This document shows positions 1 through 64,000 of a stretch of DNA of 64,000 bases, one piece after another. The stretch comes from Paraglaciecola sp. MB-3u-78 (GTDB taxonomy: Bacteria > Pseudomonadota > Gammaproteobacteria > Enterobacterales > Alteromonadaceae). The notes beneath the pieces were generated by a model, which saw nothing but the letters and a program-made list of their open reading frames with translations, had not been told where the DNA came from and ran no database searches. The position numbers and the translations under genes are program-made. Within the stretch, counting starts at the first letter, position 1; every line of letters begins with the position of its first letter. The stretch is from contig NZ_PJCF01000012.1 in NCBI RefSeq assembly GCF_002835935.1, forward strand, positions 124,001 to 188,000. Reading direction: 5' to 3'.

Positions 1-10
1 TAATCAGCTT

Positions 11-871
11 GTGCATCGCCGCAAACGGGCTGACAAAGGCCATGTTTATTTGATTGGTGCTGGGCCAGGAGATGCAGAACTATTAACCCTAAAAGCCCAC
101 CGTTTAATTCAACAAGCCGATGTGGTGATGTTCGACTGGTTAGTGAATCCTGATATTATCAAGATGAACCCAAGCCATGTTGAACGGGTGTTTGTGGGTA
201 AAAAGTGTGGTCGCCATAGTATGCAACAGGCTGATATATGTCAGTTAATGGTAGAAGTGGCACTAACCGGTAAAAACATAGTACGGCTAAAAGGGGGCGA
301 CCCCGCCATTTTTGCTAGAGCCGCTGAAGAATGTGATATTTTAGCCAAACACAACATCGACTTTGCCATAGTGCCGGGTATTACCGCTGCATCAGGCGCG
401 TCGGCGTATGCAGGTATTCCGCTTACCCACAGAGAATGTGCTCAATCGGTACGTTTTATTACGGCACATTTAAAATCAATAAAATCAATAAAGTCAGCCT
501 CAGGCGAATTAAAATCAGCCACAGACGAGCCTAACTGGCAAGCCCTAGTGGCTGGTGCAGGTGCATCGCATTCTGCCACTCATGGCGAAACCTTAGTGTT
601 TTATATGGGGCTCAAACGCATTGAAACTATTATGCAGCGCCTCGAAACCCACGGTCTAGCCGCAAATACCCCAGTTGCAGTCATAGACCAAGCATCAACG
701 GCGCAACAACAAGTGTGTATAGGCACTTTAGAAAATATCGCTAAGCGCGTAACCGAACAAAACTTTCAAGGACCTGCAGTGACGATAGTGGGGGAGGTGG
801 TGAATAAACGCCACAAAGTAAACTTATCGTTGTTATCAGAATCAGCAAATGAGTTAGCCGCAACAGCTTAA
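11..871 (+). CDS. cobA: Uroporphyrinogen-III C-methyltransferase (CobA/SUMT)
   Basis: This enzyme transfers two methyl groups from SAM to uroporphyrinogen III, giving precorrin-2 for siroheme and cobalamin synthesis in the cytoplasm. The N-terminal motif GAGPGDAELLTLKA (about residues 17-30), the segment VRLKGGDPAIFAR (about 92-104) and VPGITAASGASAYAGIPLTH (about 122-141) are the SUMT signatures. LVFYMGL follows near residue 196. Between HLK and the LVFYMGL block there is an unusual serine/lysine/alanine-rich insertion of roughly 35 residues, beginning with a repeated SIKSIKSA, where most homologues have a shorter linker. The frame is open to the window edge upstream of the GTG taken here, so the true start may lie outside the window. 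The ybiB-like gene follows after about 90 bp in the same direction. Confidence 0.93.
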   Translation: MHRRKRADKGHVYLIGAGPGDAELLTLKAHRLIQQADVVMFDWLVNPDIIKMNPSHVERVFVGKKCGRHSMQQADICQLMVEVALTGKNIVRLKGGDPAIFARAAEECDILAKHNIDFAIVPGITAASGASAYAGIPLTHRECAQSVRFITAHLKSIKSIKSASGELKSATDEPNWQALVAGAGASHSATHGETLVFYMGLKRIETIMQRLETHGLAANTPVAVIDQASTAQQQVCIGTLENIAKRVTEQNFQGPAVTIVGEVVNKRHKVNLSLLSESANELAATA

Positions 872-960
872 CTAATATGATTTTACGCTGATAGGTTTGG
901 TTATTTAATTACGAAATTCAGAGTAGAATATCAAACATAGTAGATAAGAATTAACCAGTT

Positions 961-2028
961 ATGCCCGAAACAATGTCAGACAGCCCCACAAACTTTAAAC
1001 ACTTTATTCGCATTATCGGCCGTGGCCAAAGGGCAGGGCGCACCTTAACCATGCTCGAAGCCGAGCAGGCAATGTCTATGATCATCAATGGTCAAGCCAC
1101 AGCCGAACAAAAAGGTGCGTTTTTGATGTTACTGCGGGTTAGAGAAGAAACACCTGAAGAACTAGCCGGTTTTAGTCAGGCATTTCGTGTGCATACGGCT
1201 ACTAGTGTGGCTGATTTAAACGTTGATTTAGATATGGGCTGTTACGCAGGTAAACGCAGACATCTCCCATGGTTTTTATTAGCAGTTATGTTGCTGGCTA
1301 AAAGCGGTAAACGGATATTTTTACACGGTACCCACGAGCCAGATTCGAAACGTTTATATCTTAAAGAAGTGTTACCCCAATTAGGTTTTGATGTGGCGCA
1401 AAATTCAGAACAAGCTCAAAAAGCCTTAGACACATTCGGTTTCGCCTACATGGATTTAAAGCACATTAACCCGCAACTCGACGACATTATTCAATTGCGC
1501 GAGCAGTTTGGTTTGCGCTCGTGCGCCAATACCTTGGCCAGAATGTTAAATCCATCTAACGCTGCACATAGTCTACAAGGCATTTTCCATCGCAAGATAG
1601 ACGAAAAACACCGAGAAACCGCAGCCCTATTAAATGATGCTAACGTATTATGTTTTAGAGGCGAAGGCGGAGAAGTCGAATTTAATCCATTGCGAGATGT
1701 GACTCTGCATCTTAGCCGCAGCGCACAGCAATCGAGCGAAGACGTAAAAGCCACTTGCGAAACTTTTATCACTAAACCTCAAGAGCTCGATGCTAAACAG
1801 TTAATAAGTGTTTGGACCGCAGAGCTTGATGATGCTTACGCTAATCATGCTGTAGTGGGGACTTTGAGTTTAATGTTGGTGTTAGTGAATAAACTTGATT
1901 GGGTAGAGGCGTATCAACAAGCAGAAGTTATGTGGCAAAAGCGTGATAAAACATGGCCTGTAGTTTTACCTGAAGATAATTTAGCCGCTACGGCTTTTGA
2001 TACTACGGGAAAACATTATGCACATTAA
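961..2028 (+). CDS. ybiB: YbiB/TrpD2-family glycosyltransferase-fold protein
   Basis: The product is 355 residues and resembles anthranilate phosphoribosyltransferase-fold proteins of the YbiB (TrpD2) family, which bind nucleic acid rather than making tryptophan. Visible family features are the N-terminal helical domain with IIGRGQRAGRTLTMLEAEQA (about 18-37) and EQKGAFLMLLRVREETPEEL (about 50-69), then YAGKRRHLPWFLLAV (about 95-109), SGKRIFLHG (about 115-123), and LRSCANTLARMLNP in the middle of the catalytic-like domain. The length fits the family. It lies immediately downstream of cobA in the same direction and may be co-transcribed with it. Its exact biological role is not established, and the gene symbol follows the E. 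coli family member. Confidence 0.8.
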   Translation: MPETMSDSPTNFKHFIRIIGRGQRAGRTLTMLEAEQAMSMIINGQATAEQKGAFLMLLRVREETPEELAGFSQAFRVHTATSVADLNVDLDMGCYAGKRRHLPWFLLAVMLLAKSGKRIFLHGTHEPDSKRLYLKEVLPQLGFDVAQNSEQAQKALDTFGFAYMDLKHINPQLDDIIQLREQFGLRSCANTLARMLNPSNAAHSLQGIFHRKIDEKHRETAALLNDANVLCFRGEGGEVEFNPLRDVTLHLSRSAQQSSEDVKATCETFITKPQELDAKQLISVWTAELDDAYANHAVVGTLSLMLVLVNKLDWVEAYQQAEVMWQKRDKTWPVVLPEDNLAATAFDTTGKHYAH

Positions 2029-2183
2029 GGAAGAGGCGATTTTGCATTCCTTAAAAATGGGAATATTAGACATTCGAGGGTAAGTCAAAAATAAAAAGTA
2101 TCGTCGGAGCCTTTAATTTTTATAAGGCTCGACTAATATCCATGCTTTTGTGCAAGACTCTTACCGTAAGAATTGAGTTGATT

Positions 2184-2324
2184 TTATTTTGTTTCTTGAT
2201 CTTCTAGTGTTATTAAACTAGCTCTAATGACTTCACTTGTTGAGCCGTAACGGCCTGAAGTAAGTTGTTGATTTATAAAATGATCAAAGTGTTCACCTAA
2301 GGTGATACTGGTACTTTTAGCCAT
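2184..2324 (-). pseudogene. parD: Truncated ParD-like antitoxin
   Basis: A 46-residue reading frame begins MAKSTSITLGEHFDHFINQQ and continues LTSGRYGSTSEVIRASL, which is the ribbon-helix-helix DNA-binding part of ParD-type antitoxins. Family members usually run about 80 residues, with a C-terminal tail that binds the toxin ParE. Here the frame stops shortly after the second helix, and no ParE gene follows. The upstream region carries a hexamer tandem repeat right in front of the start codon. The fragment may still repress transcription, but it cannot neutralise a toxin in the usual way. The frame is too short for a standard gene caller. Confidence 0.6.
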
Positions 2325-2327
2325 AGT

Positions 2328-2353
2328 CTTAACCTTAACCTTAACCTTAACCT
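2328..2353. repeat. CTTAAC hexamer tandem repeat
   Basis: Four exact head-to-tail copies of CTTAAC, plus two further bases, lie directly upstream of the minus-strand ParD-like start codon. Read on the minus strand, the units are GGTTAA, so each contains an AAGG Shine-Dalgarno-like core. A change in copy number would move or duplicate ribosome-binding cores. Confidence 0.8.
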
Positions 2354-2415
2354 ATTCATGTATACCCATATATATTAGATTATGGTGAATGATGTTGGTT
2401 GAGGGGAAGTAAACG

Positions 2416-3265
2416 TCAAAGTCTAGATAGTGGGCTCATCACTGAATTGCCACCCCTCTGTAAAATGTGAGTATAGATTTGGGTGGTACGTAAATCGGCG
2501 TGGCCTAGTTGATCCTGAACAGTACGGATGTCTGCGCCTGATTGTAGGAGATGGGTGGCACAAATTTGTCTGGAGCTAAATTTGAACATCCGCAGGATGG
2601 CCCGAAGGGTAAAATGAAAGGACGCATTTTATAAAACTATGGCGTAGGGTGTGTGGAGTGACGTGTTTGTCTATATTAGCTTTACTGGTTGCAAAGATAA
2701 TATTACGTTGTATTTGTTTTTCATTGATATGGTGGCGCCTAAGCTTTTGGTTTTCAGGATCAATACTCAGTTTTGAAGAGGGAAATAAGTATTGCCAGTT
2801 CAAACTTTTATTGGCAGACGGGAATTTTAATTGCAATGCGTGAGGCATCCAAACACCAGCAAATTGTGTATTGTTTAAGTCTAATTGCAGATATTGCTTT
2901 ACCTTAGCAATTTGGCTGTGAATAGGATTTTCTAACTCATTCGCAAGGGTAACAACTCGATGTTTTCCGCCCTTGCCATTCCATACTCTTACGCAATGGT
3001 AGTCAAAACCGATATCTTTTACCCTGAGTCTAACGGCTTCCATCAATCTTAATCCGCTGCCGTATAGCAAACTTGCAAGCAAATAATAATTGGCGTTAAT
3101 TTGTTCAAGCAAATGTTTAACTTCGTCAACGGTTAATACCACCGGCAACTTTTGTTGGCGTTGGCTGCGAACAAAGTTTAGTTTCAACGTCAACGGTTTT
3201 TGAATAATGACCTTATACAAAAAACTCAGCGCATTTAACGCACCTGCTTGCGTCTGTGCTGCCAC
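2416..3265 (-). pseudogene. Broken integron-type integrase (IntI family)
   Basis: This is a tyrosine recombinase of the integron-integrase subfamily, lacking its N-terminal core-binding domain. The catalytic arginine region reads LLYGSGLRLMEAVRLRVKDI, and the IntI-specific insert is visible as LQLKFPSANKSLNWQYLFPS. The HxxR box is VTPHTLRHSF. At that point a 73-nt stem-loop element (2561-2633) interrupts the frame. Beyond it the C-terminus resumes in another frame as [20 protein letters not shown] and ends ...[19 protein letters not shown] at 2416-2418. Removing the insert restores [11 protein letters not shown]. The start used here follows an in-frame stop, so the 5' truncation is real. A second, complete integron integrase lies at 14.3-15.2 kb. 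Confidence 0.85.
2561..2633 (-). repeat. Three-hairpin dispersed element, copy C (in intI fragment)
   Basis: A 73-nt insert, oriented on the minus strand, folds as three successive hairpins: TAAAATG/CATTTTA, CATCC/GGATG and CAAATTT/AAATTTG. The first two are separated by ACCCTTCGGG. It is inserted between GTTT and TGCC of the integrase gene, exactly after the HSF codons. Sister copies lie at 3475-3544, 18139-18210 and 35931-36002. Confidence 0.85.
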
Positions 3266-3447
3266 TTAGCCCGACCAACCACTACATGTTGTGTTTACTA
3301 GATTTAACCTCGATGCCACTTTGCTGACCTAATGTAGAAACAAAAACGCAGCCTTTAAGGACTGCTTTGTGCCATAAAGGGCCATCCAAAATTCATTTTT
3401 TTTATTTTTTGTACGGCAAATTTGCCGCCATTGCGGACAGTCGAGGG

Positions 3448-3858
3448 TGAGGTTAAGGTTATAGAGAGTATCGACAAATCGGCAGGTAAGTCGATTTGCA
3501 CAGCGCATGCTGCCCGTAGGTTTAGACACAGGGATGTGTCTAATGAACATCCATAGGTGATCCAAAAGATACTCAGTTATCTGAATATAAACAATGACGA
3601 AATCGTCGAAATATTGCCCCACAAAAAAGAGCACCGCCTCAGATTAGTCTGTTTGAATAAAAGCAATATTCAGAGCTGGTTTGCACAACAGCGGGAGGCG
3701 CTTGTTTCCATTTTAAATTCTGTGAAAACAGCTGAGTAATAGGCGAGAAGCGTCTGACTATCGCTCTTTCATTGATATGAAAAAGAGGTGAAATTGAAAA
3801 CTTGAGCTAAAGTATATTTTAAAACTTATGAAAAATGACGCTTTATTTTACTTATACC
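3448..3858 (+). pseudogene. 3' remnant of an IS91-family element
   Basis: The sequence matches the 3' end of the IS91-like element at 17.5-19.3 kb. It covers the last roughly 45 codons of the transposase (KILSYLNINNDEIVEILPH, compared with KILSYLNTKNNEVVELLP in the other copy) and the shared non-coding tail, which ends in TTTTAC-TATAC near 3858. The homology stops at the same point as at about 19336, which marks the element terminus. A 70-nt three-hairpin element is inserted in the coding remnant at 3475-3544. The left edge joins a sequence with the GCGGACAGTCGAG motif of the dispersed intergenic repeat. Confidence 0.75.
3475..3544 (-). repeat. Three-hairpin dispersed element, copy D (in IS91 remnant)
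   Basis: This is a 70-nt insert oriented on the minus strand. Hairpin 1 is TTAGACAC/GTGTCTAA with loop ATCCCT, followed by ACCTACGGG. Hairpin 2 is CAGC/GCTG and hairpin 3 is CAAATCG/CGATTTG. The flank on its 5' side is GTTC. Comparison with the intact IS91 copy at about 18.99 kb shows the extra sequence and its limits, with one or two bases of uncertainty. Confidence 0.8.
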
Positions 3859-3892
3859 CAAAGGTTGTGATGACTCCAGACGGGGAAATATA

Positions 3893-4558
3893 ATGTCGAA
3901 ACGAACATTCTCAACCAAGGATTTGGCGCAAGACCCAAGTCGGCCGGCGGGCTTTATATATAAGCAGACTGAGACCCGTACTTGGAAGCATGAAACCTAC
4001 ATGCATCTACGCGCAAAGATAAAAGCAGACGCTCCCTCGCCCTGTTACATAGAAACAACCACTCAGAAATTGATTAAGACGTACGAGTCAATCAGGGTGT
4101 GTAAGTTTCAGGCAATTCGGAAAGCAATTGCTTCCCGTTTCATGATAGGTGTGGGGGGGATATTGGTGGTTGCTGGCTTCGCAATGGTTGTTGTCGGACT
4201 CACCTTTCTCTTTCCCCCCGCCGGCGCAGCTTTAACTGCCGTTGCAGTTTCCAAAGCAGCTCTCTTGGTAACCGTAGGGGGTGGTTTGGCGGTAGGCGGA
4301 GGAATGGTGTTACAGAAGAACATCGATGCTAAGGACAATCCCTGGAGAGTGGGCCCACCACTCGGTTGCGATCCCTGGGAGAACTGGAAACTTGTTAAAA
4401 CAGACAACGTTAACGGACCGTTTGATCGTAGGCGTGAGATCGATTGCGGGCGGATTTATACTCAACCATTTCTTGGCATTGACCCGCCAACTGAACATGA
4501 AGGTACTGATGTTGATTCCGCAGACGAGCCTGAAATTGAGGTTCTCGAAGAGGGGTGA
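3893..4558 (+). CDS. Unknown protein with glycine-rich double membrane hairpin
   Basis: I do not recognise this 221-residue protein. The first 80 residues are basic and soluble-looking. Residues about 85-140 form two hydrophobic, glycine- and alanine-rich stretches (GVGGILVVAGFAMVVVGLTF and LLVTVGGGLAVGGGMV) joined by FPPAGAA, which suggests a membrane hairpin or glycine-zipper. The tail is soluble, with a cysteine at GCDPWENW and another at DCGRIY, and it ends in a very acidic stretch. The start is the ATG shortly after GGGGAAA. It stands alone between an IS91 remnant and a MITE-like repeat. A pore-forming or effector role is possible but unsupported. Confidence 0.55.
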   Translation: MSKRTFSTKDLAQDPSRPAGFIYKQTETRTWKHETYMHLRAKIKADAPSPCYIETTTQKLIKTYESIRVCKFQAIRKAIASRFMIGVGGILVVAGFAMVVVGLTFLFPPAGAALTAVAVSKAALLVTVGGGLAVGGGMVLQKNIDAKDNPWRVGPPLGCDPWENWKLVKTDNVNGPFDRRREIDCGRIYTQPFLGIDPPTEHEGTDVDSADEPEIEVLEEG

Positions 4559-4664
4559 CAGTAGGGGGCCATTCGGGGACATGACAAAAGCAGGAATCAA
4601 GAGGAATCAAGGGGTCAAGAACACTTGAAAACCGACTAGTAATTAAAAGTCCGCTCTCGGCACA

Positions 4665-4830
4665 GGCTGTGTGAAAACCCCAAAAAATTAAGGGCGCATA
4701 GGATAACGTTGCACTTTCGCATGATAATTACCCGTAATTTAAGAATGATTCTCCACAATAGGTGAGTATTTGATCAAAAACATAACTAAAAAACCCACCT
4801 ATCTTTGAAATGGCTGTTTTTCACACAGCC
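4665..4830. repeat. MITE-like element with GGCTGTGTGAAAA inverted ends
   Basis: A segment of about 166 bp is bounded by perfect 13-bp inverted repeats (GGCTGTGTGAAAA and its complement) and has no coding capacity. A relative with similar ends lies at 12599-12752. The ends look like insertion-sequence termini, so a non-autonomous element is likely. A clear target duplication was not seen. Confidence 0.5.
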
Positions 4831-4957
4831 AGGGCACTTTCTCGTCAAAAAACAATACTGAAAATCAACAAATGCTTAGGTCAGCTATCAGGCATTTTTT
4901 GACTTTAAACAAGAATACTCAATGACGGAAAAGTGCCTAAATTTTCATTTTTTGAAT

Positions 4958-5030
4958 GACCGCTATCTTGGGCAAAGGAGTCGTTCGGCTAATGACGGCT
5001 TTGTCGGAATTCCCGTCCTTAAGATGATTA
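4958..5030. repeat. Dispersed intergenic repeat (GGGCAAAGGAGTCGTTCGG type)
   Basis: The segment contains TTGGGCAAAGGAGTCGTTCG followed by a TTTGTCGGAATT block. The same blocks recur near 13930-13990, and degenerate versions occur near 23570-23610 and 23680-23700. All copies are intergenic and none is coding. Confidence 0.6.
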
Positions 5031-5083
5031 ACTTGTTTGTCTGCTTTTCGCTCATTGCCGTCAGTCACATTTGATTAATCGTA

Positions 5084-5144
5084 TGATGATTTTTGGCTCA
5101 ATATAGTCTGATAGTTCGAATTCTCTTACGACCGCTATAGGTCG
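5084..5144. repeat. 61-bp dispersed repeat, copy 1 (inverted copy at 17333-17393)
   Basis: The 61 bp from TGATGATTTTTGGCTCAATA to CTATAGGTCG recur in inverted orientation at 17333-17393. By eye there are two mismatches. Neither copy lies in a gene. Confidence 0.85.
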
Positions 5145-5313
5145 TTACCTCCCCTTTTGGGCTGCGAACTAGACTGATAATTTATCGCGTAAATCAGTTT
5201 AACTGTAGTGACTCCGAATGACGGGTATTGGCACATTTAAGCCCTTCAGTATGCAACGTTAATTCACTTATAGAGTTAAGATAAAGCCCATGCAGACTCC
5301 ATAAAACATAATT

Positions 5314-5508
5314 TTAAAAAGGTAAAAGTATGTACCAATCAGGCGAGGATATTATGCAAATGCAGAGAATGGCCTCCAATAAAATTATAATTTTTGTCCT
5401 TAGTTTGTCCAATCCATCTAAGTAAATGTGTGTTTTCTCATAGGTTTCTTCAGTCTTAACGAAGTTAATTCCTTCGAAGCATTGAAACACCCAGCGCAGG
5501 GTGTGCTG
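5314..5508 (-). pseudogene. C-terminal remnant of an IS1634/IS4-like transposase
   Basis: The minus-strand frame reads LRWVFQCFEGINF and continues about 45 residues to a stop. The motif RWVFQCFE also occurs near the C-terminus of the intact IS1634-type transposase at 6843-8444 (ARWVFQCFENITV), and the DNA is similar there. No start, catalytic core or second end is present, so this is a decayed tail of a different copy. Confidence 0.5.
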
Positions 5509-5803
5509 GAATATGCAGTATTAAATGTAAGTCTTATTTGGATGCTTCCGCCACAATTCTTAATGTATGGAGATCGCCATAGCGGACAGTTGAAGATTTC
5601 ACCTGTAAAATGGCGCTGCAGGGTGACAATATCCATCCATATAAGAGCAATTAAATCCTCACTTATTTTCATAACTACCGTGAATTTCTCGCCACTTGAT
5701 AATATTTTTATGGATTTCTTCAAATGTTATCGTCGAATCTATTATGGTTCGGTCCAGTCGATAGAAGCCTTTGTCATTCTAAAACGAAAATAGCTGCGCT
5801 CTA

Positions 5804-6772
5804 TCAAATAATGTCAACCATTCCTCCTTTGGCAACATTGGTGCGCTGCCCATACCGAATAGCCATTCTTTCGGACTTCCAATTACCCGCTTGGATGATT
5901 TTTATTAACGGTCTATTTTGTTCTGTCATACTGACGGTTGCACCAACCCTTGTTGAATGGCAGCTGTAACTTATTTTGTTATCTAAATACCTAGAACCAC
6001 CAAAATTTTTAAACGTCTTGTAGATAGCTTGATAACCCATAGTTTTTTGTTGTACGGTTTGTTTCGGTGATAGCGTTCTAAAAATAAACCTTTCTGTGAT
6101 CCCCGATGCGTTTAACCACTCGTCAAGCAATATAATGGTTTTAGGCGATATGTAGCCATAACTCCCTTGTCCTTCCTGGTCTGTCTTTGAATATGAGGCA
6201 AACACAGATCCATGCTCTCTATCGATGTGTGCCACTTCAATCTCCGCCAAATTCGATGCCCGAAACAAGCTGTCAAAAGCAAGATTAACCAGCAGTTTAT
6301 TGCGTATATCCAACAGTGAGAGGGGGTTAAATGTTTCATTGAGCGCCACTAAAACCTCTGCAGTAACTGGATTTGCCTGTGTTTGCGCTGCTGGCTTTTT
6401 TTTGAGTTTGTTTGTTATAAAATCACGTAATAGCTTGGAGTGTTTGAACGGATCCGGTAGTTCTGCAATACCGATAAAAAATTTAATTGAACTGAGTTTG
6501 CGTTTAATTGATGCGTTTTTAAGGTCTGATGCCATGAGTGAAACAAAGTATGTTTTGATGGTGTCTTTCGTCACTCGCCAATCATCACTCATACTCACTA
6601 ACCCGTGTTTTAAACAAAAAGATAAGTAATGTTCAAAATCACTTAAGTAGGCCCGTTTGGTATTACTGGCCATATCGTCCAATAGGTCGTGTTTGAATTC
6701 TTCGAGATTAGCTAACACTTGTGACCGAACAGTTTCATCAGAAATGTCACTCACGCTCATCAAGTCAGTCAT
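5804..6772 (-). CDS. Tyrosine recombinase / site-specific integrase
   Basis: The product is 322 residues with the two-domain plan of lambda-integrase-type recombinases. An N-terminal SAM-like core-binding domain (NTKRAYLSDFEHYLSFC, about 37-53) is followed by a catalytic domain. Catalytic candidates are the arginine in SLFRASNL, the HxxR box in SCHSTRVGAT, the tryptophan in AGNWKSERM and the nucleophilic tyrosine in IRYGQR close to the C-terminus. It is not of the integron type, because it lacks the IntI insert. It is transcribed away from the IS1634 element, whose left end lies about 60 bp upstream. It may mark one end of an older genomic island. Confidence 0.85.
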   Translation of the reverse strand: MTDLMSVSDISDETVRSQVLANLEEFKHDLLDDMASNTKRAYLSDFEHYLSFCLKHGLVSMSDDWRVTKDTIKTYFVSLMASDLKNASIKRKLSSIKFFIGIAELPDPFKHSKLLRDFITNKLKKKPAAQTQANPVTAEVLVALNETFNPLSLLDIRNKLLVNLAFDSLFRASNLAEIEVAHIDREHGSVFASYSKTDQEGQGSYGYISPKTIILLDEWLNASGITERFIFRTLSPKQTVQQKTMGYQAIYKTFKNFGGSRYLDNKISYSCHSTRVGATVSMTEQNRPLIKIIQAGNWKSERMAIRYGQRTNVAKGGMVDII

Positions 6773-6829
6773 TTTATCTCCATTTCAATTATTCTAGATA
6801 ATTAAAATTATCTGGAATAATAGCCGATC

Positions 6830-8567
6830 TTCCGCACCCACTTTAAGAATAAATTCTCCGGTATACATCACCAAGGCAATTAATGATGATGTGTTGTCGT
6901 TCTTTTAAGTTCATCACCAGCGGAATGTGTTCAGCTTGATACAGAACTGTAATATTTTCGAAGCATTGGAAAACCCATCGAGCAGTGGGTGTTTGGCTTG
7001 GCTTTTTTTTCTGGTCGGGGAAGTAACACGCCTTGTCTTTGAGTGTTTTGCGGATTTGATGCTCTAGACTGGCGTACACCATTAAACAACTGGTCATGAC
7101 CATCAGTAAGGCTTCAATACGTTCTGGCTTCTTGAGGTAAATGGCACTGGTTAGGAAGTCGGGACTTTTTAAGAAACGAAAGCCTTTTTCAACATTTTGC
7201 TGGGCTTTGTAGCTGCTGAGTAAACTGGCCATATCCAAATCATCACTGACATCATTGGTGGCAATAATGAACAGTCCGAGTTGCTGTAAAGCGGTTTGGC
7301 GTGATATCAGAGGTGTGCATAATTCGCCCGTGATTTGATATTCAATGCGCGTGGGTAATTCGCCTCGTTTAGGTCGTCCTGCGTTTGCATATACCGCCAC
7401 TTCAATTGCTCGGGCATTGACATCACACACGGTTTGTTTACTTCGCCATTTTACAATGGCGCTTTGTGCATCTTGGACGCAGGCAAAGCGTTGTTGGCTT
7501 AACTGTTTGAAGCTTTTTCGCGCTTGCTCGCCGGCTTTTAACATGCGCTTGTTTAAGTTGTGTTGCTCACGCTTGTAAGCCTGCTCACTGCGAATGAGTA
7601 ACCATGTTTGTTTAACACCGCCATATTCGCTGTCATAACTGACGCCTTCATAGCCTTGGGAAATAGGGGTAAACAGTAAAGTGGGGGCTTGTGCAACCAG
7701 TGCCTTCGCTTCTCTCAGTGTTTGCGGCACCCGCGTGATAAATAATTGACCTTGGGCGTCTAATTCCTCAATCGTTTCTTTGACATAAAGCGCCGCATCG
7801 GCCACTAAATAGCGGCTGGCTTGAGCCGCTTTTAAACTACCAATATGCGCCTTCACAATCTGTTTAAAGCCTTCCATATCATTGTTGTTGCCACTGGCGG
7901 GCTTCATGTACACCGGAATACCCGACTGGTTTTCGCAAATGAGATTTAATATCACCTGATTGAGCTCAGGGCGATGGTCACGTGAATAGCCTTGGGCAAT
8001 GCGAATGTGTCCAAACTCACCCACTGGTGTGGCTTGGCCATCATAATGGAAACTAGTGGAGTCGAGATGCACCGCTTGGCAATCTAACCCTAGATGATTG
8101 ACCACCCGCTCGCCTATGCCTTGGTAAAGAGAGGATACGCCCTTGTCGTAAAGTGCATCCAAACATCGCCCAAGCGCATCGTCATTAATATCATCGGCAG
8201 ATATTCCTTCCCCGAGCAAACGGTCAAGCGGTTTGCTTTCAAAATATTCACTGTACATATGCAAAGTGCGACCGGTAAAACCTAAACCATTGAGTAGCAT
8301 CGCCACGAATAATTGTCCAAAGCTGACTTTACGCTCATTAGAGCCACCTAATGCATCATCAATGTATTGTGCAAGTTGAATATCTTTACAAAATCCAGCG
8401 ACAAGGCCAAGGTGATCGAGGGATTTGGAGGAGGGGTAAGTCATTATTTATAGCTCTCAAAAGAGAGTAATAGATCAAAACTGGGGATCGGCGTCAAGGT
8501 GTTTTTAACAAACCCACATCAAGTGGTCAATTAATAACCAAATTCAATTCTAAATTTAGGTGCGGAA
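6830..8567 (-). mobile_element. IS1634-family insertion sequence
   Basis: The element has inverted ends that start TTCCGCACC (6830) and close GGTGCGGAA (8567), and a single transposase gene fills the interior. Similarity of the ends continues imperfectly inward (TTTAAGAAT versus TTTAGAATT). I do not see a convincing target duplication, so it may have lost one flank by rearrangement. Confidence 0.75.
6843..8444 (-). CDS. IS1634-family DDE transposase
   Basis: The 533-residue transposase begins with the DUF4277-type region (SLDHLGLVAGFCKDI, FGQLFVAMLLNGLGFTGRTL) and continues with the DDE core. The first aspartate lies in VHLDSTSFHYDG (about 129), the second in YLVADAALYVKET (about 218), and the glutamate in QQNVEKGFRFLKSPDFL (about 424). 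A C-terminal block ARWVFQCFENITVLY follows. The length is normal for the family and the frame is open throughout, so it is potentially active. It fills the IS bounded at 6830 and 8567. The ATG used lies close to the right inverted repeat, as is usual. Confidence 0.92.
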   Translation of the reverse strand: MTYPSSKSLDHLGLVAGFCKDIQLAQYIDDALGGSNERKVSFGQLFVAMLLNGLGFTGRTLHMYSEYFESKPLDRLLGEGISADDINDDALGRCLDALYDKGVSSLYQGIGERVVNHLGLDCQAVHLDSTSFHYDGQATPVGEFGHIRIAQGYSRDHRPELNQVILNLICENQSGIPVYMKPASGNNNDMEGFKQIVKAHIGSLKAAQASRYLVADAALYVKETIEELDAQGQLFITRVPQTLREAKALVAQAPTLLFTPISQGYEGVSYDSEYGGVKQTWLLIRSEQAYKREQHNLNKRMLKAGEQARKSFKQLSQQRFACVQDAQSAIVKWRSKQTVCDVNARAIEVAVYANAGRPKRGELPTRIEYQITGELCTPLISRQTALQQLGLFIIATNDVSDDLDMASLLSSYKAQQNVEKGFRFLKSPDFLTSAIYLKKPERIEALLMVMTSCLMVYASLEHQIRKTLKDKACYFPDQKKKPSQTPTARWVFQCFENITVLYQAEHIPLVMNLKERQHIIINCLGDVYRRIYS

Positions 8568-8611
8568 TGACAGATAATAGAGCAAGGGTGGTGCGTTGGT
8601 CAACAAAAAAC

Positions 8612-8886
8612 GTTACCTGTAACAGATGTTATACGTGGGGTAGTGTGATGCGAGTTTTATTTAATTAAATTGTTACAGGTAACAATAAATGCATAAAACT
8701 ATCCAACCTTAGGTATTTTGTCCCGAATTTGGATCTATCATATTGTTACCTGTAACAAAAATTATAAAGGGAACGGATGCGCTTTGTGATGTGAATAAAT
8801 GTTACAGGTAACAAATAACTGTATTTTGATAGACAATGTAGTAATATTTTTATATCGACTATTATTACCTCAACGTTACAGGCATC
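8612..8886. promoter_or_regulatory. Array of GTTACCTGTAAC palindromes upstream of MatP-like gene
   Basis: Four perfect copies of the 12-bp palindrome GTTACCTGTAAC (its complement is GTTACAGGTAAC, the same motif in centre-flipped form) lie at 8612-8623, 8672-8683, 8745-8756 and 8801-8812. A degenerate fifth, GTTACAGGcatc, starts at 8875 and abuts the start of the next gene. Most copies extend to TTGTTAC...GTAACAA. Centre spacings are about 60, 73, 56 and 74 bp. I saw no further copies in the window. They look like operators or iterons for the RHH protein encoded at 8893. Confidence 0.9.
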
Positions 8887-8892
8887 ACAGAG

Positions 8893-9507
8893 ATGGCAAA
8901 AAGCACGAGTAAAGAAGCACAACCAGACCAACATTGGGTGCGTTTTGTCACTGACGGCTTAGTCGAAAAATACATTAAAATAGACGATATCTTGTCAGAT
9001 GGTGGCGCAATACCTCCATACAGTGGTCAATTTCCGAAACAAGCGATGAAGACGTTAAAGTCTGCCCTCACTCCCGATGCTCACAGAAGATTAAGCGGTC
9101 GATTTCGTAAATATAAATATAGCGCCAAACATAATACTACGACATTAACCATTAAGGATGAGACGCTACAGCGTCTAAAGGCTATAGCGGATAAAGCGAG
9201 ACTAGGTAATGAAAACTATGATCTGATCCTGGAATATTTAATGGATCCTGAGTGGGAAATACAAACAGCAAAAGAGCATGTTGCAGAACTAAAAATGCCT
9301 ACAGGCATTGATGTACATGATAAAGGGCAACTATTAAGAGCGAAGCTCAGGTTCAGAGCTTCGACGTTTCAATATATGCTTTCATTAATCGAAGATGCTT
9401 TTAAAATGGGTTTTTTAGCGTGTAAAGCCATGCATGCCAAAAAGAGAACCAGTGCTGCTATTCAAGAGGCGGCTAATGAACATTTGGATAGATTAAAAGG
9501 GTTGTAA
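8893..9507 (+). CDS. MatP-like ribbon-helix-helix DNA-binding protein
   Basis: This 204-residue protein has the plan of MatP, which binds matS palindromes and organises the chromosome terminus. An N-terminal helical part ends in LTPDAHRRLSGRFRKYKYSA (about 60-79). A ribbon-helix-helix unit follows, with strand TTTLTIKDETLQRLKAIADK (about 84-103) and second helix NENYDLILEYLMD (about 109-121). This aligns by eye with the MatP pattern NPELxxRMK-RRKRHFNAEHQ followed by IDLExxVWQRLAGLA. A further 80 residues rich in charged helix extend beyond the usual MatP C-terminus. Five palindromic sites sit immediately upstream, and the last overlaps the leader, so autorepression is plausible. No partner gene is adjacent. 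The MatP assignment is from memory of the family and needs a profile search. Confidence 0.55.
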   Translation: MAKSTSKEAQPDQHWVRFVTDGLVEKYIKIDDILSDGGAIPPYSGQFPKQAMKTLKSALTPDAHRRLSGRFRKYKYSAKHNTTTLTIKDETLQRLKAIADKARLGNENYDLILEYLMDPEWEIQTAKEHVAELKMPTGIDVHDKGQLLRAKLRFRASTFQYMLSLIEDAFKMGFLACKAMHAKKRTSAAIQEAANEHLDRLKGL

Positions 9508-9817
9508 TCCATTTCCGTGACCTGAATAAGATTAGATCCCTTTTTATCTATGCCTTTCTTTTCGCCTATTTATTGTGATGAGTCTCGCCATAATACTTTC
9601 CAAATGCATCATTCAGCATTTCTTTGGCGTGACGCCTTGTATGATCTTCTTCTGCTGAAGTTAGAATATAGAACCAAGTTTTGACTCGAATGACAACACC
9701 ATACTGATGACTTGCATGGATACAATAAACGCCCGGTATGGTCGTTCAAAAGTGCATATCGCAGCGAAAGGGTTTGAGCAAAAATTTGCTATGCGACGAG
9801 CTTTTTTGTCCCCGCAA
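9508..9817. other. Non-coding stretch between MatP-like gene and IS21
   Basis: I see no supported gene here. The stretch is the left part of a region split by the IS21 element. Joining 9817 to 12450 across the IS (minus one target copy) creates a short open frame on the minus strand but no recognisable product. Confidence 0.5.
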
Positions 9818-9896
9818 TGCGTAATAACATGAAACCGATCGGTCAATAACATTGAAGACGATCACTTTTTTGTCTTCCAGTAGAACTCAGTAAAAT

Positions 9897-10661
9897 CTAA
9901 CTTGTGTGATCGGCTTCAGTCAAGGAATTTAGTTTTTTTCGCATGGATTCGCCTTTTAATTCTAACTTAATTGCCCCGTGAACAAGCCGATCTAGGATCG
10001 CATCTGCATGCGTGGATTCCCCGATCATATCGTACCAATTTTCTATCGGTAATTGACTCGCAATCAGTGTCGATTTTGTGTCATACCTCGCATCTATTAA
10101 CTCAAGTAAATCACTGCGTTGTTGCCCCGTTAATGGCTCTAATCCCCAATCGTCTAAGATCAGTAAGTTCGCTGATGTGAGTTTGTTAATAAACTTTCGA
10201 TAACTGCCATCCGCTTGTGCCATAAACATCTTTTCAAGCAATTCTTTGAGCCTAAAGTAGTAAACGTTTTCTCCCTGCTGGCAGTGGTTATGGCCCAACG
10301 CACAAGCAAGGTAGGTTTTACCGCAACCTGTTGCTCCTGTGATCAGTATGTTTTGGTGAAGACGAAGCCATTCACCTTGCGCTAATGAGCGGATCTGCGT
10401 TTTGTTTAACTGCCTCGACGCACCATAATCCAACTGTGCTAATGTCCCGTTCACTCTAAATTTGGCTTGGCGGGTCAGTCGGTCAATTTTACGTTGATCT
10501 CGCTGGGTTATTTCATGGTCAAGCAATAAACATAACCGCTCTTCGAAGCTTTGTTCGACGTATAGATTGGGTTGTTCACTTTGTTGTGATAACGCATCAC
10601 GTATGCCGCTTAGCTTTAGCATGACTAATTGAGTATTGATTTGTTGCGTCACTGATTGCAT
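9897..10661 (-). CDS. istB: IstB helper ATPase of IS21 family
   Basis: The 254-residue AAA+ protein assembles on target DNA and activates the IstA transposase. Walker A is GATGCGKT (about 109-116), Walker B is LLILDDWG (about 170-177), and the arginine-finger region follows in DAILDRLVHGAIKLELKGES. The N-terminal helical domain that contacts IstA is present (LKLSGIRDALSQQSEQPN). It follows istA with a 19-bp gap in the same direction, the normal istAB operon order. The length is normal and the frame is undamaged. Confidence 0.95.
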   Translation of the reverse strand: MQSVTQQINTQLVMLKLSGIRDALSQQSEQPNLYVEQSFEERLCLLLDHEITQRDQRKIDRLTRQAKFRVNGTLAQLDYGASRQLNKTQIRSLAQGEWLRLHQNILITGATGCGKTYLACALGHNHCQQGENVYYFRLKELLEKMFMAQADGSYRKFINKLTSANLLILDDWGLEPLTGQQRSDLLELIDARYDTKSTLIASQLPIENWYDMIGESTHADAILDRLVHGAIKLELKGESMRKKLNSLTEADHTS

Positions 10662-10680
10662 GTTGTTTCCTTAGGTTTTA

Positions 10681-12243
10681 TTAGTGGTAATAATGATTGC
10701 CACGGATATTTTGATGGTCTATCTCACTTAAAAGATCCAGCTGTTTTTCCGGTAGAGGTTGGCTATCTAACCCTTTCTCTAAGATAGCTTTCACTTGGTT
10801 TACTCGCGTAACACCTGTTGCTAACGCTCGGTAGCAGGCGGCTTCAAGTCGTTTGTCTGTGAACTTTTTTCCTAAACTCAATATGCCCATACAGGCACGG
10901 TAACTTTGCTCGGGGTGTTTTTTGGTTTGCATGAGTTGAATGACAAATTGCTCGGTTGATTTTCCGAATTTTCTGGCCCAACTTTCAAATCGTTCGGGGG
11001 TCCATTGCTGCTGTTTTTGATGGGCGATGGGCATATGGATATCCAGGGTGCTGTGACCTCCCACGCGGTATGATCTTGGATGAACGGCCACTTGTACCCC
11101 TTGATGATAAAGTGTGACCAGTTGCCCCGTAGCATGTGCTTCTAGCTTTTTCTTGATCAAGGCGTGTGGCACCGAGTAGTAATGTTTTTCAATCTCGATG
11201 TGATAATCAATATGCACTTTGACCTGTTTCACTAAGGTGTAGCGATAAGGTTGTGACGGCAAAGGTTTCAGTGCGGGTTTATCTATCGCTTCAAATTGGG
11301 ATAGCCTTGAGCCTGGATGCTTTTTCATTTGCCTTTGATTCAAATCGGTTAAAAGTGTCTGTATTTTTAGATTTAACTGTCGCAAGCTAAAAAAGCTTTC
11401 CTTGCGAAGTCGCGCCATTATCCAACGTTCAACGATTTGAACACCCACCTCAGCTTTCGATTTATCCTTGGGTTTATAAGGTCTGGCAGGCACGATAACG
11501 GTATCGTAATGGGCGGCGAGTTGTTGGTAGGTTGGGTTCAGATCCGGCTCGTAACGACACGCTTTTGTCACGGCACTTTTTAAGTTATCTGGGATGACCA
11601 ATTCAGGTACGCCACCCAGAAATTCAAAGCATCGTGCATGACTCATCACCCAGTCTTCGAGTTTTTGGCTAAACGTAGCCTCTGCAAAGGTGTAGTTAGA
11701 TGCGCCCATGACTGCCACAAAAACCTGTGCTGTGCGGCATTCACCCGTTGTTGAGTCCACAATATTCATAGTGGGTCCACAATAATCAACAAACAGTTTT
11801 TCACCTGCTTTATGGTTTTGACGCATGGACGGTTTTTGACATGTTAGCCATGTTTTATATAGACGACAGAAGTGGTTGTAGCTGTAAAAACCTTCTGGAT
11901 ACCGCTCACCATATTCTTCCCACAATAACTGCAATGTCATCGTTTTCGGCCTCAGCTCTTGCTGGACGACAGACCAATTAGGGATGATGTAGCCCTTGCT
12001 CTTAGGTTTGGTTTTGAAGAATGCTCGTTGAAGCGTCTCATCATTCCATTTTTCATCAAGCGGCCAACTAGTGATCCCAAGAGAGGTGGCACGAATGGCA
12101 TAAATAGACACGATTGACGCTGAAACAGATAAGCTTTTGGCTATTTTTCGATGGCTGAGCAAACAGCCGTATTTGAGTCTTAAAATCTCTTTTAACTTAC
12201 GCATTGAAATAGGTGCCATTGGCATAGTTATTCTCACCATCAA
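10681..12243 (-). CDS. istA: IstA transposase of IS21 family
   Basis: The 520-residue transposase has an N-terminal helix-turn-helix (RKIAKSLSVSASIVSIYAI), an rve-type DDE core and a C-terminal beta-barrel region. The DDE residues fall in KLFVDYCGPTMNIVD (first Asp, about 149), LVIPDNLKSAVTKA (second Asp, about 215) and KSKAEVGVQIVERWI (Glu, about 265). The start codon lies about 200 bp inside the right end. Nothing suggests inactivation. It precedes istB in the same transcript. Confidence 0.95.
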   Translation of the reverse strand: MMVRITMPMAPISMRKLKEILRLKYGCLLSHRKIAKSLSVSASIVSIYAIRATSLGITSWPLDEKWNDETLQRAFFKTKPKSKGYIIPNWSVVQQELRPKTMTLQLLWEEYGERYPEGFYSYNHFCRLYKTWLTCQKPSMRQNHKAGEKLFVDYCGPTMNIVDSTTGECRTAQVFVAVMGASNYTFAEATFSQKLEDWVMSHARCFEFLGGVPELVIPDNLKSAVTKACRYEPDLNPTYQQLAAHYDTVIVPARPYKPKDKSKAEVGVQIVERWIMARLRKESFFSLRQLNLKIQTLLTDLNQRQMKKHPGSRLSQFEAIDKPALKPLPSQPYRYTLVKQVKVHIDYHIEIEKHYYSVPHALIKKKLEAHATGQLVTLYHQGVQVAVHPRSYRVGGHSTLDIHMPIAHQKQQQWTPERFESWARKFGKSTEQFVIQLMQTKKHPEQSYRACMGILSLGKKFTDKRLEAACYRALATGVTRVNQVKAILEKGLDSQPLPEKQLDLLSEIDHQNIRGNHYYH

Positions 12244-12348
12244 AAATGAAAAGAATAACGGTTAAAAACACCTACTGGACAGACAAAAAAGAGTAAAAGT
12301 TGGGCAATAACATTAAGCCGGTCACTGAATAACATTTTAACCAAAAAG

Positions 12349-12440
12349 TGATCGGCTTCGATGTTATTGAGTGATCGGGATGGATGTTATTAGGTGATCG
12401 GCATCAATGTTATTAGGTGATCGGGTTGGATGTTAATATG
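12349..12440 (+). repeat. Four 23-bp terminal repeats of the IS21 element
   Basis: Units begin at 12349, 12372, 12395 and 12418 and share TGATCGG-N5-ATGTTATT. The spacing is exactly 23 bp, about two helical turns. The left end has two matching units in inverted orientation at 9842-9864 and 9819-9841. These are the transposase-binding sites expected for the family. Confidence 0.88.
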
Positions 12441-12544
12441 CACCCGCAATACACAACAAAGTTGAGGGATATCCCAAAGATAATTTGTTAGCTCTTAAGC
12501 TTATATTTTAAGTGTAAATCGCGTCAATGATGACTGTCTGTAAT

Positions 12545-12594
12545 GAGCCTAAAAGCGGTCGGTCGAGGATTAAACCTGACGGAGATGTTTGTGC
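12545..12594 (+). repeat. Dispersed intergenic repeat (GAGCCTAAAAGCGG type), copy a
   Basis: The segment reads GAGCCTAAAAGCGG, then GTCGAG, TTAAACCTGA and a TTTGTGCC tail. Related copies are at 17242-17293, 23725-23775 and 23817-23872, and part of it is at about 3434-3447. This copy runs straight into the left end of the MITE-like element at 12599. Confidence 0.75.
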
Positions 12595-12598
12595 CCAG

Positions 12599-12752
12599 AC
12601 AGTGTAAAAACTCCAACGACCAAATTAATTACACAATACTACGTAAAATTTGTGTTTCATTAGTTATGAAACTTGGTCTGATTTTAATGTAAAACACATA
12701 TTTACATCTATTTTTGTTCAAATAATGGGTTGGAAATGGTTTTTACACAGCC
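12599..12752. repeat. Second MITE-like element (GTGTAAAAAC ends)
   Basis: A non-coding segment of about 154 bp is bounded by ACAGTGTAAAAAC and GTTTTTACACAGCC. These match the ends of the 4665-4830 element apart from one or two bases. It appears to have landed inside the dispersed intergenic repeat that ends at 12594. Confidence 0.45.
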
Positions 12753-12836
12753 TGCGCCATGAGTGGTCATTAATCATACTATTTTAGACTTAATCTGACA
12801 GTTACCCATTTTTTAGCGGTGCCTCTCAGTTTTTTT

Positions 12837-13754
12837 TCATTCTAACTTTTCTAGCATGGATTTTAACCACTTAGGTGGTTTAAAATCTTCAGGAGACTTA
12901 ACACGGTAGAGTCTGAAATTACCATGCGCTATCAGACGCTCTGGGTAACGTTCAAAGCGTTGCTCAAAATTTCCATCAATCATATTCCACATCTGATATC
13001 TTAGCGTAATCTCGCTCGCAAAAGGAGCACCTTCCAGCTTTGTAGTTAATTCGCCGTCACTTTGCTTTAACCATTCAGGATCAAAAGTCATAATTGCTTG
13101 GAAAGGAAAACCGGGGGTATAAACCGTGAAAGTTGCCGCTTGTTCAGGCAGGTACTCCAACGTAGCGAACTTTAATTGTTCTTCATTTGAAACCTCTAAT
13201 ATTCCAGACCAGTAACCAAATCTACCTTTTTTATTTTCTGAGACTATTGCAGTTATTTTTTTAGATTCTTTAGCAATAAATCGCTCAGGCGTTGACTTTT
13301 CTTTTGTAGTTTTTAGTTCATAACTTAAACTAGATATCTCGCCTGATGCTAGTTTCACTGCTTCCGTCACCAAATAGTCCTGACCTATGAATTCTGTCAG
13401 CGTGATTTTTAATTGAAGTCTTTCATCTTCCGTTCGAGTATAAAGATGACAATTGAATTTATCACATCTTATATCTTCGTTTGCGAAAGTAATTTTCTTA
13501 TAAACCTGCATACCAGATGCAATTTTATAAGAGGTGAGGCTATGCTGATTATCTGGCGTAATTTTTAACACTTTAAATTCTGCACCTGAACGGCTAATCC
13601 CTTCCCAAACACCCACTGGAACGATTTTTTTTAAGATTTGTGAGTGGCTACCCTCCGTTACTGTCTCTAATTCGCTTTCTTGTACATACTCTTTATTTGG
13701 TTGAGACGTGCAACCAACAACAATCGTTAGTAAAATAAAAATGTATATTTTCAT
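12837..13754 (-). CDS. Unknown lipoprotein
   Basis: The 305-residue protein has a lipoprotein signal: the hydrophobic stretch IYIFILLTIVVGC ends in a lipobox VVGC with the modified cysteine at about residue 15, so it should be anchored in the envelope. The rest is soluble, mixed beta-rich sequence without a family I recognise. Two related-looking segments (GVWEGISRSGAEFKVL near residue 48 and GYWSGILEVSNEEQLKF near 180) suggest an internal duplication of a W-G-I/L-containing beta domain. The start follows GGAAGGTA. It stands alone, flanked by repeats on both sides. Confidence 0.65.
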   Translation of the reverse strand: MKIYIFILLTIVVGCTSQPNKEYVQESELETVTEGSHSQILKKIVPVGVWEGISRSGAEFKVLKITPDNQHSLTSYKIASGMQVYKKITFANEDIRCDKFNCHLYTRTEDERLQLKITLTEFIGQDYLVTEAVKLASGEISSLSYELKTTKEKSTPERFIAKESKKITAIVSENKKGRFGYWSGILEVSNEEQLKFATLEYLPEQAATFTVYTPGFPFQAIMTFDPEWLKQSDGELTTKLEGAPFASEITLRYQMWNMIDGNFEQRFERYPERLIAHGNFRLYRVKSPEDFKPPKWLKSMLEKLE

Positions 13755-14265
13755 TACCTTCCTTATTATTTGTTTCCTTTAAACTTGAGATTAACACTTT
13801 ATAAATTCATTCTTAATGTTTATTTTACTTGCTTAAATGACCGTCCGTATTAGTGTGTTTTGATTAATTAAACGAACGGCTGTTGATTGCTCGAATAAAA
13901 CTAAATCACAATAAATCACTACGTCTGCTTTCTTGGGCAAAGGAGTCGTTCGGCTAAGGTCAGGTTTGTCGGAATTTTTGTCGTTAGCAGATTGGTAAAA
14001 ATCGACCTAAAGCGGTCGTAGTTCAATCGGTATATATTGATCACTTTTTAAGGTTTGTCGAAATTATCGGTTAGTATCCTAATGGCAGGTGATCCGACAT
14101 TTATAATGTCTCATATTGATTTAAAAGTATGTGCTTTTGATAAACATATATAAATATCAGGGAACTCACATTTCCCAATAGCAGACATTGTCAGATCTAA
14201 GACTAGTTCAGCATTTAGGGGCTAAAGTCAGTTCTTCAGGTAATTTTTAAGCTGTGTAGCTGAAC
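13755..14265. other. Intergenic, dispersed repeat copy only
   Basis: No gene is supported. The stretch 13930-13990 is a copy of the GGGCAAAGGAGTCGTTCGG-type repeat also found at 4958-5030. The part around 14000-14020 has the CGACCTAAAGCGGTCG motif that recurs in several gaps of this window. Confidence 0.6.
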
Positions 14266-15234
14266 CTAAATTTTATCCATAGGGCTTTGTGTATTGCCAA
14301 ATTTAGTCCCAATCACATGTGTATAAATTTCTGTTGTTTTAACATCGGCATGACCTAGTAAGTCTTGAACCGTTCGAATGTCAGCGCCACTTCGTAAAAC
14401 CTGGGTAGCAAATGAATGTCTAAATGTATGGGCTGTTATTCTTTTAGCGATATCTGTTTTTATTACAGCTTGTCTTAACTGCTTTCGATAAGCGGTTTCA
14501 TGAATATGGTGACGACAGACATACTCGTCATAGGGGTATACACACCGAACAGAAGAAGGAAAAACGTGTTGCCACGACACATCTTTGGCAGTATTACCAT
14601 ATTTTCTGATGAGTGAGGCAGGCAATGATGTCAATCCATGACCTTGTGCAACATCGCTCTTGTGGATCTGTTTCGCGTACTCTATTTGCTTTATCAAGGC
14701 GTCATCAAGAGTTTTTGGCAGCAACGAATATCTATCTTTGCCACCCTTACCTCGGAATATAAATACAGTATGGTTGTCAAAATTAATATCTTTTACACGT
14801 AACTTTAGTGCTTCATTTATTCGCAAGCCGCAGCCATACAGCAAAGCAGTAATAAGCCAATACTTACCTTTCAAATGCAATAACACTTGCCGTACTTCCT
14901 GCTCACTTAATACACAAGGCATGCGTCTTGGTTGCTTGGTAAATGAATAAGCTAAGCCTACTATTTCTCGCTTTAGGATGTGTTTGTAAACAAAAATTAA
15001 TGCACACAAAGCCTGATTTTGAGTCGAACTACTAACCTTCCTCTGATTTGCGAGATAGGAAAGGAACGGCTCTATCTCTGCATTACACATGTCATTAGGG
15101 TGTCGTTTGTCATTAAAGTAGATAAAGTTGCGTATCCAAAACAAATACGATTTCTCAGTTTGCAAACTATAGCGTCGAACGCGGAGTTCAGCTCTTATGC
15201 TTTCAATAAAAGGAGATTTTGGCACGATTATCAC
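14266..15234 (-). CDS. intI: Integron integrase (IntI family), complete
   Basis: This 322-residue tyrosine recombinase catalyses attI x attC and attC x attC recombination. The N-terminal domain is complete (SIRAELRVRRYSLQTEKSYL, about 11-30). The catalytic domain shows LLYGCGLRINEALKLRVKDI (catalytic Arg), the IntI-specific insert LPASLIRKYGNTAKDVSWQH, the box AHTFRHSFATQVLRSGADI (His and Arg), LLGHADVKTTEIYTHV (His and nucleophilic Tyr) and the typical ending SPMDKI. In integrons, intI points away from the array, so any attI and cassettes should lie above 15234. That stretch holds only HipBA, with no clear attC. Cassette-like genes with attC-like sites appear near 38-42 kb. It differs in sequence from the broken IntI at 2416-3265. 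Confidence 0.93.
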   Translation of the reverse strand: MIIVPKSPFIESIRAELRVRRYSLQTEKSYLFWIRNFIYFNDKRHPNDMCNAEIEPFLSYLANQRKVSSSTQNQALCALIFVYKHILKREIVGLAYSFTKQPRRMPCVLSEQEVRQVLLHLKGKYWLITALLYGCGLRINEALKLRVKDINFDNHTVFIFRGKGGKDRYSLLPKTLDDALIKQIEYAKQIHKSDVAQGHGLTSLPASLIRKYGNTAKDVSWQHVFPSSVRCVYPYDEYVCRHHIHETAYRKQLRQAVIKTDIAKRITAHTFRHSFATQVLRSGADIRTVQDLLGHADVKTTEIYTHVIGTKFGNTQSPMDKI

Positions 15235-15540
15235 ACTTCAATTAACTGTATATAAAAAAGGGCTATCCATTTAGCTCCACCAGACACTACATGAAGTGGC
15301 TTCCTTATTTTGTCACTTAGGTCTTGTTAGGGCAAAACGGTCATACGTAATTATTGATATTCAAACGCTCATTCTGAGTAAAACCCAATTACGGCTTGCT
15401 TAAGCTGAACGACCGTTGGTCTTTGCAGCCGTTCGCCAAAATCGAGTCGTATTGTAAGATCACTAACTGAGGCTTGACTGGGATATATAATCAAACCTCT
15501 GGAATATTATTTTACAAACGTCAGTTTACATTATGAAAAA
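15235..15540. other. Gap upstream of intI; possible attI, no gene
   Basis: The region upstream of an integron integrase normally carries attI and the intI promoter. A TTGTTAGGGC block near 15327 resembles an integron crossover core but does not fit GTTRRRY exactly. No open reading frame is supported. A short stretch near 15405-15440 resembles the dispersed repeat family. Confidence 0.3.
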
Positions 15541-16779
15541 TTAAATATTGAATGCGGGCGTCATTAATTGTTGTTCTTGTCGGCTTATACCAATTGAACT
15601 TGCTACTTGACTCCATTTCTTAACACTATCAATAATTTCTTCCTTTATTTGCAGAGCTTTATCTTCGGCTAATTGAAAATAACCGATCACCTCCATTGCA
15701 AGATCAAAGTCCAAGCTATTATCATATTCAGAGATATTTAGATGAAGACCAGTTGCCGTATTAACAGGGTTGATATCATACGCAGGTGAAAGTACCCATC
15801 CTTGATCCCTATAAATAAATCCATGATTTCTTAAATGATCATCACAATTAGACACGGCAATATTAAAGACTATACGCCGCCATAATTGCGCTAAGTCTTC
15901 TTGTGTATTTGAACCATTCACTGTCAGAAATTCTGCTAATTCTAGGTAGCTGGCTCCTTCTTCACCATCAAAGTATTCAAGCTGCGTCATTGCAGAAGAA
16001 AAGTGTAAACGACCAGTGGCTGTGCGATCGAAGCGCTTAGTCAAGAAGGTATGATGATCACTATTAAACTTGTGTATTTGGCATGGGGACATGTTAATCC
16101 CAGCATCTAAGGCTAAACGATGCGTAACATACTCCCAAGCACCTACGTCGTAATCATCATTTCCACTAGGAAATTTTGCCAACCACAACTCATTATTTTC
16201 ATCAACCACGCATGATTTAGGGCGAGCACCACCTAAAGAGGAACCTGGTGACATTAGCATATTTAACCATTTACGATATTCAGGATTGTCTAGGTCTATG
16301 TTTTGCTCAATTTGTTGTGCTGCATATTCTAATTCTTTAAGTGAAGCGATAGGTGGTGCTGCTAGTTCGTTATTATTATCTAAAAAGTCACCATCACTGT
16401 CCTTTTTGAAACGTAATGCACCCATGCGATACATGTCATGAACACCTAGCAGGTAATCTATTTCACGTAAGGGTATAGGCCTTCGCTTTTCATCTCTAGC
16501 TAAAACAGCTTCTCTTCGCTGCATTAAAACTCGCCCCCAGCGATCAGGACAAGAATCTAGAAATACACGAAAATTACTGTCATTACACGTGTATTGTTCA
16601 CCGGCATATAATTGTAACTCAGGATCAATTTGCTGAGCAATACCAGACATGAGCCAATCATTTTCATAAGAGAAGCTGAAACTTTCCCTATTACGAATTA
16701 TTGAAGCTCTCAAAGTACCTAAACGAGTAGTCCCTTCAAGCGCTTCCCAATCAGCAAATACTAAAACTTGAGTGCTCAC
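15541..16779 (-). CDS. hipA: HipA-type serine/threonine kinase toxin
   Basis: HipA kinases phosphorylate a translation component (glutamyl-tRNA synthetase in E. coli) and cause growth arrest. This 412-residue protein has the N-terminal lobe, the glycine-rich ATP-binding segment SSLGGARPKSCV (about 176-187), the lysine region ELWLAKFPS, the HipA-C catalytic box SNCDDHLRNHGF (about 315-326) and the metal-binding LSPAYDINPV. All expected kinase residues look present. It overlaps the upstream antitoxin gene by 4 bp, so translation is coupled. The substrate of this family branch cannot be told from sequence. Confidence 0.9.
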   Translation of the reverse strand: MSTQVLVFADWEALEGTTRLGTLRASIIRNRESFSFSYENDWLMSGIAQQIDPELQLYAGEQYTCNDSNFRVFLDSCPDRWGRVLMQRREAVLARDEKRRPIPLREIDYLLGVHDMYRMGALRFKKDSDGDFLDNNNELAAPPIASLKELEYAAQQIEQNIDLDNPEYRKWLNMLMSPGSSLGGARPKSCVVDENNELWLAKFPSGNDDYDVGAWEYVTHRLALDAGINMSPCQIHKFNSDHHTFLTKRFDRTATGRLHFSSAMTQLEYFDGEEGASYLELAEFLTVNGSNTQEDLAQLWRRIVFNIAVSNCDDHLRNHGFIYRDQGWVLSPAYDINPVNTATGLHLNISEYDNSLDFDLAMEVIGYFQLAEDKALQIKEEIIDSVKKWSQVASSIGISRQEQQLMTPAFNI

Positions 16780-17102
16780 TTCTTTTTACTCTCTTTTATC
16801 GTTAGTAAGTTTATATCTTGAAGCTTTCTTCCTAATTCATCATCTTTTGCTACATTTAGTAAATCATCTGCTAATCCTAAGACACTGAGCACCACTAAGT
16901 AGTGTCCCATTGAAACACCTGGATCACCTTTCTCAATGTTCCTCACGGTAAGACGGGATAATCCTGTTCGCTCAGAAATTAGTGTTTGCGTTAACGTTCT
17001 TCTTTTTCTAGCTAACTTTATATTCTCACCAAGTGCCGATAATATTTTTTTATTTTTAGGAAATATTACAGCACTTCGTTTATTAGCAACATTACTTTGC
17101 AT
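16776..17102 (-). CDS. hipB: HipB-like Xre antitoxin
   Basis: This Cro/C1-type helix-turn-helix protein neutralises HipA and represses the operon. The HTH is ENIKLARKRRTLTQTLISER followed by TGLSRLTVRNIEKGDPGVSM. A longer frame begins at 17165, but its 21 extra residues are hydrophobic and atypical. The internal ATG at 17102 (MQSNVANKRS) gives a normal antitoxin and is preferred, although its Shine-Dalgarno sequence is weak. The C-terminus is lysine-rich. The stop overlaps the hipA start by 4 bp. It is an autoregulated TA module of the kind common in integron and IS-rich islands. Confidence 0.85.
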   Translation of the reverse strand: MQSNVANKRSAVIFPKNKKILSALGENIKLARKRRTLTQTLISERTGLSRLTVRNIEKGDPGVSMGHYLVVLSVLGLADDLLNVAKDDELGRKLQDINLLTIKESKKK

Positions 17103-17241
17103 GCTATATTTATCTTTTATCACGATATTGACAAGTATAGTGACCATCTGCAGAACCATCAACATAAATAAACTATATAATTACCATACTTAGGTTTTTT
17201 GGCACATATATCGTTCAATATAGAATGTGAACGTCAACAAT

Positions 17242-17293
17242 GAGCCTAAAAGCGGACAGTCGAGCGTTAAACCTGAAGGAGAACTTTGTGCCA
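17242..17293 (+). repeat. Dispersed intergenic repeat (GAGCCTAAAAGCGG type), copy b
   Basis: The blocks GAGCCTAAAAGCGGACAGTC and GTTAAACCTGA are followed by TTTGTGCCAAAAGCCGAC. They match the copies at 12545, 23725 and 23817 over their full length with scattered differences. Confidence 0.75.
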
Positions 17294-17332
17294 AAAGCCG
17301 ACATAAGGTTCTAGTCTAGAAAAGGCTTAAAT

Positions 17333-17393
17333 CGACCTATAGCGGACGTAAGAGAATTCGAACAATCAGACTATATTGAGCCAAAAATCATCA
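17333..17393. repeat. 61-bp dispersed repeat, inverted copy 2
   Basis: This is the reverse complement of 5084-5144 with two mismatches by eye. It lies between the GAGCCT-type repeat and the IS91-like element. Confidence 0.85.
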
Positions 17394-17470
17394 TGCGAGC
17401 TAATTAGTTTTTCAACCACTAGTGCCCATATCTTTGCACTATAAAGTTCCAGCATACCGACAATAAAAAA

Positions 17471-17506
17471 CACACCTATACTGTATAAAAATACAGTATA
17501 GGTGTG
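17471..17506. promoter_or_regulatory. Perfect 16-bp hairpin in the leader of the IS91-like transposase
   Basis: CACACCTATACTGTAT, a four-A loop and the exact complement end four bases before the transposase ATG. There is no T-run after it. The hairpin would cover the translation start region, or serve as a DNA structure at the IS91 origin end. Confidence 0.85.
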
Positions 17507-17510
17507 ATAT

Positions 17511-19336
17511 ATGTCTATTGTCAAGGATGCCAGAAGAGAGGGGACGGTAAAGTATGAACGTCATAAACCAGAGCAAACCCTTCTTTATCAAATTATTGAA
17601 AAATATTACCCGCAGTTTCTGAGCCACATGGGGCAACAAGATAAAGATTTTCCCAAGTATGTGCGGTCAGAATTTGAAGCGTACCTCAAGTGCGGTCGTT
17701 TGGAATATGGGTTTTTGCGAGTACGTTGTGAAGATTGTCACCATGAGCACCTGGTTGCATTCAGTTGTAAACGCCGAGGGTTTTAGTCGTGGTCTGCCAG
17801 ACCCAGCTGTGGTGCGCGGCGAATGGCAGAAAGCGCCGCCTTGCTGGTTGATGATGTGTTGTCACATGAGCCCATTAGGCAATGGGTATTGAGCTTCCCT
17901 TTTCAACTTAGATTTTTGTGTGTCAGTTATCCTCGCATCATGGGAAAAGTACTGGGTATTGTCTATAGCACACTTGCCACACATATCACTAAAAAACAGG
18001 CTACAACAAACAGACCGCACAAACGGGGGCGGTCACACTGATCCAACGATTTGGCTCAGCACTGAATTTAAATATCCATTTTCATATGCTCTACATCGAT
18101 GGTGTATATGCCGAAGATAACTATGGCAAAACGCGTTTAGATGAGAAACATCCCTATTTCTCACCCTACGGGCAACCTTTGGTTGTCCTAATTCATTCCC
18201 GATGAATTGGTCACCCGATAAAAGCGCCGACAAAAAGTGAACTGAGTAGTCTTACTCACCGCCTTAGCCAGCGTGTGGCTGGTTTTCTTGAGCGCGAGGG
18301 CTTATTAGTGAGGTATGATGACAATGACTACCTGGCTTTGGATGGGCTGGAAGACGATCCGATGTTGCAAATTCTCGGGTATTCAATAACCTACCGTATC
18401 GCTACAGGTAAACAGCAAGGACGAAAGGTCTTTACCTTGCAAACCATTGCACCTATGGCAGAGCAAGGGCTTGCGTCAGGTTGTGCATCAAATGTGGCAG
18501 GCTTCAGTCTCCATGCAGGTGTCATGAGCAGCGCGCAGGATAGGTGAAAACTGGAAAGGCTGTGCCGTTATATTACCCGCTCTGGGGTATCAGAAAAAAG
18601 GTTGGTAATAACGACTTACGGTAAGGTGCGCTAGCAACTAAAAACACCCTACCGTGACGGCACCACCGGTGACCGGCGCAGTCATGCCATATTTGAGCCG
18701 CTGGATTTTATTGCTCGTTTAGCGGCCTTAGTACCCAAACCCGGCTTAAACCTCACTAGATTCCATGGTGTGTTTGTGCGGGGCGGCCCTCGCGGGGTGG
18801 CCCTCCACCAAAGAGTCGGCACCGCGTGACAATAACACCAGCCTTACGAAATAAGGCAAAAAAAGCCTTGCAGACAGGGCAGGAAAAAACACGGGCACAA
18901 AAACACCAATCGATGACCTGGGCGCAAAGACTTAAACGGGTTTTTAACATCGACATTGAAACGTGTGAGCAATGCGGTGGTGCGGTTAAGGTTATAGCGA
19001 GCATCGAAGACCCATTAGTGCTCCAAAAGATACTTAGTTACCTGAATACAAAAAATAACGAAGTCGTCGAGCTATTGCCCCCACAAAGTCGAGCACCGCC
19101 TCAGATAAGTCTGTTTGAATAAAAGCCGTTCATCATCATAAGCAAAACTGGTTTTCACAACAGCGGGAGGCGCTTGTCTTGAATTCTGAATTACGTGGAA
19201 ACAGTTGATTAATAGACGAAAAATAGCCGACTTTCACTCCCTTAAGAATATGAAATAGATGTCAATATGGAAAACATGAGGCATCATGTATTTTGATTTT
19301 AGGAAAAATGACGTTTTATTTTACCTATACTCAAAA
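17511..19336 (+). pseudogene. IS91-family element with multiply broken transposase
   Basis: The N-terminal zinc-binding segment (VRCEDCHHEHLVAFSCKRRG) is followed, in shifted frames, by AESAALLVDDVLSHEPIRQW, LNLNIHFHMLYIDGVYAEDN (with residues before the insert), RVAGFLEREGLLVRYDDNDY and WAQRLKRVFNIDIETCEQCG, ending ...PPQISLFE at about 19122. Breaks occur at about 17782 (about 17 extra bases after GGGTTT), at about 18000, at 18139 (72-nt three-hairpin element), at about 18490-18600, and at about 18775 (odd GC-rich block). The non-coding 3' tail to about 19336 is shared with the remnant at 3448-3858. It is a dead element that can be read as a catalogue of small insertions. Confidence 0.85.
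18139..18210 (+). repeat. Three-hairpin dispersed element, copy B (in IS91 transposase)
   Basis: The element is exactly 72 nt. Hairpin 1 is TGAGAAA/TTTCTCA with loop CATCCCTA, followed by ACCCTACGGG. Hairpin 2 is CAACC/GGTTG with loop TTT, and hairpin 3 is CTAATTCAT/ATGAATTGG with loop TCCCG. It is inserted after GTTT of the sequence coding NYGKTRF, before TCACC. Confidence 0.88.
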
Positions 19337-19785
19337 ATGAATTATAAAAAGTAGCTTAACTGAAGTGGTCGTATTAAGTTGACCACGTCGCTCTAAACGT
19401 TGCTAGCCTTTTACTTTCATCAAATTTTTGAATTAACCTATGGGGTATACCAAGCTCGCCGCTTATCGTTTGGATCTAAATCCCATTTATCGGAAACTTT
19501 AGAGCGAGCATAAGAATGATAATTGTAGAGGCTTTGACTCAATAAATGGATTTAATGCTGAGACCTGATGATTATGAGGTAATGAGGCCGAAAAATATGA
19601 GTGAAAATGTTTAAAATGCTGAACTGAGCTGTTTAGCTCGACCGTTGCCTGAAATAAAAGTTAAAAATGTTTTTTTACAGTGAGTTAAAAAAATACCCCT
19701 TGCATAGAACAGGGCCTTGTTTTATTGTTCAAAAAAGATGTAAAAATTTAAATTTTGTTAATAAAAATGGACGGAATCAAGCCTT
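19337..19785. other. Intergenic, nothing recognised
   Basis: No supported gene or repeat. It is AT-rich immediately before the arylsulfotransferase start and presumably carries that gene's promoter. No site stands out clearly enough to call. Confidence 0.5.
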
Positions 19786-22011
19786 ATGTTTAAATTAATT
19801 TTTGCCTTTTGGATCACTGTATTGTGTGCGAACTCGTACGCTGTGGAGTTTGTATATCATCCTACTTTAACAATGAACCCTAATGGTGTCACACCACTTG
19901 CAGGCCAGGTAGAGTTCATTACTGACGTTCCGACGAAGATAACGCTTGTTATTATAGATATAAGTGGTACTCGTTACGTAAAATTCTCTGAGTTCAAGAC
20001 GAGTCATTTTTTGCCGCTACTTGGTGTCATATCTGACCGTGAATATTCTTTGCAGGTAAAAGCTACCAGCGCCAACTTACAGAGTGTCATGTCTAAAGCA
20101 ATTTTATTTTCGACACCTGCTCTACCACTTGATTTCCCAACAATAGATGTTTCCGATAGCATTCCCGAGGACATGGAGCCAGGCCTCACCTTACTAGACC
20201 TCTACAACGGAAGCCGCCAAAGTCCGATTAAGGGACGCGCCATGGTTCTTAACTCTTCCGGTGAAGTTGTCTGGTTTTCATCATTGGGTACCAACGAAGG
20301 CAATGTCAGAAACTTTATCGAACGATTGCCAAATGGTAATTTACGCTATCTCGCTAGCAGAGCGGAAGCAAGTTACAACGAAGACACAGTGATTGTGAGC
20401 GACTTGCTAGGCAATGTGATCAGCAGCACTGAAATGATCGACCCAGGTGTTGGACTTCATCACGACCTTATAAGCACTCCTGAAGGGACATTTATGAGCC
20501 TTACCCGAATCAAAACGTCCGTTGATAACTTCCCCACCAGTGATACTGATCTGGCCGCGCCAAAGGAAACTGCATACGTACGTGACGAGCCAGTGGTGGA
20601 GTTTAATCCGGACGGAACCGTGGTTGCAATTTGGCCATTAGTTGATCTTATCGATCCAACTCGCATAGGGTATGACTCTTTGCGTCCGAGCGCTGCTGGA
20701 TTCGACTCGTTTCACACTAATGCGGTTTTCTACGATGCCAGCGATGATTCAATTCTAGTTTCTGCTCGTCACCAAGATGCAATATTCAAATACTCGCGCG
20801 CTAGCGGTGATCTGATTTGGATCCTCGGTAATCATCTAAACTGGTCTCCTGAATTTCATCCATTTTTACTGCAACCGACGGAGGACCTATTCGATTGGCA
20901 ATATCACCAACATGCAATGATGCCTACACCCGACGGTACACTGCTTCTTTTTGATAACGGTAATCGCCGTACTAGTCCTTTCGACGGAAAGCTACCACTT
21001 GCTGACAGTGAAACTTCTAGTCGTGCCGTCGAATACAAAATAGACGAGACCCTGATGACCGTAGAAAAGGTTCGGGAATTTGTTATTGGTGGATCCAGTC
21101 CTGTGTTTTCCGGTACCCGTGGTGACGCAGATTGGTTGCCAGGCACTGGTAATATACTTGCTACTGCATCAGATGTCAGTTTTGAAGGTGGTATTGCAAG
21201 TAAAGATCTTGGATTTGGCACTCGCCATACAAGAATCATAGAGTACGCCACTAATCCAGAGAGGGAGGTTTTTGATGTTCGCCTATTCAGTCCCGAAGAG
21301 AACTCGCGCATCCATGTATATCGCAGTGATCGCATACCGGGCCTTTACCCGGCCTCAGTGGAAACTGAAGGGCCACTTGAAAAACTGCAGGTGAAATCTG
21401 CTTGGATTGAAACCGACACTTGTTTCGAAATAGACAACGACGGCGACAACCTAATCAGTGAGGACAGTGGTAATGTACCAGGAGACGATGATGGTGATGG
21501 CCAAATTGATGAAGACCCATCCGAGTGTGCTGGCGACTCATACGGTGGTACTCCACTCGCCAATGATGACGCTGGTACCTACAGCTTTGAATCTGGATTA
21601 CAGCCAAAAGTACTGTATTCGGTAACTTCAACCTCTGTCCATTTTAACTCCGCTGCTGCCGGTACAGCTGTGTTTTACAATTCGTGCATGCCACTACTAG
21701 AATTGGATACGGTTAGTGCCGGTCCAGTCGCTTTTCTAGTATACGAACATCAAGATGGAACACTACAGGCGATACATGACTTTTCGCCGGGTCACCCCGT
21801 TATGGGAGGAACTATAAGCGAGCAGAGCACTATTGCGCAATTAAATCGCGAATTCCTGCCAGGAGAAGTTTTTCACCTCTACGTGCGCATGCGGGAAATC
21901 GCTGAAACAACTGAAACCGGTAGTTCATGTCATAACATCAGCACTGCCGCAACCGCCAGCGCGCGTGGGGTAGAGACAAAATATGCACCCGCGATACTGT
22001 CATTTCAATAA
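19786..22011 (+). CDS. Secreted arylsulfotransferase (ASST)-family protein with calcium-binding repeats
   Basis: The 741-residue protein has a signal peptide (FKLIFAFWITVLCANSYA, cleavage near residue 19). A beta-sandwich-like N-terminal domain is followed by an ASST beta-propeller: LTLLDLYNGSRQSPIKGRAM, HHDLISTPEGTFMSL, DSFHTNAVFYDASDDSILVS, GDLIWILGNHLNWSPEF and WQYHQHAMMPTPDGTLLLFD, then GDADWLPGTGNILAT. Family members transfer sulfate between aryl donors and acceptors in the periplasm through a catalytic histidine. The histidines in HHD, FHTN and YQHHA-like positions are candidates. Near residue 545 there are tandem DxDGDxxxxED loops (NDGDNLISED and DDGDGQIDED) like EF-hand/dockerin calcium sites. 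A downstream membrane-protein gene starts 5 bp after the stop. Confidence 0.8.
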   Translation: MFKLIFAFWITVLCANSYAVEFVYHPTLTMNPNGVTPLAGQVEFITDVPTKITLVIIDISGTRYVKFSEFKTSHFLPLLGVISDREYSLQVKATSANLQSVMSKAILFSTPALPLDFPTIDVSDSIPEDMEPGLTLLDLYNGSRQSPIKGRAMVLNSSGEVVWFSSLGTNEGNVRNFIERLPNGNLRYLASRAEASYNEDTVIVSDLLGNVISSTEMIDPGVGLHHDLISTPEGTFMSLTRIKTSVDNFPTSDTDLAAPKETAYVRDEPVVEFNPDGTVVAIWPLVDLIDPTRIGYDSLRPSAAGFDSFHTNAVFYDASDDSILVSARHQDAIFKYSRASGDLIWILGNHLNWSPEFHPFLLQPTEDLFDWQYHQHAMMPTPDGTLLLFDNGNRRTSPFDGKLPLADSETSSRAVEYKIDETLMTVEKVREFVIGGSSPVFSGTRGDADWLPGTGNILATASDVSFEGGIASKDLGFGTRHTRIIEYATNPEREVFDVRLFSPEENSRIHVYRSDRIPGLYPASVETEGPLEKLQVKSAWIETDTCFEIDNDGDNLISEDSGNVPGDDDGDGQIDEDPSECAGDSYGGTPLANDDAGTYSFESGLQPKVLYSVTSTSVHFNSAAAGTAVFYNSCMPLLELDTVSAGPVAFLVYEHQDGTLQAIHDFSPGHPVMGGTISEQSTIAQLNREFLPGEVFHLYVRMREIAETTETGSSCHNISTAATASARGVETKYAPAILSFQ

Positions 22012-22016
22012 ATAAA

Positions 22017-22619
22017 GTGGAAGTTCGAACAATTAGTACAGGAAATGCTAATAATGCCAAGAGAAGGTATATTCATTTTTTGTTGTTTGGCATTTTATAT
22101 GTTGGCATTCAAGAATTCTGGGTTTCTGTGCTTTGGAAAGGAAGTCTGATTTCCTTTGCCTTAGCCGTGGTTATTACGGAAGTGCTTTATCTGACATTCG
22201 CCTTTTTTGTTGGTAAATGGATAGATGCCATCTTTTCCAAAATTCGTATAGCAGACTTGGTAGCGTACGTCGTTTGTGGGCTCGTGGGGCTGATAACAAT
22301 AGAGTGGATTTTTGTAGGTAATCGCCCTGGCGAAACTGAAGCCAATCAATTCGTCATGTTCACAACCTGGGGGGGCGCGGCACTTTTTGCTCGTATGATG
22401 ACAGACAGTTCTGCTAACGTAGTGAAGGTCAAATTATACGCTTTGAGGTTTTTCTTGCTCTTTACAGGGCTGGCTACCTTACTTGGATTGATTTTCGCTG
22501 TGATAAATTCTCAACTGAGTTTCGCAATCACTTACGTGGCCGCAATTTTAGGGTATCCGATAATGAATGTGTTCTTCATTTGGTATTTCTTTATAAAGGC
22601 TAGGGGCTCGGAAGCCTAG
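22017..22619 (+). CDS. Unknown integral membrane protein
   Basis: The 200-residue protein has about five hydrophobic segments (for example HFLLFGILYVGIQEFW, LISFALAVVITEVLYLTFAF, YVVCGLVGLITIEWIFV, LYALRFFLLFTGLATLLGLI, ITYVAAILGYPIMNVFFIWY), so it sits in the inner membrane. I do not recognise the family. The start is a GTG only 5 bp after the arylsulfotransferase stop, which points to coupled translation and a shared role, perhaps export or processing. That link is inference from spacing alone. Confidence 0.6.
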   Translation: MEVRTISTGNANNAKRRYIHFLLFGILYVGIQEFWVSVLWKGSLISFALAVVITEVLYLTFAFFVGKWIDAIFSKIRIADLVAYVVCGLVGLITIEWIFVGNRPGETEANQFVMFTTWGGAALFARMMTDSSANVVKVKLYALRFFLLFTGLATLLGLIFAVINSQLSFAITYVAAILGYPIMNVFFIWYFFIKARGSEA

Positions 22620-23061
22620 ACTCAACCATATGCGATTTTTTGGGGTATTCACCCCTAATAGAAACCTAAGAGGGCGCATGACACAAGAGAAACATGATGA
22701 TGCTTGAATATTCCATCTTCCATATTCTGAGGCAAGGTACTTAGCATCTCACTATCAAGATTTCAGTATTAACAGCTAGCTTATTCACTAACCTCAACGA
22801 CAAACATTTCGCTAATTTCTCCAACACCATAAATGAGTAAACACAAAACCACCCTCAAATGCAGCTGTCATAGAAGCAAGTCGATAGCGTTAATTGGTCC
22901 TATACTCTTTGTCAGTATTGATGTTCTGAAAAAGTTTGCCGTGAAGTTTTATTTGACCGATGCCCTACCATATTGAAGGAACAAAAGGGGTCAAGTTGCT
23001 TGCTTCACAATACTCTAAAAAAAAAAAGGGGGTCAAGTTGCTTGCTTCACAATACTCTTGT
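22620..23061. other. Intergenic with a 30-bp direct repeat
   Basis: No gene is supported. The last part holds two exact 30-bp direct copies (22987-23016 and 23029-23058) starting GGGGTCAAGTTGCTTGC, separated by an A-run. The second copy ends 3 bp from the reverse-transcriptase fragment and may mark its deletion endpoint. Confidence 0.7.
22987..23058 (+). repeat. Two 30-bp direct repeats around an A11 tract
   Basis: Identical copies at 22987-23016 and 23029-23058 read GGGGTCAAGTTGCTTGCTTC followed by ACAATACTCT. Between them is an A-run of eleven. Confidence 0.9.
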
Positions 23062-23427
23062 TCAATTCCTCGAATAGTGCAGGTCACTCACGGTGGTTTT
23101 TAATCCACCATGGCCTTTGATATGAGTACAAAGTGAAGATAATGCTAAGGCATCCGGTAAGGCCAAGGCTAACATCTTTAATACCAGCGCATCTTGTGAT
23201 GACCACAAGTGAAGGGTTTCACCATCGGCTTTGGTGACAACGCTCAACGGCATAAAGGTGTAATCCTGTTTGTTGAGTGTTTGCAGCAGTTCACCACGGA
23301 TAGTGTGCCAGTGAAAACGCAGGTGCCAAATATCGGCATTGGCGGGAAAGTTACGCCGTTGCTTACATAGCCATGAGTAGGCTGTATCGAGAATGACTTC
23401 GGTGAAAACATGTTTAGCATCTAGCAT
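23062..23427 (-). pseudogene. N-terminal fragment of a reverse transcriptase-like protein
   Basis: The 121-residue frame starts MLDAKHVFTEVILDTAYSWL and continues RRNFPANADIWHLRFHW, FMPLSVVTKADGETLHLWSS, QDALVLKMLALALPDAL and LCTHIKGHGGLK. This resembles the N-terminal part of RNA-directed DNA polymerases found in marine gammaproteobacteria (template-binding region before the palm motifs). The palm domain with YxDD is absent. After GHGGLK the sequence loses similarity and stops within 11 residues, at the 30-bp direct repeats. The identification is from memory of the family and is moderate. Confidence 0.5.
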
Positions 23428-23567
23428 GGCTTAAGCATAGCTGAATGACTGCTAAGGGAGCAAAATTAGGGTGTTTTTAGAAAAGCTGAATGACTTGTGT
23501 TGGCACTGAAGCGACGTAGAGGGAACGTTCCTAAATATGGGGTTTTAGCAGCAAAATACAGTAATAT

Positions 23568-23872
23568 AATTCTTCGTTCGTATGTCGGCTATGTCGGAAT
23601 TCTTGTCCTAAGCGAGACGGAAGATAAGGTCCGCTTTTCGCTCAAAGCAGACTAAACCATAATAAACAGCTACGTCCGCTATCTTGGGCATAGCAGTCAT
23701 TTGATAATTCAATCAGGCAGCTGTGAGCCTAATACCGGACAGTCGAGTGTTAAACCTGACTGTGAAGTTTGTGTCATTTGCCGAAATTGAGAAGAGCCAT
23801 GCTGACTGGCTGCTCTGAGCCTAGCGGACAGTCGAGAGTTAAACCTGACGGAAATGTTTGTTCCAATATGAG
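23568..23872 (+). repeat. Cluster of dispersed intergenic repeat copies (c and d)
   Basis: Two GAGCCT/GGACAGTCGAG/TTAAACCTGA copies (23725-23775 and 23817-23872) lie in tandem. They are preceded by degenerate TTCGGCT/TTTGTCGGAATT-type and TATCTTGGGCA-type blocks. This is the densest cluster of the family in the window and contains no gene. Confidence 0.7.
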
Positions 23873-24021
23873 GCATAGAGGTTGCTAGAAAAAACTGGTT
23901 TAGACAACCTTTCTCGCCACCAAAGGAGCCTTAATACTTCTGGTTACAAAACTCTGTTTGTGCCTCTAACTATATTTTGTTCTAGTTAATCAATAACTAC
24001 ACAAAATAAAGAAAGTTTTGT

Positions 24022-24195
24022 ATGAACAAGGATTTTGATGAACTAAAAAGTGAACTTCAAGCAAAACTTTTATTCTGGAATAATATAAAAAGTAAACAAA
24101 CTAAAGCCTTCTTAATTCTAGTATTTTTTGGGGTGATTGGATTAAAAGTTTTTACCACTATTTTAACTTTCGACTGGCTTGCAAGGTTATTATGA
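24022..24195 (+). CDS. Small single-span membrane protein
   Basis: The 57-residue frame has a charged N-terminal helix (NKDFDELKSELQAKLLFWNN) and one membrane span (AFLILVFFGVIGLKVFTTIL, about residues 29-48). Its stop overlaps the GNAT start in the ATGA arrangement, so the two are translationally coupled. It is too short for a default gene caller. Function unknown. Confidence 0.55.
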   Translation: MNKDFDELKSELQAKLLFWNNIKSKQTKAFLILVFFGVIGLKVFTTILTFDWLARLL

Positions 24196-24746
24196 CCATC
24201 AATTTCCGCCCCCTTAATAAACATGATATTAACTATTCAAAAGTTATAGACCTTTTTTTCGAAGCTTTTCCAAAAATTCAACGCCTACCACAATGGATTG
24301 TTAAATATAGAATGAGAAATGGAAAAGATGGTTTTGATGTTCTTTATGAACATAATAATTGGGTCGGGTTTATCTACGCTAAAGAATATAAAAACATTGT
24401 ATTTGTAAAGTTTTTTGCAATATCAGTGTCGATCCGTTCAAGTGGTTACGGAAGTATAGTCATGGATTCAATGAGGAATAAATATTCAGACAAAAGAATT
24501 GTACTAAATATTGAAGAGCTAGATGAGAAAGAAGAAAACAACCATCAGAGAGTTAAGCGTAAAGCTTTTTATGAAAGAAATGGGTTCAATTCTACTGGAT
24601 TTATTATAAAGGAGCCTGCTGAGCGGCAAGAGATGCTTATAAGCGGTGGGACTATATCTAAAAAAGAGATAGAGGCAATGTACCGGCATTTTTTAGGGCG
24701 TTTCTTGTTTTCTTTACTTAAGCCCGAAGTGCTTCAAATTGAATGA
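24192..24746 (+). CDS. GNAT-family N-acetyltransferase
   Basis: The 184-residue protein has the GNAT order: an N-terminal helix-rich part (LFFEAFPKIQRLPQWIVKYR), beta strands with GFIYAKEYKNIVFVKFFAIS, then the acetyl-CoA loop SIRSSGYGSIVMDSM (about 81-95, a variant of the R/Q-x-x-G-x-G/A pattern) and KAFYERNGFNSTGFI (about 127-141), the typical YxxxGF motif. The substrate is unknown. It overlaps a 57-residue membrane protein gene by 4 bp. GNATs without TA partners are common passengers of integron cassettes and islands. I found no attC next to it. Confidence 0.8.
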   Translation: MTINFRPLNKHDINYSKVIDLFFEAFPKIQRLPQWIVKYRMRNGKDGFDVLYEHNNWVGFIYAKEYKNIVFVKFFAISVSIRSSGYGSIVMDSMRNKYSDKRIVLNIEELDEKEENNHQRVKRKAFYERNGFNSTGFIIKEPAERQEMLISGGTISKKEIEAMYRHFLGRFLFSLLKPEVLQIE

Positions 24747-25315
24747 AAATTTCATTCATCTGGACGCAAAGACCCATAGTGAACGATTCAAGATTCGGAT
24801 ATGAGCGGCTGTTTTGAAGTGTTTAGCAGCAGCTTTGATGGCCACCAATATCAGTTTGTGCTCGAAGCTGTCTGTCGCCTGAGTGCCATTAGCAGAAATA
24901 GAGAAGGGTTTGGTGACAGGCAGCTTGCCGCCAGTCGTGAAAAAAGGAATTGAGAGGGATTTCTGGCGGTCAAGCACCATATAACAAAAGTTTATTGTAT
25001 TGAGGCAATAAGAGCGATAGCGGAAGTTCATATATATCTTTAATATCGCTGGTTGGTGCCATTAGCTAACATTCATGCCTCTGGAATTTGAATGGCAGCC
25101 CTTTACTTTATAAGACTAACGGCACAATTAATATTGAAGTTAGAATATATAAATGAACCCAATGCCTACTTCGGTCTCATAATTACTACGAGCAATTGGA
25201 CTTTCTCGAACGTCACTACTGTAGTATTCAAAAAGTGCTTCACCGAATATCTGCCAATTCTCATTCTTGAATAAATGAAGTTGCTTGAGGGACTAAATCG
25301 AATTTTGTTGTTTCG
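24747..25315. other. Intergenic, no supported gene
   Basis: Short open frames exist on both strands (for example 24756-25031 minus), but none shows a family pattern or a good start. Nothing else was recognised. Confidence 0.45.
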
Positions 25316-26617
25316 TTAAAGCTTTCGTGACACACCTTTTTTAATGCGATCCCTATGTGCCGGTGCCACATAAACCTCTACAGTAGTCTTAACACTCGCA
25401 TGGCCAAGCTCTTCGGCTAACATCGTTTCGCTGATTTCACCTAAAGCCTGCGTGGCGCCAGTATGTCTTAACCAATGGGAAGAGGCGCCAGCAATGGCAT
25501 GAGCCTGTGGCTTTTTTTCCTTTTTAACTAACGACTTGATCACCAAATCAAAAGCTTCTTCTACCATATTATTCAAGCTATCTTGATGAAGCGGTTGACC
25601 GGTTTTTTGTGACGGCATAATGGGCGTGTTTTCGTCGATATGGGGTAGGGGGGTTAACCCTAATGACTCTCGATAGCGAATTAGCACATTGTCGATAAAT
25701 TCGTCGGGTACCGTTACTAGGCGTTCTTTTTTGCCTTTACCAATGATGTTCAACACCCAGCCTTCACCGCTGGGGTCCTGTCTGAAATGTCCAAATATCG
25801 GTGTATAATAATCACGATGTGAAAGCTCTGAAATCCTTAAAAACAACACTTTTAACGTAAGAACCAGAAATCTATGCATTTCGTATGCAGGATTTTCATC
25901 TGCCGCCTGCGTAAGCGTATCCACAAATAGCTGCCAGGTTTCATCGTCTAAGGTATGTGGAGGTTTATAGATTTTGCCTTTTACCATGTACTTACAGCTT
26001 TTCTTTATCAGACTAATGGGATTGCGTGCAATGTGTTCAGATTCCCATAGCTCTTTTAAAAACACATTCAAGGAGGCGTAAGAATTTTGCAATGATGTTT
26101 GATTAAGACTGTAGCGGTTTTTAGGCTTATCTAAAGCTGAACGTTCTGGTGAAATGAGCTCATTGGTTTTGCGGTTGGCTTTGGACTGCCGAAGGACAAA
26201 TGGTCGCCAGGTTTTATTCACAGTGCGTATATCAGTACCAGCCTTAGCTTTAAAGCGACTGGCAATGGTGGTATCAGAAATCAGTGCTTTAGGCGGTGAC
26301 CAAATCCAATCGATGTAATCTCGGATGTCTTCTGTACCTAATGCTAATATTGACTTGTTCTTTTCGTTCCAGCAAAACAGGGTAAAACGTTCCGCCTCAT
26401 TTCGAAAGCGTGTCTGTGTGCCTTTTGAGTTGCCCACTACGCTGACCAGAAAATGCAGCAACAACCCCAAATCCTTGCGTGCAGCAATGCCGTTGTCTTC
26501 CATTTTGTTTAGGTATTCATCCAAAGAGGGGTAAACCTGTGCAAACTCGGAAGAGTTCAACAACTCTCGTTGCTGAGGCAATAAGTTGATGGTGTCGGTG
26601 ATGGGATGGTATTTCAT
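25316..26617 (-). CDS. Large tyrosine recombinase / site-specific integrase
   Basis: The 433-residue recombinase has an N-terminal core-binding part (GTQTRFRNEAERFTLFCWNE, about 69-88) and a catalytic domain. Catalytic candidates are LFLRISELSH (Arg), SHWLRHTGATQAL (His-x-x-Arg), ELGHASVKTTVEVYV (His and nucleophilic Tyr). The C-terminus ends basic (RDRIKKGVSRKL). It belongs to the long integrases found in Tn554-like or tripartite modules and in genomic islands, but no partner integrases are adjacent here. The left end of the IS481-like element starts about 40 bp upstream of its start codon. Confidence 0.88.
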   Translation of the reverse strand: MKYHPITDTINLLPQQRELLNSSEFAQVYPSLDEYLNKMEDNGIAARKDLGLLLHFLVSVVGNSKGTQTRFRNEAERFTLFCWNEKNKSILALGTEDIRDYIDWIWSPPKALISDTTIASRFKAKAGTDIRTVNKTWRPFVLRQSKANRKTNELISPERSALDKPKNRYSLNQTSLQNSYASLNVFLKELWESEHIARNPISLIKKSCKYMVKGKIYKPPHTLDDETWQLFVDTLTQAADENPAYEMHRFLVLTLKVLFLRISELSHRDYYTPIFGHFRQDPSGEGWVLNIIGKGKKERLVTVPDEFIDNVLIRYRESLGLTPLPHIDENTPIMPSQKTGQPLHQDSLNNMVEEAFDLVIKSLVKKEKKPQAHAIAGASSHWLRHTGATQALGEISETMLAEELGHASVKTTVEVYVAPAHRDRIKKGVSRKL

Positions 26618-26871
26618 AAGAAGCAGGGTACAGACGTAAATAAACCCTGAGCCTTGTCCAATATGAAATGAGTCTTAACTAATTGCGTGTTTCCAAAATG
26701 AAATGCGTCTAAAGACTTAAATTCTGTTCATGATCATAAGATGCAAGCGATCATGAATATAGAAAACCTCACCACTATTGAAGAGCTTGAACGCTTTATT
26801 CAAGGTAACCAAGCCGTCGCCTTTACCGTTTTAGGTGATAAAAATCAGCGATATCAATTCATTCAAAAAAC

Positions 26872-28416
26872 GTAACTACTCAGCACATAATCTAGTTTAT
26901 TTTTAACGATCAAAAATTAAAAAATGATCGACTTGCTTGATCATTTCTAAGCGTTATTATACTGTTTTATTTCGATAATTACGTGGCTAAATGAAAGTAA
27001 GCGGCATTGATATTGAGTCGAATATCAATAACATTAAAGCACAAATTGAAGCGGACAATACATTGTCACCTTCAATGCGTACTGCTATGGATTTATTGCT
27101 TCTTATTGTCACGTTACTCTGTCAACGGCTTGGGCTTAACAGTAATAACAGCAGTATACCGCCCTCGTCCGATCAAAATAGAAAGAAAAATTCAAAAGGC
27201 AACAGTACTAAAAAATCAGGTGGACAAAAGGGGCATAAAGGCACAACGCTACCACTTGATGACAACCCTGACATCACACATAAATTAATCGTTGATAGCA
27301 CACTTTTACCGCCCGGTAACTATACTGATATGGGTGAAGAGGTGCGGCAAGTGGTCGATATTGAGTTTAAGCGTGTCGTCACTGAATATCGCGCACAAAT
27401 ACTTGAGAATGAGTTAGGTCAACGCTTCGTTGCCCCATTTCCCCAAGACGTTAATAGCCGTATTCAATATGGTATTGGGTTAAAAGCTCATGCGGTTTAC
27501 CTGTCCCAATATCAATTACTGCCTTATGAGCGCATTCGTGAGTATTTCACTGACCAGCTTAATATACCTTTGAGCAGCGGCAGTCTTTTCAACTTTATCA
27601 ATACCGCTTTTACCAAACTGGAAGAGACGCAAGCATTAGATATTATCAAAGCGAACTTGAGAAAAGAAAAGACATTACATACCGATGAAACTGGCATCAA
27701 TATCAACGGAAAAAGACAATGGCTACATAACGCTTCGTCTCTGGATTGGACGTATTTATCAGCCCATGAAAAACGAGGCCATGATGCCATGGATGAGATT
27801 GACATATTACCCCAGTTCAACGGTGTGATGTGCCATGACCATTGGAAACCTTATTATCGTTATGAGTGCCTACATTCATTATGCAATGCGCATCACCTGC
27901 GAGAATTAACTCGAGCGTATGAGCAAGATAATCAAGCTTGGGCTGAGGAAATACGGGTGTTTTTAGTTAAGCTCAATCAAGAGGTAGATAAGGCTGGCGG
28001 GTTACTCAGTGTTGAAAGACAAGACACCTTGCGACGTCACTATCAAGCGATTTTAAAGGCAGGAGAAAAAGAAAGTCCTGCGCCGATACCAGTGAAAGGT
28101 AAGCGAGGACGGCCTAAAAGAACTCAATCACGTAACCTACTTGAGCGATTACAAAACTATGAAAGCGATGTACTTAGATTCATGACGGATGAGGCAGTGC
28201 CATTCACTAATAATCAGGGCGAAAATGATTTGAGGATGGCAAAGGTTCAACAAAAGATATCGGGATGTTTTAGAAGTGCTAACGGAGCCAAAATGTTTTT
28301 TGGATTACGTAGCTATCTGTCGAGCTGCAAAAAACAAGGGATCAGTGGGTCCACGGCATTAACGTTATTATTAAATGGCATGCTGCCTAATATCTTTATA
28401 CCCGCTGAGTAGTTAC
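26872..28416 (+). mobile_element. IS66-type insertion sequence with 8-bp target duplication
   Basis: Perfect 13-bp ends, GTAACTACTCAGC at 26872 and its complement ending at 28416, are flanked by CAAAAAAC at 26864-26871 and 28417-28424. The element is about 1545 bp and carries only the large transposase, without the tnpA/tnpB accessory genes of classical IS66, as in the ISBst12-like subgroup. Confidence 0.93.
26991..28412 (+). CDS. IS66-family transposase
   Basis: The 473-residue DDE transposase has the N-terminal coiled region, a serine/asparagine/lysine-rich linker (NNSSIPPSSDQNRKKNSKG) typical of IS66 TnpC, and QKGHKGTTLPLDDNPD. The core residues lie in KTLHTDETGININGKRQWLH (first Asp), FNGVMCHDHWKPYYRYECLH (second Asp) and TNNQGENDLRMAKVQQKISG (Glu). 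It closes with GCFRSANGAKMFFGLRSYLS. The zinc finger of some IS66 members is not evident. The stop lies 4 bp inside the right terminus. Confidence 0.93.
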   Translation: MKVSGIDIESNINNIKAQIEADNTLSPSMRTAMDLLLLIVTLLCQRLGLNSNNSSIPPSSDQNRKKNSKGNSTKKSGGQKGHKGTTLPLDDNPDITHKLIVDSTLLPPGNYTDMGEEVRQVVDIEFKRVVTEYRAQILENELGQRFVAPFPQDVNSRIQYGIGLKAHAVYLSQYQLLPYERIREYFTDQLNIPLSSGSLFNFINTAFTKLEETQALDIIKANLRKEKTLHTDETGININGKRQWLHNASSLDWTYLSAHEKRGHDAMDEIDILPQFNGVMCHDHWKPYYRYECLHSLCNAHHLRELTRAYEQDNQAWAEEIRVFLVKLNQEVDKAGGLLSVERQDTLRRHYQAILKAGEKESPAPIPVKGKRGRPKRTQSRNLLERLQNYESDVLRFMTDEAVPFTNNQGENDLRMAKVQQKISGCFRSANGAKMFFGLRSYLSSCKKQGISGSTALTLLLNGMLPNIFIPAE

Positions 28417-29593
28417 CAAAAAACATTGATAAAATTTCGCTATATCACGTTAAAAAAAACCGACAAAGGGATCGTCAATCAATACCTTAAAAAGGTGACA
28501 GGCTACTCGCGGCAGCAACTCACTCGATTGATAAAACAATACAAGGACGTCGGCAGAATTAACTGGCAACCTTGCCGAACTAACGGCTTTTCAACCATTT
28601 ACAGTACAAAGGATATTAAGCTACTGGCTGAAATGGACGCAAGGCATGATGATATCTGTGGTCATGCCACTAAAAAGCTGTTGGAGCGTGCCTACAATAC
28701 GTTTGAGCAATCAGAATACCAAATGCTTGCCACTATCTCTGTTTCACATTTATATAACTTGAGGCACTCTCAAGGCTACCAAAAACAACGCAGACACTTC
28801 ACAAAAACACAATCAAGACAAGTGCCTATTGGCGAACGGCGTAAACCTCAACCCAACGGCGAGCCTGGCTATATTCGTATTGATACCGTGCACCAAGGAG
28901 ACCTAGATAAACAAAAAGGCGTGTATCATATTAATGCAGTTGATGAGGTGACACAGTTTGAGGTTGTTTGCTCAGTTGAACGTATTAGTGAGCGTTACCT
29001 CATTCCAGTACTAACGCAAATGATGGCCGCATTTCCTTTTATTATCAAAGGGTTTCATTCAGATAATGGCTCTGAATACATCAACAAACACGTGTGTAAA
29101 TTACTCACCAAACTTGAAATAGAGCTCACTAAATCACGCTCAAGACACTCAAACGATAATGCCTTAGCAGAAAGTAAAAATGCATCAATTGTAAGAAAAC
29201 AGTTTGGTTACACACATATTCCACAGAAATGGGCACCGTTAATCAATACGTTTAATTTAAAATATCTTTACCCGTATATCAATTATCATAGACCTTGTTT
29301 CTTTCCTGAAGTCACCACTGATGATAAAGGGAAACAACGTAAAACTTACCCTTACAAAAGTATGATGACGCCCTATGAAAAACTAAAATCTTTACCCAAT
29401 GCCAAAACATATTTGAAAGCAGACTTTCATTTTGAAATACTAGATGAGCAAGCTATGGAAATGACAGATAATGCTTGTGCTGAATTACTTCAAAAAGAAC
29501 GTAATGAATTATTTAACCAGATCTTTGAACAGAATAAACGAGCCTAAAAATTTACTTACTTAAGACTCATTTGTTAATTGGAATATACTCCCT

Positions 29594-29629
29594 GTCAATT
29601 CGTAATAATGTCAGTTATTACGAATTGAC
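29594..29629. other. Perfect 15-bp palindrome (hairpin) beside the IS481-like right end
   Basis: GTCAATTCGTAATAA, a 6-nt loop TGTCAG, then the exact complement. There is no T-tract on either side, so an intrinsic terminator is unlikely. It could be a recombination or protein-binding site, or form a cruciform. It starts 12 bp outside the IS end. Confidence 0.8.
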
Positions 29630-29707
29630 CGTAGGTTGAATGGATAGGGCTTCTGCTGTAATGTAAACTATCATCACGTTCCAATAATATATCAACTAAA
29701 TTTTCCA

Positions 29708-29965
29708 ATGGTTTTGAAATCCGACAATAATTTCGATACGGTATCAGTATCACCTCAACATGCTTCGCTTGATAAGGCATGTTCAGATTTAATGATCAAA
29801 ATTCACCAAACGTTGGATTTGAGAAATGCGCCGATTAAAACTACTGTTCAGGTATTAGGCGTCACTCCGGCACAAGCCAGAAGCCTTACGAAAGGTGACA
29901 TTGATAAATTTAGTCTTTACGAACTTCAAACTTTTCTAAAGCGACTTTCAACAGATACTAAGTAG
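29708..29965 (+). CDS. Xre-type helix-turn-helix antitoxin-like protein, orphan
   Basis: The 85-residue protein resembles the HigA-like HTH_37 antitoxins: TTVQVLGVTPAQARSLTKGD (about 45-64) is the helix-turn-helix and DKFSLYELQTFLKRL (about 66-80) the following helix. Antitoxins of this type normally follow a RelE/HigB-like toxin gene. Here the upstream sequence is the end of an IS element and a palindrome, so the toxin was probably lost to the insertion. The ATG follows a weak Shine-Dalgarno sequence. Confidence 0.65.
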   Translation: MVLKSDNNFDTVSVSPQHASLDKACSDLMIKIHQTLDLRNAPIKTTVQVLGVTPAQARSLTKGDIDKFSLYELQTFLKRLSTDTK

Positions 29966-30065
29966 ATGGGAATTCAAAACTCGCCGGAAGTCTCATTCCG
30001 ACATTAGCACCAAACATTTTCACCCCTCTTGATTAAGAACGCAATGAACTGTCGGGATGAGAACT

Positions 30066-30617
30066 CTACTGCGGTTTTGAGTCAAATTGGTCAAAACAAT
30101 CGCCATAAGTGTTGCGTAAGCTGCCGTCAGGATCGTGGACTTTGACTGTATCAGCAGACCAATTAAGAAAGACCACGTTTTTACCCTTTGATTTGGTGTA
30201 ACTTGGCACGATAAGCGCGTTGACCCTAGATTGTCGTGCACGCTCAAACAATGTCCATCCGCGACGTTGACTATTAGGTAGTAACCATCCACCACTGAAG
30301 TAAGCGCGAGTGTCGGGATGGTCAACGGCATTTAATACCCTGTCACAGGTGGCTGTATAGGACAAAAGTACGACGGGATCAATAAGGGTGATGCCATCGC
30401 CAGCGGCCTTACTTTCATACATTGCAGTGAACTGGTCGATGCAGGTGTAAAGTGCTGCCTGGCCTTTGGGGTTAAAGCGACCTCCTCGCGATTTCGAACC
30501 ATCACCACTTAACGGGGCATAAGCCCATTTTAGGCTGTGTACGCGATAGACTGTCTGATTAATTGAGTCGCCCTGGGTGTGTTCAAAGTCACCTATGAGT
30601 TCATCAATCAAGCTCAC
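30066..30617 (-). CDS. RES-domain toxin (NAD+-degrading)
   Basis: RES toxins phosphorolyse or hydrolyse NAD+ and stop growth. The 183-residue protein shows VYRVHSLKWAYAPLSGDGSK with the catalytic Arg-Tyr pair, RGGRFNPKGQAALYTC (the RES R-G-G-R-F-N block, about 44-59), the glutamate in QFTAMYESKAAGDG, and SYTATCDRVLNAVD. The C-terminal part NALIVPSYTKSKGKNVVFLN is typical. The length is close to the family's. It follows its antitoxin gene with a 4-bp overlap (30614-30617). Confidence 0.85.
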   Translation of the reverse strand: MSLIDELIGDFEHTQGDSINQTVYRVHSLKWAYAPLSGDGSKSRGGRFNPKGQAALYTCIDQFTAMYESKAAGDGITLIDPVVLLSYTATCDRVLNAVDHPDTRAYFSGGWLLPNSQRRGWTLFERARQSRVNALIVPSYTKSKGKNVVFLNWSADTVKVHDPDGSLRNTYGDCFDQFDSKPQ

Positions 30618-30985
30618 TCGAACCCGCCTGCCTCTTTCATGCCGATGTAGTCGTTTATCGCAATCAGTCCCTGGCTGCCGAATTCGCGCAGAACTTCAGA
30701 GGCTGACTTGTTATCAAATGCCGGAATGGGTGTACTGCGAAACCACAGCCAGCTGCGCTCTTTGGAATAGTCGAACCATGGAGATATTCGCTCAATGATG
30801 GCGTGAATATCTTGCAAACGAGATTGCACTTTGATTGACTGAAACCGGTCGGTACGTTTTAGCGATGTCTCTGGCAGACCTGCAGAGAAGGCCAGCGTTT
30901 CCATATTGGTATGCAGTTGTTCAACCCATTTGCGCGGGTCTTCTATTTCAGAGCCGTCAGGCATTTGTGAGAATGTAGAAAGCAT
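30614..30985 (-). CDS. Antitoxin partner of RES toxin (Xre/MbcA-ParS-like toxin-binding domain)
   Basis: The 123-residue protein lies directly upstream of the RES toxin, overlapping it by 4 bp, which is the standard order of RES-Xre modules. The C-terminal half (RISPWFDYSKERSWLWFRST, PIPAFDNKSASEVLREFG, GLIAINDYI) matches the toxin-binding domain of the MbcA/ParS/Xre antitoxins, with the signature W-F--TPIPAFDN-----L-. The N-terminal half is less typical than an Xre HTH. Autoregulation is expected but no operator was identified. Confidence 0.82.
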   Translation of the reverse strand: MLSTFSQMPDGSEIEDPRKWVEQLHTNMETLAFSAGLPETSLKRTDRFQSIKVQSRLQDIHAIIERISPWFDYSKERSWLWFRSTPIPAFDNKSASEVLREFGSQGLIAINDYIGMKEAGGFE

Positions 30986-31508
30986 AGTGACGCCATTTGT
31001 GACCAGTAATATGTCGAATTATATGTCATAATGTTGGCAGTGTCACCAATATTCACGAAGAGTTGGAAGCAACATTCAACCTAGACTAGGTAAATTAAGG
31101 ATCCACATTCTTTTTTCCTAAGGCATGAGACGATAGTTTCACCATATTAATGGCATCATGAATTCCATGGTGATGGGAACCCTTTTTAAAGCATAAACGG
31201 AAAGGAGCGCGAAGGGGAAAGTAATCAGGACGAAGTACCAAATTTAGTTGTAAATGATTTTCATTTGCTACAAGCCAAGTCGACCTTATGTTTAAGAAAA
31301 CCCAAAATTAGAGAGGATTTTTTAGCGGTCTGCGTATCTTTTTTATGATTTTAAGAAATAGCCTACTCTGTAATTGACGAGTAACCATCCATAATCTCAC
31401 ATTTTATTTTTGCTTATGTAACTCTAAGAGATAATAAAAGAAAATTATTAAATGGAATGTATGAAATTAGCGGGGAAAGACATGTTAATCTTCCCCTAAC
31501 AAAATTAG
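30986..31508. other. Intergenic, nothing recognised
   Basis: About 520 bp without a supported frame or repeat. The part just above 30986 presumably holds the promoter of the RES-Xre operon. Confidence 0.5.
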
Positions 31509-31919
31509 TCAGCTTATTTCGTATTTTTTTTGATCCTGCCCTTCCTGCACCTTCCAACATGCCGTTGCTGCATCTGGGTTTGGCTCATTGGAAATTTTAA
31601 TAAACTCACCAGAAATCGAGAATACCTCAGCAATATCAGCTGAAGTGAAATACTTATAGCAAGCAATATCTCCCCATATAGGTAGTGATCCCCCTGTCAT
31701 CGAATAGTGAGTAACGATTTTTTCAGCAATAGCCATGCGATGTCTCTCTTGATCGGCATTAATCACGAAAGGTAACAAACGTAACCGTCGTTGGTTCTCG
31801 CATAGCCCCATAACAAAAAACGACTCGCGTTTATGCTCAAAAAACGTTTCGACAAATAAAAAGGGGCAAAACTCACTCTGTTTCTTCTTTGGAAAGGTAA
31901 TAATGTTGTCGTTGCTCAT
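31509..31919 (-). CDS. Unknown 136-residue protein
   Basis: A good Shine-Dalgarno (AAGGA) precedes the ATG by a normal distance. The protein begins MSNDNIITFPKKKQSEFCPF and contains FVINADQERHRMAIAEKIV and SLPIWGDIACYKYFTSADIA. It has no signal peptide or membrane span. I do not recognise the family. It lies alone, between the RES-Xre module and an IS4-like gene. Confidence 0.5.
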   Translation of the reverse strand: MSNDNIITFPKKKQSEFCPFLFVETFFEHKRESFFVMGLCENQRRLRLLPFVINADQERHRMAIAEKIVTHYSMTGGSLPIWGDIACYKYFTSADIAEVFSISGEFIKISNEPNPDAATACWKVQEGQDQKKYEIS

Positions 31920-32406
31920 GTGATGTCCTTAATAAACAGGGTCAAAATTAAACAAGACAAAGTGCCTTAAAGTTCTCATGCAATAATGCAAGAGCACATC
32001 TTACTCATTATTTGAGTAAAACCACCTTACAAAATAATAATGCAGGTTGGTGAAGTCTGGCGACTTTCTCTTGATGAAATGTTACAAAATTTACAATACA
32101 TTCATTTCATATAGATGTCTAGACTTCTATATTTTTTTCAGCAATTCTCGGTAAGTGTTAGGATCAGTGCATAAATTCGCTTGTTAGCCAATTTTTTAGT
32201 GATTCACTGCTCCATAACTTAATTCAAGCAGCTTTTATTCTGTTTCACACACGTAATATTCTACGATTGCGCGCATTATAAGGCATATCGTCAATTTAAG
32301 GCTTATAACGATATTCCTCCGAAGGCTCAGGGTTTGATAATAAGTTATCAAGCAAATCTTCCCATGAATCAAATAATAAGAAACGAACGGTGACTCGCAA
32401 GTTTTC
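31920..32406. other. Intergenic, nothing recognised
   Basis: AT-rich stretch, with no supported gene. It should include one end of the IS4-like element whose transposase starts at 33618, but no convincing inverted terminal repeat was found. Confidence 0.4.
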
Positions 32407-33618
32407 TCATAACTGTCTTTTAGACCCATAAGTAACTCTACAGGCTTGATACTTTTTATCCGTCAGTTCAAATATCTGATGAAAATAAAAGGCTAACAGA
32501 GTTAAAATGTACATGTTGTCGCTGAGATAATCTTTACCATGACCATAGTTATGAGTAAGGTGGTAACCTTGATTTTTTAGGGTGTTAAAGCATTCATTTT
32601 CGATCTTCCATCTACAGCGCCCTGCATTAACCAATGTTTTAATATTATCTCTCGTGACGTTAACGTCAGTGACCCAGCTATTTTGAAAGGTAATTTTACC
32701 TTGGCTATTCGTGAGTTGATATTCCAGCCAGTTCACCTCTACGGTATTCTCTTTTCCGTTCAGCGGTATTTTGTTTTGCCAACGATAATTGTGTGTTCGT
32801 TCTTTATCATCTTTATATTGATAGCTAGGAATTTCTTTGTAGGCTGATATCCACTCCATCATATAGGTGTGATCGTCGGGCTTTGCGACATAAAGGTAGT
32901 GCATGGCTTGTTTGAGGGTTTCTTCTATCATAGGTTGATGAGAAAAGAGTCCGTCACCACAAATCATTAATCCTAATTTTGGGTGGCGTTCTCGTAATTG
33001 GCTTAGAAAGCGCTTGGTTGCATTGAGCTCACAATCTTGTTTTTTTGTTCCGTCTTCGTTTCTTATAATTTCAGGCATCATGGGGATAACTTGGCGTTGT
33101 GAAGGGTGCATGATAGCCCCCTGTAATACGCTATGGCTGTAACTTGTCACCCCATTTTGATGTTGCTTAGTTAGGCAATGCTCACAACTGACTTTTTTTG
33201 AACTGTGGTATTGGCTGCCATCAACTGAGCATAAGTATATCCCAGGTATGACTTCAAATTCTTTAAGATGATGATGACGCCTGAGCTGTTCAAACATATG
33301 ACTAAAGACATCACTAAAATTTTCAGTGGGGATTTTATCGAGAACGTCCCTTAATTGCGTATCTTTGGGAATATCTTTCACTTCAAAGAGTGTTTTAAGG
33401 TTACTGCTTTTTAATTTATTTTCTAAGCGTTGCTGAAAAGCCAAAAAGGAAGGGTCTTGAAAATACATACAAGCAAAGGCACTCATGACAATATCGTGCT
33501 GGCTATAAGTAGATTTATTTTTATCTCTTGTTTCAGGTATTGCTTTGAGCACAGCGGAAAATGATTTCCTCAATGCGGTAAAACTCAGATGTTTCTTGGG
33601 TTTAGTGTGTGTAGTCAA
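32407..33618 (-). CDS. IS4-like DDE transposase
   Basis: The 403-residue transposase has an N-terminal region (FSAVLKAIPETRDKNKSTYS, DIVMSAFACMYFQDPSFLAF) and a DDE core: SVDGSQYHSSKKVSCEHC (first Asp, near 150), LGLMICGDGLFSHQPMIEE (second Asp, near 216) and RCRWKIENECFNTLKNQGYH (Glu, near 340, with the Y-x2-R-x3-E-x6-K-like spacing of IS4 relatives). The C-x2-C pair next to the first aspartate is a feature of this subgroup. The frame is intact. Terminal repeats of the element were not found. Confidence 0.85.
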   Translation of the reverse strand: MTTHTKPKKHLSFTALRKSFSAVLKAIPETRDKNKSTYSQHDIVMSAFACMYFQDPSFLAFQQRLENKLKSSNLKTLFEVKDIPKDTQLRDVLDKIPTENFSDVFSHMFEQLRRHHHLKEFEVIPGIYLCSVDGSQYHSSKKVSCEHCLTKQHQNGVTSYSHSVLQGAIMHPSQRQVIPMMPEIIRNEDGTKKQDCELNATKRFLSQLRERHPKLGLMICGDGLFSHQPMIEETLKQAMHYLYVAKPDDHTYMMEWISAYKEIPSYQYKDDKERTHNYRWQNKIPLNGKENTVEVNWLEYQLTNSQGKITFQNSWVTDVNVTRDNIKTLVNAGRCRWKIENECFNTLKNQGYHLTHNYGHGKDYLSDNMYILTLLAFYFHQIFELTDKKYQACRVTYGSKRQL

Positions 33619-34224
33619 ATGTGTGCCAGATAGATATATTATTAGTTTTGTTTTTGATCTGATCTTAGGTGCGGTAAAAAGTTCAAAAAATATAAATAAT
33701 ATTTCTGAACGGGTAAAGGAGGGTAAGTCAGCGCGACAAAATTTTTTTCATGTTCGTTCTGAGGCACTGTTTTAGTGGGATTCATTGATTAGCGAGAACT
33801 GCTGTATTTTTTTAGAGCAATATTAATAGACGAGACCAAATCTAATTATTAATAAATGCAGGTTCTTTATGCTATATACGACGATATGCGTGATGTTTTG
33901 TTATCAGCAAACAATCAATTAGAGATTATTATGTAATATATTGATGCATAGATTAAATATTATATATCTTGAACGGTTAAATTCGTCAAACGACGCTCAA
34001 TCCCCCATTTAGTATGAATAATCATGCCAACCTGAATTATCATCCAGCGTTTTTTTCAATAGCTTGCTTCGACATTCCATCGTTTTTTTAAGACTATCGT
34101 TAAGTGGCCTAAGCTCATTTTATTTAAAAAATTTAGGCTAAAGAAGACACCCATTTTTAAAAGTAGCAAAAAACCAGTTATGCCCTAAGCTTTAAGTTAC
34201 TCAAACAACCACGGATGGTCTGTT
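33619..34224. other. Intergenic, nothing recognised
   Basis: About 600 bp of AT-rich sequence with no supported gene. The only hint of structure is a GTTATGCCC block near 34175, which resembles an integron core but lacks a matching partner. Confidence 0.4.
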
Positions 34225-34643
34225 ATGCCATAGTCATGTAAAACTCAAGTCAGTTTAATTGATACTCCCTATTACCATTGTGTTTCTCGCTGTGTTCGCC
34301 GTTCTTTTTTGTGCGGTACGGATAAGTATATGGGGCAGAGTTACGAGCATCGCCGTGGTTGGGTAGAAGAGCGATTGTTGTTTCTATCGTCAGTGTTTTC
34401 AATTGGCATTTGTGCTTATGCTGTGATGAGTAATTATACGCATGTCGTTTTGTGTGTGGATAAAGACTTGGCTGAAGGCTGGTCGATGAAAGAAGTTATA
34501 AGACGTTGGCATCAGCTTTACCAAGGCACGTTATTGAGTCAAAAGTATCAAAAAGGCGGCACAATTAGTAAAGGGGAAATGATTGGTCTAGAGGAAACAG
34601 TAACGATTTACCGTCAGCGTTTATACGACATCAGTTGGCTAAT

Positions 34644-35856
34644 CAGGGCAATCGCATTAAAAATGGCTTGACACAGATCCCCTAATTTGATCTATTACTT
34701 CGCTTTACGCGACGTAATATGACCAAATACAAGCCCACACTTATCGAACATTTCAAAGACATTGAAGATCCTCGTCTTCTAAGAAAACAATTACATAAAT
34801 TAGATGACATCTTTTTTATTACCCTATGTGCCGTTATCTGTGGCTGTGATGGCTGGGTTGCCATTGAAAAATTTGCCAACATTAAACGCACTTGGTTTGA
34901 ACAATATTTATCCCTAGAAAATGGTATTCCGTCTCATGATACTTTGGGACGTATTTTTTCCTTAATTGATCCTGAGCAATTTCAAACCTGTTTTTCTAGC
35001 TGGATCAAAGAGATAGTAAAAAATGTCACGGGCGATGTGATCGCTATTGACGGTAAATGCCTTCGACGCACTCATGATAAGTCATCTAATAAATCAGCTA
35101 TTTATATGGTTAGCGCATGGTCACATGATAATCAGCTGGCACTTGGACAAGTGAAAGTTGATGAAAAATCGAATGAAATAACCGCCTTACCTTCCCTACT
35201 CAAAAACTTAGACATCACAGGCAGTATCATCACAACCGATGCATTAAACACACAAAAGAAATCGGCTGAACTGATCGTGAGTAAAGGCGCTGATTATTTA
35301 ACCGCACTGAAAGGAAATCAAAGCACCCTACATGATGATGTGATTTTATTCTTTGAAAATACCCCTAAAAGTTATGAGGGCACGTTAAATACTTATAAGA
35401 GTATTGATTCAGGGCATGGCCGTATTGAAGAAAGAACAGTGACTTCCTGCAACCGAATTGACTGGCTTACTGAGCATCATACTCACCCACACCTTGCCAG
35501 TATTGTTAGCGTCAAATCAAGAAGATTTCTTGCGAACGAATGGTCAGAAGAAACGCGATACTTTATTAGTAGCGTTAAGCATAACGATGCAGAGAAATTT
35601 GCTCACTATGTACGTGCTCATTGGGGTGTAGAGAATAATCTTCACTGGAGATTAGATATGGCATTTGACGAAGATCATTGTCGAATTCGTCAAGGATATG
35701 CAGATCAAAACATGGCAATATTACGCCACATATCTTTGAATTTATTAACGTCAGATAATGATAATAAGGTAGGTATTAAGATTAAGCGGCAAATGGCAGG
35801 TTGGGATAATGATTACTTGCTGAAACTGCTACAAATATTTTAATGCGATTGCCCTG
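34644..35856 (+). mobile_element. ISAs1-family insertion sequence with 10-bp target duplication
   Basis: The ends CAGGGCAATCGCATTAAAA (34644) and its complement (ending at 35856) are perfect over the first 18-19 bases. The flank GTTGGCTAAT occurs at 34634-34643 and again at 35857-35866. Removing the IS plus one target copy restores the RAYT frame exactly. Length 1213 bp. Confidence 0.95.
34719..35843 (+). CDS. ISAs1-family transposase
   Basis: The 374-residue DDE transposase carries the family N-terminus (LIEHFKDIEDPRLLRKQLHK, LCAVICGCDGWVAIEKF) and the core: DVIAIDGKCLRRTHDKS (first Asp), GSIITTDALNTQKKSAELIV (second Asp) and HWGVENNLHWRLDMAFDEDH (Glu region), ending DYLLKLLQIF. The frame is complete and the IS ends are intact, so it is likely active. 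It is also called a DDE_Tnp_ISAS1 domain protein. Confidence 0.95.
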   Translation: MTKYKPTLIEHFKDIEDPRLLRKQLHKLDDIFFITLCAVICGCDGWVAIEKFANIKRTWFEQYLSLENGIPSHDTLGRIFSLIDPEQFQTCFSSWIKEIVKNVTGDVIAIDGKCLRRTHDKSSNKSAIYMVSAWSHDNQLALGQVKVDEKSNEITALPSLLKNLDITGSIITTDALNTQKKSAELIVSKGADYLTALKGNQSTLHDDVILFFENTPKSYEGTLNTYKSIDSGHGRIEERTVTSCNRIDWLTEHHTHPHLASIVSVKSRRFLANEWSEETRYFISSVKHNDAEKFAHYVRAHWGVENNLHWRLDMAFDEDHCRIRQGYADQNMAILRHISLNLLTSDNDNKVGIKIKRQMAGWDNDYLLKLLQIF

Positions 35857-35930
35857 GTTGGCTAATGCGTAACCTCAATGAATACATAGTCAGAGAAGCG
35901 AATAAGGAAGATGCCTGCACTGGCAGGTTT

Positions 35931-36002
35931 TATTCGCTGCCATCCCTAGCGCTCACCCTACGGGCCAGCTAAAGCTGTTCTAATTTATTCCCGATAAATT
36001 AG
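35931..36002 (+). repeat. Three-hairpin dispersed element, copy A (in RAYT gene)
   Basis: The element is exactly 72 nt, inserted after the codons for TGRF between GTTT and TGGGAAGG. Hairpin 1 is CGCT/AGCG with loop GCCATCCCT, followed by ACCCTACGGG. Hairpin 2 is CAGCT/AGCTG and hairpin 3 is CTAATTTAT/ATAAATTAG with loop TCCCG. The limits are firm because the interrupted codons TTT-TGG read on as F-W, as in the intact family. Confidence 0.9.
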
Positions 36003-36513
36003 TGGGAAGGCCGATTCAAATCTCAAGCCTGCTTTTACGGCAAGAAGGGATGAAAGTGCGGTATTAGCCTGCATGGCCTATGTCGATTTAAATCCTATTC
36101 GCGCCAAGATGGAAACCACGCCAGAAACATCAAAACACACCAGTATTCAACAACGTATTCACGCCTTCATCAAAGGTGAGCAGCCCACAAAACTCATGCG
36201 TTTTGTGGGCAATCATAGACAAGACATGCCTAAAGGCATTGCTTACAGCTTGATTGATTATTGTGAATTAGTGGATTGCACAGGCCGCTGTATTCGAGAC
36301 GATAAAGCAGGTTATATAGAGCAACACCATAGCCCCATTTTAGCGCGCCTCGGCCTCGACTCAGAGCAGTGGTTGACTCTCACTACCGAGTTTGAACAAC
36401 ACTTCAGTACCGCTGTAGGTAGTGAGCATATGTTACAACAATTCAAACATCACACAGACCATCAACGTATACGAGGTATGGCAAAGGCCAGAGTCTTACT
36501 TCAACACGCCTGA

Positions 36514-36732
36514 ACAGTTCAGCATCACACACATTCAAAGCTACCTTCACAACCTGTGCTCAATGGCGTTGCCTGAAATTTGAGAGGGAGGAATGATTTA
36601 GCTGCTTTCAACACGCCACATCCCCAAAAAGCTCAGATTTCGAAATTTAAAATCAAAGAGTCAGAACATACCCATCACTTTATGCTTGTTGATTAGGCTG
36701 TGATTGGGTACTTTATTACTTTGGGTGATGAG
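36514..36732 (+). other. RAYT 3' tail and flank of IS1111-type element
   Basis: A frame reading NTPEQFSITHIQSYLHNLCS suggests that the RAYT reading frame once continued about 25 codons beyond 36513. Nothing else was recognised before the IS1111-type left repeat at 36733. Confidence 0.4.
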
Positions 36733-36809
36733 ATGGACGCTCCCTATTACGGCGTCAATGCGCCAAAATAGTAGTTTCAACCAGACTATTTACATAGGGA
36801 ACATCCAAG

Positions 36810-37841
36810 ATGAAGCTTAGAACAATTACTATCGATTTAGCAAAGACTGTATTTCAGGCTTGTGGCGTGAATGAGCGTATGAAACCGCAGTTTAATACGC
36901 GCTTAAAGCGTGATCAGTTGCTTGACTTTATCCGTCAGCAAGCGCTTACGATGGTGGTGATGGAGGCCTGTTATTCATCCCATTACTGGGGCCGCGAAAT
37001 GGCTAAATTAGGCCATGATGTAAAGCTTATCCCTGCTCAACACGTTACGCCTTTTGTACGGGGCAACAAGAATGACCACAATGATGCGTTTGCAATAGCA
37101 GAAGCCAGTCAACGTCCATTTATCCGTTTTGTGCCGATTAAAACCGAGCACCAGCAAGAAATCTGCTGTTTACACCGTATTCGTGAACGGCTTGGTAAAA
37201 ACAAAGTCGCGTTGAGTAATCAATCCAGAGGGCTATTAAGTGAGTTTGGGGTGGTATTTCCTTGTGGCCACGCAGCATTCTTACATGGCTTAACCAGTAT
37301 CATTGATAACCCTCAATACAGCCACCGATTACAAGATATGGTGATTGATATGTTGAGTGAATATAAAACCACAATTAACCGCTTGAAGCGTATTGAAAAA
37401 CAGTTAACCGAATTTGTCGACGGCTGTGAAAGCGGTAGGATATTGCTCAGTATTCCCGGCATAGGCGTCATTAATGCCTCAGCGTTTTTAGCCTCTATTG
37501 ACAAAGGCCAGGCGTTTAGTAGCTCCAAAGAATTTGCGGTGTGGTTAGGGCTCACGCCCAAGCAACACGCCTCAGGCAACATCAGTAAAATGGGCGGTAT
37601 CACCAAGCGAGGCGACCGCTACTTGCGTAAGCAACTGATACACGGTGCCAGAGCCCTGGTCAGTCGTGCACCTAAAAGTAGCGACCCGTTAGCCCTATGG
37701 GCCATGAAACTTCGCGTCACAAAACCATTTAATAAAGTAGCAGTCGCGATGGCCCACCGCCTTGCCCGGCTGATATGGGTATTGCTCACACGTCAAGAGC
37801 ACTATCGCGCAATGCCGGCTTCTTTAGAGGTCAGTGCTTAA
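36810..37841 (+). CDS. IS110/IS1111 DEDD transposase
   Basis: The 343-residue recombinase has an N-terminal RuvC-like DEDD domain: TIDLAKTVFQACGV (first Asp), TMVVMEACYSSHYWGREM (Glu) and VRGNKNDHNDAFAIAEASQR (two Asp). The C-terminal Tnp_20 domain reads LLSIPGIGVINASAFLASI and FAVWLGLTPKQHASGNISKM, with the catalytic serine in HASG, then GGITKRGDRYLRKQLIHGA. It acts with a structured RNA from its own non-coding end to pick targets. The frame is intact. Confidence 0.93.
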   Translation: MKLRTITIDLAKTVFQACGVNERMKPQFNTRLKRDQLLDFIRQQALTMVVMEACYSSHYWGREMAKLGHDVKLIPAQHVTPFVRGNKNDHNDAFAIAEASQRPFIRFVPIKTEHQQEICCLHRIRERLGKNKVALSNQSRGLLSEFGVVFPCGHAAFLHGLTSIIDNPQYSHRLQDMVIDMLSEYKTTINRLKRIEKQLTEFVDGCESGRILLSIPGIGVINASAFLASIDKGQAFSSSKEFAVWLGLTPKQHASGNISKMGGITKRGDRYLRKQLIHGARALVSRAPKSSDPLALWAMKLRVTKPFNKVAVAMAHRLARLIWVLLTRQEHYRAMPASLEVSA

Positions 37842-38236
37842 TATGAAACCCTTTACGTTATCCCTGTTTAGCTCAATTCCGATCAAGACAAAGGCTTTAA
37901 GCCTGTTTGGGTGTTGTGGAAGGCAAGACACGGGATAACACCTAGTTTACCCACCCCGCTAGTCATAAAATGATGAAGAAAACGGTCTATCCTACCTCAT
38001 CAAAGCCAGACCAGGACACGGATAATAATCCGAATGGGTGTTTTAAAGGCGATAAGGTTCGGAGTTCATCAGAGGCCAGTGTTGATAAAACCAACGCTAA
38101 TAAAGAGCCTGAATATATGTCAGAACTAACCACTTTTAGACTGCCTTCAACACAACGGACTAGCGGTAATACACGATTAAAAGAGTCATTCATGCTAAAA
38201 ATTAGCGCGAAGGGGCAAGTAGTAAGTTGACATCAC
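37842..38236 (+). ncRNA. Candidate seekRNA/bridge-RNA region of IS1111 element
   Basis: In the IS1111 group the guide RNA that specifies target and donor is encoded in the non-coding segment between the transposase stop and the right inverted repeat. Here that segment is about 395 bp. A weak 86-codon frame inside it (37970-38230) has no family pattern and is unlikely to be a gene. RNA limits and guide loops were not resolved by eye. Confidence 0.4.
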
Positions 38237-38287
38237 GGGAGCGTCCATATATGTCTTATTTAGGTTTTATATTTTAAGGAGGAATTT

Positions 38288-38671
38288 ATGCTCAAAGGCT
38301 ATATATTACTTCTAATTTTTCTATCGTTTGGAGCACAAGCTGGGTGCTCTATTAGTGATGAAATGAGAGAACAAAATAACTTTAAGTATGCGGGTGAAAT
38401 ATCAATAGACGTAAGGTTAATTGAACAAAATTACTCAGTACTGATCTCTGCACCAAAAACACTTAATTCCGAACCGTTTGTTGGTTTTCACTTAGTTGGT
38501 GACAGTTTTGAAAACCCTGTATTTGCTGCACCACTTGCCAGCTTTGAAGAAGATGATAAATTTAAAACTTGGTTCGTAATAGACGCCGGTTTAATTCGTA
38601 AACACTTAGTTATCACTTCATTTGGAGAGGATTGTGGTTTTGATGTTACAAAGGAAGTTGTCTACCAATGA
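38288..38671 (+). CDS. Unknown secreted protein, first gene of a cassette-like pair
   Basis: The 127-residue protein has a signal peptide (LKGYILLLIFLSFGAQA, cleavage likely before GCSISDEM). The sequence AQAGC could also serve as a lipobox. The mature part carries cysteines near both ends (GCSIS and EDCGF). A strong Shine-Dalgarno AAGGAGG lies 6 bp upstream of the ATG. The stop overlaps the start of the next gene (ATGA). The pair lies between the IS1111-type element and an attC-like site. Family not recognised. Confidence 0.6.
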   Translation: MLKGYILLLIFLSFGAQAGCSISDEMREQNNFKYAGEISIDVRLIEQNYSVLISAPKTLNSEPFVGFHLVGDSFENPVFAAPLASFEEDDKFKTWFVIDAGLIRKHLVITSFGEDCGFDVTKEVVYQ

Positions 38672-39045
38672 AATATATAAACAGGCTCCTGAAAAACGCT
38701 TCTCAAACTAGTCAGCTAAAGCCAAAGTGGAATCAGTTTAATTCATTTGTTGGATTGGTTGGATTTTTTTCGGGTTTAGCAGTTTGGGTTGGATTGTTGT
38801 TATGGATATTGTCTTTTCAATTTGAGATCACACAGCAACCCTTGAATCAATGGCCATATGGCTCAGGTTTTTTAGCTATACCTCTTGGAATCTTGTCGAT
38901 GATAGTTATAACTATGCCATTAATGCAAATCTTCGCATTTCTTTGTTCAGTTTTCTTGGTTGTAATCGGCAAAATGACGATGTCTCAGGCCAAAGGTTAT
39001 GCGATAACCAATGAATATCCAAAGGAGTGGTTGAATGTCATATAA
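38668..39045 (+). CDS. Unknown membrane protein, second gene of a cassette-like pair
   Basis: The 125-residue protein has two membrane spans, SFVGLVGFFSGLAVWVGLLL (about 27-46) and a second around SGFLAIPLGILSMIVITMPL, with a third hydrophobic run in FAFLCSVFLVVIG. It overlaps the preceding gene by 4 bp. Its stop codon (TAA of ATATAACA) is part of the attC-like site that follows, which is the usual arrangement of an integron cassette. Family not recognised. Confidence 0.6.
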   Translation: MKYINRLLKNASQTSQLKPKWNQFNSFVGLVGFFSGLAVWVGLLLWILSFQFEITQQPLNQWPYGSGFLAIPLGILSMIVITMPLMQIFAFLCSVFLVVIGKMTMSQAKGYAITNEYPKEWLNVI

Positions 39046-39110
39046 CAAAAAATTTGAAGACGGACATTTTGGAAGAACGCCAAAACCCCGCCTAAATTGG
39101 TGTTAGGTGC
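39041..39110 (+). other. attC-like integron recombination site
   Basis: The 70-bp imperfect palindrome begins TATAACA and ends with the core GTTAGGTGC, which fits GTTRRRY. The arms pair as TAACA/TGTTA and AATTT/AAATT with GC-rich inner pairs (GACGG with CCGCC). It starts at the stop codon of the preceding gene and ends about 35 bp before the BrnT start, as expected for a cassette junction. Confidence 0.55.
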
Positions 39111-39147
39111 TTGATGACATACGGCACACAATGCTACACTTCAACAC

Positions 39148-39426
39148 ATGAAAATATTCGATTGGAATCCTGACAAAAACAAGCTCCTAATTGAAGAGCG
39201 CGGTATCTCATTTGAAGATGTTATTTACCATCTTCAAATGAGATGCCTATTAGATGATTTGAAACACTCAAATCAGGAAAGATATCCTAATCAGCGCATT
39301 TTCATCATCAATATTGAGAACTACGCATATCTGGTTCCATATATTGAAACTGATGAAGAAATTTTCTTAAAAACAGTTATTCCTAGTCGCAAGGCTACCA
39401 AGTTATATATAGGTGAAAAGCCATGA
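39148..39426 (+). CDS. brnT: BrnT-type ribonuclease toxin
   Basis: The 92-residue protein has the BrnT pattern: IFDWNPDKNKLLIEERGISF (about 3-22), followed by ERYPNQRIFIINIENY and, near the end, TVIPSRKATKLYIGEK. BrnT has a RelE-like fold and cleaves RNA. The usual order is toxin first, then BrnA, and this holds here, with a 4-bp overlap. It sits directly after an attC-like site, and TA modules are typical stabilisers of cassette arrays. Confidence 0.85.
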   Translation: MKIFDWNPDKNKLLIEERGISFEDVIYHLQMRCLLDDLKHSNQERYPNQRIFIINIENYAYLVPYIETDEEIFLKTVIPSRKATKLYIGEKP

Positions 39427-39725
39427 ATAAAGCAAAATTGGACAAAGAAGAACGAGACTTACTCGATGATTTTGAGAGTGGTAACTTTACTTCTACGCTA
39501 ACAGAAAGCCGCAAGTCCGAAATCCAAGCATCTGCAGAGAATACTTTCAAAAAAGATAAGCGTATTAATATTCGCCTGTCTGGACATGATTTATCCGCAA
39601 TCCAACGTCGTGCTTTGGAAGAAGGCATTCCATATCAAACATTGGTAGCTAGTGTTCTTCATAAATATGTATCTGGCACTTTGCAAGATATTACAGCTAA
39701 TAAGTTTAGCAAGCGGACGCGATAA
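39423..39725 (+). CDS. brnA: BrnA-type antitoxin
   Basis: The 100-residue protein has an acidic N-terminal toxin-binding part (DKEERDLLDDFESGNFTSTL) and a C-terminal ribbon-helix-helix: KRINIRLSGHDLSAIQRRAL (about 56-75) and GIPYQTLVASVLHKYVSG (about 79-96). It neutralises BrnT and represses the operon. The gene overlaps brnT by 4 bp. No attC-like site was recognised after it, where the IS1182 remnant begins about 125 bp later. Confidence 0.82.
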   Translation: MNKAKLDKEERDLLDDFESGNFTSTLTESRKSEIQASAENTFKKDKRINIRLSGHDLSAIQRRALEEGIPYQTLVASVLHKYVSGTLQDITANKFSKRTR

Positions 39726-39851
39726 AACAGCGCCGCTTCTAAAAGCGTTGAGGCTGTAGAATTTCTCCTAAGTAGAACATTTTCATGTTCTTCTTATTAC
39801 TTTTCAATTGTCTGTTTTTTAACCTTGAACCCCTAGGTTAGCTGTGATCTA

Positions 39852-40699
39852 ATAGATGTTATTCCGCTAGAGATTATATTACTCGGTTATGCCCATGGTT
39901 TAATTAGTAGTCGTCGCATTGCCAAAGCCTGCGAAACCAATATTCACTTTATGAGTGTGCATATCGGGTGATGTACAGCCACATTACACGTCTATCGCGG
40001 GATTTGTGGCAAAGATGCACGAACAAATTGAACCACTTTTTACGCAAGTCCTAATGATATGTGATGAAGAACAGTTAATTGGACGTCACATGTTTGCCAT
40101 TGATGGCTGAGGGCCGGCCCGCTACGAGATAAAGTCAAATGCCAGTAAAGAATGGAGCGGCAAATTCGAAGAGCTTGCGCGTAAAAAGGCCAAATTAGAG
40201 CGTGCCAGTCAACGTATTGTTGAGCGTCATCAAGCGCAAGATGGTTTAGGTGATGAGCTGGTTGTTCACGATTTAAAACAAAAAGAAAAGCTGGATAAAA
40301 GTGCCGATAAAATCACAAGTTTTTTAGCTACTCACCAAGAGAAAACAGGCAGTAAAGGTAAGCCGGTAAAAAGTAATATTACTGACCCAGACAGCGCGAA
40401 AATGGCCTACAATTGCTCCTGCATGATAGGCATATAGTCCATCCATGGACAAAACAACGTCAAAAGGCACTATCCAAGGCTACAACGGGATTGCGATAAA
40501 CGATGATAAAAGCCTTGGAATGACTACGCGATTTACTGCCGATAGCGGCTTGAACAGTGAAGATAATTTAGCCTTCATGTCCAGTAGCGGCTTCGATACT
40601 TATATTGCTGACACTCAGTTTAGAAGCAGAAATCCCCTGTTTAAAGAAAGTGAAACCTACCACACAGAAAAAGACAAGCGTCGCCATAACACCTATTAA
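39852..40699 (+). pseudogene. IS1182-family transposase remnant
   Basis: In successive frames the sequence reads PLEIILLGYAHGLISSRRIA, DVQPHYTSIAGFVAKMHEQI, MICDEEQLIGRHMFAIDG, SNASKEWSGKFEELARKKAK, then GTIQGYNGIAINDDKS and YIADTQFRSRNPLFKESETY. These are segments of the IS1182 DDE transposase in order, with frameshifts, a stop near the first aspartate, and an internal deletion after AINDD. Neither end was found. It separates the BrnTA and YoeB/YefM modules. Confidence 0.8.
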
Positions 40700-40825
40700 A
40701 ACAATTCTTACCCTCTATTTTTATATTGAAGATCAAATTAAGTAATTCATTGAACCCAAATATGAACTCAGATATCGTTTGTGGATAAACTAAATCAATT
40801 TAAAACGAGTTAATCTACAGCCTCG

Positions 40826-41086
40826 TTATATGCCATAGTGGTAGCGCAGTTGAGCAATTAAAATTGTATCATCTTGCTGTTTATATACGATGCGATGTTC
40901 ATCATTAATTCGACGAGACCAATACCCTGATAGCCCGTGCTTTAAAGGCTCAGGTTTTCCAATGCCCTCATTTGGTGTTCTTTGGATATCTTTTATGAGT
41001 ACATTGATTCGTTTGAATATTTTTTTGTCTGTAGTTTGCCAGTATAGATATTGTTCCCAAGCCTTAGTTGAAAAGGTGAGTTTCAC
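40826..41086 (-). CDS. yoeB: YoeB-type RNase toxin
   Basis: The 86-residue ribosome-dependent mRNA interferase matches YoeB: FSTKAWEQYLYWQTTDKKIF (about 5-24), RTPNEGIGKPEPLKHGLSGY (about 36-55), WSRRINDEHRIVYKQQDD and the C-terminal LRYHYGI with the catalytic His and Tyr. It overlaps the antitoxin gene by 4 bp. Its stop is followed by ATAACGAGG, which looks like the beginning of an attC-type palindrome. Confidence 0.93.
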   Translation of the reverse strand: MKLTFSTKAWEQYLYWQTTDKKIFKRINVLIKDIQRTPNEGIGKPEPLKHGLSGYWSRRINDEHRIVYKQQDDTILIAQLRYHYGI

Positions 41087-41355
41087 TCGATAAGCTCTCT
41101 TTGGGTTCCATTGCCAGCTTCAAGTTCGGTAATAGAATCAAGCAAGCTTATAGCATTAGCTGGAGATCTGAGTAGATATGTGGTTTCTTGCATTGCGTTA
41201 TAGTCTTCTAGAGACATCATCACAACAGGAGCTTCACTTTTACGAGTTATAATAACTGGCGCATGATCATTACAAACATGCGCCATTGTGTTTGCTAAAT
41301 TTGCTCTAGCTGCTGTATAGCTTATTGCATCCATAGTGGACTCCAAAGTGTTCAT
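41083..41355 (-). CDS. yefM: YefM-type antitoxin (Phd/YefM family)
   Basis: The 90-residue protein shows the Phd/YefM fold: MDAISYTAARANLANTMAHV (about 8-27), PVIITRKSEAPVVMMSLEDY (about 34-53) and YLLRSPANAISLLDSI (about 59-74), followed by a toxin-binding tail. An alternative start is the second methionine (MDAISY), which matches the usual family start. It represses its own operon together with YoeB. An attC-like site lies about 35 bp upstream, in the orientation expected if yefM-yoeB is a cassette read on the minus strand. Confidence 0.92.
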   Translation of the reverse strand: MNTLESTMDAISYTAARANLANTMAHVCNDHAPVIITRKSEAPVVMMSLEDYNAMQETTYLLRSPANAISLLDSITELEAGNGTQRELIE

Positions 41356-41386
41356 GTACGTTTATTTGTACAGTTTAGCGTAATGG

Positions 41387-41460
41387 CACATAACAATCCA
41401 ATTAATCCGACCTCAACTCGCTGCGCTCTTTGCGGTGGTTTATTGGGGCGTTGTTACTCC
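41387..41460 (-). other. attC-like site preceding the yefM-yoeB cassette
   Basis: Read on the minus strand, the site begins GAGTAACAACG and ends ATTGTTATGTGC. The arms pair as TAACAA/TTGTTA and CCAATAA/TTAATTGG, with unpaired extra bases on one strand, as in real attC sites. The central part is GC-richer. The core GTTATGT resembles Vibrio-type GTTATGC rather than the strict GTTRRRY consensus. Confidence 0.45.
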
Positions 41461-41596
41461 ATCAGGCATTGCGGCTTTCTTTAACATCATCCGCGAGCCA
41501 GGATTTGATGAGGGATTGATAGGGCATATCTCGTTTATTGGCTTCAGTTTTAAATTTAGGGGTGGTTTAGCCAAGTGTTGGTGCTAAGGAGTTGTT

Positions 41597-42085
41597 TTGA
41601 GTAAAGTCGTAATTTTCGGAAATTCAGGTTCTGGTAAATCTACTCTGGCAACAGAGTTGGCATTGAAAAATCAGTTAGCTCATTTAGACCTAGATACTAT
41701 TGCATGGAAAGCTAGTAAAACACCGGAACGACAAACAATTTTAGAATCAAGTAAATCGATAAATGACTTTTTGATTGTACATAATAACTGGGTTATTGAA
41801 GGCTGTTATGCCGATTTGCTAGAAATTGTTACTTCTAAAGCTGATAAAGTCGTTTTCCTAAATTTGCCAGTTTCCGCTTGTGTGGCAAACGCTAGAAATC
41901 GACCTTGGGAGCCTCACAAATATAAAAGCAAAGAGGCTCAGGACGAAAATTTAGATATGCTAATCGATTGGATTTCACAATATACATCTCGTAATGATAC
42001 ATTTTCAAAAGTAGCGCACCAAAAGTTATTTGAAGAATTCCCAGGAAAAAAAACAATGTACGTGTCAAATGAGAGTCGTACATAA
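41597..42085 (+). CDS. FlaR-like P-loop nucleoside kinase (DNA topology modulation family)
   Basis: The 162-residue protein has Walker A GNSGSGKSTLA (about 8-18), LDLDTIAWK (about 30-38), VIEGCYADLLEIV (about 60-72), a Walker B-like KVVFLNLP, and the lid region ARNRPWEPHKY. This is the pattern of small adenylate-kinase-like proteins often annotated as topology modulation protein FlaR, whose substrate is not settled. It begins with a TTG or an internal start near GGAGTTGTTTTGAGTAAAG. The stop is followed by CATAACAAGG, again like the start of an attC. Such genes are frequent integron cassettes. Confidence 0.75.
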   Translation: MSKVVIFGNSGSGKSTLATELALKNQLAHLDLDTIAWKASKTPERQTILESSKSINDFLIVHNNWVIEGCYADLLEIVTSKADKVVFLNLPVSACVANARNRPWEPHKYKSKEAQDENLDMLIDWISQYTSRNDTFSKVAHQKLFEEFPGKKTMYVSNESRT

Positions 42086-42325
42086 CAAGGTAAAGCACAA
42101 TCGCCCACAAAAAGCGCTCGCCCGTGTTTGAGGCTTTAGAAAAAGGTCAGTGCCAAAAAGCTGTAGTGCGCTACGTAAAATATTTATGTTGTTTCATGGT
42201 TAAACCTACCTAGATTTAACGAAGCGACAGGTTTATAAGGGCAATGTTGGCTGATTGTTACATTGAATTTTAAGTTGAAGATTATTCTAGCCTCTGGTTA
42301 TCTATGTATTTAGAGTGGAGTTTCT

Positions 42326-42433
42326 ATGTCTTTTGAGAGAATAATGGGATTGGAGGCTGATGATGAGGTATATCAACAATATCGTGAACATATGATCGCT
42401 TTTTTGAGACTGTCATTTTATCTGTTCGACTAA
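42326..42433 (+). pseudogene. N-terminal fragment of a DUF1330-like protein
   Basis: The frame encodes 35 residues, MSFERIMGLEADDEVYQQYR then EHMIAFLRLSFYLFD. It matches by memory the N-terminus of DUF1330-type small proteins (SFERIxGLxVxDDxxYxxYR), which normally run about 95 residues. The rest is missing. A GGAG Shine-Dalgarno lies upstream, so it may still be translated. Confidence 0.45.
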
Positions 42434-42722
42434 TCATTCTCTATTCATTTAAGGTACAAAATCCCATTATTGAGAGTGTTAGTAGCTGGCACTTTAAGAG
42501 CCTTTGATTGTTGTTTTTTTATTTAATCAAAACAGGAAAGAAATTAAACAAACTATGTTCCATTCCCTATAGATACTATCAGTAAATGAATGGTGGATAT
42601 GAGTGACTCGTAATCACTTAGTCACAAGCCTCTAAACAACATATATAAACTCTACTGCAGATCTTGAGCGCTAATTATATATTGTCTACAATAGCGCACT
42701 TTTTTTAATTCAGGTCATCAAC
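42434..42722. other. Intergenic, nothing recognised
   Basis: AT-rich stretch ahead of the DUF3297 gene, probably containing its promoter. No repeat or gene is supported. Confidence 0.4.
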
Positions 42723-42971
42723 ATGAACGATACTAAATCGCTACCAGACTTACCGGATCGCCTTTCGAGTAATACCAAAAGCCCACATCATGTGGAAGAA
42801 ATTTTTGAACACAACATAGGTATTTTGTTGAATGGCAAAGAGCGTACCAATGTCGAGGAATATTGCATCAGTGAAGGATGGGTAAAAATCCCTTCTCCTA
42901 AAGCGTTGGACCGTCGTGGACAGCCACTTCTCATCACCCTAAAAGGAGTCGTTGAAGCTTTCTATAGTTAA
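42723..42971 (+). CDS. DUF3297-family protein
   Basis: The 82-residue protein shows the DUF3297 pattern: LPDLPDRLSSNTKSPHH (about 7-23), IGILLNGKERTNVEEYCISE (about 32-51), GWVKIPSPKALDRRGQPLLI (about 52-71) and the closing LKGVVEAFY. Length and ending fit the family. The function is unknown; the family is small, cytosolic and widespread in proteobacteria. It lies alone at the right border of the accessory region. Confidence 0.88.
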   Translation: MNDTKSLPDLPDRLSSNTKSPHHVEEIFEHNIGILLNGKERTNVEEYCISEGWVKIPSPKALDRRGQPLLITLKGVVEAFYS

Positions 42972-43304
42972 GTCGTTTTGCTCTATGGGTGTTAGACGCG
43001 TATATAATTAAGGAGAGGTCGCGCGCTTGTTCCGCGACTTCATCCTGTTTTTGGACTGGCCTAGTGTGGAGGGGGGCTGCTTATATAGTCAATATATTGA
43101 AGAGGGCACAGGAGTAGCAGATCGTTGTTGTGACGTACCTTTTTTATCGCCAAATCTGGTGGATACCCCTATTTGTATGCCTTGAGGTCTAAGTCAAAAA
43201 TAACATTGTTTCGTTTGAAATTTCACAGGAACAATTACTCTCTGCTTGGTTCTTTATTGAATATAGCGAGCAATAAATTATGATAATCGTTAAGGAAGGA
43301 TGCA
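42972..43304. other. Intergenic; small hairpin near 43018
   Basis: No gene. A short stem GTCGCG/CGCGAC (about 43018-43038) is visible but has no T-run. A GTTAGAC block near 42991 resembles an integron core but has no matching arm. The segment should carry the promoter of the DUF1499 lipoprotein gene. Confidence 0.4.
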
Positions 43305-43751
43305 ATGCATAAGCAAATTTCAATTGTTCTATTAAGCTTTGTTTTTTTGATGGGATGCTCTGGAACCTTGCCTAAATTGGGTGTCATGAGTGATCAATTA
43401 ACACCATGTCCTAGCACTCCAAACTGTGTGAGTAGTCAAGCAACAGATAAAGAGCATTATATACAGCCCATTCATTTCACTGGAACACCGCAAGATGCAC
43501 AAGATAGACTGTTACAAATATTAAACACTTTGGAACGAACAGAAATAATAGTCGTTCAGGAAAATTATATCCGTGTAGCCTTTACGTCTAAAATATTCCA
43601 ATTTGTTGATGATGTTGAGTTTTATTTTCCAGCAACAGACACCGAACACATTATTATAAATTTCAGGTCGGCATCACGTATTGGATATTCAGATCTTGGG
43701 GCTAACCAAAAACGAATTGAACAGATTAGAGATACATTTAAAGAATATTAA
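43305..43751 (+). CDS. DUF1499-family lipoprotein
   Basis: The 148-residue protein has a lipoprotein signal (ISIVLLSFVFLMGC, modified cysteine about residue 18). The DUF1499 domain follows: LTPCPSTPNCVSSQATDKEH (about 32-51) with its paired cysteines, then YIRVAFTSKIFQFVDDVEFY and RSASRIGYSDLGANQKRIEQ, the conserved R-S-x-S-R-x-G-x-x-D block. The Shine-Dalgarno AAGGA precedes the ATG. Function unknown. A terminator-like hairpin follows. Confidence 0.9.
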   Translation: MHKQISIVLLSFVFLMGCSGTLPKLGVMSDQLTPCPSTPNCVSSQATDKEHYIQPIHFTGTPQDAQDRLLQILNTLERTEIIVVQENYIRVAFTSKIFQFVDDVEFYFPATDTEHIIINFRSASRIGYSDLGANQKRIEQIRDTFKEY

Positions 43752-43782
43752 TCGTAATAAGAATATTATAAAAAGTGAATCT

Positions 43783-43814
43783 ACTAGCCAATCATGGTGG
43801 GCTAGTTGGGTTTT
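43783..43814 (+). terminator. Probable intrinsic terminator after DUF1499 gene
   Basis: The stem ACTAGCC/GGCTAGT has a 10-nt loop and is followed by TGGGTTTT. The 7-bp stem and short T-run make it a modest terminator, about 30 bp after the stop. Confidence 0.45.
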
Positions 43815-43899
43815 CTCAAGGTTGCCATTATCTCGTGTTTTAGCTGATTATGGCTTTGTTAGGCTATTAAAGAGCTTTTTATGTGGATAATCCTGATAT

Positions 43900-44706
43900 T
43901 TACAACACTACGTTCATCAACATCTTGATACTTAAACAGGCTAACAATAAGGCAAATATCTTTTTCAGTACTTTAACTGGGAGTTTAGTGGAAAACTTCA
44001 CTCCAACTGGTGCCATTATAAATCCAAAAATAGAAATGATAATCACACTTGGAATATGCACAAAGCCGATAATCGTCTCATTATTAGCCAACTCGGCTGT
44101 GCTTATATGACCATTAATTGCATATCCTATCGTGCCAGATATAGCGATAGGAAAACCAATAGCAGCTGAACTACCAATGGCCCGCCGCATTTCTAATCCT
44201 CTACTCATTAAATAAGGTACGCTCAACACTGCGCCGCCAATCGCGACTAAGGTAGAAATACTGCCTATGCCAAAACCTGCTAACTGCGGTGGTATCCGCG
44301 TTTTTGTTGCAGGAGTGTAGGGTTTGTTAATAAATAATTTTATAGACATGCTAAACATAAATAGCGAAAAAAACATGGCTAGAAATGAGGTGTTGATCAT
44401 AGGGACCAAGAACGAAATTGATATTGCCCCCACAATAATCAAAGGCACCATTATTTTAATATGAGGCCAGTCAACATTATGGTTTTTATAGTGGCTAAAA
44501 GCGCTGGAAAAGGTGGTGGTAATAATTGAGGCCATAGAGGTGCCAAGGGCTAGATGAACGGCATGACTAGGCACGATTTGCGCAGATAAATAGATACTGG
44601 TGAGCATAGGCACTAAAATACCCCCGCCTCCAACACCTAATAGACCTGCTGCAAAACCCACTACTATGCCAAGTAGACTCAATTGAATAATGAATTCTAT
44701 TTCCAC
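43900..44706 (-). CDS. TauE/SafE (TSUP) family membrane transporter
   Basis: The 268-residue inner-membrane protein has about eight hydrophobic spans. The TSUP signature appears twice: GFAAGLLGVGGGGILVPMLT (about 17-36) and GFGIGSISTLVAIGGAVLSV (about 146-165), giving two homologous halves with glycine-rich loops. The family exports or imports sulfite, sulfonates and similar anions; the substrate here is unknown. It starts with a normal ATG and lies about 95 bp downstream of the CbiM-like gene in the same direction. Confidence 0.9.
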   Translation of the reverse strand: MEIEFIIQLSLLGIVVGFAAGLLGVGGGGILVPMLTSIYLSAQIVPSHAVHLALGTSMASIITTTFSSAFSHYKNHNVDWPHIKIMVPLIIVGAISISFLVPMINTSFLAMFFSLFMFSMSIKLFINKPYTPATKTRIPPQLAGFGIGSISTLVAIGGAVLSVPYLMSRGLEMRRAIGSSAAIGFPIAISGTIGYAINGHISTAELANNETIIGFVHIPSVIIISIFGFIMAPVGVKFSTKLPVKVLKKIFALLLACLSIKMLMNVVL

Positions 44707-44802
44707 TAAATAGTCTCTTATTATTAAGTATTTAACTGTTTAACTAATAGCTAACAAATAGCGTTAAGGCTGGCCGTTATCATAATGGGAACCAAAACTA
44801 TT

Positions 44803-45465
44803 TTATTCCTTATCCAAATACAACTTATCGTAAAAGGTATACACCCACTCTGGTTTATAGATAATCAGTAAGGTGATAGTCATGCCATTAAACATCGCTT
44901 CAGGGAATAACATTAAGGTGCTCAGAACTAAATAATTGTCTTCAATAATGTGCCAGCTATATATGCCATCAAGATAAAAGTAGCCACTTAATGCCAACAT
45001 TTTTAGCACTATTGATAATGCACCAGGGATAAAGGCGCAGAGAAAAATATAAATAAAAATATGCCGAGGTAATTTATGAAAGGTCAGGCTATAAATCCCA
45101 TATGTAAGCGCAATGGGGGCAAGTACCCCCAACAAAAAGTTTACCCCTAACATGTCGATACTTTCTTTGCCAAATATTGTCACGCCCAATAGCGCTAAGG
45201 TGGCGCTAAAAATAGCCCAGCGAAAGCCTAATAATAAAGATAAGGCTGACAGCCATAAAAAGTGCACATTTAGCCCATCGTATATGCCCGTTCGAAACAT
45301 CCACAATATAAATACACAGGCAGCACTACCAAACACTAGGTGCTGGCATTTTTTGTCTGATATTAATTGAGAAAATATTAGTTTTTTACTGACAAAAAAG
45401 CATATGACTAAGCTGAGTAATCCTGCCATTGTTTGTATATCAGTAAAGTATGCGGTGTGTTCCAT
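44803..45465 (-). CDS. CbiM-like membrane protein (energy-coupling factor S-component type)
   Basis: The 220-residue membrane protein has six to seven spans. The segments GLNVHFLWLSALSLLLGFRW (about 64-83), LGVNFLLGVLAPIALTYGIY and TLMLFPEAMFNGMTITLLII (about 187-206) match the CbiM/ECF permease pattern that is annotated as energy-coupling factor ABC transporter permease. The metal-binding N-terminal histidine of true CbiM (MHI...) is not evident, and no CbiQ/CbiO genes are adjacent, so a solitary role is likely. Substrate unknown. Confidence 0.75.
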   Translation of the reverse strand: MEHTAYFTDIQTMAGLLSLVICFFVSKKLIFSQLISDKKCQHLVFGSAACVFILWMFRTGIYDGLNVHFLWLSALSLLLGFRWAIFSATLALLGVTIFGKESIDMLGVNFLLGVLAPIALTYGIYSLTFHKLPRHIFIYIFLCAFIPGALSIVLKMLALSGYFYLDGIYSWHIIEDNYLVLSTLMLFPEAMFNGMTITLLIIYKPEWVYTFYDKLYLDKE

Positions 45466-45498
45466 CGTTAATTACTCAATGTCTTTTTTTTCCCTGTA

Positions 45499-46305
45499 TT
45501 ATTTAAAGACAGACCAAATAGGTGCATGATCAGAGGGTTTTTCGATACCTCTTAACTCATAATCTACATCGGCTTCTTTTAACATGGCATGTAACTTTGG
45601 GGTGGCTAAAATCAAATCTATGCGCAGGCCACGGTTGTCGTTAAAACCTTTTGAACGATAGTCAAACCAGCTGTATTTCTGTGACTCTTGTGGGTACATA
45701 TCACGGAAGCCATCGGTAAAACCCCAGTCAATGAGTGTATTCAACCATTCACGCTCTTCAGGTAAAAAGCTACACTTTTTAGTTTGTAGCCAGCGTTTGC
45801 GATTGGGCTCACCAATGCCGATATCCAAATCGGTATGTGACACATTGACATCGCCCATCACAATCACATTTTCTTCAGGGGTATGATATTCGTTTAGATA
45901 ACTCATCAAATCTTGGTAATATTTGCGTTTAGCAGGGTATTTAGTTTCATGAGTTTGGTTTTCACCTTGGGGGAAATAACCGTTTAACACCCGCACTGTT
46001 TCGCCATTGTCCATAGGGTAACTCACCATGATCATTCGACGTTGTGCCTCTTCGTCATCACCTGGGAAACCGTATTGCACGTCTAATGCTGGCTTCTTGC
46101 ACATCATTGCCACGCCATAGTGGCCTTTTTGCCCATGAAAATAGACGTGATAACCCATGGCTTCAACATCGGCAATGGGGAACTGGTCGTTATGTACTTT
46201 GATTTCCTGCAGGCCAATAATATCTGGATGATGTTTGTCGATTAACGCTTGTAATTGATGTAAACGAGCGCGTATGCCATTGATGTTAAAAGAAACGATT
46301 TTCAT
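45499..46305 (-). CDS. xthA: Exodeoxyribonuclease III
   Basis: The main AP endonuclease and 3' exonuclease of base-excision repair. From the ATG at 46305 the protein starts [18 protein letters not shown] and is 268 residues, the same as E. coli XthA. A longer in-frame start at 46353 adds 16 hydrophobic residues and is less likely. Catalytic signatures are [13 protein letters not shown] (Glu, about 34), [30 protein letters not shown] (Asp and Asn), [20 protein letters not shown] (Asp, late) and the final KPSDHAPIW with Asp-His. It is followed after about 30 bp by the CbiM-like gene. Confidence 0.97.
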
Positions 46306-46397
46306 TGTGAGGATCCAAAGGAAATATAAGAGCTCGGCAACCCATGTTGCCATTGCATATTATGGTATCAAGAACTTTTACATAGCTAAACCTACAT

Positions 46398-47168
46398 TTA
46401 GCTATATCTCTTCGGAATATGTCTTTGGCGTTTATGAGGTGGCCGTTGATAATTTTTTCTATCGATTTCGGGTAAGGTTATGTCTGGATGTTTTACAGAA
46501 TGATAGTTAATTTGAGTCAACAGATGATCAATGCAATTCAGCCTGGCTGCTTTTTTATCGTCAGCATCGACTACAAACCACGGACTTTCAGCGGTATCGG
46601 TGTGTTCAAACATATCGTCTTTGGCTTGGGAATATTCAACCCATTTACTACGAGAGGCGAGGTCCATATCAGAAAACTTCCAGCGTTTTATTGGGTCAGT
46701 CAATCGTTTCGCGAAACGTTTTTCTTGCTCTTCGTCAGAGACTGAAAACCAATACTTGATCAGGGTGATACCTGATTTTATCAAGGTATCTTCAAACGCT
46801 GGGCAAGTACTTAAAAATTCTTGGCACTCTTGCTCAGTACAAAAACCCATGACTTTTTCCACACCAGCACGGTTGTACCAACTACGATCAAACAAAACGA
46901 TTTCACCAGCAGCAGGAAGATGGGCAACGTACCTTTGAAAATACCACTGTGTGGTTTCTCTTTCGGTCGGTTTAGTTAAGGCCACAATACGCACCACTCT
47001 GGGATTCAGCTTGGCAGTGATGGTTTTGATAGCACCGCCTTTACCCGCTGCATCTCTGCCTTCAAACAGCACCACAATTTTTTGCCCTGTTTGTTTCGCC
47101 CATTCTTGTAATTTGGCGAGTTCAATTTGCAGCTGAATTAAATGTTTTTCATATGTAGATTTTTTCAT
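46398..47168 (-). CDS. ppk2: Polyphosphate kinase 2
   Basis: PPK2 uses polyphosphate to phosphorylate nucleotides. The 256-residue protein carries Walker A FEGRDAAGKGGAIKTI (about 35-50), the arginine-rich PTERETTQWYFQRYVAHLPA, Walker B IVLFDRSWYNRAGVEKVMGF (about 90-109) and the lid RLTDPIKRWKFSDMDLASRS. The C-terminus SPWFVVDADDKKAARLN is typical. The length fits class I single-domain enzymes. It is convergent to nothing and divergent from recC, with under 90 bp between the starts. Confidence 0.95.
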   Translation of the reverse strand: MKKSTYEKHLIQLQIELAKLQEWAKQTGQKIVVLFEGRDAAGKGGAIKTITAKLNPRVVRIVALTKPTERETTQWYFQRYVAHLPAAGEIVLFDRSWYNRAGVEKVMGFCTEQECQEFLSTCPAFEDTLIKSGITLIKYWFSVSDEEQEKRFAKRLTDPIKRWKFSDMDLASRSKWVEYSQAKDDMFEHTDTAESPWFVVDADDKKAARLNCIDHLLTQINYHSVKHPDITLPEIDRKNYQRPPHKRQRHIPKRYS

Positions 47169-47254
47169 GAGAACGATAAATATCTGTTATAAAAATGAAA
47201 GACTTTGATAGACTAAAACCTTAAATCATTGGCTTCAAGAAACATACTTTATTT

Positions 47255-50200
47255 ATGCTGTATCTGATTCAGTCAAACAAAATGGAATGCTTAGCTGAGA
47301 GTTTAATCAGTTGTTTGCAAGAAAGCGCAGGTCAGGGCATATCGGTATTTGATTCAGATCAAATATTGGTGCAAAGCCCGGGCATGTCCCAGTGGTTAAA
47401 AATTCAAATCGCTGAAAACTTGGGTATTGCGGCAAATATCGATTTTCCGCTGCCATCAAGTTTTATTTGGCAGTTGTATCAACAACATGTAGCAAACTTA
47501 CCTGAACAATCTGCCTTCACTAAACCCAATATGACATGGAAACTCATGTCGATATTGCCCACTATGCTGGAGCAACCCGAATTTGCCGCTATCGAACAGT
47601 ATTTGTCGGACTCACAACCCCTTAAGTTGTATCAATTAGCGGGTAAAATTGCTGATGTCTACGACCAATATTTGGTGTATCGACCCGACTGGATCATCCA
47701 TTGGGAAGCTGGCCATAATGACTTGCCCGATGAACAGTCTAATAATAAAAGTATCTGTGAGTCTCATCCTTGGCAATCCATTTTATGGCGCGCTTTGGTA
47801 ACCAATAGCGAGGCTTTAGGTGAGTCAGCTTTTCATCGAGCCAATTTACATCACACTTTGCTTGAAGCCTTACATACTCAAGACAATCGTGATGATCAGG
47901 CTAACACCGTAAAACCGCTTATGGTGTTTGGTATTTCCGCTATGCCCATGCAACAACTAGAAGTACTCAGCGCCTTGGCTGAAACACGAGATGTGCTGAT
48001 ATTCTGGTTTAATCCTAGCCAGCATTATTGGGGCGATATAGTCGACAAAAAAACCCAGGCAAAAGCCCAACTAAAAGCCATAGATAATACTGAATCAGGT
48101 GGTGTTGAATTTTTGGATATAGGTAATCCATTACTGGCTTCTTGGGGCAAGTTAGGCCGAGATTATCAAGATATGTTGCTGGGCTTTGAGTTACAGCAAC
48201 AAGACGACTTTGTGGATATTCAGCCCGAATGTTTGCTGCAGCATATTCAATCTGATGTGAACCATTTACAGTTTAGAGCCACCGCAGATGATCTAGACGC
48301 CAGCGAGTTATTGTCCAATGGCAAAGCTTATCCAAAAGTTGAAATTGCTCCGACAGATCGCTCTTTGCAAGTGCATGCCTGTCATTCCAAAGTACGTGAG
48401 CTAGAAATTCTCCACGACCAATTATTAAAACGTTTTAACGACAACCCCGATTGGCATCCTGGTGATGTGATTGTGATGATGCCCGATGTTGCCACTTACG
48501 CACCTTTTATCGAAGGAGTGTTTGGTGCGGTAGATAGCAAGTTGGCTATTCCTTATGCCATATCAGACCGTAATGTGGGTCAGGTATCACCGTTGTTGAG
48601 CAGCTTTTTACAGCTGATGAAATTGCATCAAAGCCGACTCACCTTATCTGAAGTGTTGTCGTTGCTTGAAGTGCCAGCCGTGCAGCGCAAGTTTGCAATC
48701 GATGCACAAGAATTTGAATTATTACAACATTGGTTAACCGATGCCGGGGTGCGTTGGGGCTGGGATGAACAAGACAAGCAGCGCTGGGATCTGCCCCCTG
48801 AAAAGCAAAATACCTGGGTGTTTGGTTTACAACGATTGTTAGCCGGTTATGCCATGACAAGCACCGAGTTGTATCAAGGTAAACAAGAATTGATTGCGGC
48901 TTATGCTGATATCGAAGGCCAGCAAGCAGTGGCTTTAGGAAAGTGTTATCAGTTTACCGTTGCACTGTTAAAGGTGCTGGCGTTTTGCCAACAGTCACAA
49001 AACATCGAACACAAAGTTGCACAAGCCCTTGAGTTGTTAGCTGAGTTATATGACGCAGATGAAACTGAACAAGCCGACATGCTCATTCTTCGGGAAACCC
49101 TCGAAAAAATGTTAGTCCACAGCCACCAATATACCCAAGAGATTGATCAAGATGTGTTTGTCAGTGAGCTACAACAAAATATTCAGGAAAATGGTGTAGG
49201 CCAGCGGTTCTTAGCAGGTTATGTGAATTTTTGTACTTTGATGCCAATGCGCAGTATCCCCTTTAAAATGGTATGTTTGTTAGGCATGAACGACAGCGAC
49301 TATCCACGGCAAAGTGTGCCTATGGGATTCGACTTAATGCGTTTGGCGACCGCAAAACGTGGTGACAGATCCCGCAGGTTAGATGACCGATATTTGTTTT
49401 TAGAAGCATTGTTGTCGGCCAGAGAACAACTGTATTTTAGTTACCAAGGATTTAGTCAAAAAGACAATAGCCCCATGGCCCCTTCCATTTTGCTCAGCGA
49501 ATTAATGGAATATTGCCAACAAGGTTTTTGTTTGTCTGGGCAATGGGTTTTGGATGTGGAAGACACCGAGAAAAACCTGCTTGCCCATTTAACGGTTAAA
49601 CATAAATTGCAGCCCTTTCATCAGGCCTATTTCGAGATTAATGGAGAAGCTGAGTCTTATATTAGCTTTAACCAAAAACAACAAGCCATTGCCGAACAAT
49701 TACAACAAGCTTCCCATGCATTGATGTTTAACAACGCTGCTTTGAGTCAATCATTAGAGCAAACCACACAACTTGAACTTGATGCCCTGATCCAGTTTTA
49801 CCAAAACCCCGCCAAAGTCTTTTTTATTCAACGTTGGCAAACCCGTTTTTACCCACTAGGCCAACAAAATAGCGATGAAGAACCTTTTGCCTTTGATGGA
49901 CTTGATAGATACCAAGTCAACGAAAGATTGGTTCAGCACGCTTTGGATACGCAACGCAACGCAACACCAGACACAGCAACAGAACCCCTAAATAAGCCAC
50001 AAAATATTAACCTGGGTTTATTAAATGAACTAAGAGCCGAAGGCAAATTGCCACCAGGAAAAATAGGGGAATTGGCACTAAGGCCATTAACCAAACAAAG
50101 CACTGATCTAGCACAACAAATATCCCAGTTGAGTCAATCGATTAACACACCACAAAGTGTTGATATTGAATTGCAGATTGATGACCTTACTTTGTTAGGT

Positions 50201-50674
50201 CGTGTGGATAAGCTTTATGGGCAAGACTTAATACTCTGGCGAACCGGAAAACTCAGGGCTAAAGATCGTATCGCTTTGTATTTACAATGGCTTTGTTTGT
50301 GTGCAGATTCTTCTATAACAGCCTCTAAAATAACACTCAACCAGGCGCATTTTATCAGCACCGAAAAATTGTATTCATTGCCTGTTGTTGATAAAGAAGC
50401 AGCCTTACAGCAACTTGCTGTTTGGCTTGAATATTGGCAGCGCGGTGCGGATCAGGTACTGCATTTTTACCCAGAAGCTGCTTGGCAATGGGTAACCAGT
50501 CAAGACGTAAACAAAACATTGAATACATTTAAAGGCAATGACTTTGCTGCAGGGGAGGGCACAGAAGCCCATATTCAAAGGGTTTGCCCAGATTTAGCCG
50601 AACACTTTGAAAACTTTAGTCAAATAGCAGAAGTCTTACTTTTACCCCTAGTCGCATTAGGTGAAGCAAAATGA
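47255..50674 (+). CDS. recC: RecBCD exonuclease V, gamma subunit
   Basis: RecC recognises Chi and splits the DNA strands in the RecBCD repair enzyme. The 1139-residue protein begins MLYLIQSNKMECLAESLISC and has the family segments ILVQSPGMSQWLKIQIAENL (about 29-48), FPLPSSFIWQLYQQHV, HPWQSILWRALV, MVFGISAMPMQQLEVLSALA, LQVHACHSKVRELEILHDQL and YAISDRNVGQVSPLLSSFLQ. Its length is slightly above the E. coli protein (1122). The gene overlaps recB by 4 bp, so it heads a recC-recB-recD operon. Confidence 0.97.
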   Translation: MLYLIQSNKMECLAESLISCLQESAGQGISVFDSDQILVQSPGMSQWLKIQIAENLGIAANIDFPLPSSFIWQLYQQHVANLPEQSAFTKPNMTWKLMSILPTMLEQPEFAAIEQYLSDSQPLKLYQLAGKIADVYDQYLVYRPDWIIHWEAGHNDLPDEQSNNKSICESHPWQSILWRALVTNSEALGESAFHRANLHHTLLEALHTQDNRDDQANTVKPLMVFGISAMPMQQLEVLSALAETRDVLIFWFNPSQHYWGDIVDKKTQAKAQLKAIDNTESGGVEFLDIGNPLLASWGKLGRDYQDMLLGFELQQQDDFVDIQPECLLQHIQSDVNHLQFRATADDLDASELLSNGKAYPKVEIAPTDRSLQVHACHSKVRELEILHDQLLKRFNDNPDWHPGDVIVMMPDVATYAPFIEGVFGAVDSKLAIPYAISDRNVGQVSPLLSSFLQLMKLHQSRLTLSEVLSLLEVPAVQRKFAIDAQEFELLQHWLTDAGVRWGWDEQDKQRWDLPPEKQNTWVFGLQRLLAGYAMTSTELYQGKQELIAAYADIEGQQAVALGKCYQFTVALLKVLAFCQQSQNIEHKVAQALELLAELYDADETEQADMLILRETLEKMLVHSHQYTQEIDQDVFVSELQQNIQENGVGQRFLAGYVNFCTLMPMRSIPFKMVCLLGMNDSDYPRQSVPMGFDLMRLATAKRGDRSRRLDDRYLFLEALLSAREQLYFSYQGFSQKDNSPMAPSILLSELMEYCQQGFCLSGQWVLDVEDTEKNLLAHLTVKHKLQPFHQAYFEINGEAESYISFNQKQQAIAEQLQQASHALMFNNAALSQSLEQTTQLELDALIQFYQNPAKVFFIQRWQTRFYPLGQQNSDEEPFAFDGLDRYQVNERLVQHALDTQRNATPDTATEPLNKPQNINLGLLNELRAEGKLPPGKIGELALRPLTKQSTDLAQQISQLSQSINTPQSVDIELQIDDLTLLGRVDKLYGQDLILWRTGKLRAKDRIALYLQWLCLCADSSITASKITLNQAHFISTEKLYSLPVVDKEAALQQLAVWLEYWQRGADQVLHFYPEAAWQWVTSQDVNKTLNTFKGNDFAAGEGTEAHIQRVCPDLAEHFENFSQIAEVLLLPLVALGEAK

Positions 50675-53600
50675 GCCGCACTTTCATTCCTGATGCCAAT
50701 ATTCCTCTCAATGAAATCACCCCAGTGAAATTGGCGACTATGCAACCTCTAAATACATTCACTTTCCCTTTGTCTGGCGCATCACTGATTGAAGCCAGCG
50801 CTGGCACCGGTAAAACCTTCACCATAGTCAATTTATATATTCGACTGTTACTCGGCCATGGCTGTGAGCCCTTAGGCGTCGAGCAAATATTAGTGGTGAC
50901 TTTTACCAATGCCGCCACAGGTGAATTAAAAGAACGTATTCGCCAACGATTGCGACAAGCTTATTTAGATTTTTTTGCTAAAGCTAGCCAAGACGACTTT
51001 ATTCAACAGCTTATCGACCAAAGTGACAATGTTGAACTCGATTGCCAGCGACTTGCCTTAGCCAGTAAACAAATGGATGAAGCGGCGGTGTATACCATTC
51101 ACGGCTTTTGCCACAAAGCGCTCACCGAACATGCGTTTGAAAGTGGTGCTATGTATGAGCAGAGTTTTATTTTAGATGAAAGTGAATGGCTAAAAATGGC
51201 TGCCGAAGATTATTGGCGTAAACATGTGGTGACTCTGCCACAGCATACTTTGCAGTTACTGTTAAAACATTGGTCTACACCTGATGCCATGCTTAAAGGT
51301 ATTAGTCGCTTGCTGAGTCAGCATGCCACGCCTTATCAAACTGCAGATATTGACTCAGCCATCAAAAGTGTTAAGCAATACGCAGAGCAAGTTGCCAAGC
51401 TTAAACAGTGGTGGTTATCAAATGACATCAGCCAACAACTCAGTAAGGCTAATTTAAATGGTCGTGCCAAATTGGGCAAATTGCCAACCCTGCAAGATAT
51501 GCAGGCATTTTGTAAAACTGACTTATTACAAATTGATTTTGATAAGACTGGCTGGCAGTTGTTTTCTCCCGAACAAGTGGCCAAGGCCGCAAAGAAGGGC
51601 AGTGAGGATTTATCCCACATAGATTTTAGCCAGTTTGAACGCCTACAAAGCATGTTACTGGGTTGCCAACAAAATTTAATCTTGGCCTTTAGTCAACACG
51701 CTATGTCGGTGGTGTCGGCGAATCTTGCATCACACAAACAAATGTTACATTTGTTATCGCCCGATGACTTATTGCTGGGTTTACAACGCGCTATAAGCCA
51801 ACAAGCTGGCTCTGATGACAAAGTTAACGCTTTGGCTAATACCATTCGACAAAACTACCCAGTCGCTTTGATTGATGAATTTCAAGATACCGACCCAGTG
51901 CAGTTTGAAGTATTCCAAGGCATTTACGGCGCTTCTAATGAAGAGCCAATGTTAGGTATTAGCTCAGAGACTCGTTCTTATATTAGCTCAGGAGCTAGTT
52001 CTGATATTAGCTCAGAGACTCATTCTGATGTTCGCTCAGGGCTGTCAAAAGCCTGTTGGATCATGATTGGCGACCCAAAACAGGCTATTTATGCCTTTCG
52101 GGGCGCAGACATTTTCACTTATATTAAAGCCAAAGACTGGGTTGATCATAAGCGGCATTTTACTCTGGCCACTAACTGGCGTTCAGCGCCAAAACTAGTC
52201 AAGGCTATCAACCAGTTATTTGAAAGTAGCCGAAAAGGTTTTTTGTTTGAACAAAGCATTCCTTTTTATCCGGTACAAGCTGGGCGTGATTTTGCTGGAT
52301 TAACTATTGAAGGTGAAGCGGTTCACAGTTTAGACTTTCAGCATTTATGCAGCGAACAAAACTTGCCTATATCCGCCAGTGATGCCTCTACTCAATTAGC
52401 CATTGCTACGGCCAATCAAATATCACACTGGTTGCACCTAGCCCAAACAGATCAAGCGCAAATACAAAACCGTGCTATTACTGCTTCAGACTGCTGTGTA
52501 TTAGTGCGTAATCGTAACGAAGCACAAGTGATCAAACATGCTTTGTCTGCTGTCAATGTTGCTAGTGTATTTTTAGCCCGCAAGAGTGTCTTCGCTACAC
52601 CCATTGCAGTGGACCTATTTAGGTTACTCAAAGCCCTTAGCCAACCCACAGACGAGCGGTTATTAAAAGCGGCGTTGATGAGTGAGTTGTTCACCTTTGA
52701 TGCTCAGCAGTTAGATAATTTGTTTAACGATGAGTCCAGCTGGCAAGAAGTGTTAGAACAACGTTTTTACTGGCATCAAACCTGGCAAAAACAAGGTTTG
52801 ATACGTGCAATAAACCAAGTGTTGCAACACTTTGATGTGGAACAAGGTTTGATCAAACATCAAACTGACGGTTTAAGGCGAGTGACTGATTTGCGCCATT
52901 TAACTGAATTATTGCAACAACAAAGCTTGCAGTTAGTGGGTGAAGCACAGCTTATTCACTGGTTCGAAAGTTGTTTGTTAGAGCCTGACCACAATAACGA
53001 TGGTCAACAAATACGCTTAGAAAGTGACGCCAATTTAGTGCAAATCATTACCTTGCATTCATCCAAGGGGTTAGAGTTCCCCTTAGTGTTCATTCCTTTT
53101 GCCAGCAGTTATAAAACAGCGCAACAAGCCTTGTATCACAATGAGCATCAGCAGCTTGAGGTAGATTTTTTAATACAAGAGCAAAACTTACAAAAAGCGG
53201 ACTTTGAGCGTTTAGCCGAAGATATCCGTTTGTTTTATGTGGCCGTAACCCGTGCTGTTTATTATTGTTCAATTGGTGTGTGGAATATCAGCTTAGGCAA
53301 AAGTAAAAAAGTATCTGGCTTTGGCCAATCGGCCTTGGGCTGTTTGTTGATGTCGTCCAAAGACGAGCCTGAAACTGATCCAGAACTCACCATTACCGAT
53401 CAGCATATAGCGCAACGTATTCAGGCCTTAGCTGCTAAGTGCGATTTGTCTTATCGCACTTTTATTCAAGTTCAAAGCGCAACCCCACAGGGAGGCATAA
53501 CACAAAATAGTGAAGCCAAATTACGTCAACTTAAGGCCTTACAACTAACAAAACCTGTAAGCAGAGCTTGGCGCCTTACGAGTTATTCGGCCATTAGTAG

Positions 53601-54570
53601 CCAGCAAGTGCATTTGGATATGCCTGCGCCGGGACAAGATGAAGGCCAAGACCAAGTGTTACACCTTGTGCAGAGTGAAGAACTTGCTGAGCAATCATCA
53701 CTCAATTCTGAGCTGACGCAAAGCCCCTTTAGTTTTGAGCGCGGAGCTAACGCCGGTTCTTTTTTACATGGTGTCTTAGAAAATATTGATCTGCAAAAGC
53801 CTGAGCAGTTAGCTAAGGTGATAACCCAGCAATCGACTTGGTTTGGTATAAGTGAAGAATGGCATGGTTGTTTAGAAAACTGGTTAACAGAGGTATTGCT
53901 TGCGCCTTTCAGTGCGCAAGCAGAAACCGCTATGGAAACACCAACGCAAACACCAACGCAAACACCAACGCAAACACAAACACTCGTCATCAGTTTGGCG
54001 CAGTTATCTGCTAAACAAGTCAAAGTGGAGATGGAGTTTCATATGCCTTTGCATGAAGTCAAGGTAGGCGACTTCAATCGCATCATCAATCAGTATTCAA
54101 AACAATATGCACGTGATTACCAGTTCGAGCAACTTAACGGCATGATAAAAGGTTTTATCGACTTAATGTTTGAATATGACGGCAAGTTTTATGTGGCTGA
54201 TTATAAATCTAATCATTTAGGTGATAGTTATGAGCACTATCACTATTCAGCCATGGAAGAAGCTATGACAGGCCATGATTATCACTTACAAGCCATTCTG
54301 TATACTTTGGCTTTACATCGCTGGTTAAAACATAAACTGCCTAATTATGATTATAAAACGCATATTGGCGGTGCTTATTATTTATTTATACGGGGCATGA
54401 GCCAAGCAACACCAGGCAATGGTGTGTATTTTGTTTTACCTGAACTATCGATGATCCAAGCATTAGATGATTTGTTTTTGGGTAAACCGCCTGCAAAAAC
54501 TCACCAACCCAGCGCCGAACATCAGCCTGATAAAAAACCGCAACAACAAGGACAGTTAGACTTATGGTAA
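50671..54570 (+). CDS. recB: RecBCD exonuclease V, beta subunit (helicase-nuclease)
   Basis: RecB is the 3'-5' SF1 helicase plus nuclease of RecBCD. Helicase motif I is EASAGTGKTFTIVNL (about 43-57), and motif Ia/Ib (VVTFTNAATGELKERIRQRL), motif II (ALIDEFQDTDPVQF) and motif III (GDPKQAIYAFRGAD) follow. Motifs V and VI are ITLHSSKGLEFPLVFIP and RLFYVAVTRA. The nuclease has GFIDLMFEYDGKFYVADYKS (about 1155-1174). At 1299 residues it is about 110 longer than the E. coli protein. Extra length comes partly from two in-frame tandem repeats (51958-52029 and 53938-53973). An alternative start is the later methionine MQPLNTF. Confidence 0.97.
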   Translation: MSRTFIPDANIPLNEITPVKLATMQPLNTFTFPLSGASLIEASAGTGKTFTIVNLYIRLLLGHGCEPLGVEQILVVTFTNAATGELKERIRQRLRQAYLDFFAKASQDDFIQQLIDQSDNVELDCQRLALASKQMDEAAVYTIHGFCHKALTEHAFESGAMYEQSFILDESEWLKMAAEDYWRKHVVTLPQHTLQLLLKHWSTPDAMLKGISRLLSQHATPYQTADIDSAIKSVKQYAEQVAKLKQWWLSNDISQQLSKANLNGRAKLGKLPTLQDMQAFCKTDLLQIDFDKTGWQLFSPEQVAKAAKKGSEDLSHIDFSQFERLQSMLLGCQQNLILAFSQHAMSVVSANLASHKQMLHLLSPDDLLLGLQRAISQQAGSDDKVNALANTIRQNYPVALIDEFQDTDPVQFEVFQGIYGASNEEPMLGISSETRSYISSGASSDISSETHSDVRSGLSKACWIMIGDPKQAIYAFRGADIFTYIKAKDWVDHKRHFTLATNWRSAPKLVKAINQLFESSRKGFLFEQSIPFYPVQAGRDFAGLTIEGEAVHSLDFQHLCSEQNLPISASDASTQLAIATANQISHWLHLAQTDQAQIQNRAITASDCCVLVRNRNEAQVIKHALSAVNVASVFLARKSVFATPIAVDLFRLLKALSQPTDERLLKAALMSELFTFDAQQLDNLFNDESSWQEVLEQRFYWHQTWQKQGLIRAINQVLQHFDVEQGLIKHQTDGLRRVTDLRHLTELLQQQSLQLVGEAQLIHWFESCLLEPDHNNDGQQIRLESDANLVQIITLHSSKGLEFPLVFIPFASSYKTAQQALYHNEHQQLEVDFLIQEQNLQKADFERLAEDIRLFYVAVTRAVYYCSIGVWNISLGKSKKVSGFGQSALGCLLMSSKDEPETDPELTITDQHIAQRIQALAAKCDLSYRTFIQVQSATPQGGITQNSEAKLRQLKALQLTKPVSRAWRLTSYSAISSQQVHLDMPAPGQDEGQDQVLHLVQSEELAEQSSLNSELTQSPFSFERGANAGSFLHGVLENIDLQKPEQLAKVITQQSTWFGISEEWHGCLENWLTEVLLAPFSAQAETAMETPTQTPTQTPTQTQTLVISLAQLSAKQVKVEMEFHMPLHEVKVGDFNRIINQYSKQYARDYQFEQLNGMIKGFIDLMFEYDGKFYVADYKSNHLGDSYEHYHYSAMEEAMTGHDYHLQAILYTLALHRWLKHKLPNYDYKTHIGGAYYLFIRGMSQATPGNGVYFVLPELSMIQALDDLFLGKPPAKTHQPSAEHQPDKKPQQQGQLDLW
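51958..52029 (+). repeat. 24-bp in-frame tandem repeat inside recB
   Basis: Three 24-bp units (51958, 51982, 52006) begin ATTAGCTCAG, and a diverged fourth starts at 52030. They encode ISSETRSY, ISSGASSD, ISSETHSD and VRSG. The repeat lies between helicase motifs II and III, where E. coli RecB has a short loop. Confidence 0.9.
53938..53973 (+). repeat. 12-bp in-frame tandem repeat inside recB
   Basis: Three perfect ACACCAACGCAA units, then a partial fourth, encode TPTQ repeats. They lie in the linker before the nuclease domain. Confidence 0.92.
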
Positions 54571-54577
54571 GCCACTT

Positions 54578-56560
54578 ATGTTGATGCAAGTTCAAAACAA
54601 CCCAGAGTTACAATACGGTCTTGAGCAGTTGCTTAAGATGGCTAAAATTCGTGCCATCGATATGGCATTTGCAGATTTTGTTTATAGTGAAGAATCAGCC
54701 TTAGAAACCACCGCGACATCCCCTAGAGAATGTTTAACCATGTTGGCTGCCTATGTGAGCGCCCAATCGGGTGCACAACATAGCTGTATTGACTTAGAGC
54801 GTTTAGGCCAACCGTTTGTAGGTGTATATCATTTTCCAGAAGTGAAAATACTGCTGAGTTATATAGAAAATGCAGGTACTTTCGCGAATGTGGCTACAAC
54901 GGGTATTAGCTTAGATGAAAACACCGCAAAGCCGCTAGTGTTGCAAGGTGGCAAACTCTATTTACAGCGATATTGGCAATACGAGTCACAACTAGCCGCT
55001 ATCATCAGTGAAAAGTCGACTAAAGCACTAGACTTGGATGTGGCTGCTGCACAGAATTTACTAAGCGAATTGTTTGATAATGCTGATACACAAATACTAG
55101 ATTGGCAGAAAGTAGCGGTATGTATTGCCGCAAGCCAAACACTGAGTTTTATTACCGGTGGCCCGGGCACAGGTAAAACCACAACAGTCACAAAACTGTT
55201 GGCGTTATTACAAGGACTCGCCGCTAAAAAAGGCAAAACCCTCAACATACAATTGGTCGCGCCCACAGGCAAAGCCGCGGCAAGATTGACAGAGTCCATC
55301 AGCGCAGCAAAACTAAAATTACCTACTGCTTTACAAGCGAACCTGCCCGAACAATGCCAAACCATTCATCGATTATTGGGTGCTAGGCCACAAAGCCCGT
55401 ATTTCAGAGCAGATGCCAATCATCCATTACATTTAGATGTATTAGTGCTTGATGAAGCCTCAATGGTGGACTTGCCGTTAATGGCAAAACTATTCGCTGC
55501 ATTGCCAAAGCATGCTCAGGTTGTTTTGTTAGGGGATCAAGACCAACTCGCCTCAGTCGAAACGGGCAGTGTGTTATCTGATATCTGCGCCGCCAGTCAT
55601 TTTCAAAGTGGCAACCCCGATAATGCTTATATGGCCTATAGCGACACTATGCAGTTGCACTTAACCAAGTTGCTCAGTGTATCCACTGTTACCAGTCAGG
55701 ACATAGTGACTACTGAAACGACAAATCAGAGCGTTATTCGAGACAATGTGGTGAGGTTAGTTAAAAGTCATAGGTTTAACGAAAAAAGCGGTATTGGGCA
55801 ATTGGCCAAGCAAGTTAAAGCAGGGCAGATTAATCAGAGTTTTAGCTTATTAAACGCTGAGCAATTCACTGATATAAATTGGTATCAACCTACCCAAACT
55901 TCATCCCAAGCAGTGGCCAACGAAATACTAAAAACACTGATCACTAAACTGTTGCCGATTTATCAACAATATATTCAAGCCATACATCAAGGTGATTTAC
56001 GCCAGGCGTTTAAATATTTACAGCAACAACAAGTGTTATGCGCCCAAAAAAGCGGATATTGGGGTGTTACCCAGCTAAATATTTTGATCGAGAGCGAATT
56101 GCACAAACAAGGACTGATTGATAACAGCAAAGATTTCTATACTGGCAGACCCGTAATGCTGTCAAAAAATGACCACCAGCTAAAGTTATTTAACGGTGAC
56201 ATAGGCATAGTGATGCCAGACCCCAACAATGTATCTTTAACTAAAGTATGGTTTGTCACACCAGAAGGCGACCTAAGAGGATTGTTACCCAGCCGCTTAC
56301 CTAGTCTAGAAACCTTATACGCCATGACTATTCACAAAAGCCAAGGCTCAGAATTCGAGTCTGTTTATTTATGTATGCCACCCATCACACCCAATAATCA
56401 AGGCAGAGGCCTAAATCGAGAATTGATATATACAGGGCTTACTCGAGCGAAAAAGTACTTTATGTTGTTTGCAGAGCCTAAAGCCTTGAGTCTGAGTTTA
56501 GGGCAGCAATGTATTAGGGGCAGTGGTTTGGCTGAGAGGTTAATGAAGCAACATATTTGA
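54578..56560 (+). CDS. recD: RecBCD exonuclease V, alpha subunit (5'-3' helicase)
   Basis: RecD is the fast 5'-3' helicase of RecBCD. The 660-residue protein has Walker A ITGGPGTGKTTTVTKLLALL (about 189-208), VAPTGKAAARLTES (about 228-241), Walker B LVLDEASMVDLPLMAKLFAA (about 290-309), LLGDQDQLASVETGSVLSDI and the C-terminal YAMTIHKSQGSEFESVYLCM with YTGLTRAKKYF. It starts 7 bp after the recB stop. Its length exceeds E. coli RecD (608), mainly in the N-terminal and middle regions. Confidence 0.97.
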   Translation: MLMQVQNNPELQYGLEQLLKMAKIRAIDMAFADFVYSEESALETTATSPRECLTMLAAYVSAQSGAQHSCIDLERLGQPFVGVYHFPEVKILLSYIENAGTFANVATTGISLDENTAKPLVLQGGKLYLQRYWQYESQLAAIISEKSTKALDLDVAAAQNLLSELFDNADTQILDWQKVAVCIAASQTLSFITGGPGTGKTTTVTKLLALLQGLAAKKGKTLNIQLVAPTGKAAARLTESISAAKLKLPTALQANLPEQCQTIHRLLGARPQSPYFRADANHPLHLDVLVLDEASMVDLPLMAKLFAALPKHAQVVLLGDQDQLASVETGSVLSDICAASHFQSGNPDNAYMAYSDTMQLHLTKLLSVSTVTSQDIVTTETTNQSVIRDNVVRLVKSHRFNEKSGIGQLAKQVKAGQINQSFSLLNAEQFTDINWYQPTQTSSQAVANEILKTLITKLLPIYQQYIQAIHQGDLRQAFKYLQQQQVLCAQKSGYWGVTQLNILIESELHKQGLIDNSKDFYTGRPVMLSKNDHQLKLFNGDIGIVMPDPNNVSLTKVWFVTPEGDLRGLLPSRLPSLETLYAMTIHKSQGSEFESVYLCMPPITPNNQGRGLNRELIYTGLTRAKKYFMLFAEPKALSLSLGQQCIRGSGLAERLMKQHI

Positions 56561-56626
56561 ATACATCAGAAAGATGTCTCGTTTATTCATTTGGCGTAAT
56601 CAAGCAGTCTAGGGCAATCGTCATCC

Positions 56627-58393
56627 TTAGTCGTCTGCAATATTGGCGTCATCCGTCAGTAAGCCAGAATAAACGCCCTTCATCGCCAGTAACTCCTGAT
56701 GGCTGCCTTGCTCTACAATTTTTCCTTGGTTGAGCACCAAAATTTGATCTGAGTGGCGAATGGTACTCAAGCGGTGAGCAATCGCGATTACGGTCTTTTC
56801 CTCAAACAAACGCCCAATAGCCTTCTGGATCAGACTTTCGGTAATGGAGTCCACTGAACTGGTGGCCTCATCCAACATCATCACTTGCCCGCCTTGGGCT
56901 ACTGAGCGGGCAAAAGAAATAAGCTGAGCTTGACCTGCCGACAAGTTACTGCCGCTGTTTTTTAACTCAAATTGGTATTGACTCGGCAGCCCTAAAATAA
57001 AGTCGTGTGCATAAACGTATTCTGCGGCGTCTACCACAGCCTCGTCACTGATTTCGTCGACGCCAAGGGAAATATTAAAATGGATATTCTGCTCAAACAG
57101 AAACACGTCCTGCTGCATCAGAGAAAACAAGTGCAACATTGTCTCTTTGGGTATGCTCGACAGCTCAATGCCGTTCAGAAGAATGCTGCCTTCATAGTCC
57201 ATATAGGTTTTGCTCATGATGCGGATGATGGTTGACTTGCCAGATCCGGTTGTACCCACCAAGGCCAATTGCTGACCCTTATTGAGTTTAAAGGACACAT
57301 CATCCAAAACGTAGGGGCCTTTGCCGCCATAACGGAAACGTACATTTTTGAATTCGAGGGATTCAAAATTAATCAGTTTATCCTTTAGTGTTTCTGGTGG
57401 TAAAAGGGTGCGTCCGTCCTCTTCGAGGCCTTCCACAAAAAGTTCTTCTATGTGCTCAAAGGCCGCAAAAGAGCGCTGTATGGAGGCTATCTGCGATGTG
57501 AAATCCCGTAGCGGTACAAACACTTTTTCTAACGTATTGATGAAGGCTATCAAGACGCCAAGGCTGACGACACCCGCCAGTACCTTTCCTGAGCCATACC
57601 AAATAATCAGTCCGATAGTGATGCTGGTGATACCCGTTATAATCGAAAACAAAGTGGCATCGTATTTATTGGTTTTTAATTGGGCACGCAGGAAGTCTTC
57701 GGTGTAACCGTGATATTTAGATTCCACCTCTTCCTCGGCGCCATACAACTGAACGGTTTTCACTCCCAACAAACACTCTTGCAAAAAGCCGGTGCCTTTA
57801 GCCAAAGATGAGCGGGTGATGGCATACATTTCACGGAGGCGATTACGCACATATTGGGTCAGCATTAACACTGGAGGAAACACCAGCAAGATCAACATGG
57901 CCAATTGCCAGTTGATAAAAAACATAAAGATCAGCACCGCCAAAGTATTGATGGAGTCTTTCACCAAACTCAACACGCCTAGCACAAAAGATTCACCGAT
58001 CACTTCGAGATCGCTGGTCAATCGCGACAAGGTGACACCTGTGGGGGTTTTATCATAGTAGGTTCTGGGCAGTTTCAAAATGCGCTCAAACAAGGCCATA
58101 CGCATATCGAATACAGCTTTCTGCCCGGTCAAACGCAAGCAGTAGGTGTAGAATGCATCGGCAATGTAATTGACTACTAATACCACCAGCATGAAGGTAA
58201 TCAGTACCATCAGCCCAGCGTATTTACCTGGCGTGAGGTGCTCATCAATCACTTGAATCACCAGCCACGGAAACAACAAGTTGGCTGCCACCGATATCGG
58301 CATCATCAGTAATCCTATTACGGCGGTTTTTTTGTAGCGTGAAGCGTAGTGGAAGAAATGTTTGAGGTATTGGAGATCAGGAGATTTAATCAT
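56627..58393 (-). CDS. ABC exporter half-transporter, second gene (MdlB-like)
   Basis: The 588-residue protein has an N-terminal six-span membrane domain (TAVIGLLMMPISVAANLLFP, YAGLMVLITFMLVVLVVNYI, DSINTLAVLIFMFFINWQLA) and a C-terminal ATPase. Walker A is VGTTGSGKSTIIRI, the signature is NLSAGQAQLISFARS and Walker B is VMMLDEATSSVDSIT with the catalytic glutamate, then IAIAHRLSTIRH. The signature has SAGQ, a mild change from LSGGQ. It overlaps the first ABC gene by 4 bp, so the two form a heterodimeric exporter of the MdlAB type. Substrate unknown. Confidence 0.93.
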   Translation of the reverse strand: MIKSPDLQYLKHFFHYASRYKKTAVIGLLMMPISVAANLLFPWLVIQVIDEHLTPGKYAGLMVLITFMLVVLVVNYIADAFYTYCLRLTGQKAVFDMRMALFERILKLPRTYYDKTPTGVTLSRLTSDLEVIGESFVLGVLSLVKDSINTLAVLIFMFFINWQLAMLILLVFPPVLMLTQYVRNRLREMYAITRSSLAKGTGFLQECLLGVKTVQLYGAEEEVESKYHGYTEDFLRAQLKTNKYDATLFSIITGITSITIGLIIWYGSGKVLAGVVSLGVLIAFINTLEKVFVPLRDFTSQIASIQRSFAAFEHIEELFVEGLEEDGRTLLPPETLKDKLINFESLEFKNVRFRYGGKGPYVLDDVSFKLNKGQQLALVGTTGSGKSTIIRIMSKTYMDYEGSILLNGIELSSIPKETMLHLFSLMQQDVFLFEQNIHFNISLGVDEISDEAVVDAAEYVYAHDFILGLPSQYQFELKNSGSNLSAGQAQLISFARSVAQGGQVMMLDEATSSVDSITESLIQKAIGRLFEEKTVIAIAHRLSTIRHSDQILVLNQGKIVEQGSHQELLAMKGVYSGLLTDDANIADD

Positions 58394-60168
58394 GCTGCGG
58401 TCTCCGTCTCATGTTGCTGTAATTCCCAGGTCTCGCGGTAATAGCTGCACGACTCAAGTAGTTGAGCATGAGTACCACGAGCGATGATTTCACCCTGTTC
58501 CAAGACCAAAATCTTGTCCATGTATTCCAGCGCGCTGACTCGGTGAGACACCACCAACAAACTCTGCCCCTGAATGCGATTAAATACCCCTTTAAGAATG
58601 GTCCGTTCGGTTTCGTAATCCACTGCCGACAACACATTGTCCATAATGATGAGGTCGCTGGGTGTAAGCAGCGCCCGGGCAATACTCAGACGTTGCTTTT
58701 GTCCGCCCGACAGCATGATGCCTTTTTCACCCACTAGGGTTTGGTCACCGGCGCCAAAACGTTGCACATCTTCGTGTAACTGGCTGAGTTCGAGCACCTG
58801 ATCTACGTCGAGATCATCAGCGCCTTGGCCTTGTTGTTTGACGCCGAATTTAACATTCTCAGAAATCGTATCGGAAAACAGAAAAGGGTCTTGGGTAATG
58901 GTGCGCACATAACTGCGCCAATCCTGACGAGACATCAGCGTAATATCTTTGCCACCCCAAAAAATTTGCCCCGTATCAAGGGACAAGTGGTGATTTAAAC
59001 AATTCACTAAGGTACTTTTACCCGAACCAATGCTACCCAAAACGCCGACTTTCTCGCCAGATTCAACTGAGAAACTCAGATCTTTTAGCACCCACTCATT
59101 ATTTTCACCTGTAGCGTTGGGGTAGCGGTAACTGAGATTTTGTACCAAGAGGGTCGACCCCTGTAAGGAGGATTTTTCAGCGTCGCTCATTCTCAACATA
59201 TCATTGCTTGGCACCTCGTTATTGAGAATGCTCTGCACACTATCAATACTGATCATGCCCATTTGATAAACCGTGGCAATTCGCCCCAAGTGCATCAATG
59301 GAAGGGCTAGGAGTACGGAGTAGGACAAAAAAGCGGTAATTTGACCAATTGTTAGCTTTGCCTGCAAAAGATAATAACCGCCGAGTCCTAAAATTAGCAC
59401 CTTCATAAAATGGTTGGCGTAATCCAGAATAGGCATAAAGAAGGTTTGGATTTTGGCTATTTGCATCGTGCAATCAAAGAGACGGGCATTGACCCGATTT
59501 ACTTCGTTGGTGACCCATTCACTCATTTGCTGATTTTTAATCAAGTCGATGCCCGACAAGTAGTTCATCAATTGTTCGGACAAATTCTGCAAACGTATTA
59601 ATCGCTTTGCATGTAAGGCTCGTAACTTTCTAAAACCAAGCCAGAAAATGACAGAGGCAATCACGATAGGGATCGCAGAGTACATCGTGAGTTGTGGAGA
59701 AATTCTCCACATCCAAATCGGCGTTAAAGACAGTGCAAACAAAATATTAAACAGCTGTAAAAAACCAATGCCGTAAAAGAGGCGAATGCCATTGAGGTCA
59801 TTATTGATTATGGATATCAATTTTCCGGACGCATATTGCTCGTGAAAGGTTGAAGGCAGACGATTTAAACGATGAAACAAATCATTTTTTAAGGCCGCTT
59901 CGGTAATTCGACCTGGGTTTAACGAAAACATTCGAGACAGAATACGGATCACCACCATGACCACCGACAGCGCAATCACCCACTGTACGTTTTCAAGCAA
60001 ACCCTCTTTCGACTTGGTTGTTGATTCGTTAAGTAAATCAACAGCAAGCTGGATGTAGCGCGGAATTTCCACTTGCAAATAATTCACCACAAAAATACAC
60101 ACAATGGCGAACAAATAAGAATATTTGTTCAACATTAAATAGTGAATTATAAATTTTGATTTAGTCAT
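58390..60168 (-). CDS. ABC exporter half-transporter, first gene (MdlA-like)
   Basis: The protein has a six-span membrane domain (FAIVCIFVVNYLQVEIPRYI, VIALSVVMVVIRILSRMFSL, LQLFNILFALSLTPIWMWRI) and an ATPase with Walker A LGSIGSGKSTLVNCL, Q-loop RTITQDPFLFSDTI, signature IMLSGGQKQRLSIARAL and Walker B LIIMDNVLSAVDYET. In Walker B the catalytic glutamate position is Asn (D-N-V), so this ATP site may be degenerate, as in many heterodimeric exporters. A longer start at 60219 exists, but the ATG at 60168 (MTKSKFIIHY) overlaps the upstream gene by 8 bp and is preferred. Confidence 0.92.
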   Translation of the reverse strand: MTKSKFIIHYLMLNKYSYLFAIVCIFVVNYLQVEIPRYIQLAVDLLNESTTKSKEGLLENVQWVIALSVVMVVIRILSRMFSLNPGRITEAALKNDLFHRLNRLPSTFHEQYASGKLISIINNDLNGIRLFYGIGFLQLFNILFALSLTPIWMWRISPQLTMYSAIPIVIASVIFWLGFRKLRALHAKRLIRLQNLSEQLMNYLSGIDLIKNQQMSEWVTNEVNRVNARLFDCTMQIAKIQTFFMPILDYANHFMKVLILGLGGYYLLQAKLTIGQITAFLSYSVLLALPLMHLGRIATVYQMGMISIDSVQSILNNEVPSNDMLRMSDAEKSSLQGSTLLVQNLSYRYPNATGENNEWVLKDLSFSVESGEKVGVLGSIGSGKSTLVNCLNHHLSLDTGQIFWGGKDITLMSRQDWRSYVRTITQDPFLFSDTISENVKFGVKQQGQGADDLDVDQVLELSQLHEDVQRFGAGDQTLVGEKGIMLSGGQKQRLSIARALLTPSDLIIMDNVLSAVDYETERTILKGVFNRIQGQSLLVVSHRVSALEYMDKILVLEQGEIIARGTHAQLLESCSYYRETWELQQHETETAA

Positions 60169-60379
60169 TGCTGTCTGAGCCCTCGTTATAAATCGATGGA
60201 TATCGCGCAAGGCAAGCATCGATAATCAGCTGTCTTGGGTCTCCTTCTCTACTCAGTTGCGCAAGCAACCATTCAGGCAGGCGAATGGGCTGAGTTTTCA
60301 CGCCGGGCTTGCGACCACAACCGCTGCGTTTACCGCCATGATCACGGCAAGCTTCATTGGATTTATTGGGCATTTGCAT
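60161..60379 (-). CDS. Small basic protein ahead of ABC operon
   Basis: The 72-residue protein contains ACRDHGGKRSGCGRKPGVKT (about 10-29), a GGKR-x-G-x-GRKPG motif often seen at the N-terminus of small DNA-binding or phage/TA proteins, then IRLPEWLLAQLSREGDPRQL and IIDACLARYPSI, which could form a short RHH-like or helical unit. It overlaps the first ABC transporter gene by 8 bp (ATGACTAA), so translation is coupled. A local regulator of the exporter is a reasonable but untested guess. Confidence 0.6.
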   Translation of the reverse strand: MQMPNKSNEACRDHGGKRSGCGRKPGVKTQPIRLPEWLLAQLSREGDPRQLIIDACLARYPSIYNEGSDSND

Positions 60380-60565
60380 TCACTTTGAAGGGGGAAACCA
60401 GAAATGTTTGATAAGTGTACACTTATCAAGTGGTTTTTGCTACTCGGAAACAACGAATACAAGAACTAAAAAATCTTACTGCAATGAAAATGAGTAACAC
60501 TGTTGTCCATTTTTATATTAATAATTTGAGATAAATAGGGGTAGATCCAGTTATACATAAACTTT

Positions 60566-60600
60566 AAGCGCCTTATTTGCACTTTAACGGTGCGCTTTTT
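60566..60600 (+). terminator. Hairpin with T-run between ABC operon and CBS fragment
   Basis: The stem AAGCGC/GCGCTT contains a smaller inner stem and is followed by TTTTTT on the plus strand. It may end transcription from either side, although the strand with the T-run has no gene upstream. It could be a relic of an earlier arrangement. Confidence 0.4.
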
Positions 60601-60725
60601 TAGATGTGCACCAGCTCCTGTAATTTTTCATCCAGCATCATCAGAATGTGTCGCCATGCTAACACGCCAAGCACTTTACCGGCATCATCAACAACTGGGT
60701 AATTTTTAGGTTTAGCATTTAACAT
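60600..60725 (-). pseudogene. C-terminal fragment of a CBS-domain protein
   Basis: The frame of 41 residues reads MLNAKPKNYPVVDDAGKVLG then VLAWRHILMMLDEKLQELVH. This is the second half of a CBS domain, with its PVVD-x-x-GKVLGVL core. There is no N-terminus, and the 5' end lies against the end of the hybrid regulator gene (stop at 60737). It was probably left after a deletion or recombination. Confidence 0.5.
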
Positions 60726-60736
60726 TTGTTGGGCAA

Positions 60737-63700
60737 TTACTGTTGCTGTTTATACAATGCGGGGCTGATATCAAATTTGGCTTTAAAACATTGGCCAAAA
60801 TAGGCTTGTGAAGAAAAGCCACAATTGAAGGTGACTTCTTTTGCCGATAAATCAGCGCATAACATGTCTTTTGCTTTCTCAAGTCGGTAGTCTCTCAGGA
60901 GTTGATTAAACGGTAATCCATATATACTGAGCAAGCGCCGATTGAGTGTTTTAGCTGACATAGCAAGGTGTTCAGCTAATAAATGTACAGAGAAAGCTTC
61001 TTGTGAATAATTAACTTCCAGAGCCTCCACTATTTTCGTCTCTAACTCGGTTTTTGGTTTAACTTTGGCTACCAATAATGACATGAGTGTTTTTTCCTTC
61101 ATCGCTCGTAATGTTGAGATGAGGTTGGTCAATTTACTCAGTAATAAGTCACTGTTGAAAGGTTTTGTTATGTAGTCATCGGCTAATGACTGATAACCTT
61201 CTTTTACGGTGGGTAAGTCGTCTTTTGCTGAAAGGATCACGACAGGTATTGCCCGAAGTTCATCATTATTTTTTATTGCTTGGGTTAGTAGTAGTCCATT
61301 AAGGTTTGGCATAACAACATCGGTTAACACTAAATCAGGTAACGACTCTGTTGTTTGTAATTGCTTGAGTGCTTCAGCGCCATCCTCACAAGCAATAACA
61401 TCAAAATGCTCAATTAAAATGCCGGTGATAAATTCGCGCAACTCCGGATTATCTTCTACTACCATTACTGTCGCTAAGGTTAGGTTTGTGCAGTCGAGTT
61501 CGCTAGAATGTTCTAATGGAATACTTGGGGTGGGCTGTTCTACCACTTTTATCGATAGTGCTATTTGAGCCGTCACCAAACCTTGTTTGGCATTGATATC
61601 AAAAATACCATGATTTAGATTAGCAATTTCCTGCATGATCGCCAGACCTATGCCATTACCGCTAGTGTTAATATTTTCGCTTCTATTTTCGCTTTTATCT
61701 AACCTGACAAATCTTTCTTTGCTAATTTCAGTATCAAATGATTCCGCTTGATTGATCACCTTGAAGCTTAGTTTATTGTCACAAACATCGACACTAATCG
61801 CTATTTGCGTGCCTCGGTCTGCATATTTAATGGCGTTACCCACTAGGTTTGTGATGATTAACATAATGCTATCGTCAATAATTTCAACGGTTGGTAACTT
61901 AGTTGTATCTGTAAGCTGCAATGTCACGCCATATTGCTCACACAATGAACTTAGCGAGTTAACTTGAATAGGAATGAATTCACGTAAATTAACGGTCTGC
62001 ACTGCTTTTTTTGTTGCCTTTAATTCCGCAAGTTTTAGGAGTTGTTCAACAAGGGATAATAGTCGTATTGACTGGTTATGCACAACACCGACTCGTTTGT
62101 TATGCTCACCTTTTAAAAGCGCTTCGGTATTGCCGATAATAACGGTGAGGGGGGTTCTAAATTCATGAGAGATATTTTCAAACATACGTTGTTTGTCTTG
62201 CAGGGATATATTGAGTTCTTTTGTTCGTTGACCAACAAGACTTTCTAAGCGCCGATTGTCACGTTTAATGGCTTTAACTCTTAGGGAATAAATGACAAAC
62301 ATCGTTAATAACAAGCTAAACACATAAAGAGCATAAGCAAGTGGTGTGCGCCAATAAGGCGGTTTCACTTCAATGTTAAAATCTAAACTGTTGATTATTT
62401 TATCGTCTTTACTACTGAAAACTTTTATCTGGTGAGCACCTTCAGTGGCGGTAGGAATAGCGAAACCATTAAGTCTATCAAGCACCAGTGGTGTATCAAT
62501 AATGCTAGGCATTTCAACTTGGTGAGTAATGTGTTGATTAAAAAAATCGACTTGTTCAAAGTCTAAAAAGGCCACCTTTTCATCATATGGGAAAACGAGA
62601 GGGCTTTGTAAGCTTGATCCTACAATGGCTCTTGGCTTATTCATTACCATCAACTTTTTGATGAATAGTGGATTTTGCGATAATTCCTCTGGAATAGCTT
62701 TAGTCAAATCAAGCCACAACAGCCCTTTAGATAATGCCACCACTAACTGATCGTCAATTAACGCCATCGCACCAAAGTTTTGCGTAGAGTCATCAATAAA
62801 ATGCCCATTGGCTGCGGTAATGGTTTTAACTGAATTGTCTTTAGGATCATAAATGGCTATTTTGCCGTCTTGGCCAACAATACGTCCATCGGGTAAGGCA
62901 ATAATAGCGGTCATCCCTGCAACAAATAAAGGGTGACTGGAAACCGACTTTACGATCCCTGTAGTAGGGTCATAGCTACATAACGCTTGGCTAACATACC
63001 AAATAACATTATTAGCATCTTGGGTTAAATCCATCATGCCGTCATCACAGCCAGGCGCATTTTTATCAGCTGGATTTAATAAGGTTTGTTTCAAGGACGT
63101 TTTATCAAGTTTAATCAAACCGTTTGATGTTGCCAGCAACATATTGCCGCTGTCCAACGTCATAACACCGTAGATATTACCTTGATTTATCAATTCACTT
63201 TTGGCTATGGTGCGAACAATTTCGCCGCTTTTGCTCAGCTCAAAAAGTTCACGAAGAGTCGCTACCCAGACACGCTCTGCTGCAAAAGCAAAATCCATAA
63301 CAATGGTCTGTTGCACTGCCTCATTGTTTGACAGAATAAAGGGTTTAAACGTTGTCTCATTAATAGTTTTGTGCCAAACACCGCCTCCAAAAGAGCCAGC
63401 AAAAGCAGTGCCTTGTGGGTCAAAGGCAAACGACAATAGATGATTAGCCCTATTGCCTTGCTCTGCTAAATTAATATGGCTAAGCTCGTTGGTTTCAGCA
63501 TAGATAATATCTATACCTTCCCCATTATAAGTAAGCCAAACATCCCCATTTTTTGCTTGGTTAACTGAGTAGATACTTTACCCTGTCAAGCTGTTAGCAC
63601 TTTTATCTGTCATTGAATAGCTAAACGGATTTTCTTTGGGAGAATGAATTCCTCTAACGCCGCCATTAATTGCACCTAACCATACTATTTCATTATTGGG

Positions 63701-64000
63701 GTCAAAAAAGACTGTTTGATAATCTGTAATCGGTAAGTTTTTTAGATGGTTACCGGATATTTTACTTATTTTCTCATCACAAATGGTTTGTGCCTGGGAC
63801 ATAGTTGCCAGCCAAAAGCAGCCGTTGTTATCAATGGCTAAGTTGTTTATGGCAGGGTAAGGTGCTGACGGGTAGTGCTGTGCAACAATCGTTTTAGTTA
63901 CAGGGTCAAATTCAAGAATGCCGTTATTTGCAGTGGATACAACAAAGTTATCCTTAAACACTGTTAGGTTAGCAATAATCATATCTTTTTGTTGTAAGTG
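60737..64000 (-). pseudogene. Hybrid two-component sensor/regulator (one-protein), split by an in-frame stop; runs off the window
   Basis: One continuous frame on the minus strand encodes a periplasmic Reg_prop beta-propeller, one membrane span (PLAYALYVFSLLLTMFVIYS), a histidine kinase (ENISHEFRTPLTVIIGN with the phosphorylated His; ATP-binding IITNLVGNAIKYAD and GNGIGLAIMQEI), a receiver (VMVVEDNPELREF, LVLTDVVMPNLNGLLL with the Asp, KPF lysine) and an AraC HTH (FNQLLRDYRLEKAKDMLCAD, FNCGFSSQAYFGQCFKAKFD). This is the polysaccharide-sensing hybrid type. A TAA at 63578-63580 separates 134 visible N-terminal residues from the rest in the same frame, between NSLTG and SIYSVNQAKNGDVW. The 5' end lies outside the window. 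Confidence 0.88.

Follow-up and report, generated by a model that had tools for sequence, protein, structure and literature searches.

Four short segments of the window, that is, of the whole 64-kb stretch of DNA analysed, are probably copies of a single mobile DNA element, about 69-73 nt long and non-autonomous, which would be carried to new sites in trans, in the form of folded DNA. As E. coli shows, the element is either there or missing as a precise unit, and it is joined to its target at Y-T^S; the mover would be a putative strand-transferring enzyme other than Y1_Tnp or RAYT-2.3 as counted here. A search for the mover among Y1_Tnp, RAYT-2.3 and integron integrase in the carrier genomes found none.

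Copies in the window

Covariance model R2, run with its filters off, finds exactly four copies in the window (E 1e-16 to 1.5e-11), the fifth match having an E-value of 0.37. The first-pass annotation had placed them at 2561-2633, 3475-3544, 18139-18210 and 35931-36002, and these places hold, with ends that shift slightly according to where an ambiguous T is put. In the following list it is put at the 3' end of all four copies.

2416..2559, minus strand: integron integrase, part downstream of copy 1, from the translation, its end set by the stop codon
2560-2632, minus strand: element copy 1, 73 nt, in the integron integrase gene (RHSF^ATHLL)
2618..3274, minus strand: integron integrase, part upstream of copy 1 (TIGR02249 positions 56-273), its last bases extending into the element
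3474-3544, minus strand: element copy 2, 71 nt, in an ORF without a family match
17511..17783, plus strand: IS91/ISCR transposase, N-terminal zinc-binding part (PF14319 7e-13, NF052416 3e-31)
18139-18211, plus strand: element copy 3, 73 nt, in an IS91/ISCR-clade Ia transposase gene
18275..18544, plus strand: IS91/ISCR transposase, part downstream of copy 3 (NF052416 1e-15)
34243..34656, plus strand: RAYT 2.3-type gene, N-terminal part (query residues 4-141; match G000:C87:158243-158656)
35932-36003, plus strand: element copy 4, 72 nt, in a RAYT subclass 2.3-type gene (GRF^WEGRF)
36040..36471, plus strand: RAYT 2.3-type gene, C-terminal part (query residues 167-318; match G000:C87:160040-160471)

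The hosts had been named as IntI, IS91 twice and RAYT, and for copies 1, 3 and 4 this assignment stands. The integrase around copy 1 matches TIGR02249 at E 6.1e-87 and its sequence resumes beyond the insert, family matches to IS91/ISCR transposases lie on both sides of copy 3, and RAYT 2.3-type matches flank copy 4 on both sides, in a gene with a second interruption, an ISAs1-like transposase gene (PF13808, PF01609). Copy 2 does not sustain its IS91 label: the ORF around it matches none of the families searched, and relatives sharing its flanks occupy the opposite strand to that of the IS91 inserts in locus L055. The statement that every copy sits in a transposase or integrase gene is therefore verified for three of the four window copies, and it does not extend to the host genome, where copies often occur in inverted pairs, in tandems, in other repeats or outside recognised genes.

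Structure of the element

Read 5' to 3', the element begins with A(T/C) and hairpin 1, whose loop is TCC, and continues with ACCCTTCGGGCC or a close variant of it, hairpin 2, GTTC, the long hairpin 3 and a final T; the ACCCTTCGGGCC segment can itself close as a small hairpin. The three-hairpin build described at first is present, with ACCC(T/A)NCGGGC in addition. In 56 of 70 non-redundant contexts the length is 69-72 nt.

It had been proposed that the fold is kept and not the sequence, and the strong Watson-Crick covariation of the stems bears this out. Among 101 copies, aligned to the model's own structure, so that paired cells are favoured in the count, 92.4% of 2,173 cells are paired and 21 of the 22 pairs show two-sided change; cells with two-sided change number 492, against 129 in shuffles, and none of 500 shuffles is as high. 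One loop-closing pair left aside, G·U accounts for 14 of 1,925 standard pairs, and the non-Watson-Crick cells comprise these 14 and 160 others. Since G·U is so scarce, the fold probably acts as DNA. Taken singly, each window copy has a better DNA fold than its shuffled versions have on average (z -1.8 to -4.3). At gathering score, Rfam 15 gives only a SAM riboswitch in the whole window, away from the elements, and copy 4 alone gives nothing above chance against it.

Borders and insertion site

In E. coli 2020CK-00188, the ERIC at panC-rpnC is empty and reads ...GGGGAT|TCACTC..., while in E. coli ECCWS199 and PV15-279 71 nt are inserted at exactly that point, with one ambiguous T. The same unit is found in E. 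coli HSP60, in an ERIC near ybfA. This empty and filled site, together with the sharp flanks of other copies, establishes the exact borders that had been claimed from the window; the claimed absence of a target duplication likewise survives, except for at most one ambiguous T, nothing longer being duplicated.

The target is Y-T^S. In the 70 contexts, kept out of the 101 aligned copies after near-identical or short flanks were dropped, position -2 is T (66%) or C (19%), position +1 is C (57%) or G (33%), and position -1 is T in 84%, a value that the alignment favours in part, since the training of model R1 included flanking T columns. T at -1 is also borne out by the junctions in E. coli, RAYT and integrase, which are independent of the R1 alignment. 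These contexts show no clear base preference beyond -2/+1. The rule first put forward, GTTY before the insert and T after it, is a feature of the four window copies: an empty site, which had been proposed as a check, exists in exact form in E. coli, but targets in general do not read GTTY-T.

Integron integrase, RAYT and ERIC are each hit repeatedly at one base, which a three-base target does not account for. Across several genera the same base is struck at RHSF^ATHLL of the integron integrase and at GRF^WEGRF of RAYT. No common fold was found at 15 typed target sites, nor any guide-like correspondence between target and element bases in 54 of the 70 contexts. Insertion occurs in either orientation within genes, as shown by antisense copies in the RAYT HUH motif at L229, L230, L231, L233 and L240 (L234-L236 being covered in part), and one element is nested in another, in opposite orientation, at L010, L012 and L018.

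Such inserts in genes might be imagined to leave the host gene functional, in the manner of an intron, a bypassed segment or an in-frame peptide. Indeed, RAYT is otherwise open once the flanks are joined (332 aa in L121, 353 aa in L147), and the integron integrases of L161 and L172 are open as far as the insert. Nevertheless, we give this idea hardly any credence and reject it, because lengths of 69-73 nt follow no frame rule, stop codons lie within the element, antisense copies occur in genes and the interrupted gene copies carry further lesions; in addition, many copies lie outside recognised genes and G·U is almost absent. The Rickettsia palindromic elements, 105-146 bp long and fused in frame according to excerpts of PMC2229807, are also palindromic inserts in genes, but the present element is shorter, is not an open frame and breaks the gene.

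Distribution

A covariance-model search for further copies, which had been proposed as a check, yields many in the genome, in the genus and in other gamma-proteobacteria. In the host genome, 150 of 1,016 candidates were scored and at least 64 matches reach E <= 1e-3; its copy table comprises 76 rows, since from 79 matches three partial copies (L055, L079 and L080) and a weak copy (L066) were set aside and one tandem copy was added. All 22 genomes of the genus searched carry matches, as do 28 of 40 genomes, the host genome included, and 52 of 148 across the order, where copy numbers are lower bounds, at most 32 candidates being scored per genome. Scanning 84,980 species genomes gave 91 stretches with 80 loci and 86 matches among those listed, and the covariance model confirmed 78 of the 80 listed loci. 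The gene-joining analysis took 119 places, namely these 86 named-locus matches and 33 of the 76 host-genome rows. In E. coli, 602 of 5,426 genomes have a match, which covers at least 80% of the query in 600 of them; three filled places were inspected. With one query each at E <= 0.01, matches appear in 2 of 72,556 plasmid records and 6 of 50,697 phage records, and since none of these records reaches 80% query coverage, the element seems largely chromosomal.

Part of this abundance may be owed to other repeats. Copies within IS91/ISCR, RAYT and ERIC would ride along as those repeats multiply, which would make same-site copies commoner. Carried to its end, this argument makes the segments old passengers without movement of their own, multiplied with IS91/ISCR, RAYT-2.3, group II introns and ERIC. 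Within the genus, the RAYT copies of L229, L230, L231 and L233 do share one insert set, as copies of one broken gene; one hairpin-1 type is common to the RAYT inserts of the host genus, Shewanella and Psychromonas; and in G154, the surroundings of two identical inserts are 90% alike over 60 nt downstream against 60% upstream, as from local gene conversion. This explanation is already weakened by the 70 non-redundant flanks with sharp borders, by the ERIC that is empty at the same E. coli locus, and by Marinomonas and Endozoicomonas, whose inserts at one and the same RAYT base differ in hairpin-1 type, and we consider it improbable. An element that moves, and that is also carried along, is the reading retained here.

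Relation to ERIC

Copies of 69-71 nt lie after GGATT inside ERIC-like repeats of E. coli, Yersinia and a Klebsiella-phage record. As judged by model R2, these ERIC-borne copies are confirmed as members of the window family: it matches E. coli loci L255, L256 and L258, the Klebsiella-phage record L253 and Yersinia L152, and gives no match in the empty locus L257. The element lies within ERIC and yet is separate from it, having neither the 127-bp palindrome nor the TA duplication of ERIC/IRU.

Insertions of about 70 bp at specific internal ERIC/IRU sites were reportedly described by Wilson & Sharp (in 2006) and De Gregorio (in 2005), and we take them to belong to the element family of the window. 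The likeness is one of length, about 70 bp, and of placement at a specific internal ERIC site. The present element has a wider range: it also occupies sites beyond ERIC and in bacteria other than Enterobacteriaceae, lies in genes for transposases, integrases and reverse transcriptases, is nested in itself, and forms pairs and tandems. Three core strings of the element do not occur in the literature searched, and the excerpts seen of PMC3733652, PMC6006769, PMC2229807, PMC2267715, PMC3091717, PMC2759123, PMC8266576 and PMC10969869 make no mention of the ERIC insertions of this size.

Candidate enzymes

The first-pass annotation had suggested an HUH Y1 enzyme as the mover, the segments being REP-like or IS200/IS605-like units transferred single-stranded by a RAYT or TnpA. 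This type of transposition fits precise insertion 3' of a short flank without target duplication, and hairpins near both ends. Y1_Tnp or RAYT-2.3 is found in 38 of 52 carriers against 44 of 96 non-carriers (OR 3.2, p 0.002), copy number rises with RAYT-2.3 number in the genus (Spearman 0.51, p 0.016), and G005, the sole member of the genus without RAYT-2.3, has the fewest copies (2). Yet the co-occurrence, although positive throughout (OR 2.4 to 3.2), leaves 14 of the 52 carriers with neither enzyme, including G147, whose copies number at least 32; earlier RAYT loss may explain such carriers. Moreover, integron integrase is associated with carriers to a similar degree (OR 2.9), which suggests that the enzyme association reflects general richness in mobile DNA.

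Elements of the IS200/IS605 type, which move as single-stranded DNA, show an orientation bias relative to replication. No such bias is seen here (81:69, p 0.37, among the matches listed, which are 150 of 281 in eight single-contig genomes, the terminus being taken as the point opposite dnaA; 70:66 once thinned), nor is there visible Y1 dependence, and the hairpins of the present element reach about one base from its ends. The 11 Y1_Tnp loci of the host genome, of about 3 kb each, to which the model search was confined, contain no R1 match. No Y1_Tnp match occurs in four members of the genus that carry 42, 23, 13 and 12 copies (G003, G006, G002 and G018); their RAYT-2.3 matches number 3, 19, 8 and 1. 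The Pfam Y1_Tnp enzyme was discarded as the mover, as was RAYT-2.3, which is absent from 26 of the 52 carriers and often has other ends of its own: inspection of its gene flanks by eye showed a GGACACCCA-type end upstream in 20 of 31 loci, and in 12 of the 31 this end is matched, on the downstream side, by a partner of TGGNTGTCC type. We regard a Y1 mover as unlikely.

Comparison with REP sequences points the same way. Like REP/REPIN associated with RAYT, the elements are dispersed palindromes, sometimes in inverted pairs with a spacer of 19-25 nt, but they comprise three hairpins in about 72 nt where REP measures 20-40 nt, lie away from the tested Y1_Tnp genes and occur in genomes without a detected RAYT. 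In excerpts of PMC8266576, REPs are defined by a conserved GTAG or similar tetranucleotide 5' of the palindrome. GTAG is not conserved in the present element: the A that would give it, on the complementary strand, is found in 17 of 101 cores, T in 58, and 26 fall outside the pattern of the script.

A folded substrate also recalls the attC hairpins moved by integron integrase. IntI is present in 35 of 52 carriers against 40 of 96 non-carriers (p 0.0035), and its gene is itself a repeated target. However, attC sites end in RYYYAAC ... GTTRRRY and cross over at G^TT, while the aligned element copies end in A(T/C)...TTTGT without the attC core GTTRRRY and have T^S breakpoints. Integron integrase, missing in 17 of the 52 carriers, was rejected as the mover, for which we find it a very poor candidate.

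The two ends, A(T/C).. and ..TTTGT, do not mirror each other as inverted repeats; with no terminal inverted repeats and at most one ambiguous T duplicated, the element departs from classical MITEs. RUP of Streptococcus pneumoniae, as described in excerpts of PMC2229807, is likewise small, non-coding and found inside IS transposase genes, but has IS630-Spn1-like TIRs and TA targets, both of which the present element lacks.

Implications

If the trans-moved element is what it appears to be, a common gamma-proteobacterial repeat, E. coli included, would acquire a unit and ends that are defined, as well as an insertion rule open to test; the ERIC insertions of about 70 bp mentioned above would have a family to belong to. 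With the exact E. coli pair of empty and filled sites, the search for the enzyme becomes a laboratory question. Repeated strikes on the integron integrase would be one concrete route to the loss of chromosomal integron activity.

A bolder proposal, which we hold to be doubtful, is that the elements form a class of "homing" non-coding DNA, in which a structure-reading enzyme would place hairpin units at fixed bases within conserved motifs, with separate hairpin-1 lineages tied to separate sites, the elements living as hyperparasites. If true, they would switch off other mobile elements. The sites concerned are RHSF^ATHLL, GRF^WEGRF, ISCR, GF^DFLGY of the group II-type reverse transcriptase, and GGATT^C of ERIC.

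The element family

The element family is real, its borders are confirmed and refined, and its fold at the DNA level is well supported. Four copies of this three-hairpin element lie in the window, where the first-pass annotation had placed them:

2560-2632 (-): copy 1, in an integron integrase gene, cut between RHSF and ATHLL (TIGR02249, 6e-87)
3474-3544 (-): copy 2
18139-18211 (+): copy 3, in an IS91/ISCR clade Ia transposase gene
35932-36003 (+): copy 4, in a RAYT gene of subclass 2.3 type, classed by its YVDLNP motif and length, not by the profile of Quentin et al.

They are 71-73 nt long, the ambiguous T being assigned to the 3' end. Two covariance models, R1, built from five diverged copies in this genome, and R2, built from 101 copies from many genomes, both recover these four copies, and no others, in the window. 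Run with filters off, R2 scores them at E 1e-16, 4e-15, 8e-15 and 1.5e-11, and its next best match is at 0.37. Since copy 4 by itself folds only slightly better than its shuffles (z -1.8), the case for the element rests on family evidence.

The covariance search proposed earlier indeed extends the family, with same-bordered copies, through related genomes. This genome holds at least 77 matches at E <= 1, at least 64 of these at E <= 1e-3, among the 150 of 1,016 candidates scored. Matches at E <= 1e-3 occur in 28 of 40 genomes, its own included; all 21 genus-mates carry the element (2 to 53 copies apiece), as do 52 of 148 genomes of the order at E <= 1e-4. A pattern scan of one genome per species, over 84,980 species, returned 91 stretches, and R2 confirms 78 of the 80 loci listed. 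By title these are gamma-proteobacteria, among others Shewanella, Psychromonas, Pseudoalteromonas, Rheinheimera, Arsukibacterium, Marinomonas, Halomonas, methanotrophs, Colwellia, Yersinia and MAGs. One Bacteroidia and one Nonomuraea record from the scan fail R2, the pattern there being a chance match. A match is found in 602 of 5,426 complete E. coli genomes, covering at least 80% of the query in 600 (three filled places were inspected).

Conservation of the fold

Across 101 distinct copies, 92.4% of cells are paired, a figure favoured above all others by the fitting of the alignment to the model. Two-sided change affects 21 of the 22 stem pairs, with 492 cells changed on both sides versus 129 in shuffles. 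Only 14 of 1,925 standard pairs are G·U, the loop-1-closing pair excluded. In RNA families G·U usually serves as an intermediate when one pair gives way to another, and its near-absence here points to selection or copying of the element at the DNA level.

Borders and target

An exact empty site is present in E. coli strain 2020CK-00188. In strains ECCWS199 and PV15-279 a unit of 71 nt interrupts an ERIC repeat at panC-rpnC; 2020CK-00188 has the same ERIC without the unit, reading ...GGGGAT^TCACTC... (^ marks the junction). This filled/empty comparison, ambiguous by one T only, is the strongest evidence for borders and target. E. coli HSP60 has this unit near ybfA, again in an ERIC and at the same base of it, and a related element follows GGATT in an ERIC-like repeat of a Klebsiella phage record; in Yersinia aldovae, one with a different hairpin 1 also follows GGATT. 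Wilson & Sharp reportedly described, in 2006, insertions of about 70 bp inside ERIC; likened by this description rather than by sequence, they are the element's closest named relatives.

The target read from 70 non-redundant contexts is Y-T^S: T (66%) or C (19%) at -2, T at -1 (84%, somewhat inflated because R1 training included T-rich flanks) and C (57%) or G (33%) at +1, with no clear base preference farther from the junction in these contexts. The gene junctions, like the E. coli site, show T at -1 independently of the model. GTTY-T, the target first proposed, is a feature of the four window copies; over the wider set of contexts Y-T^S takes its place.

The mover

The element works like a small non-autonomous unit placed by a precise strand-transfer enzyme. 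The HUH Y1 mover (REP/RAYT or IS200/IS605) suggested at first is possible, but co-occurrence, strand orientation and RAYT ends do not support it. Among 148 genomes of the order, 65 have Y1_Tnp (PF01797), 50 RAYT-2.3 and 75 an integron integrase. Y1_Tnp (OR 2.4, p 0.016) and RAYT-2.3 (OR 3.0, p 0.003) are commoner in carriers, but so is the integrase (OR 2.9, p 0.003), kinship being ignored for all three, and the association looks like general mobile-DNA richness. Neither Y1_Tnp nor RAYT-2.3 is found in 14 of the 52 carriers, and none of the three enzymes in nine; one genus member with 42 copies (G003) has three RAYT-2.3 and no Y1_Tnp match. Within the genus, RAYT-2.3 is absent solely from G005, the member with the fewest elements, so that the genus alone cannot dismiss it.

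Upstream of RAYT-2.3, GGACACCCA or a near form occurs in 20 of 31 loci (L196-L225, L121), as against 388 of 6,200 random windows from the same loci; in 12 of the 31 it is accompanied downstream by TGGATGTCC or a near form. These are likely ends of the RAYT-2.3 element's own, unlike those of the hairpin element. A statement in PMC6006769 has it that a flanking REP-like structure is not identifiable for subclass 2.3. With the replication terminus set opposite dnaA, orientation in eight single-contig genomes is even, 81:69 among the matches listed (150 of 281) and 70:66 with neighbours thinned. Among the three enzymes counted in the 148 genomes, no better candidate than an HUH Y1 enzyme was found.

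Relation to known elements

Tested against the definitions of REP, classical MITE, ERIC itself, attC and Rickettsia-type elements, the element fits none; it belongs with dispersed palindromic non-autonomous DNA, a kind already known. Its preference for transposase genes in the window has a precedent in RUP, described as often located in IS transposase genes (PMC2229807), and may simply reflect the insertion tolerance of multi-copy transposon genes.

Interrupted genes

The hosts named in the first-pass annotation hold for copies 1 (integron integrase), 3 (IS91) and 4 (RAYT); IS91 is not upheld for copy 2. The element's most interesting property, and an unexplained one, is that it recurs at single bases of conserved motifs. 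The RHSF^ATHLL base of copy 1 is used again in Paraglaciecola (L161) and Arsukibacterium (L172), and in genome G154 two diverged integrase genes (L259, L260) are each cut there by an identical 70-nt element. Identity within this pair is 60% over 300 nt upstream; downstream it rises to 90% over 60 nt and 82% over about 150 nt, so that local gene conversion may have acted instead of two insertions. Other truncated integrases retrieved alongside (L261-L263) have no element at the motif.

RAYT genes of subclass 2.3, a category of Quentin et al. (PMC6006769), were mostly uninterrupted. The element follows GRF^, or a near form, in 12 of 80 named loci (Shewanella basaltis, Psychromonas, Marinomonas, Endozoicomonas and two MAGs), RAYT sequence (KSQA) resuming past it in all but L109, and in at least 15 of 20 loci retrieved for this site (19 from the genus, one other). 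One type of hairpin 1 is shared here by the genus, Shewanella and Psychromonas, while Marinomonas and Endozoicomonas have other types, which makes several insertion events at one base likely.

Reverse transcriptase genes are a further host: the sequence up to the insert at L048 matches RVT_1 (1.7e-11) and, best, a group II intron maturase (1.5e-13, below the model's cut-off); the similar flank of L044 gives no family match on its own. Copies outside recognised genes form inverted pairs about 19-25 nt apart, head-to-tail arrays and nests in one another.

Bypass, splicing or an in-frame insert might leave a host gene working, and the interrupted genes of L121 and L147 are otherwise open. But others are broken several times over, antisense elements occur within the HUH motif, lengths are not frame-keeping and internal stops are present; all three readings are rejected, if not quite beyond doubt.

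Other features

~2328-2353: short tandem CTTAAC run adjoining the interrupted integrase
14272-15210 (-): second integron integrase, uninterrupted (TIGR02249, E 1.6e-115), ~11 kb from the interrupted one
31959-32082 (-): SAM-I/IV riboswitch (RF01725, 53 bits)
34719-35843 (+): ISAs1-like transposase gene (PF13808, PF01609), breaking the same RAYT upstream of copy 4
~36035-36048: insert of TTACGGCAAGAAGG type

The last, of ~13-14 nt, follows KSQA in the RAYT genes that hold the 72-nt element, some 30 nt downstream of it, and recurs at L030, L031, L237 and L238; L240 and L242 have another form. A 14-nt palindrome around GTAGCCGCGCTAC is inserted in genus RAYT genes, in either orientation and with TA duplicated, at two recurrent places, after FLCG (L230, L237, L238, L243) and after AID (L229, L231, L233, L239). 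The L232 RAYT carries a separate MITE, larger than this palindrome, whose ends are inverted (ACCAATTACAGTAAATAATTG...) and which probably duplicated TA.
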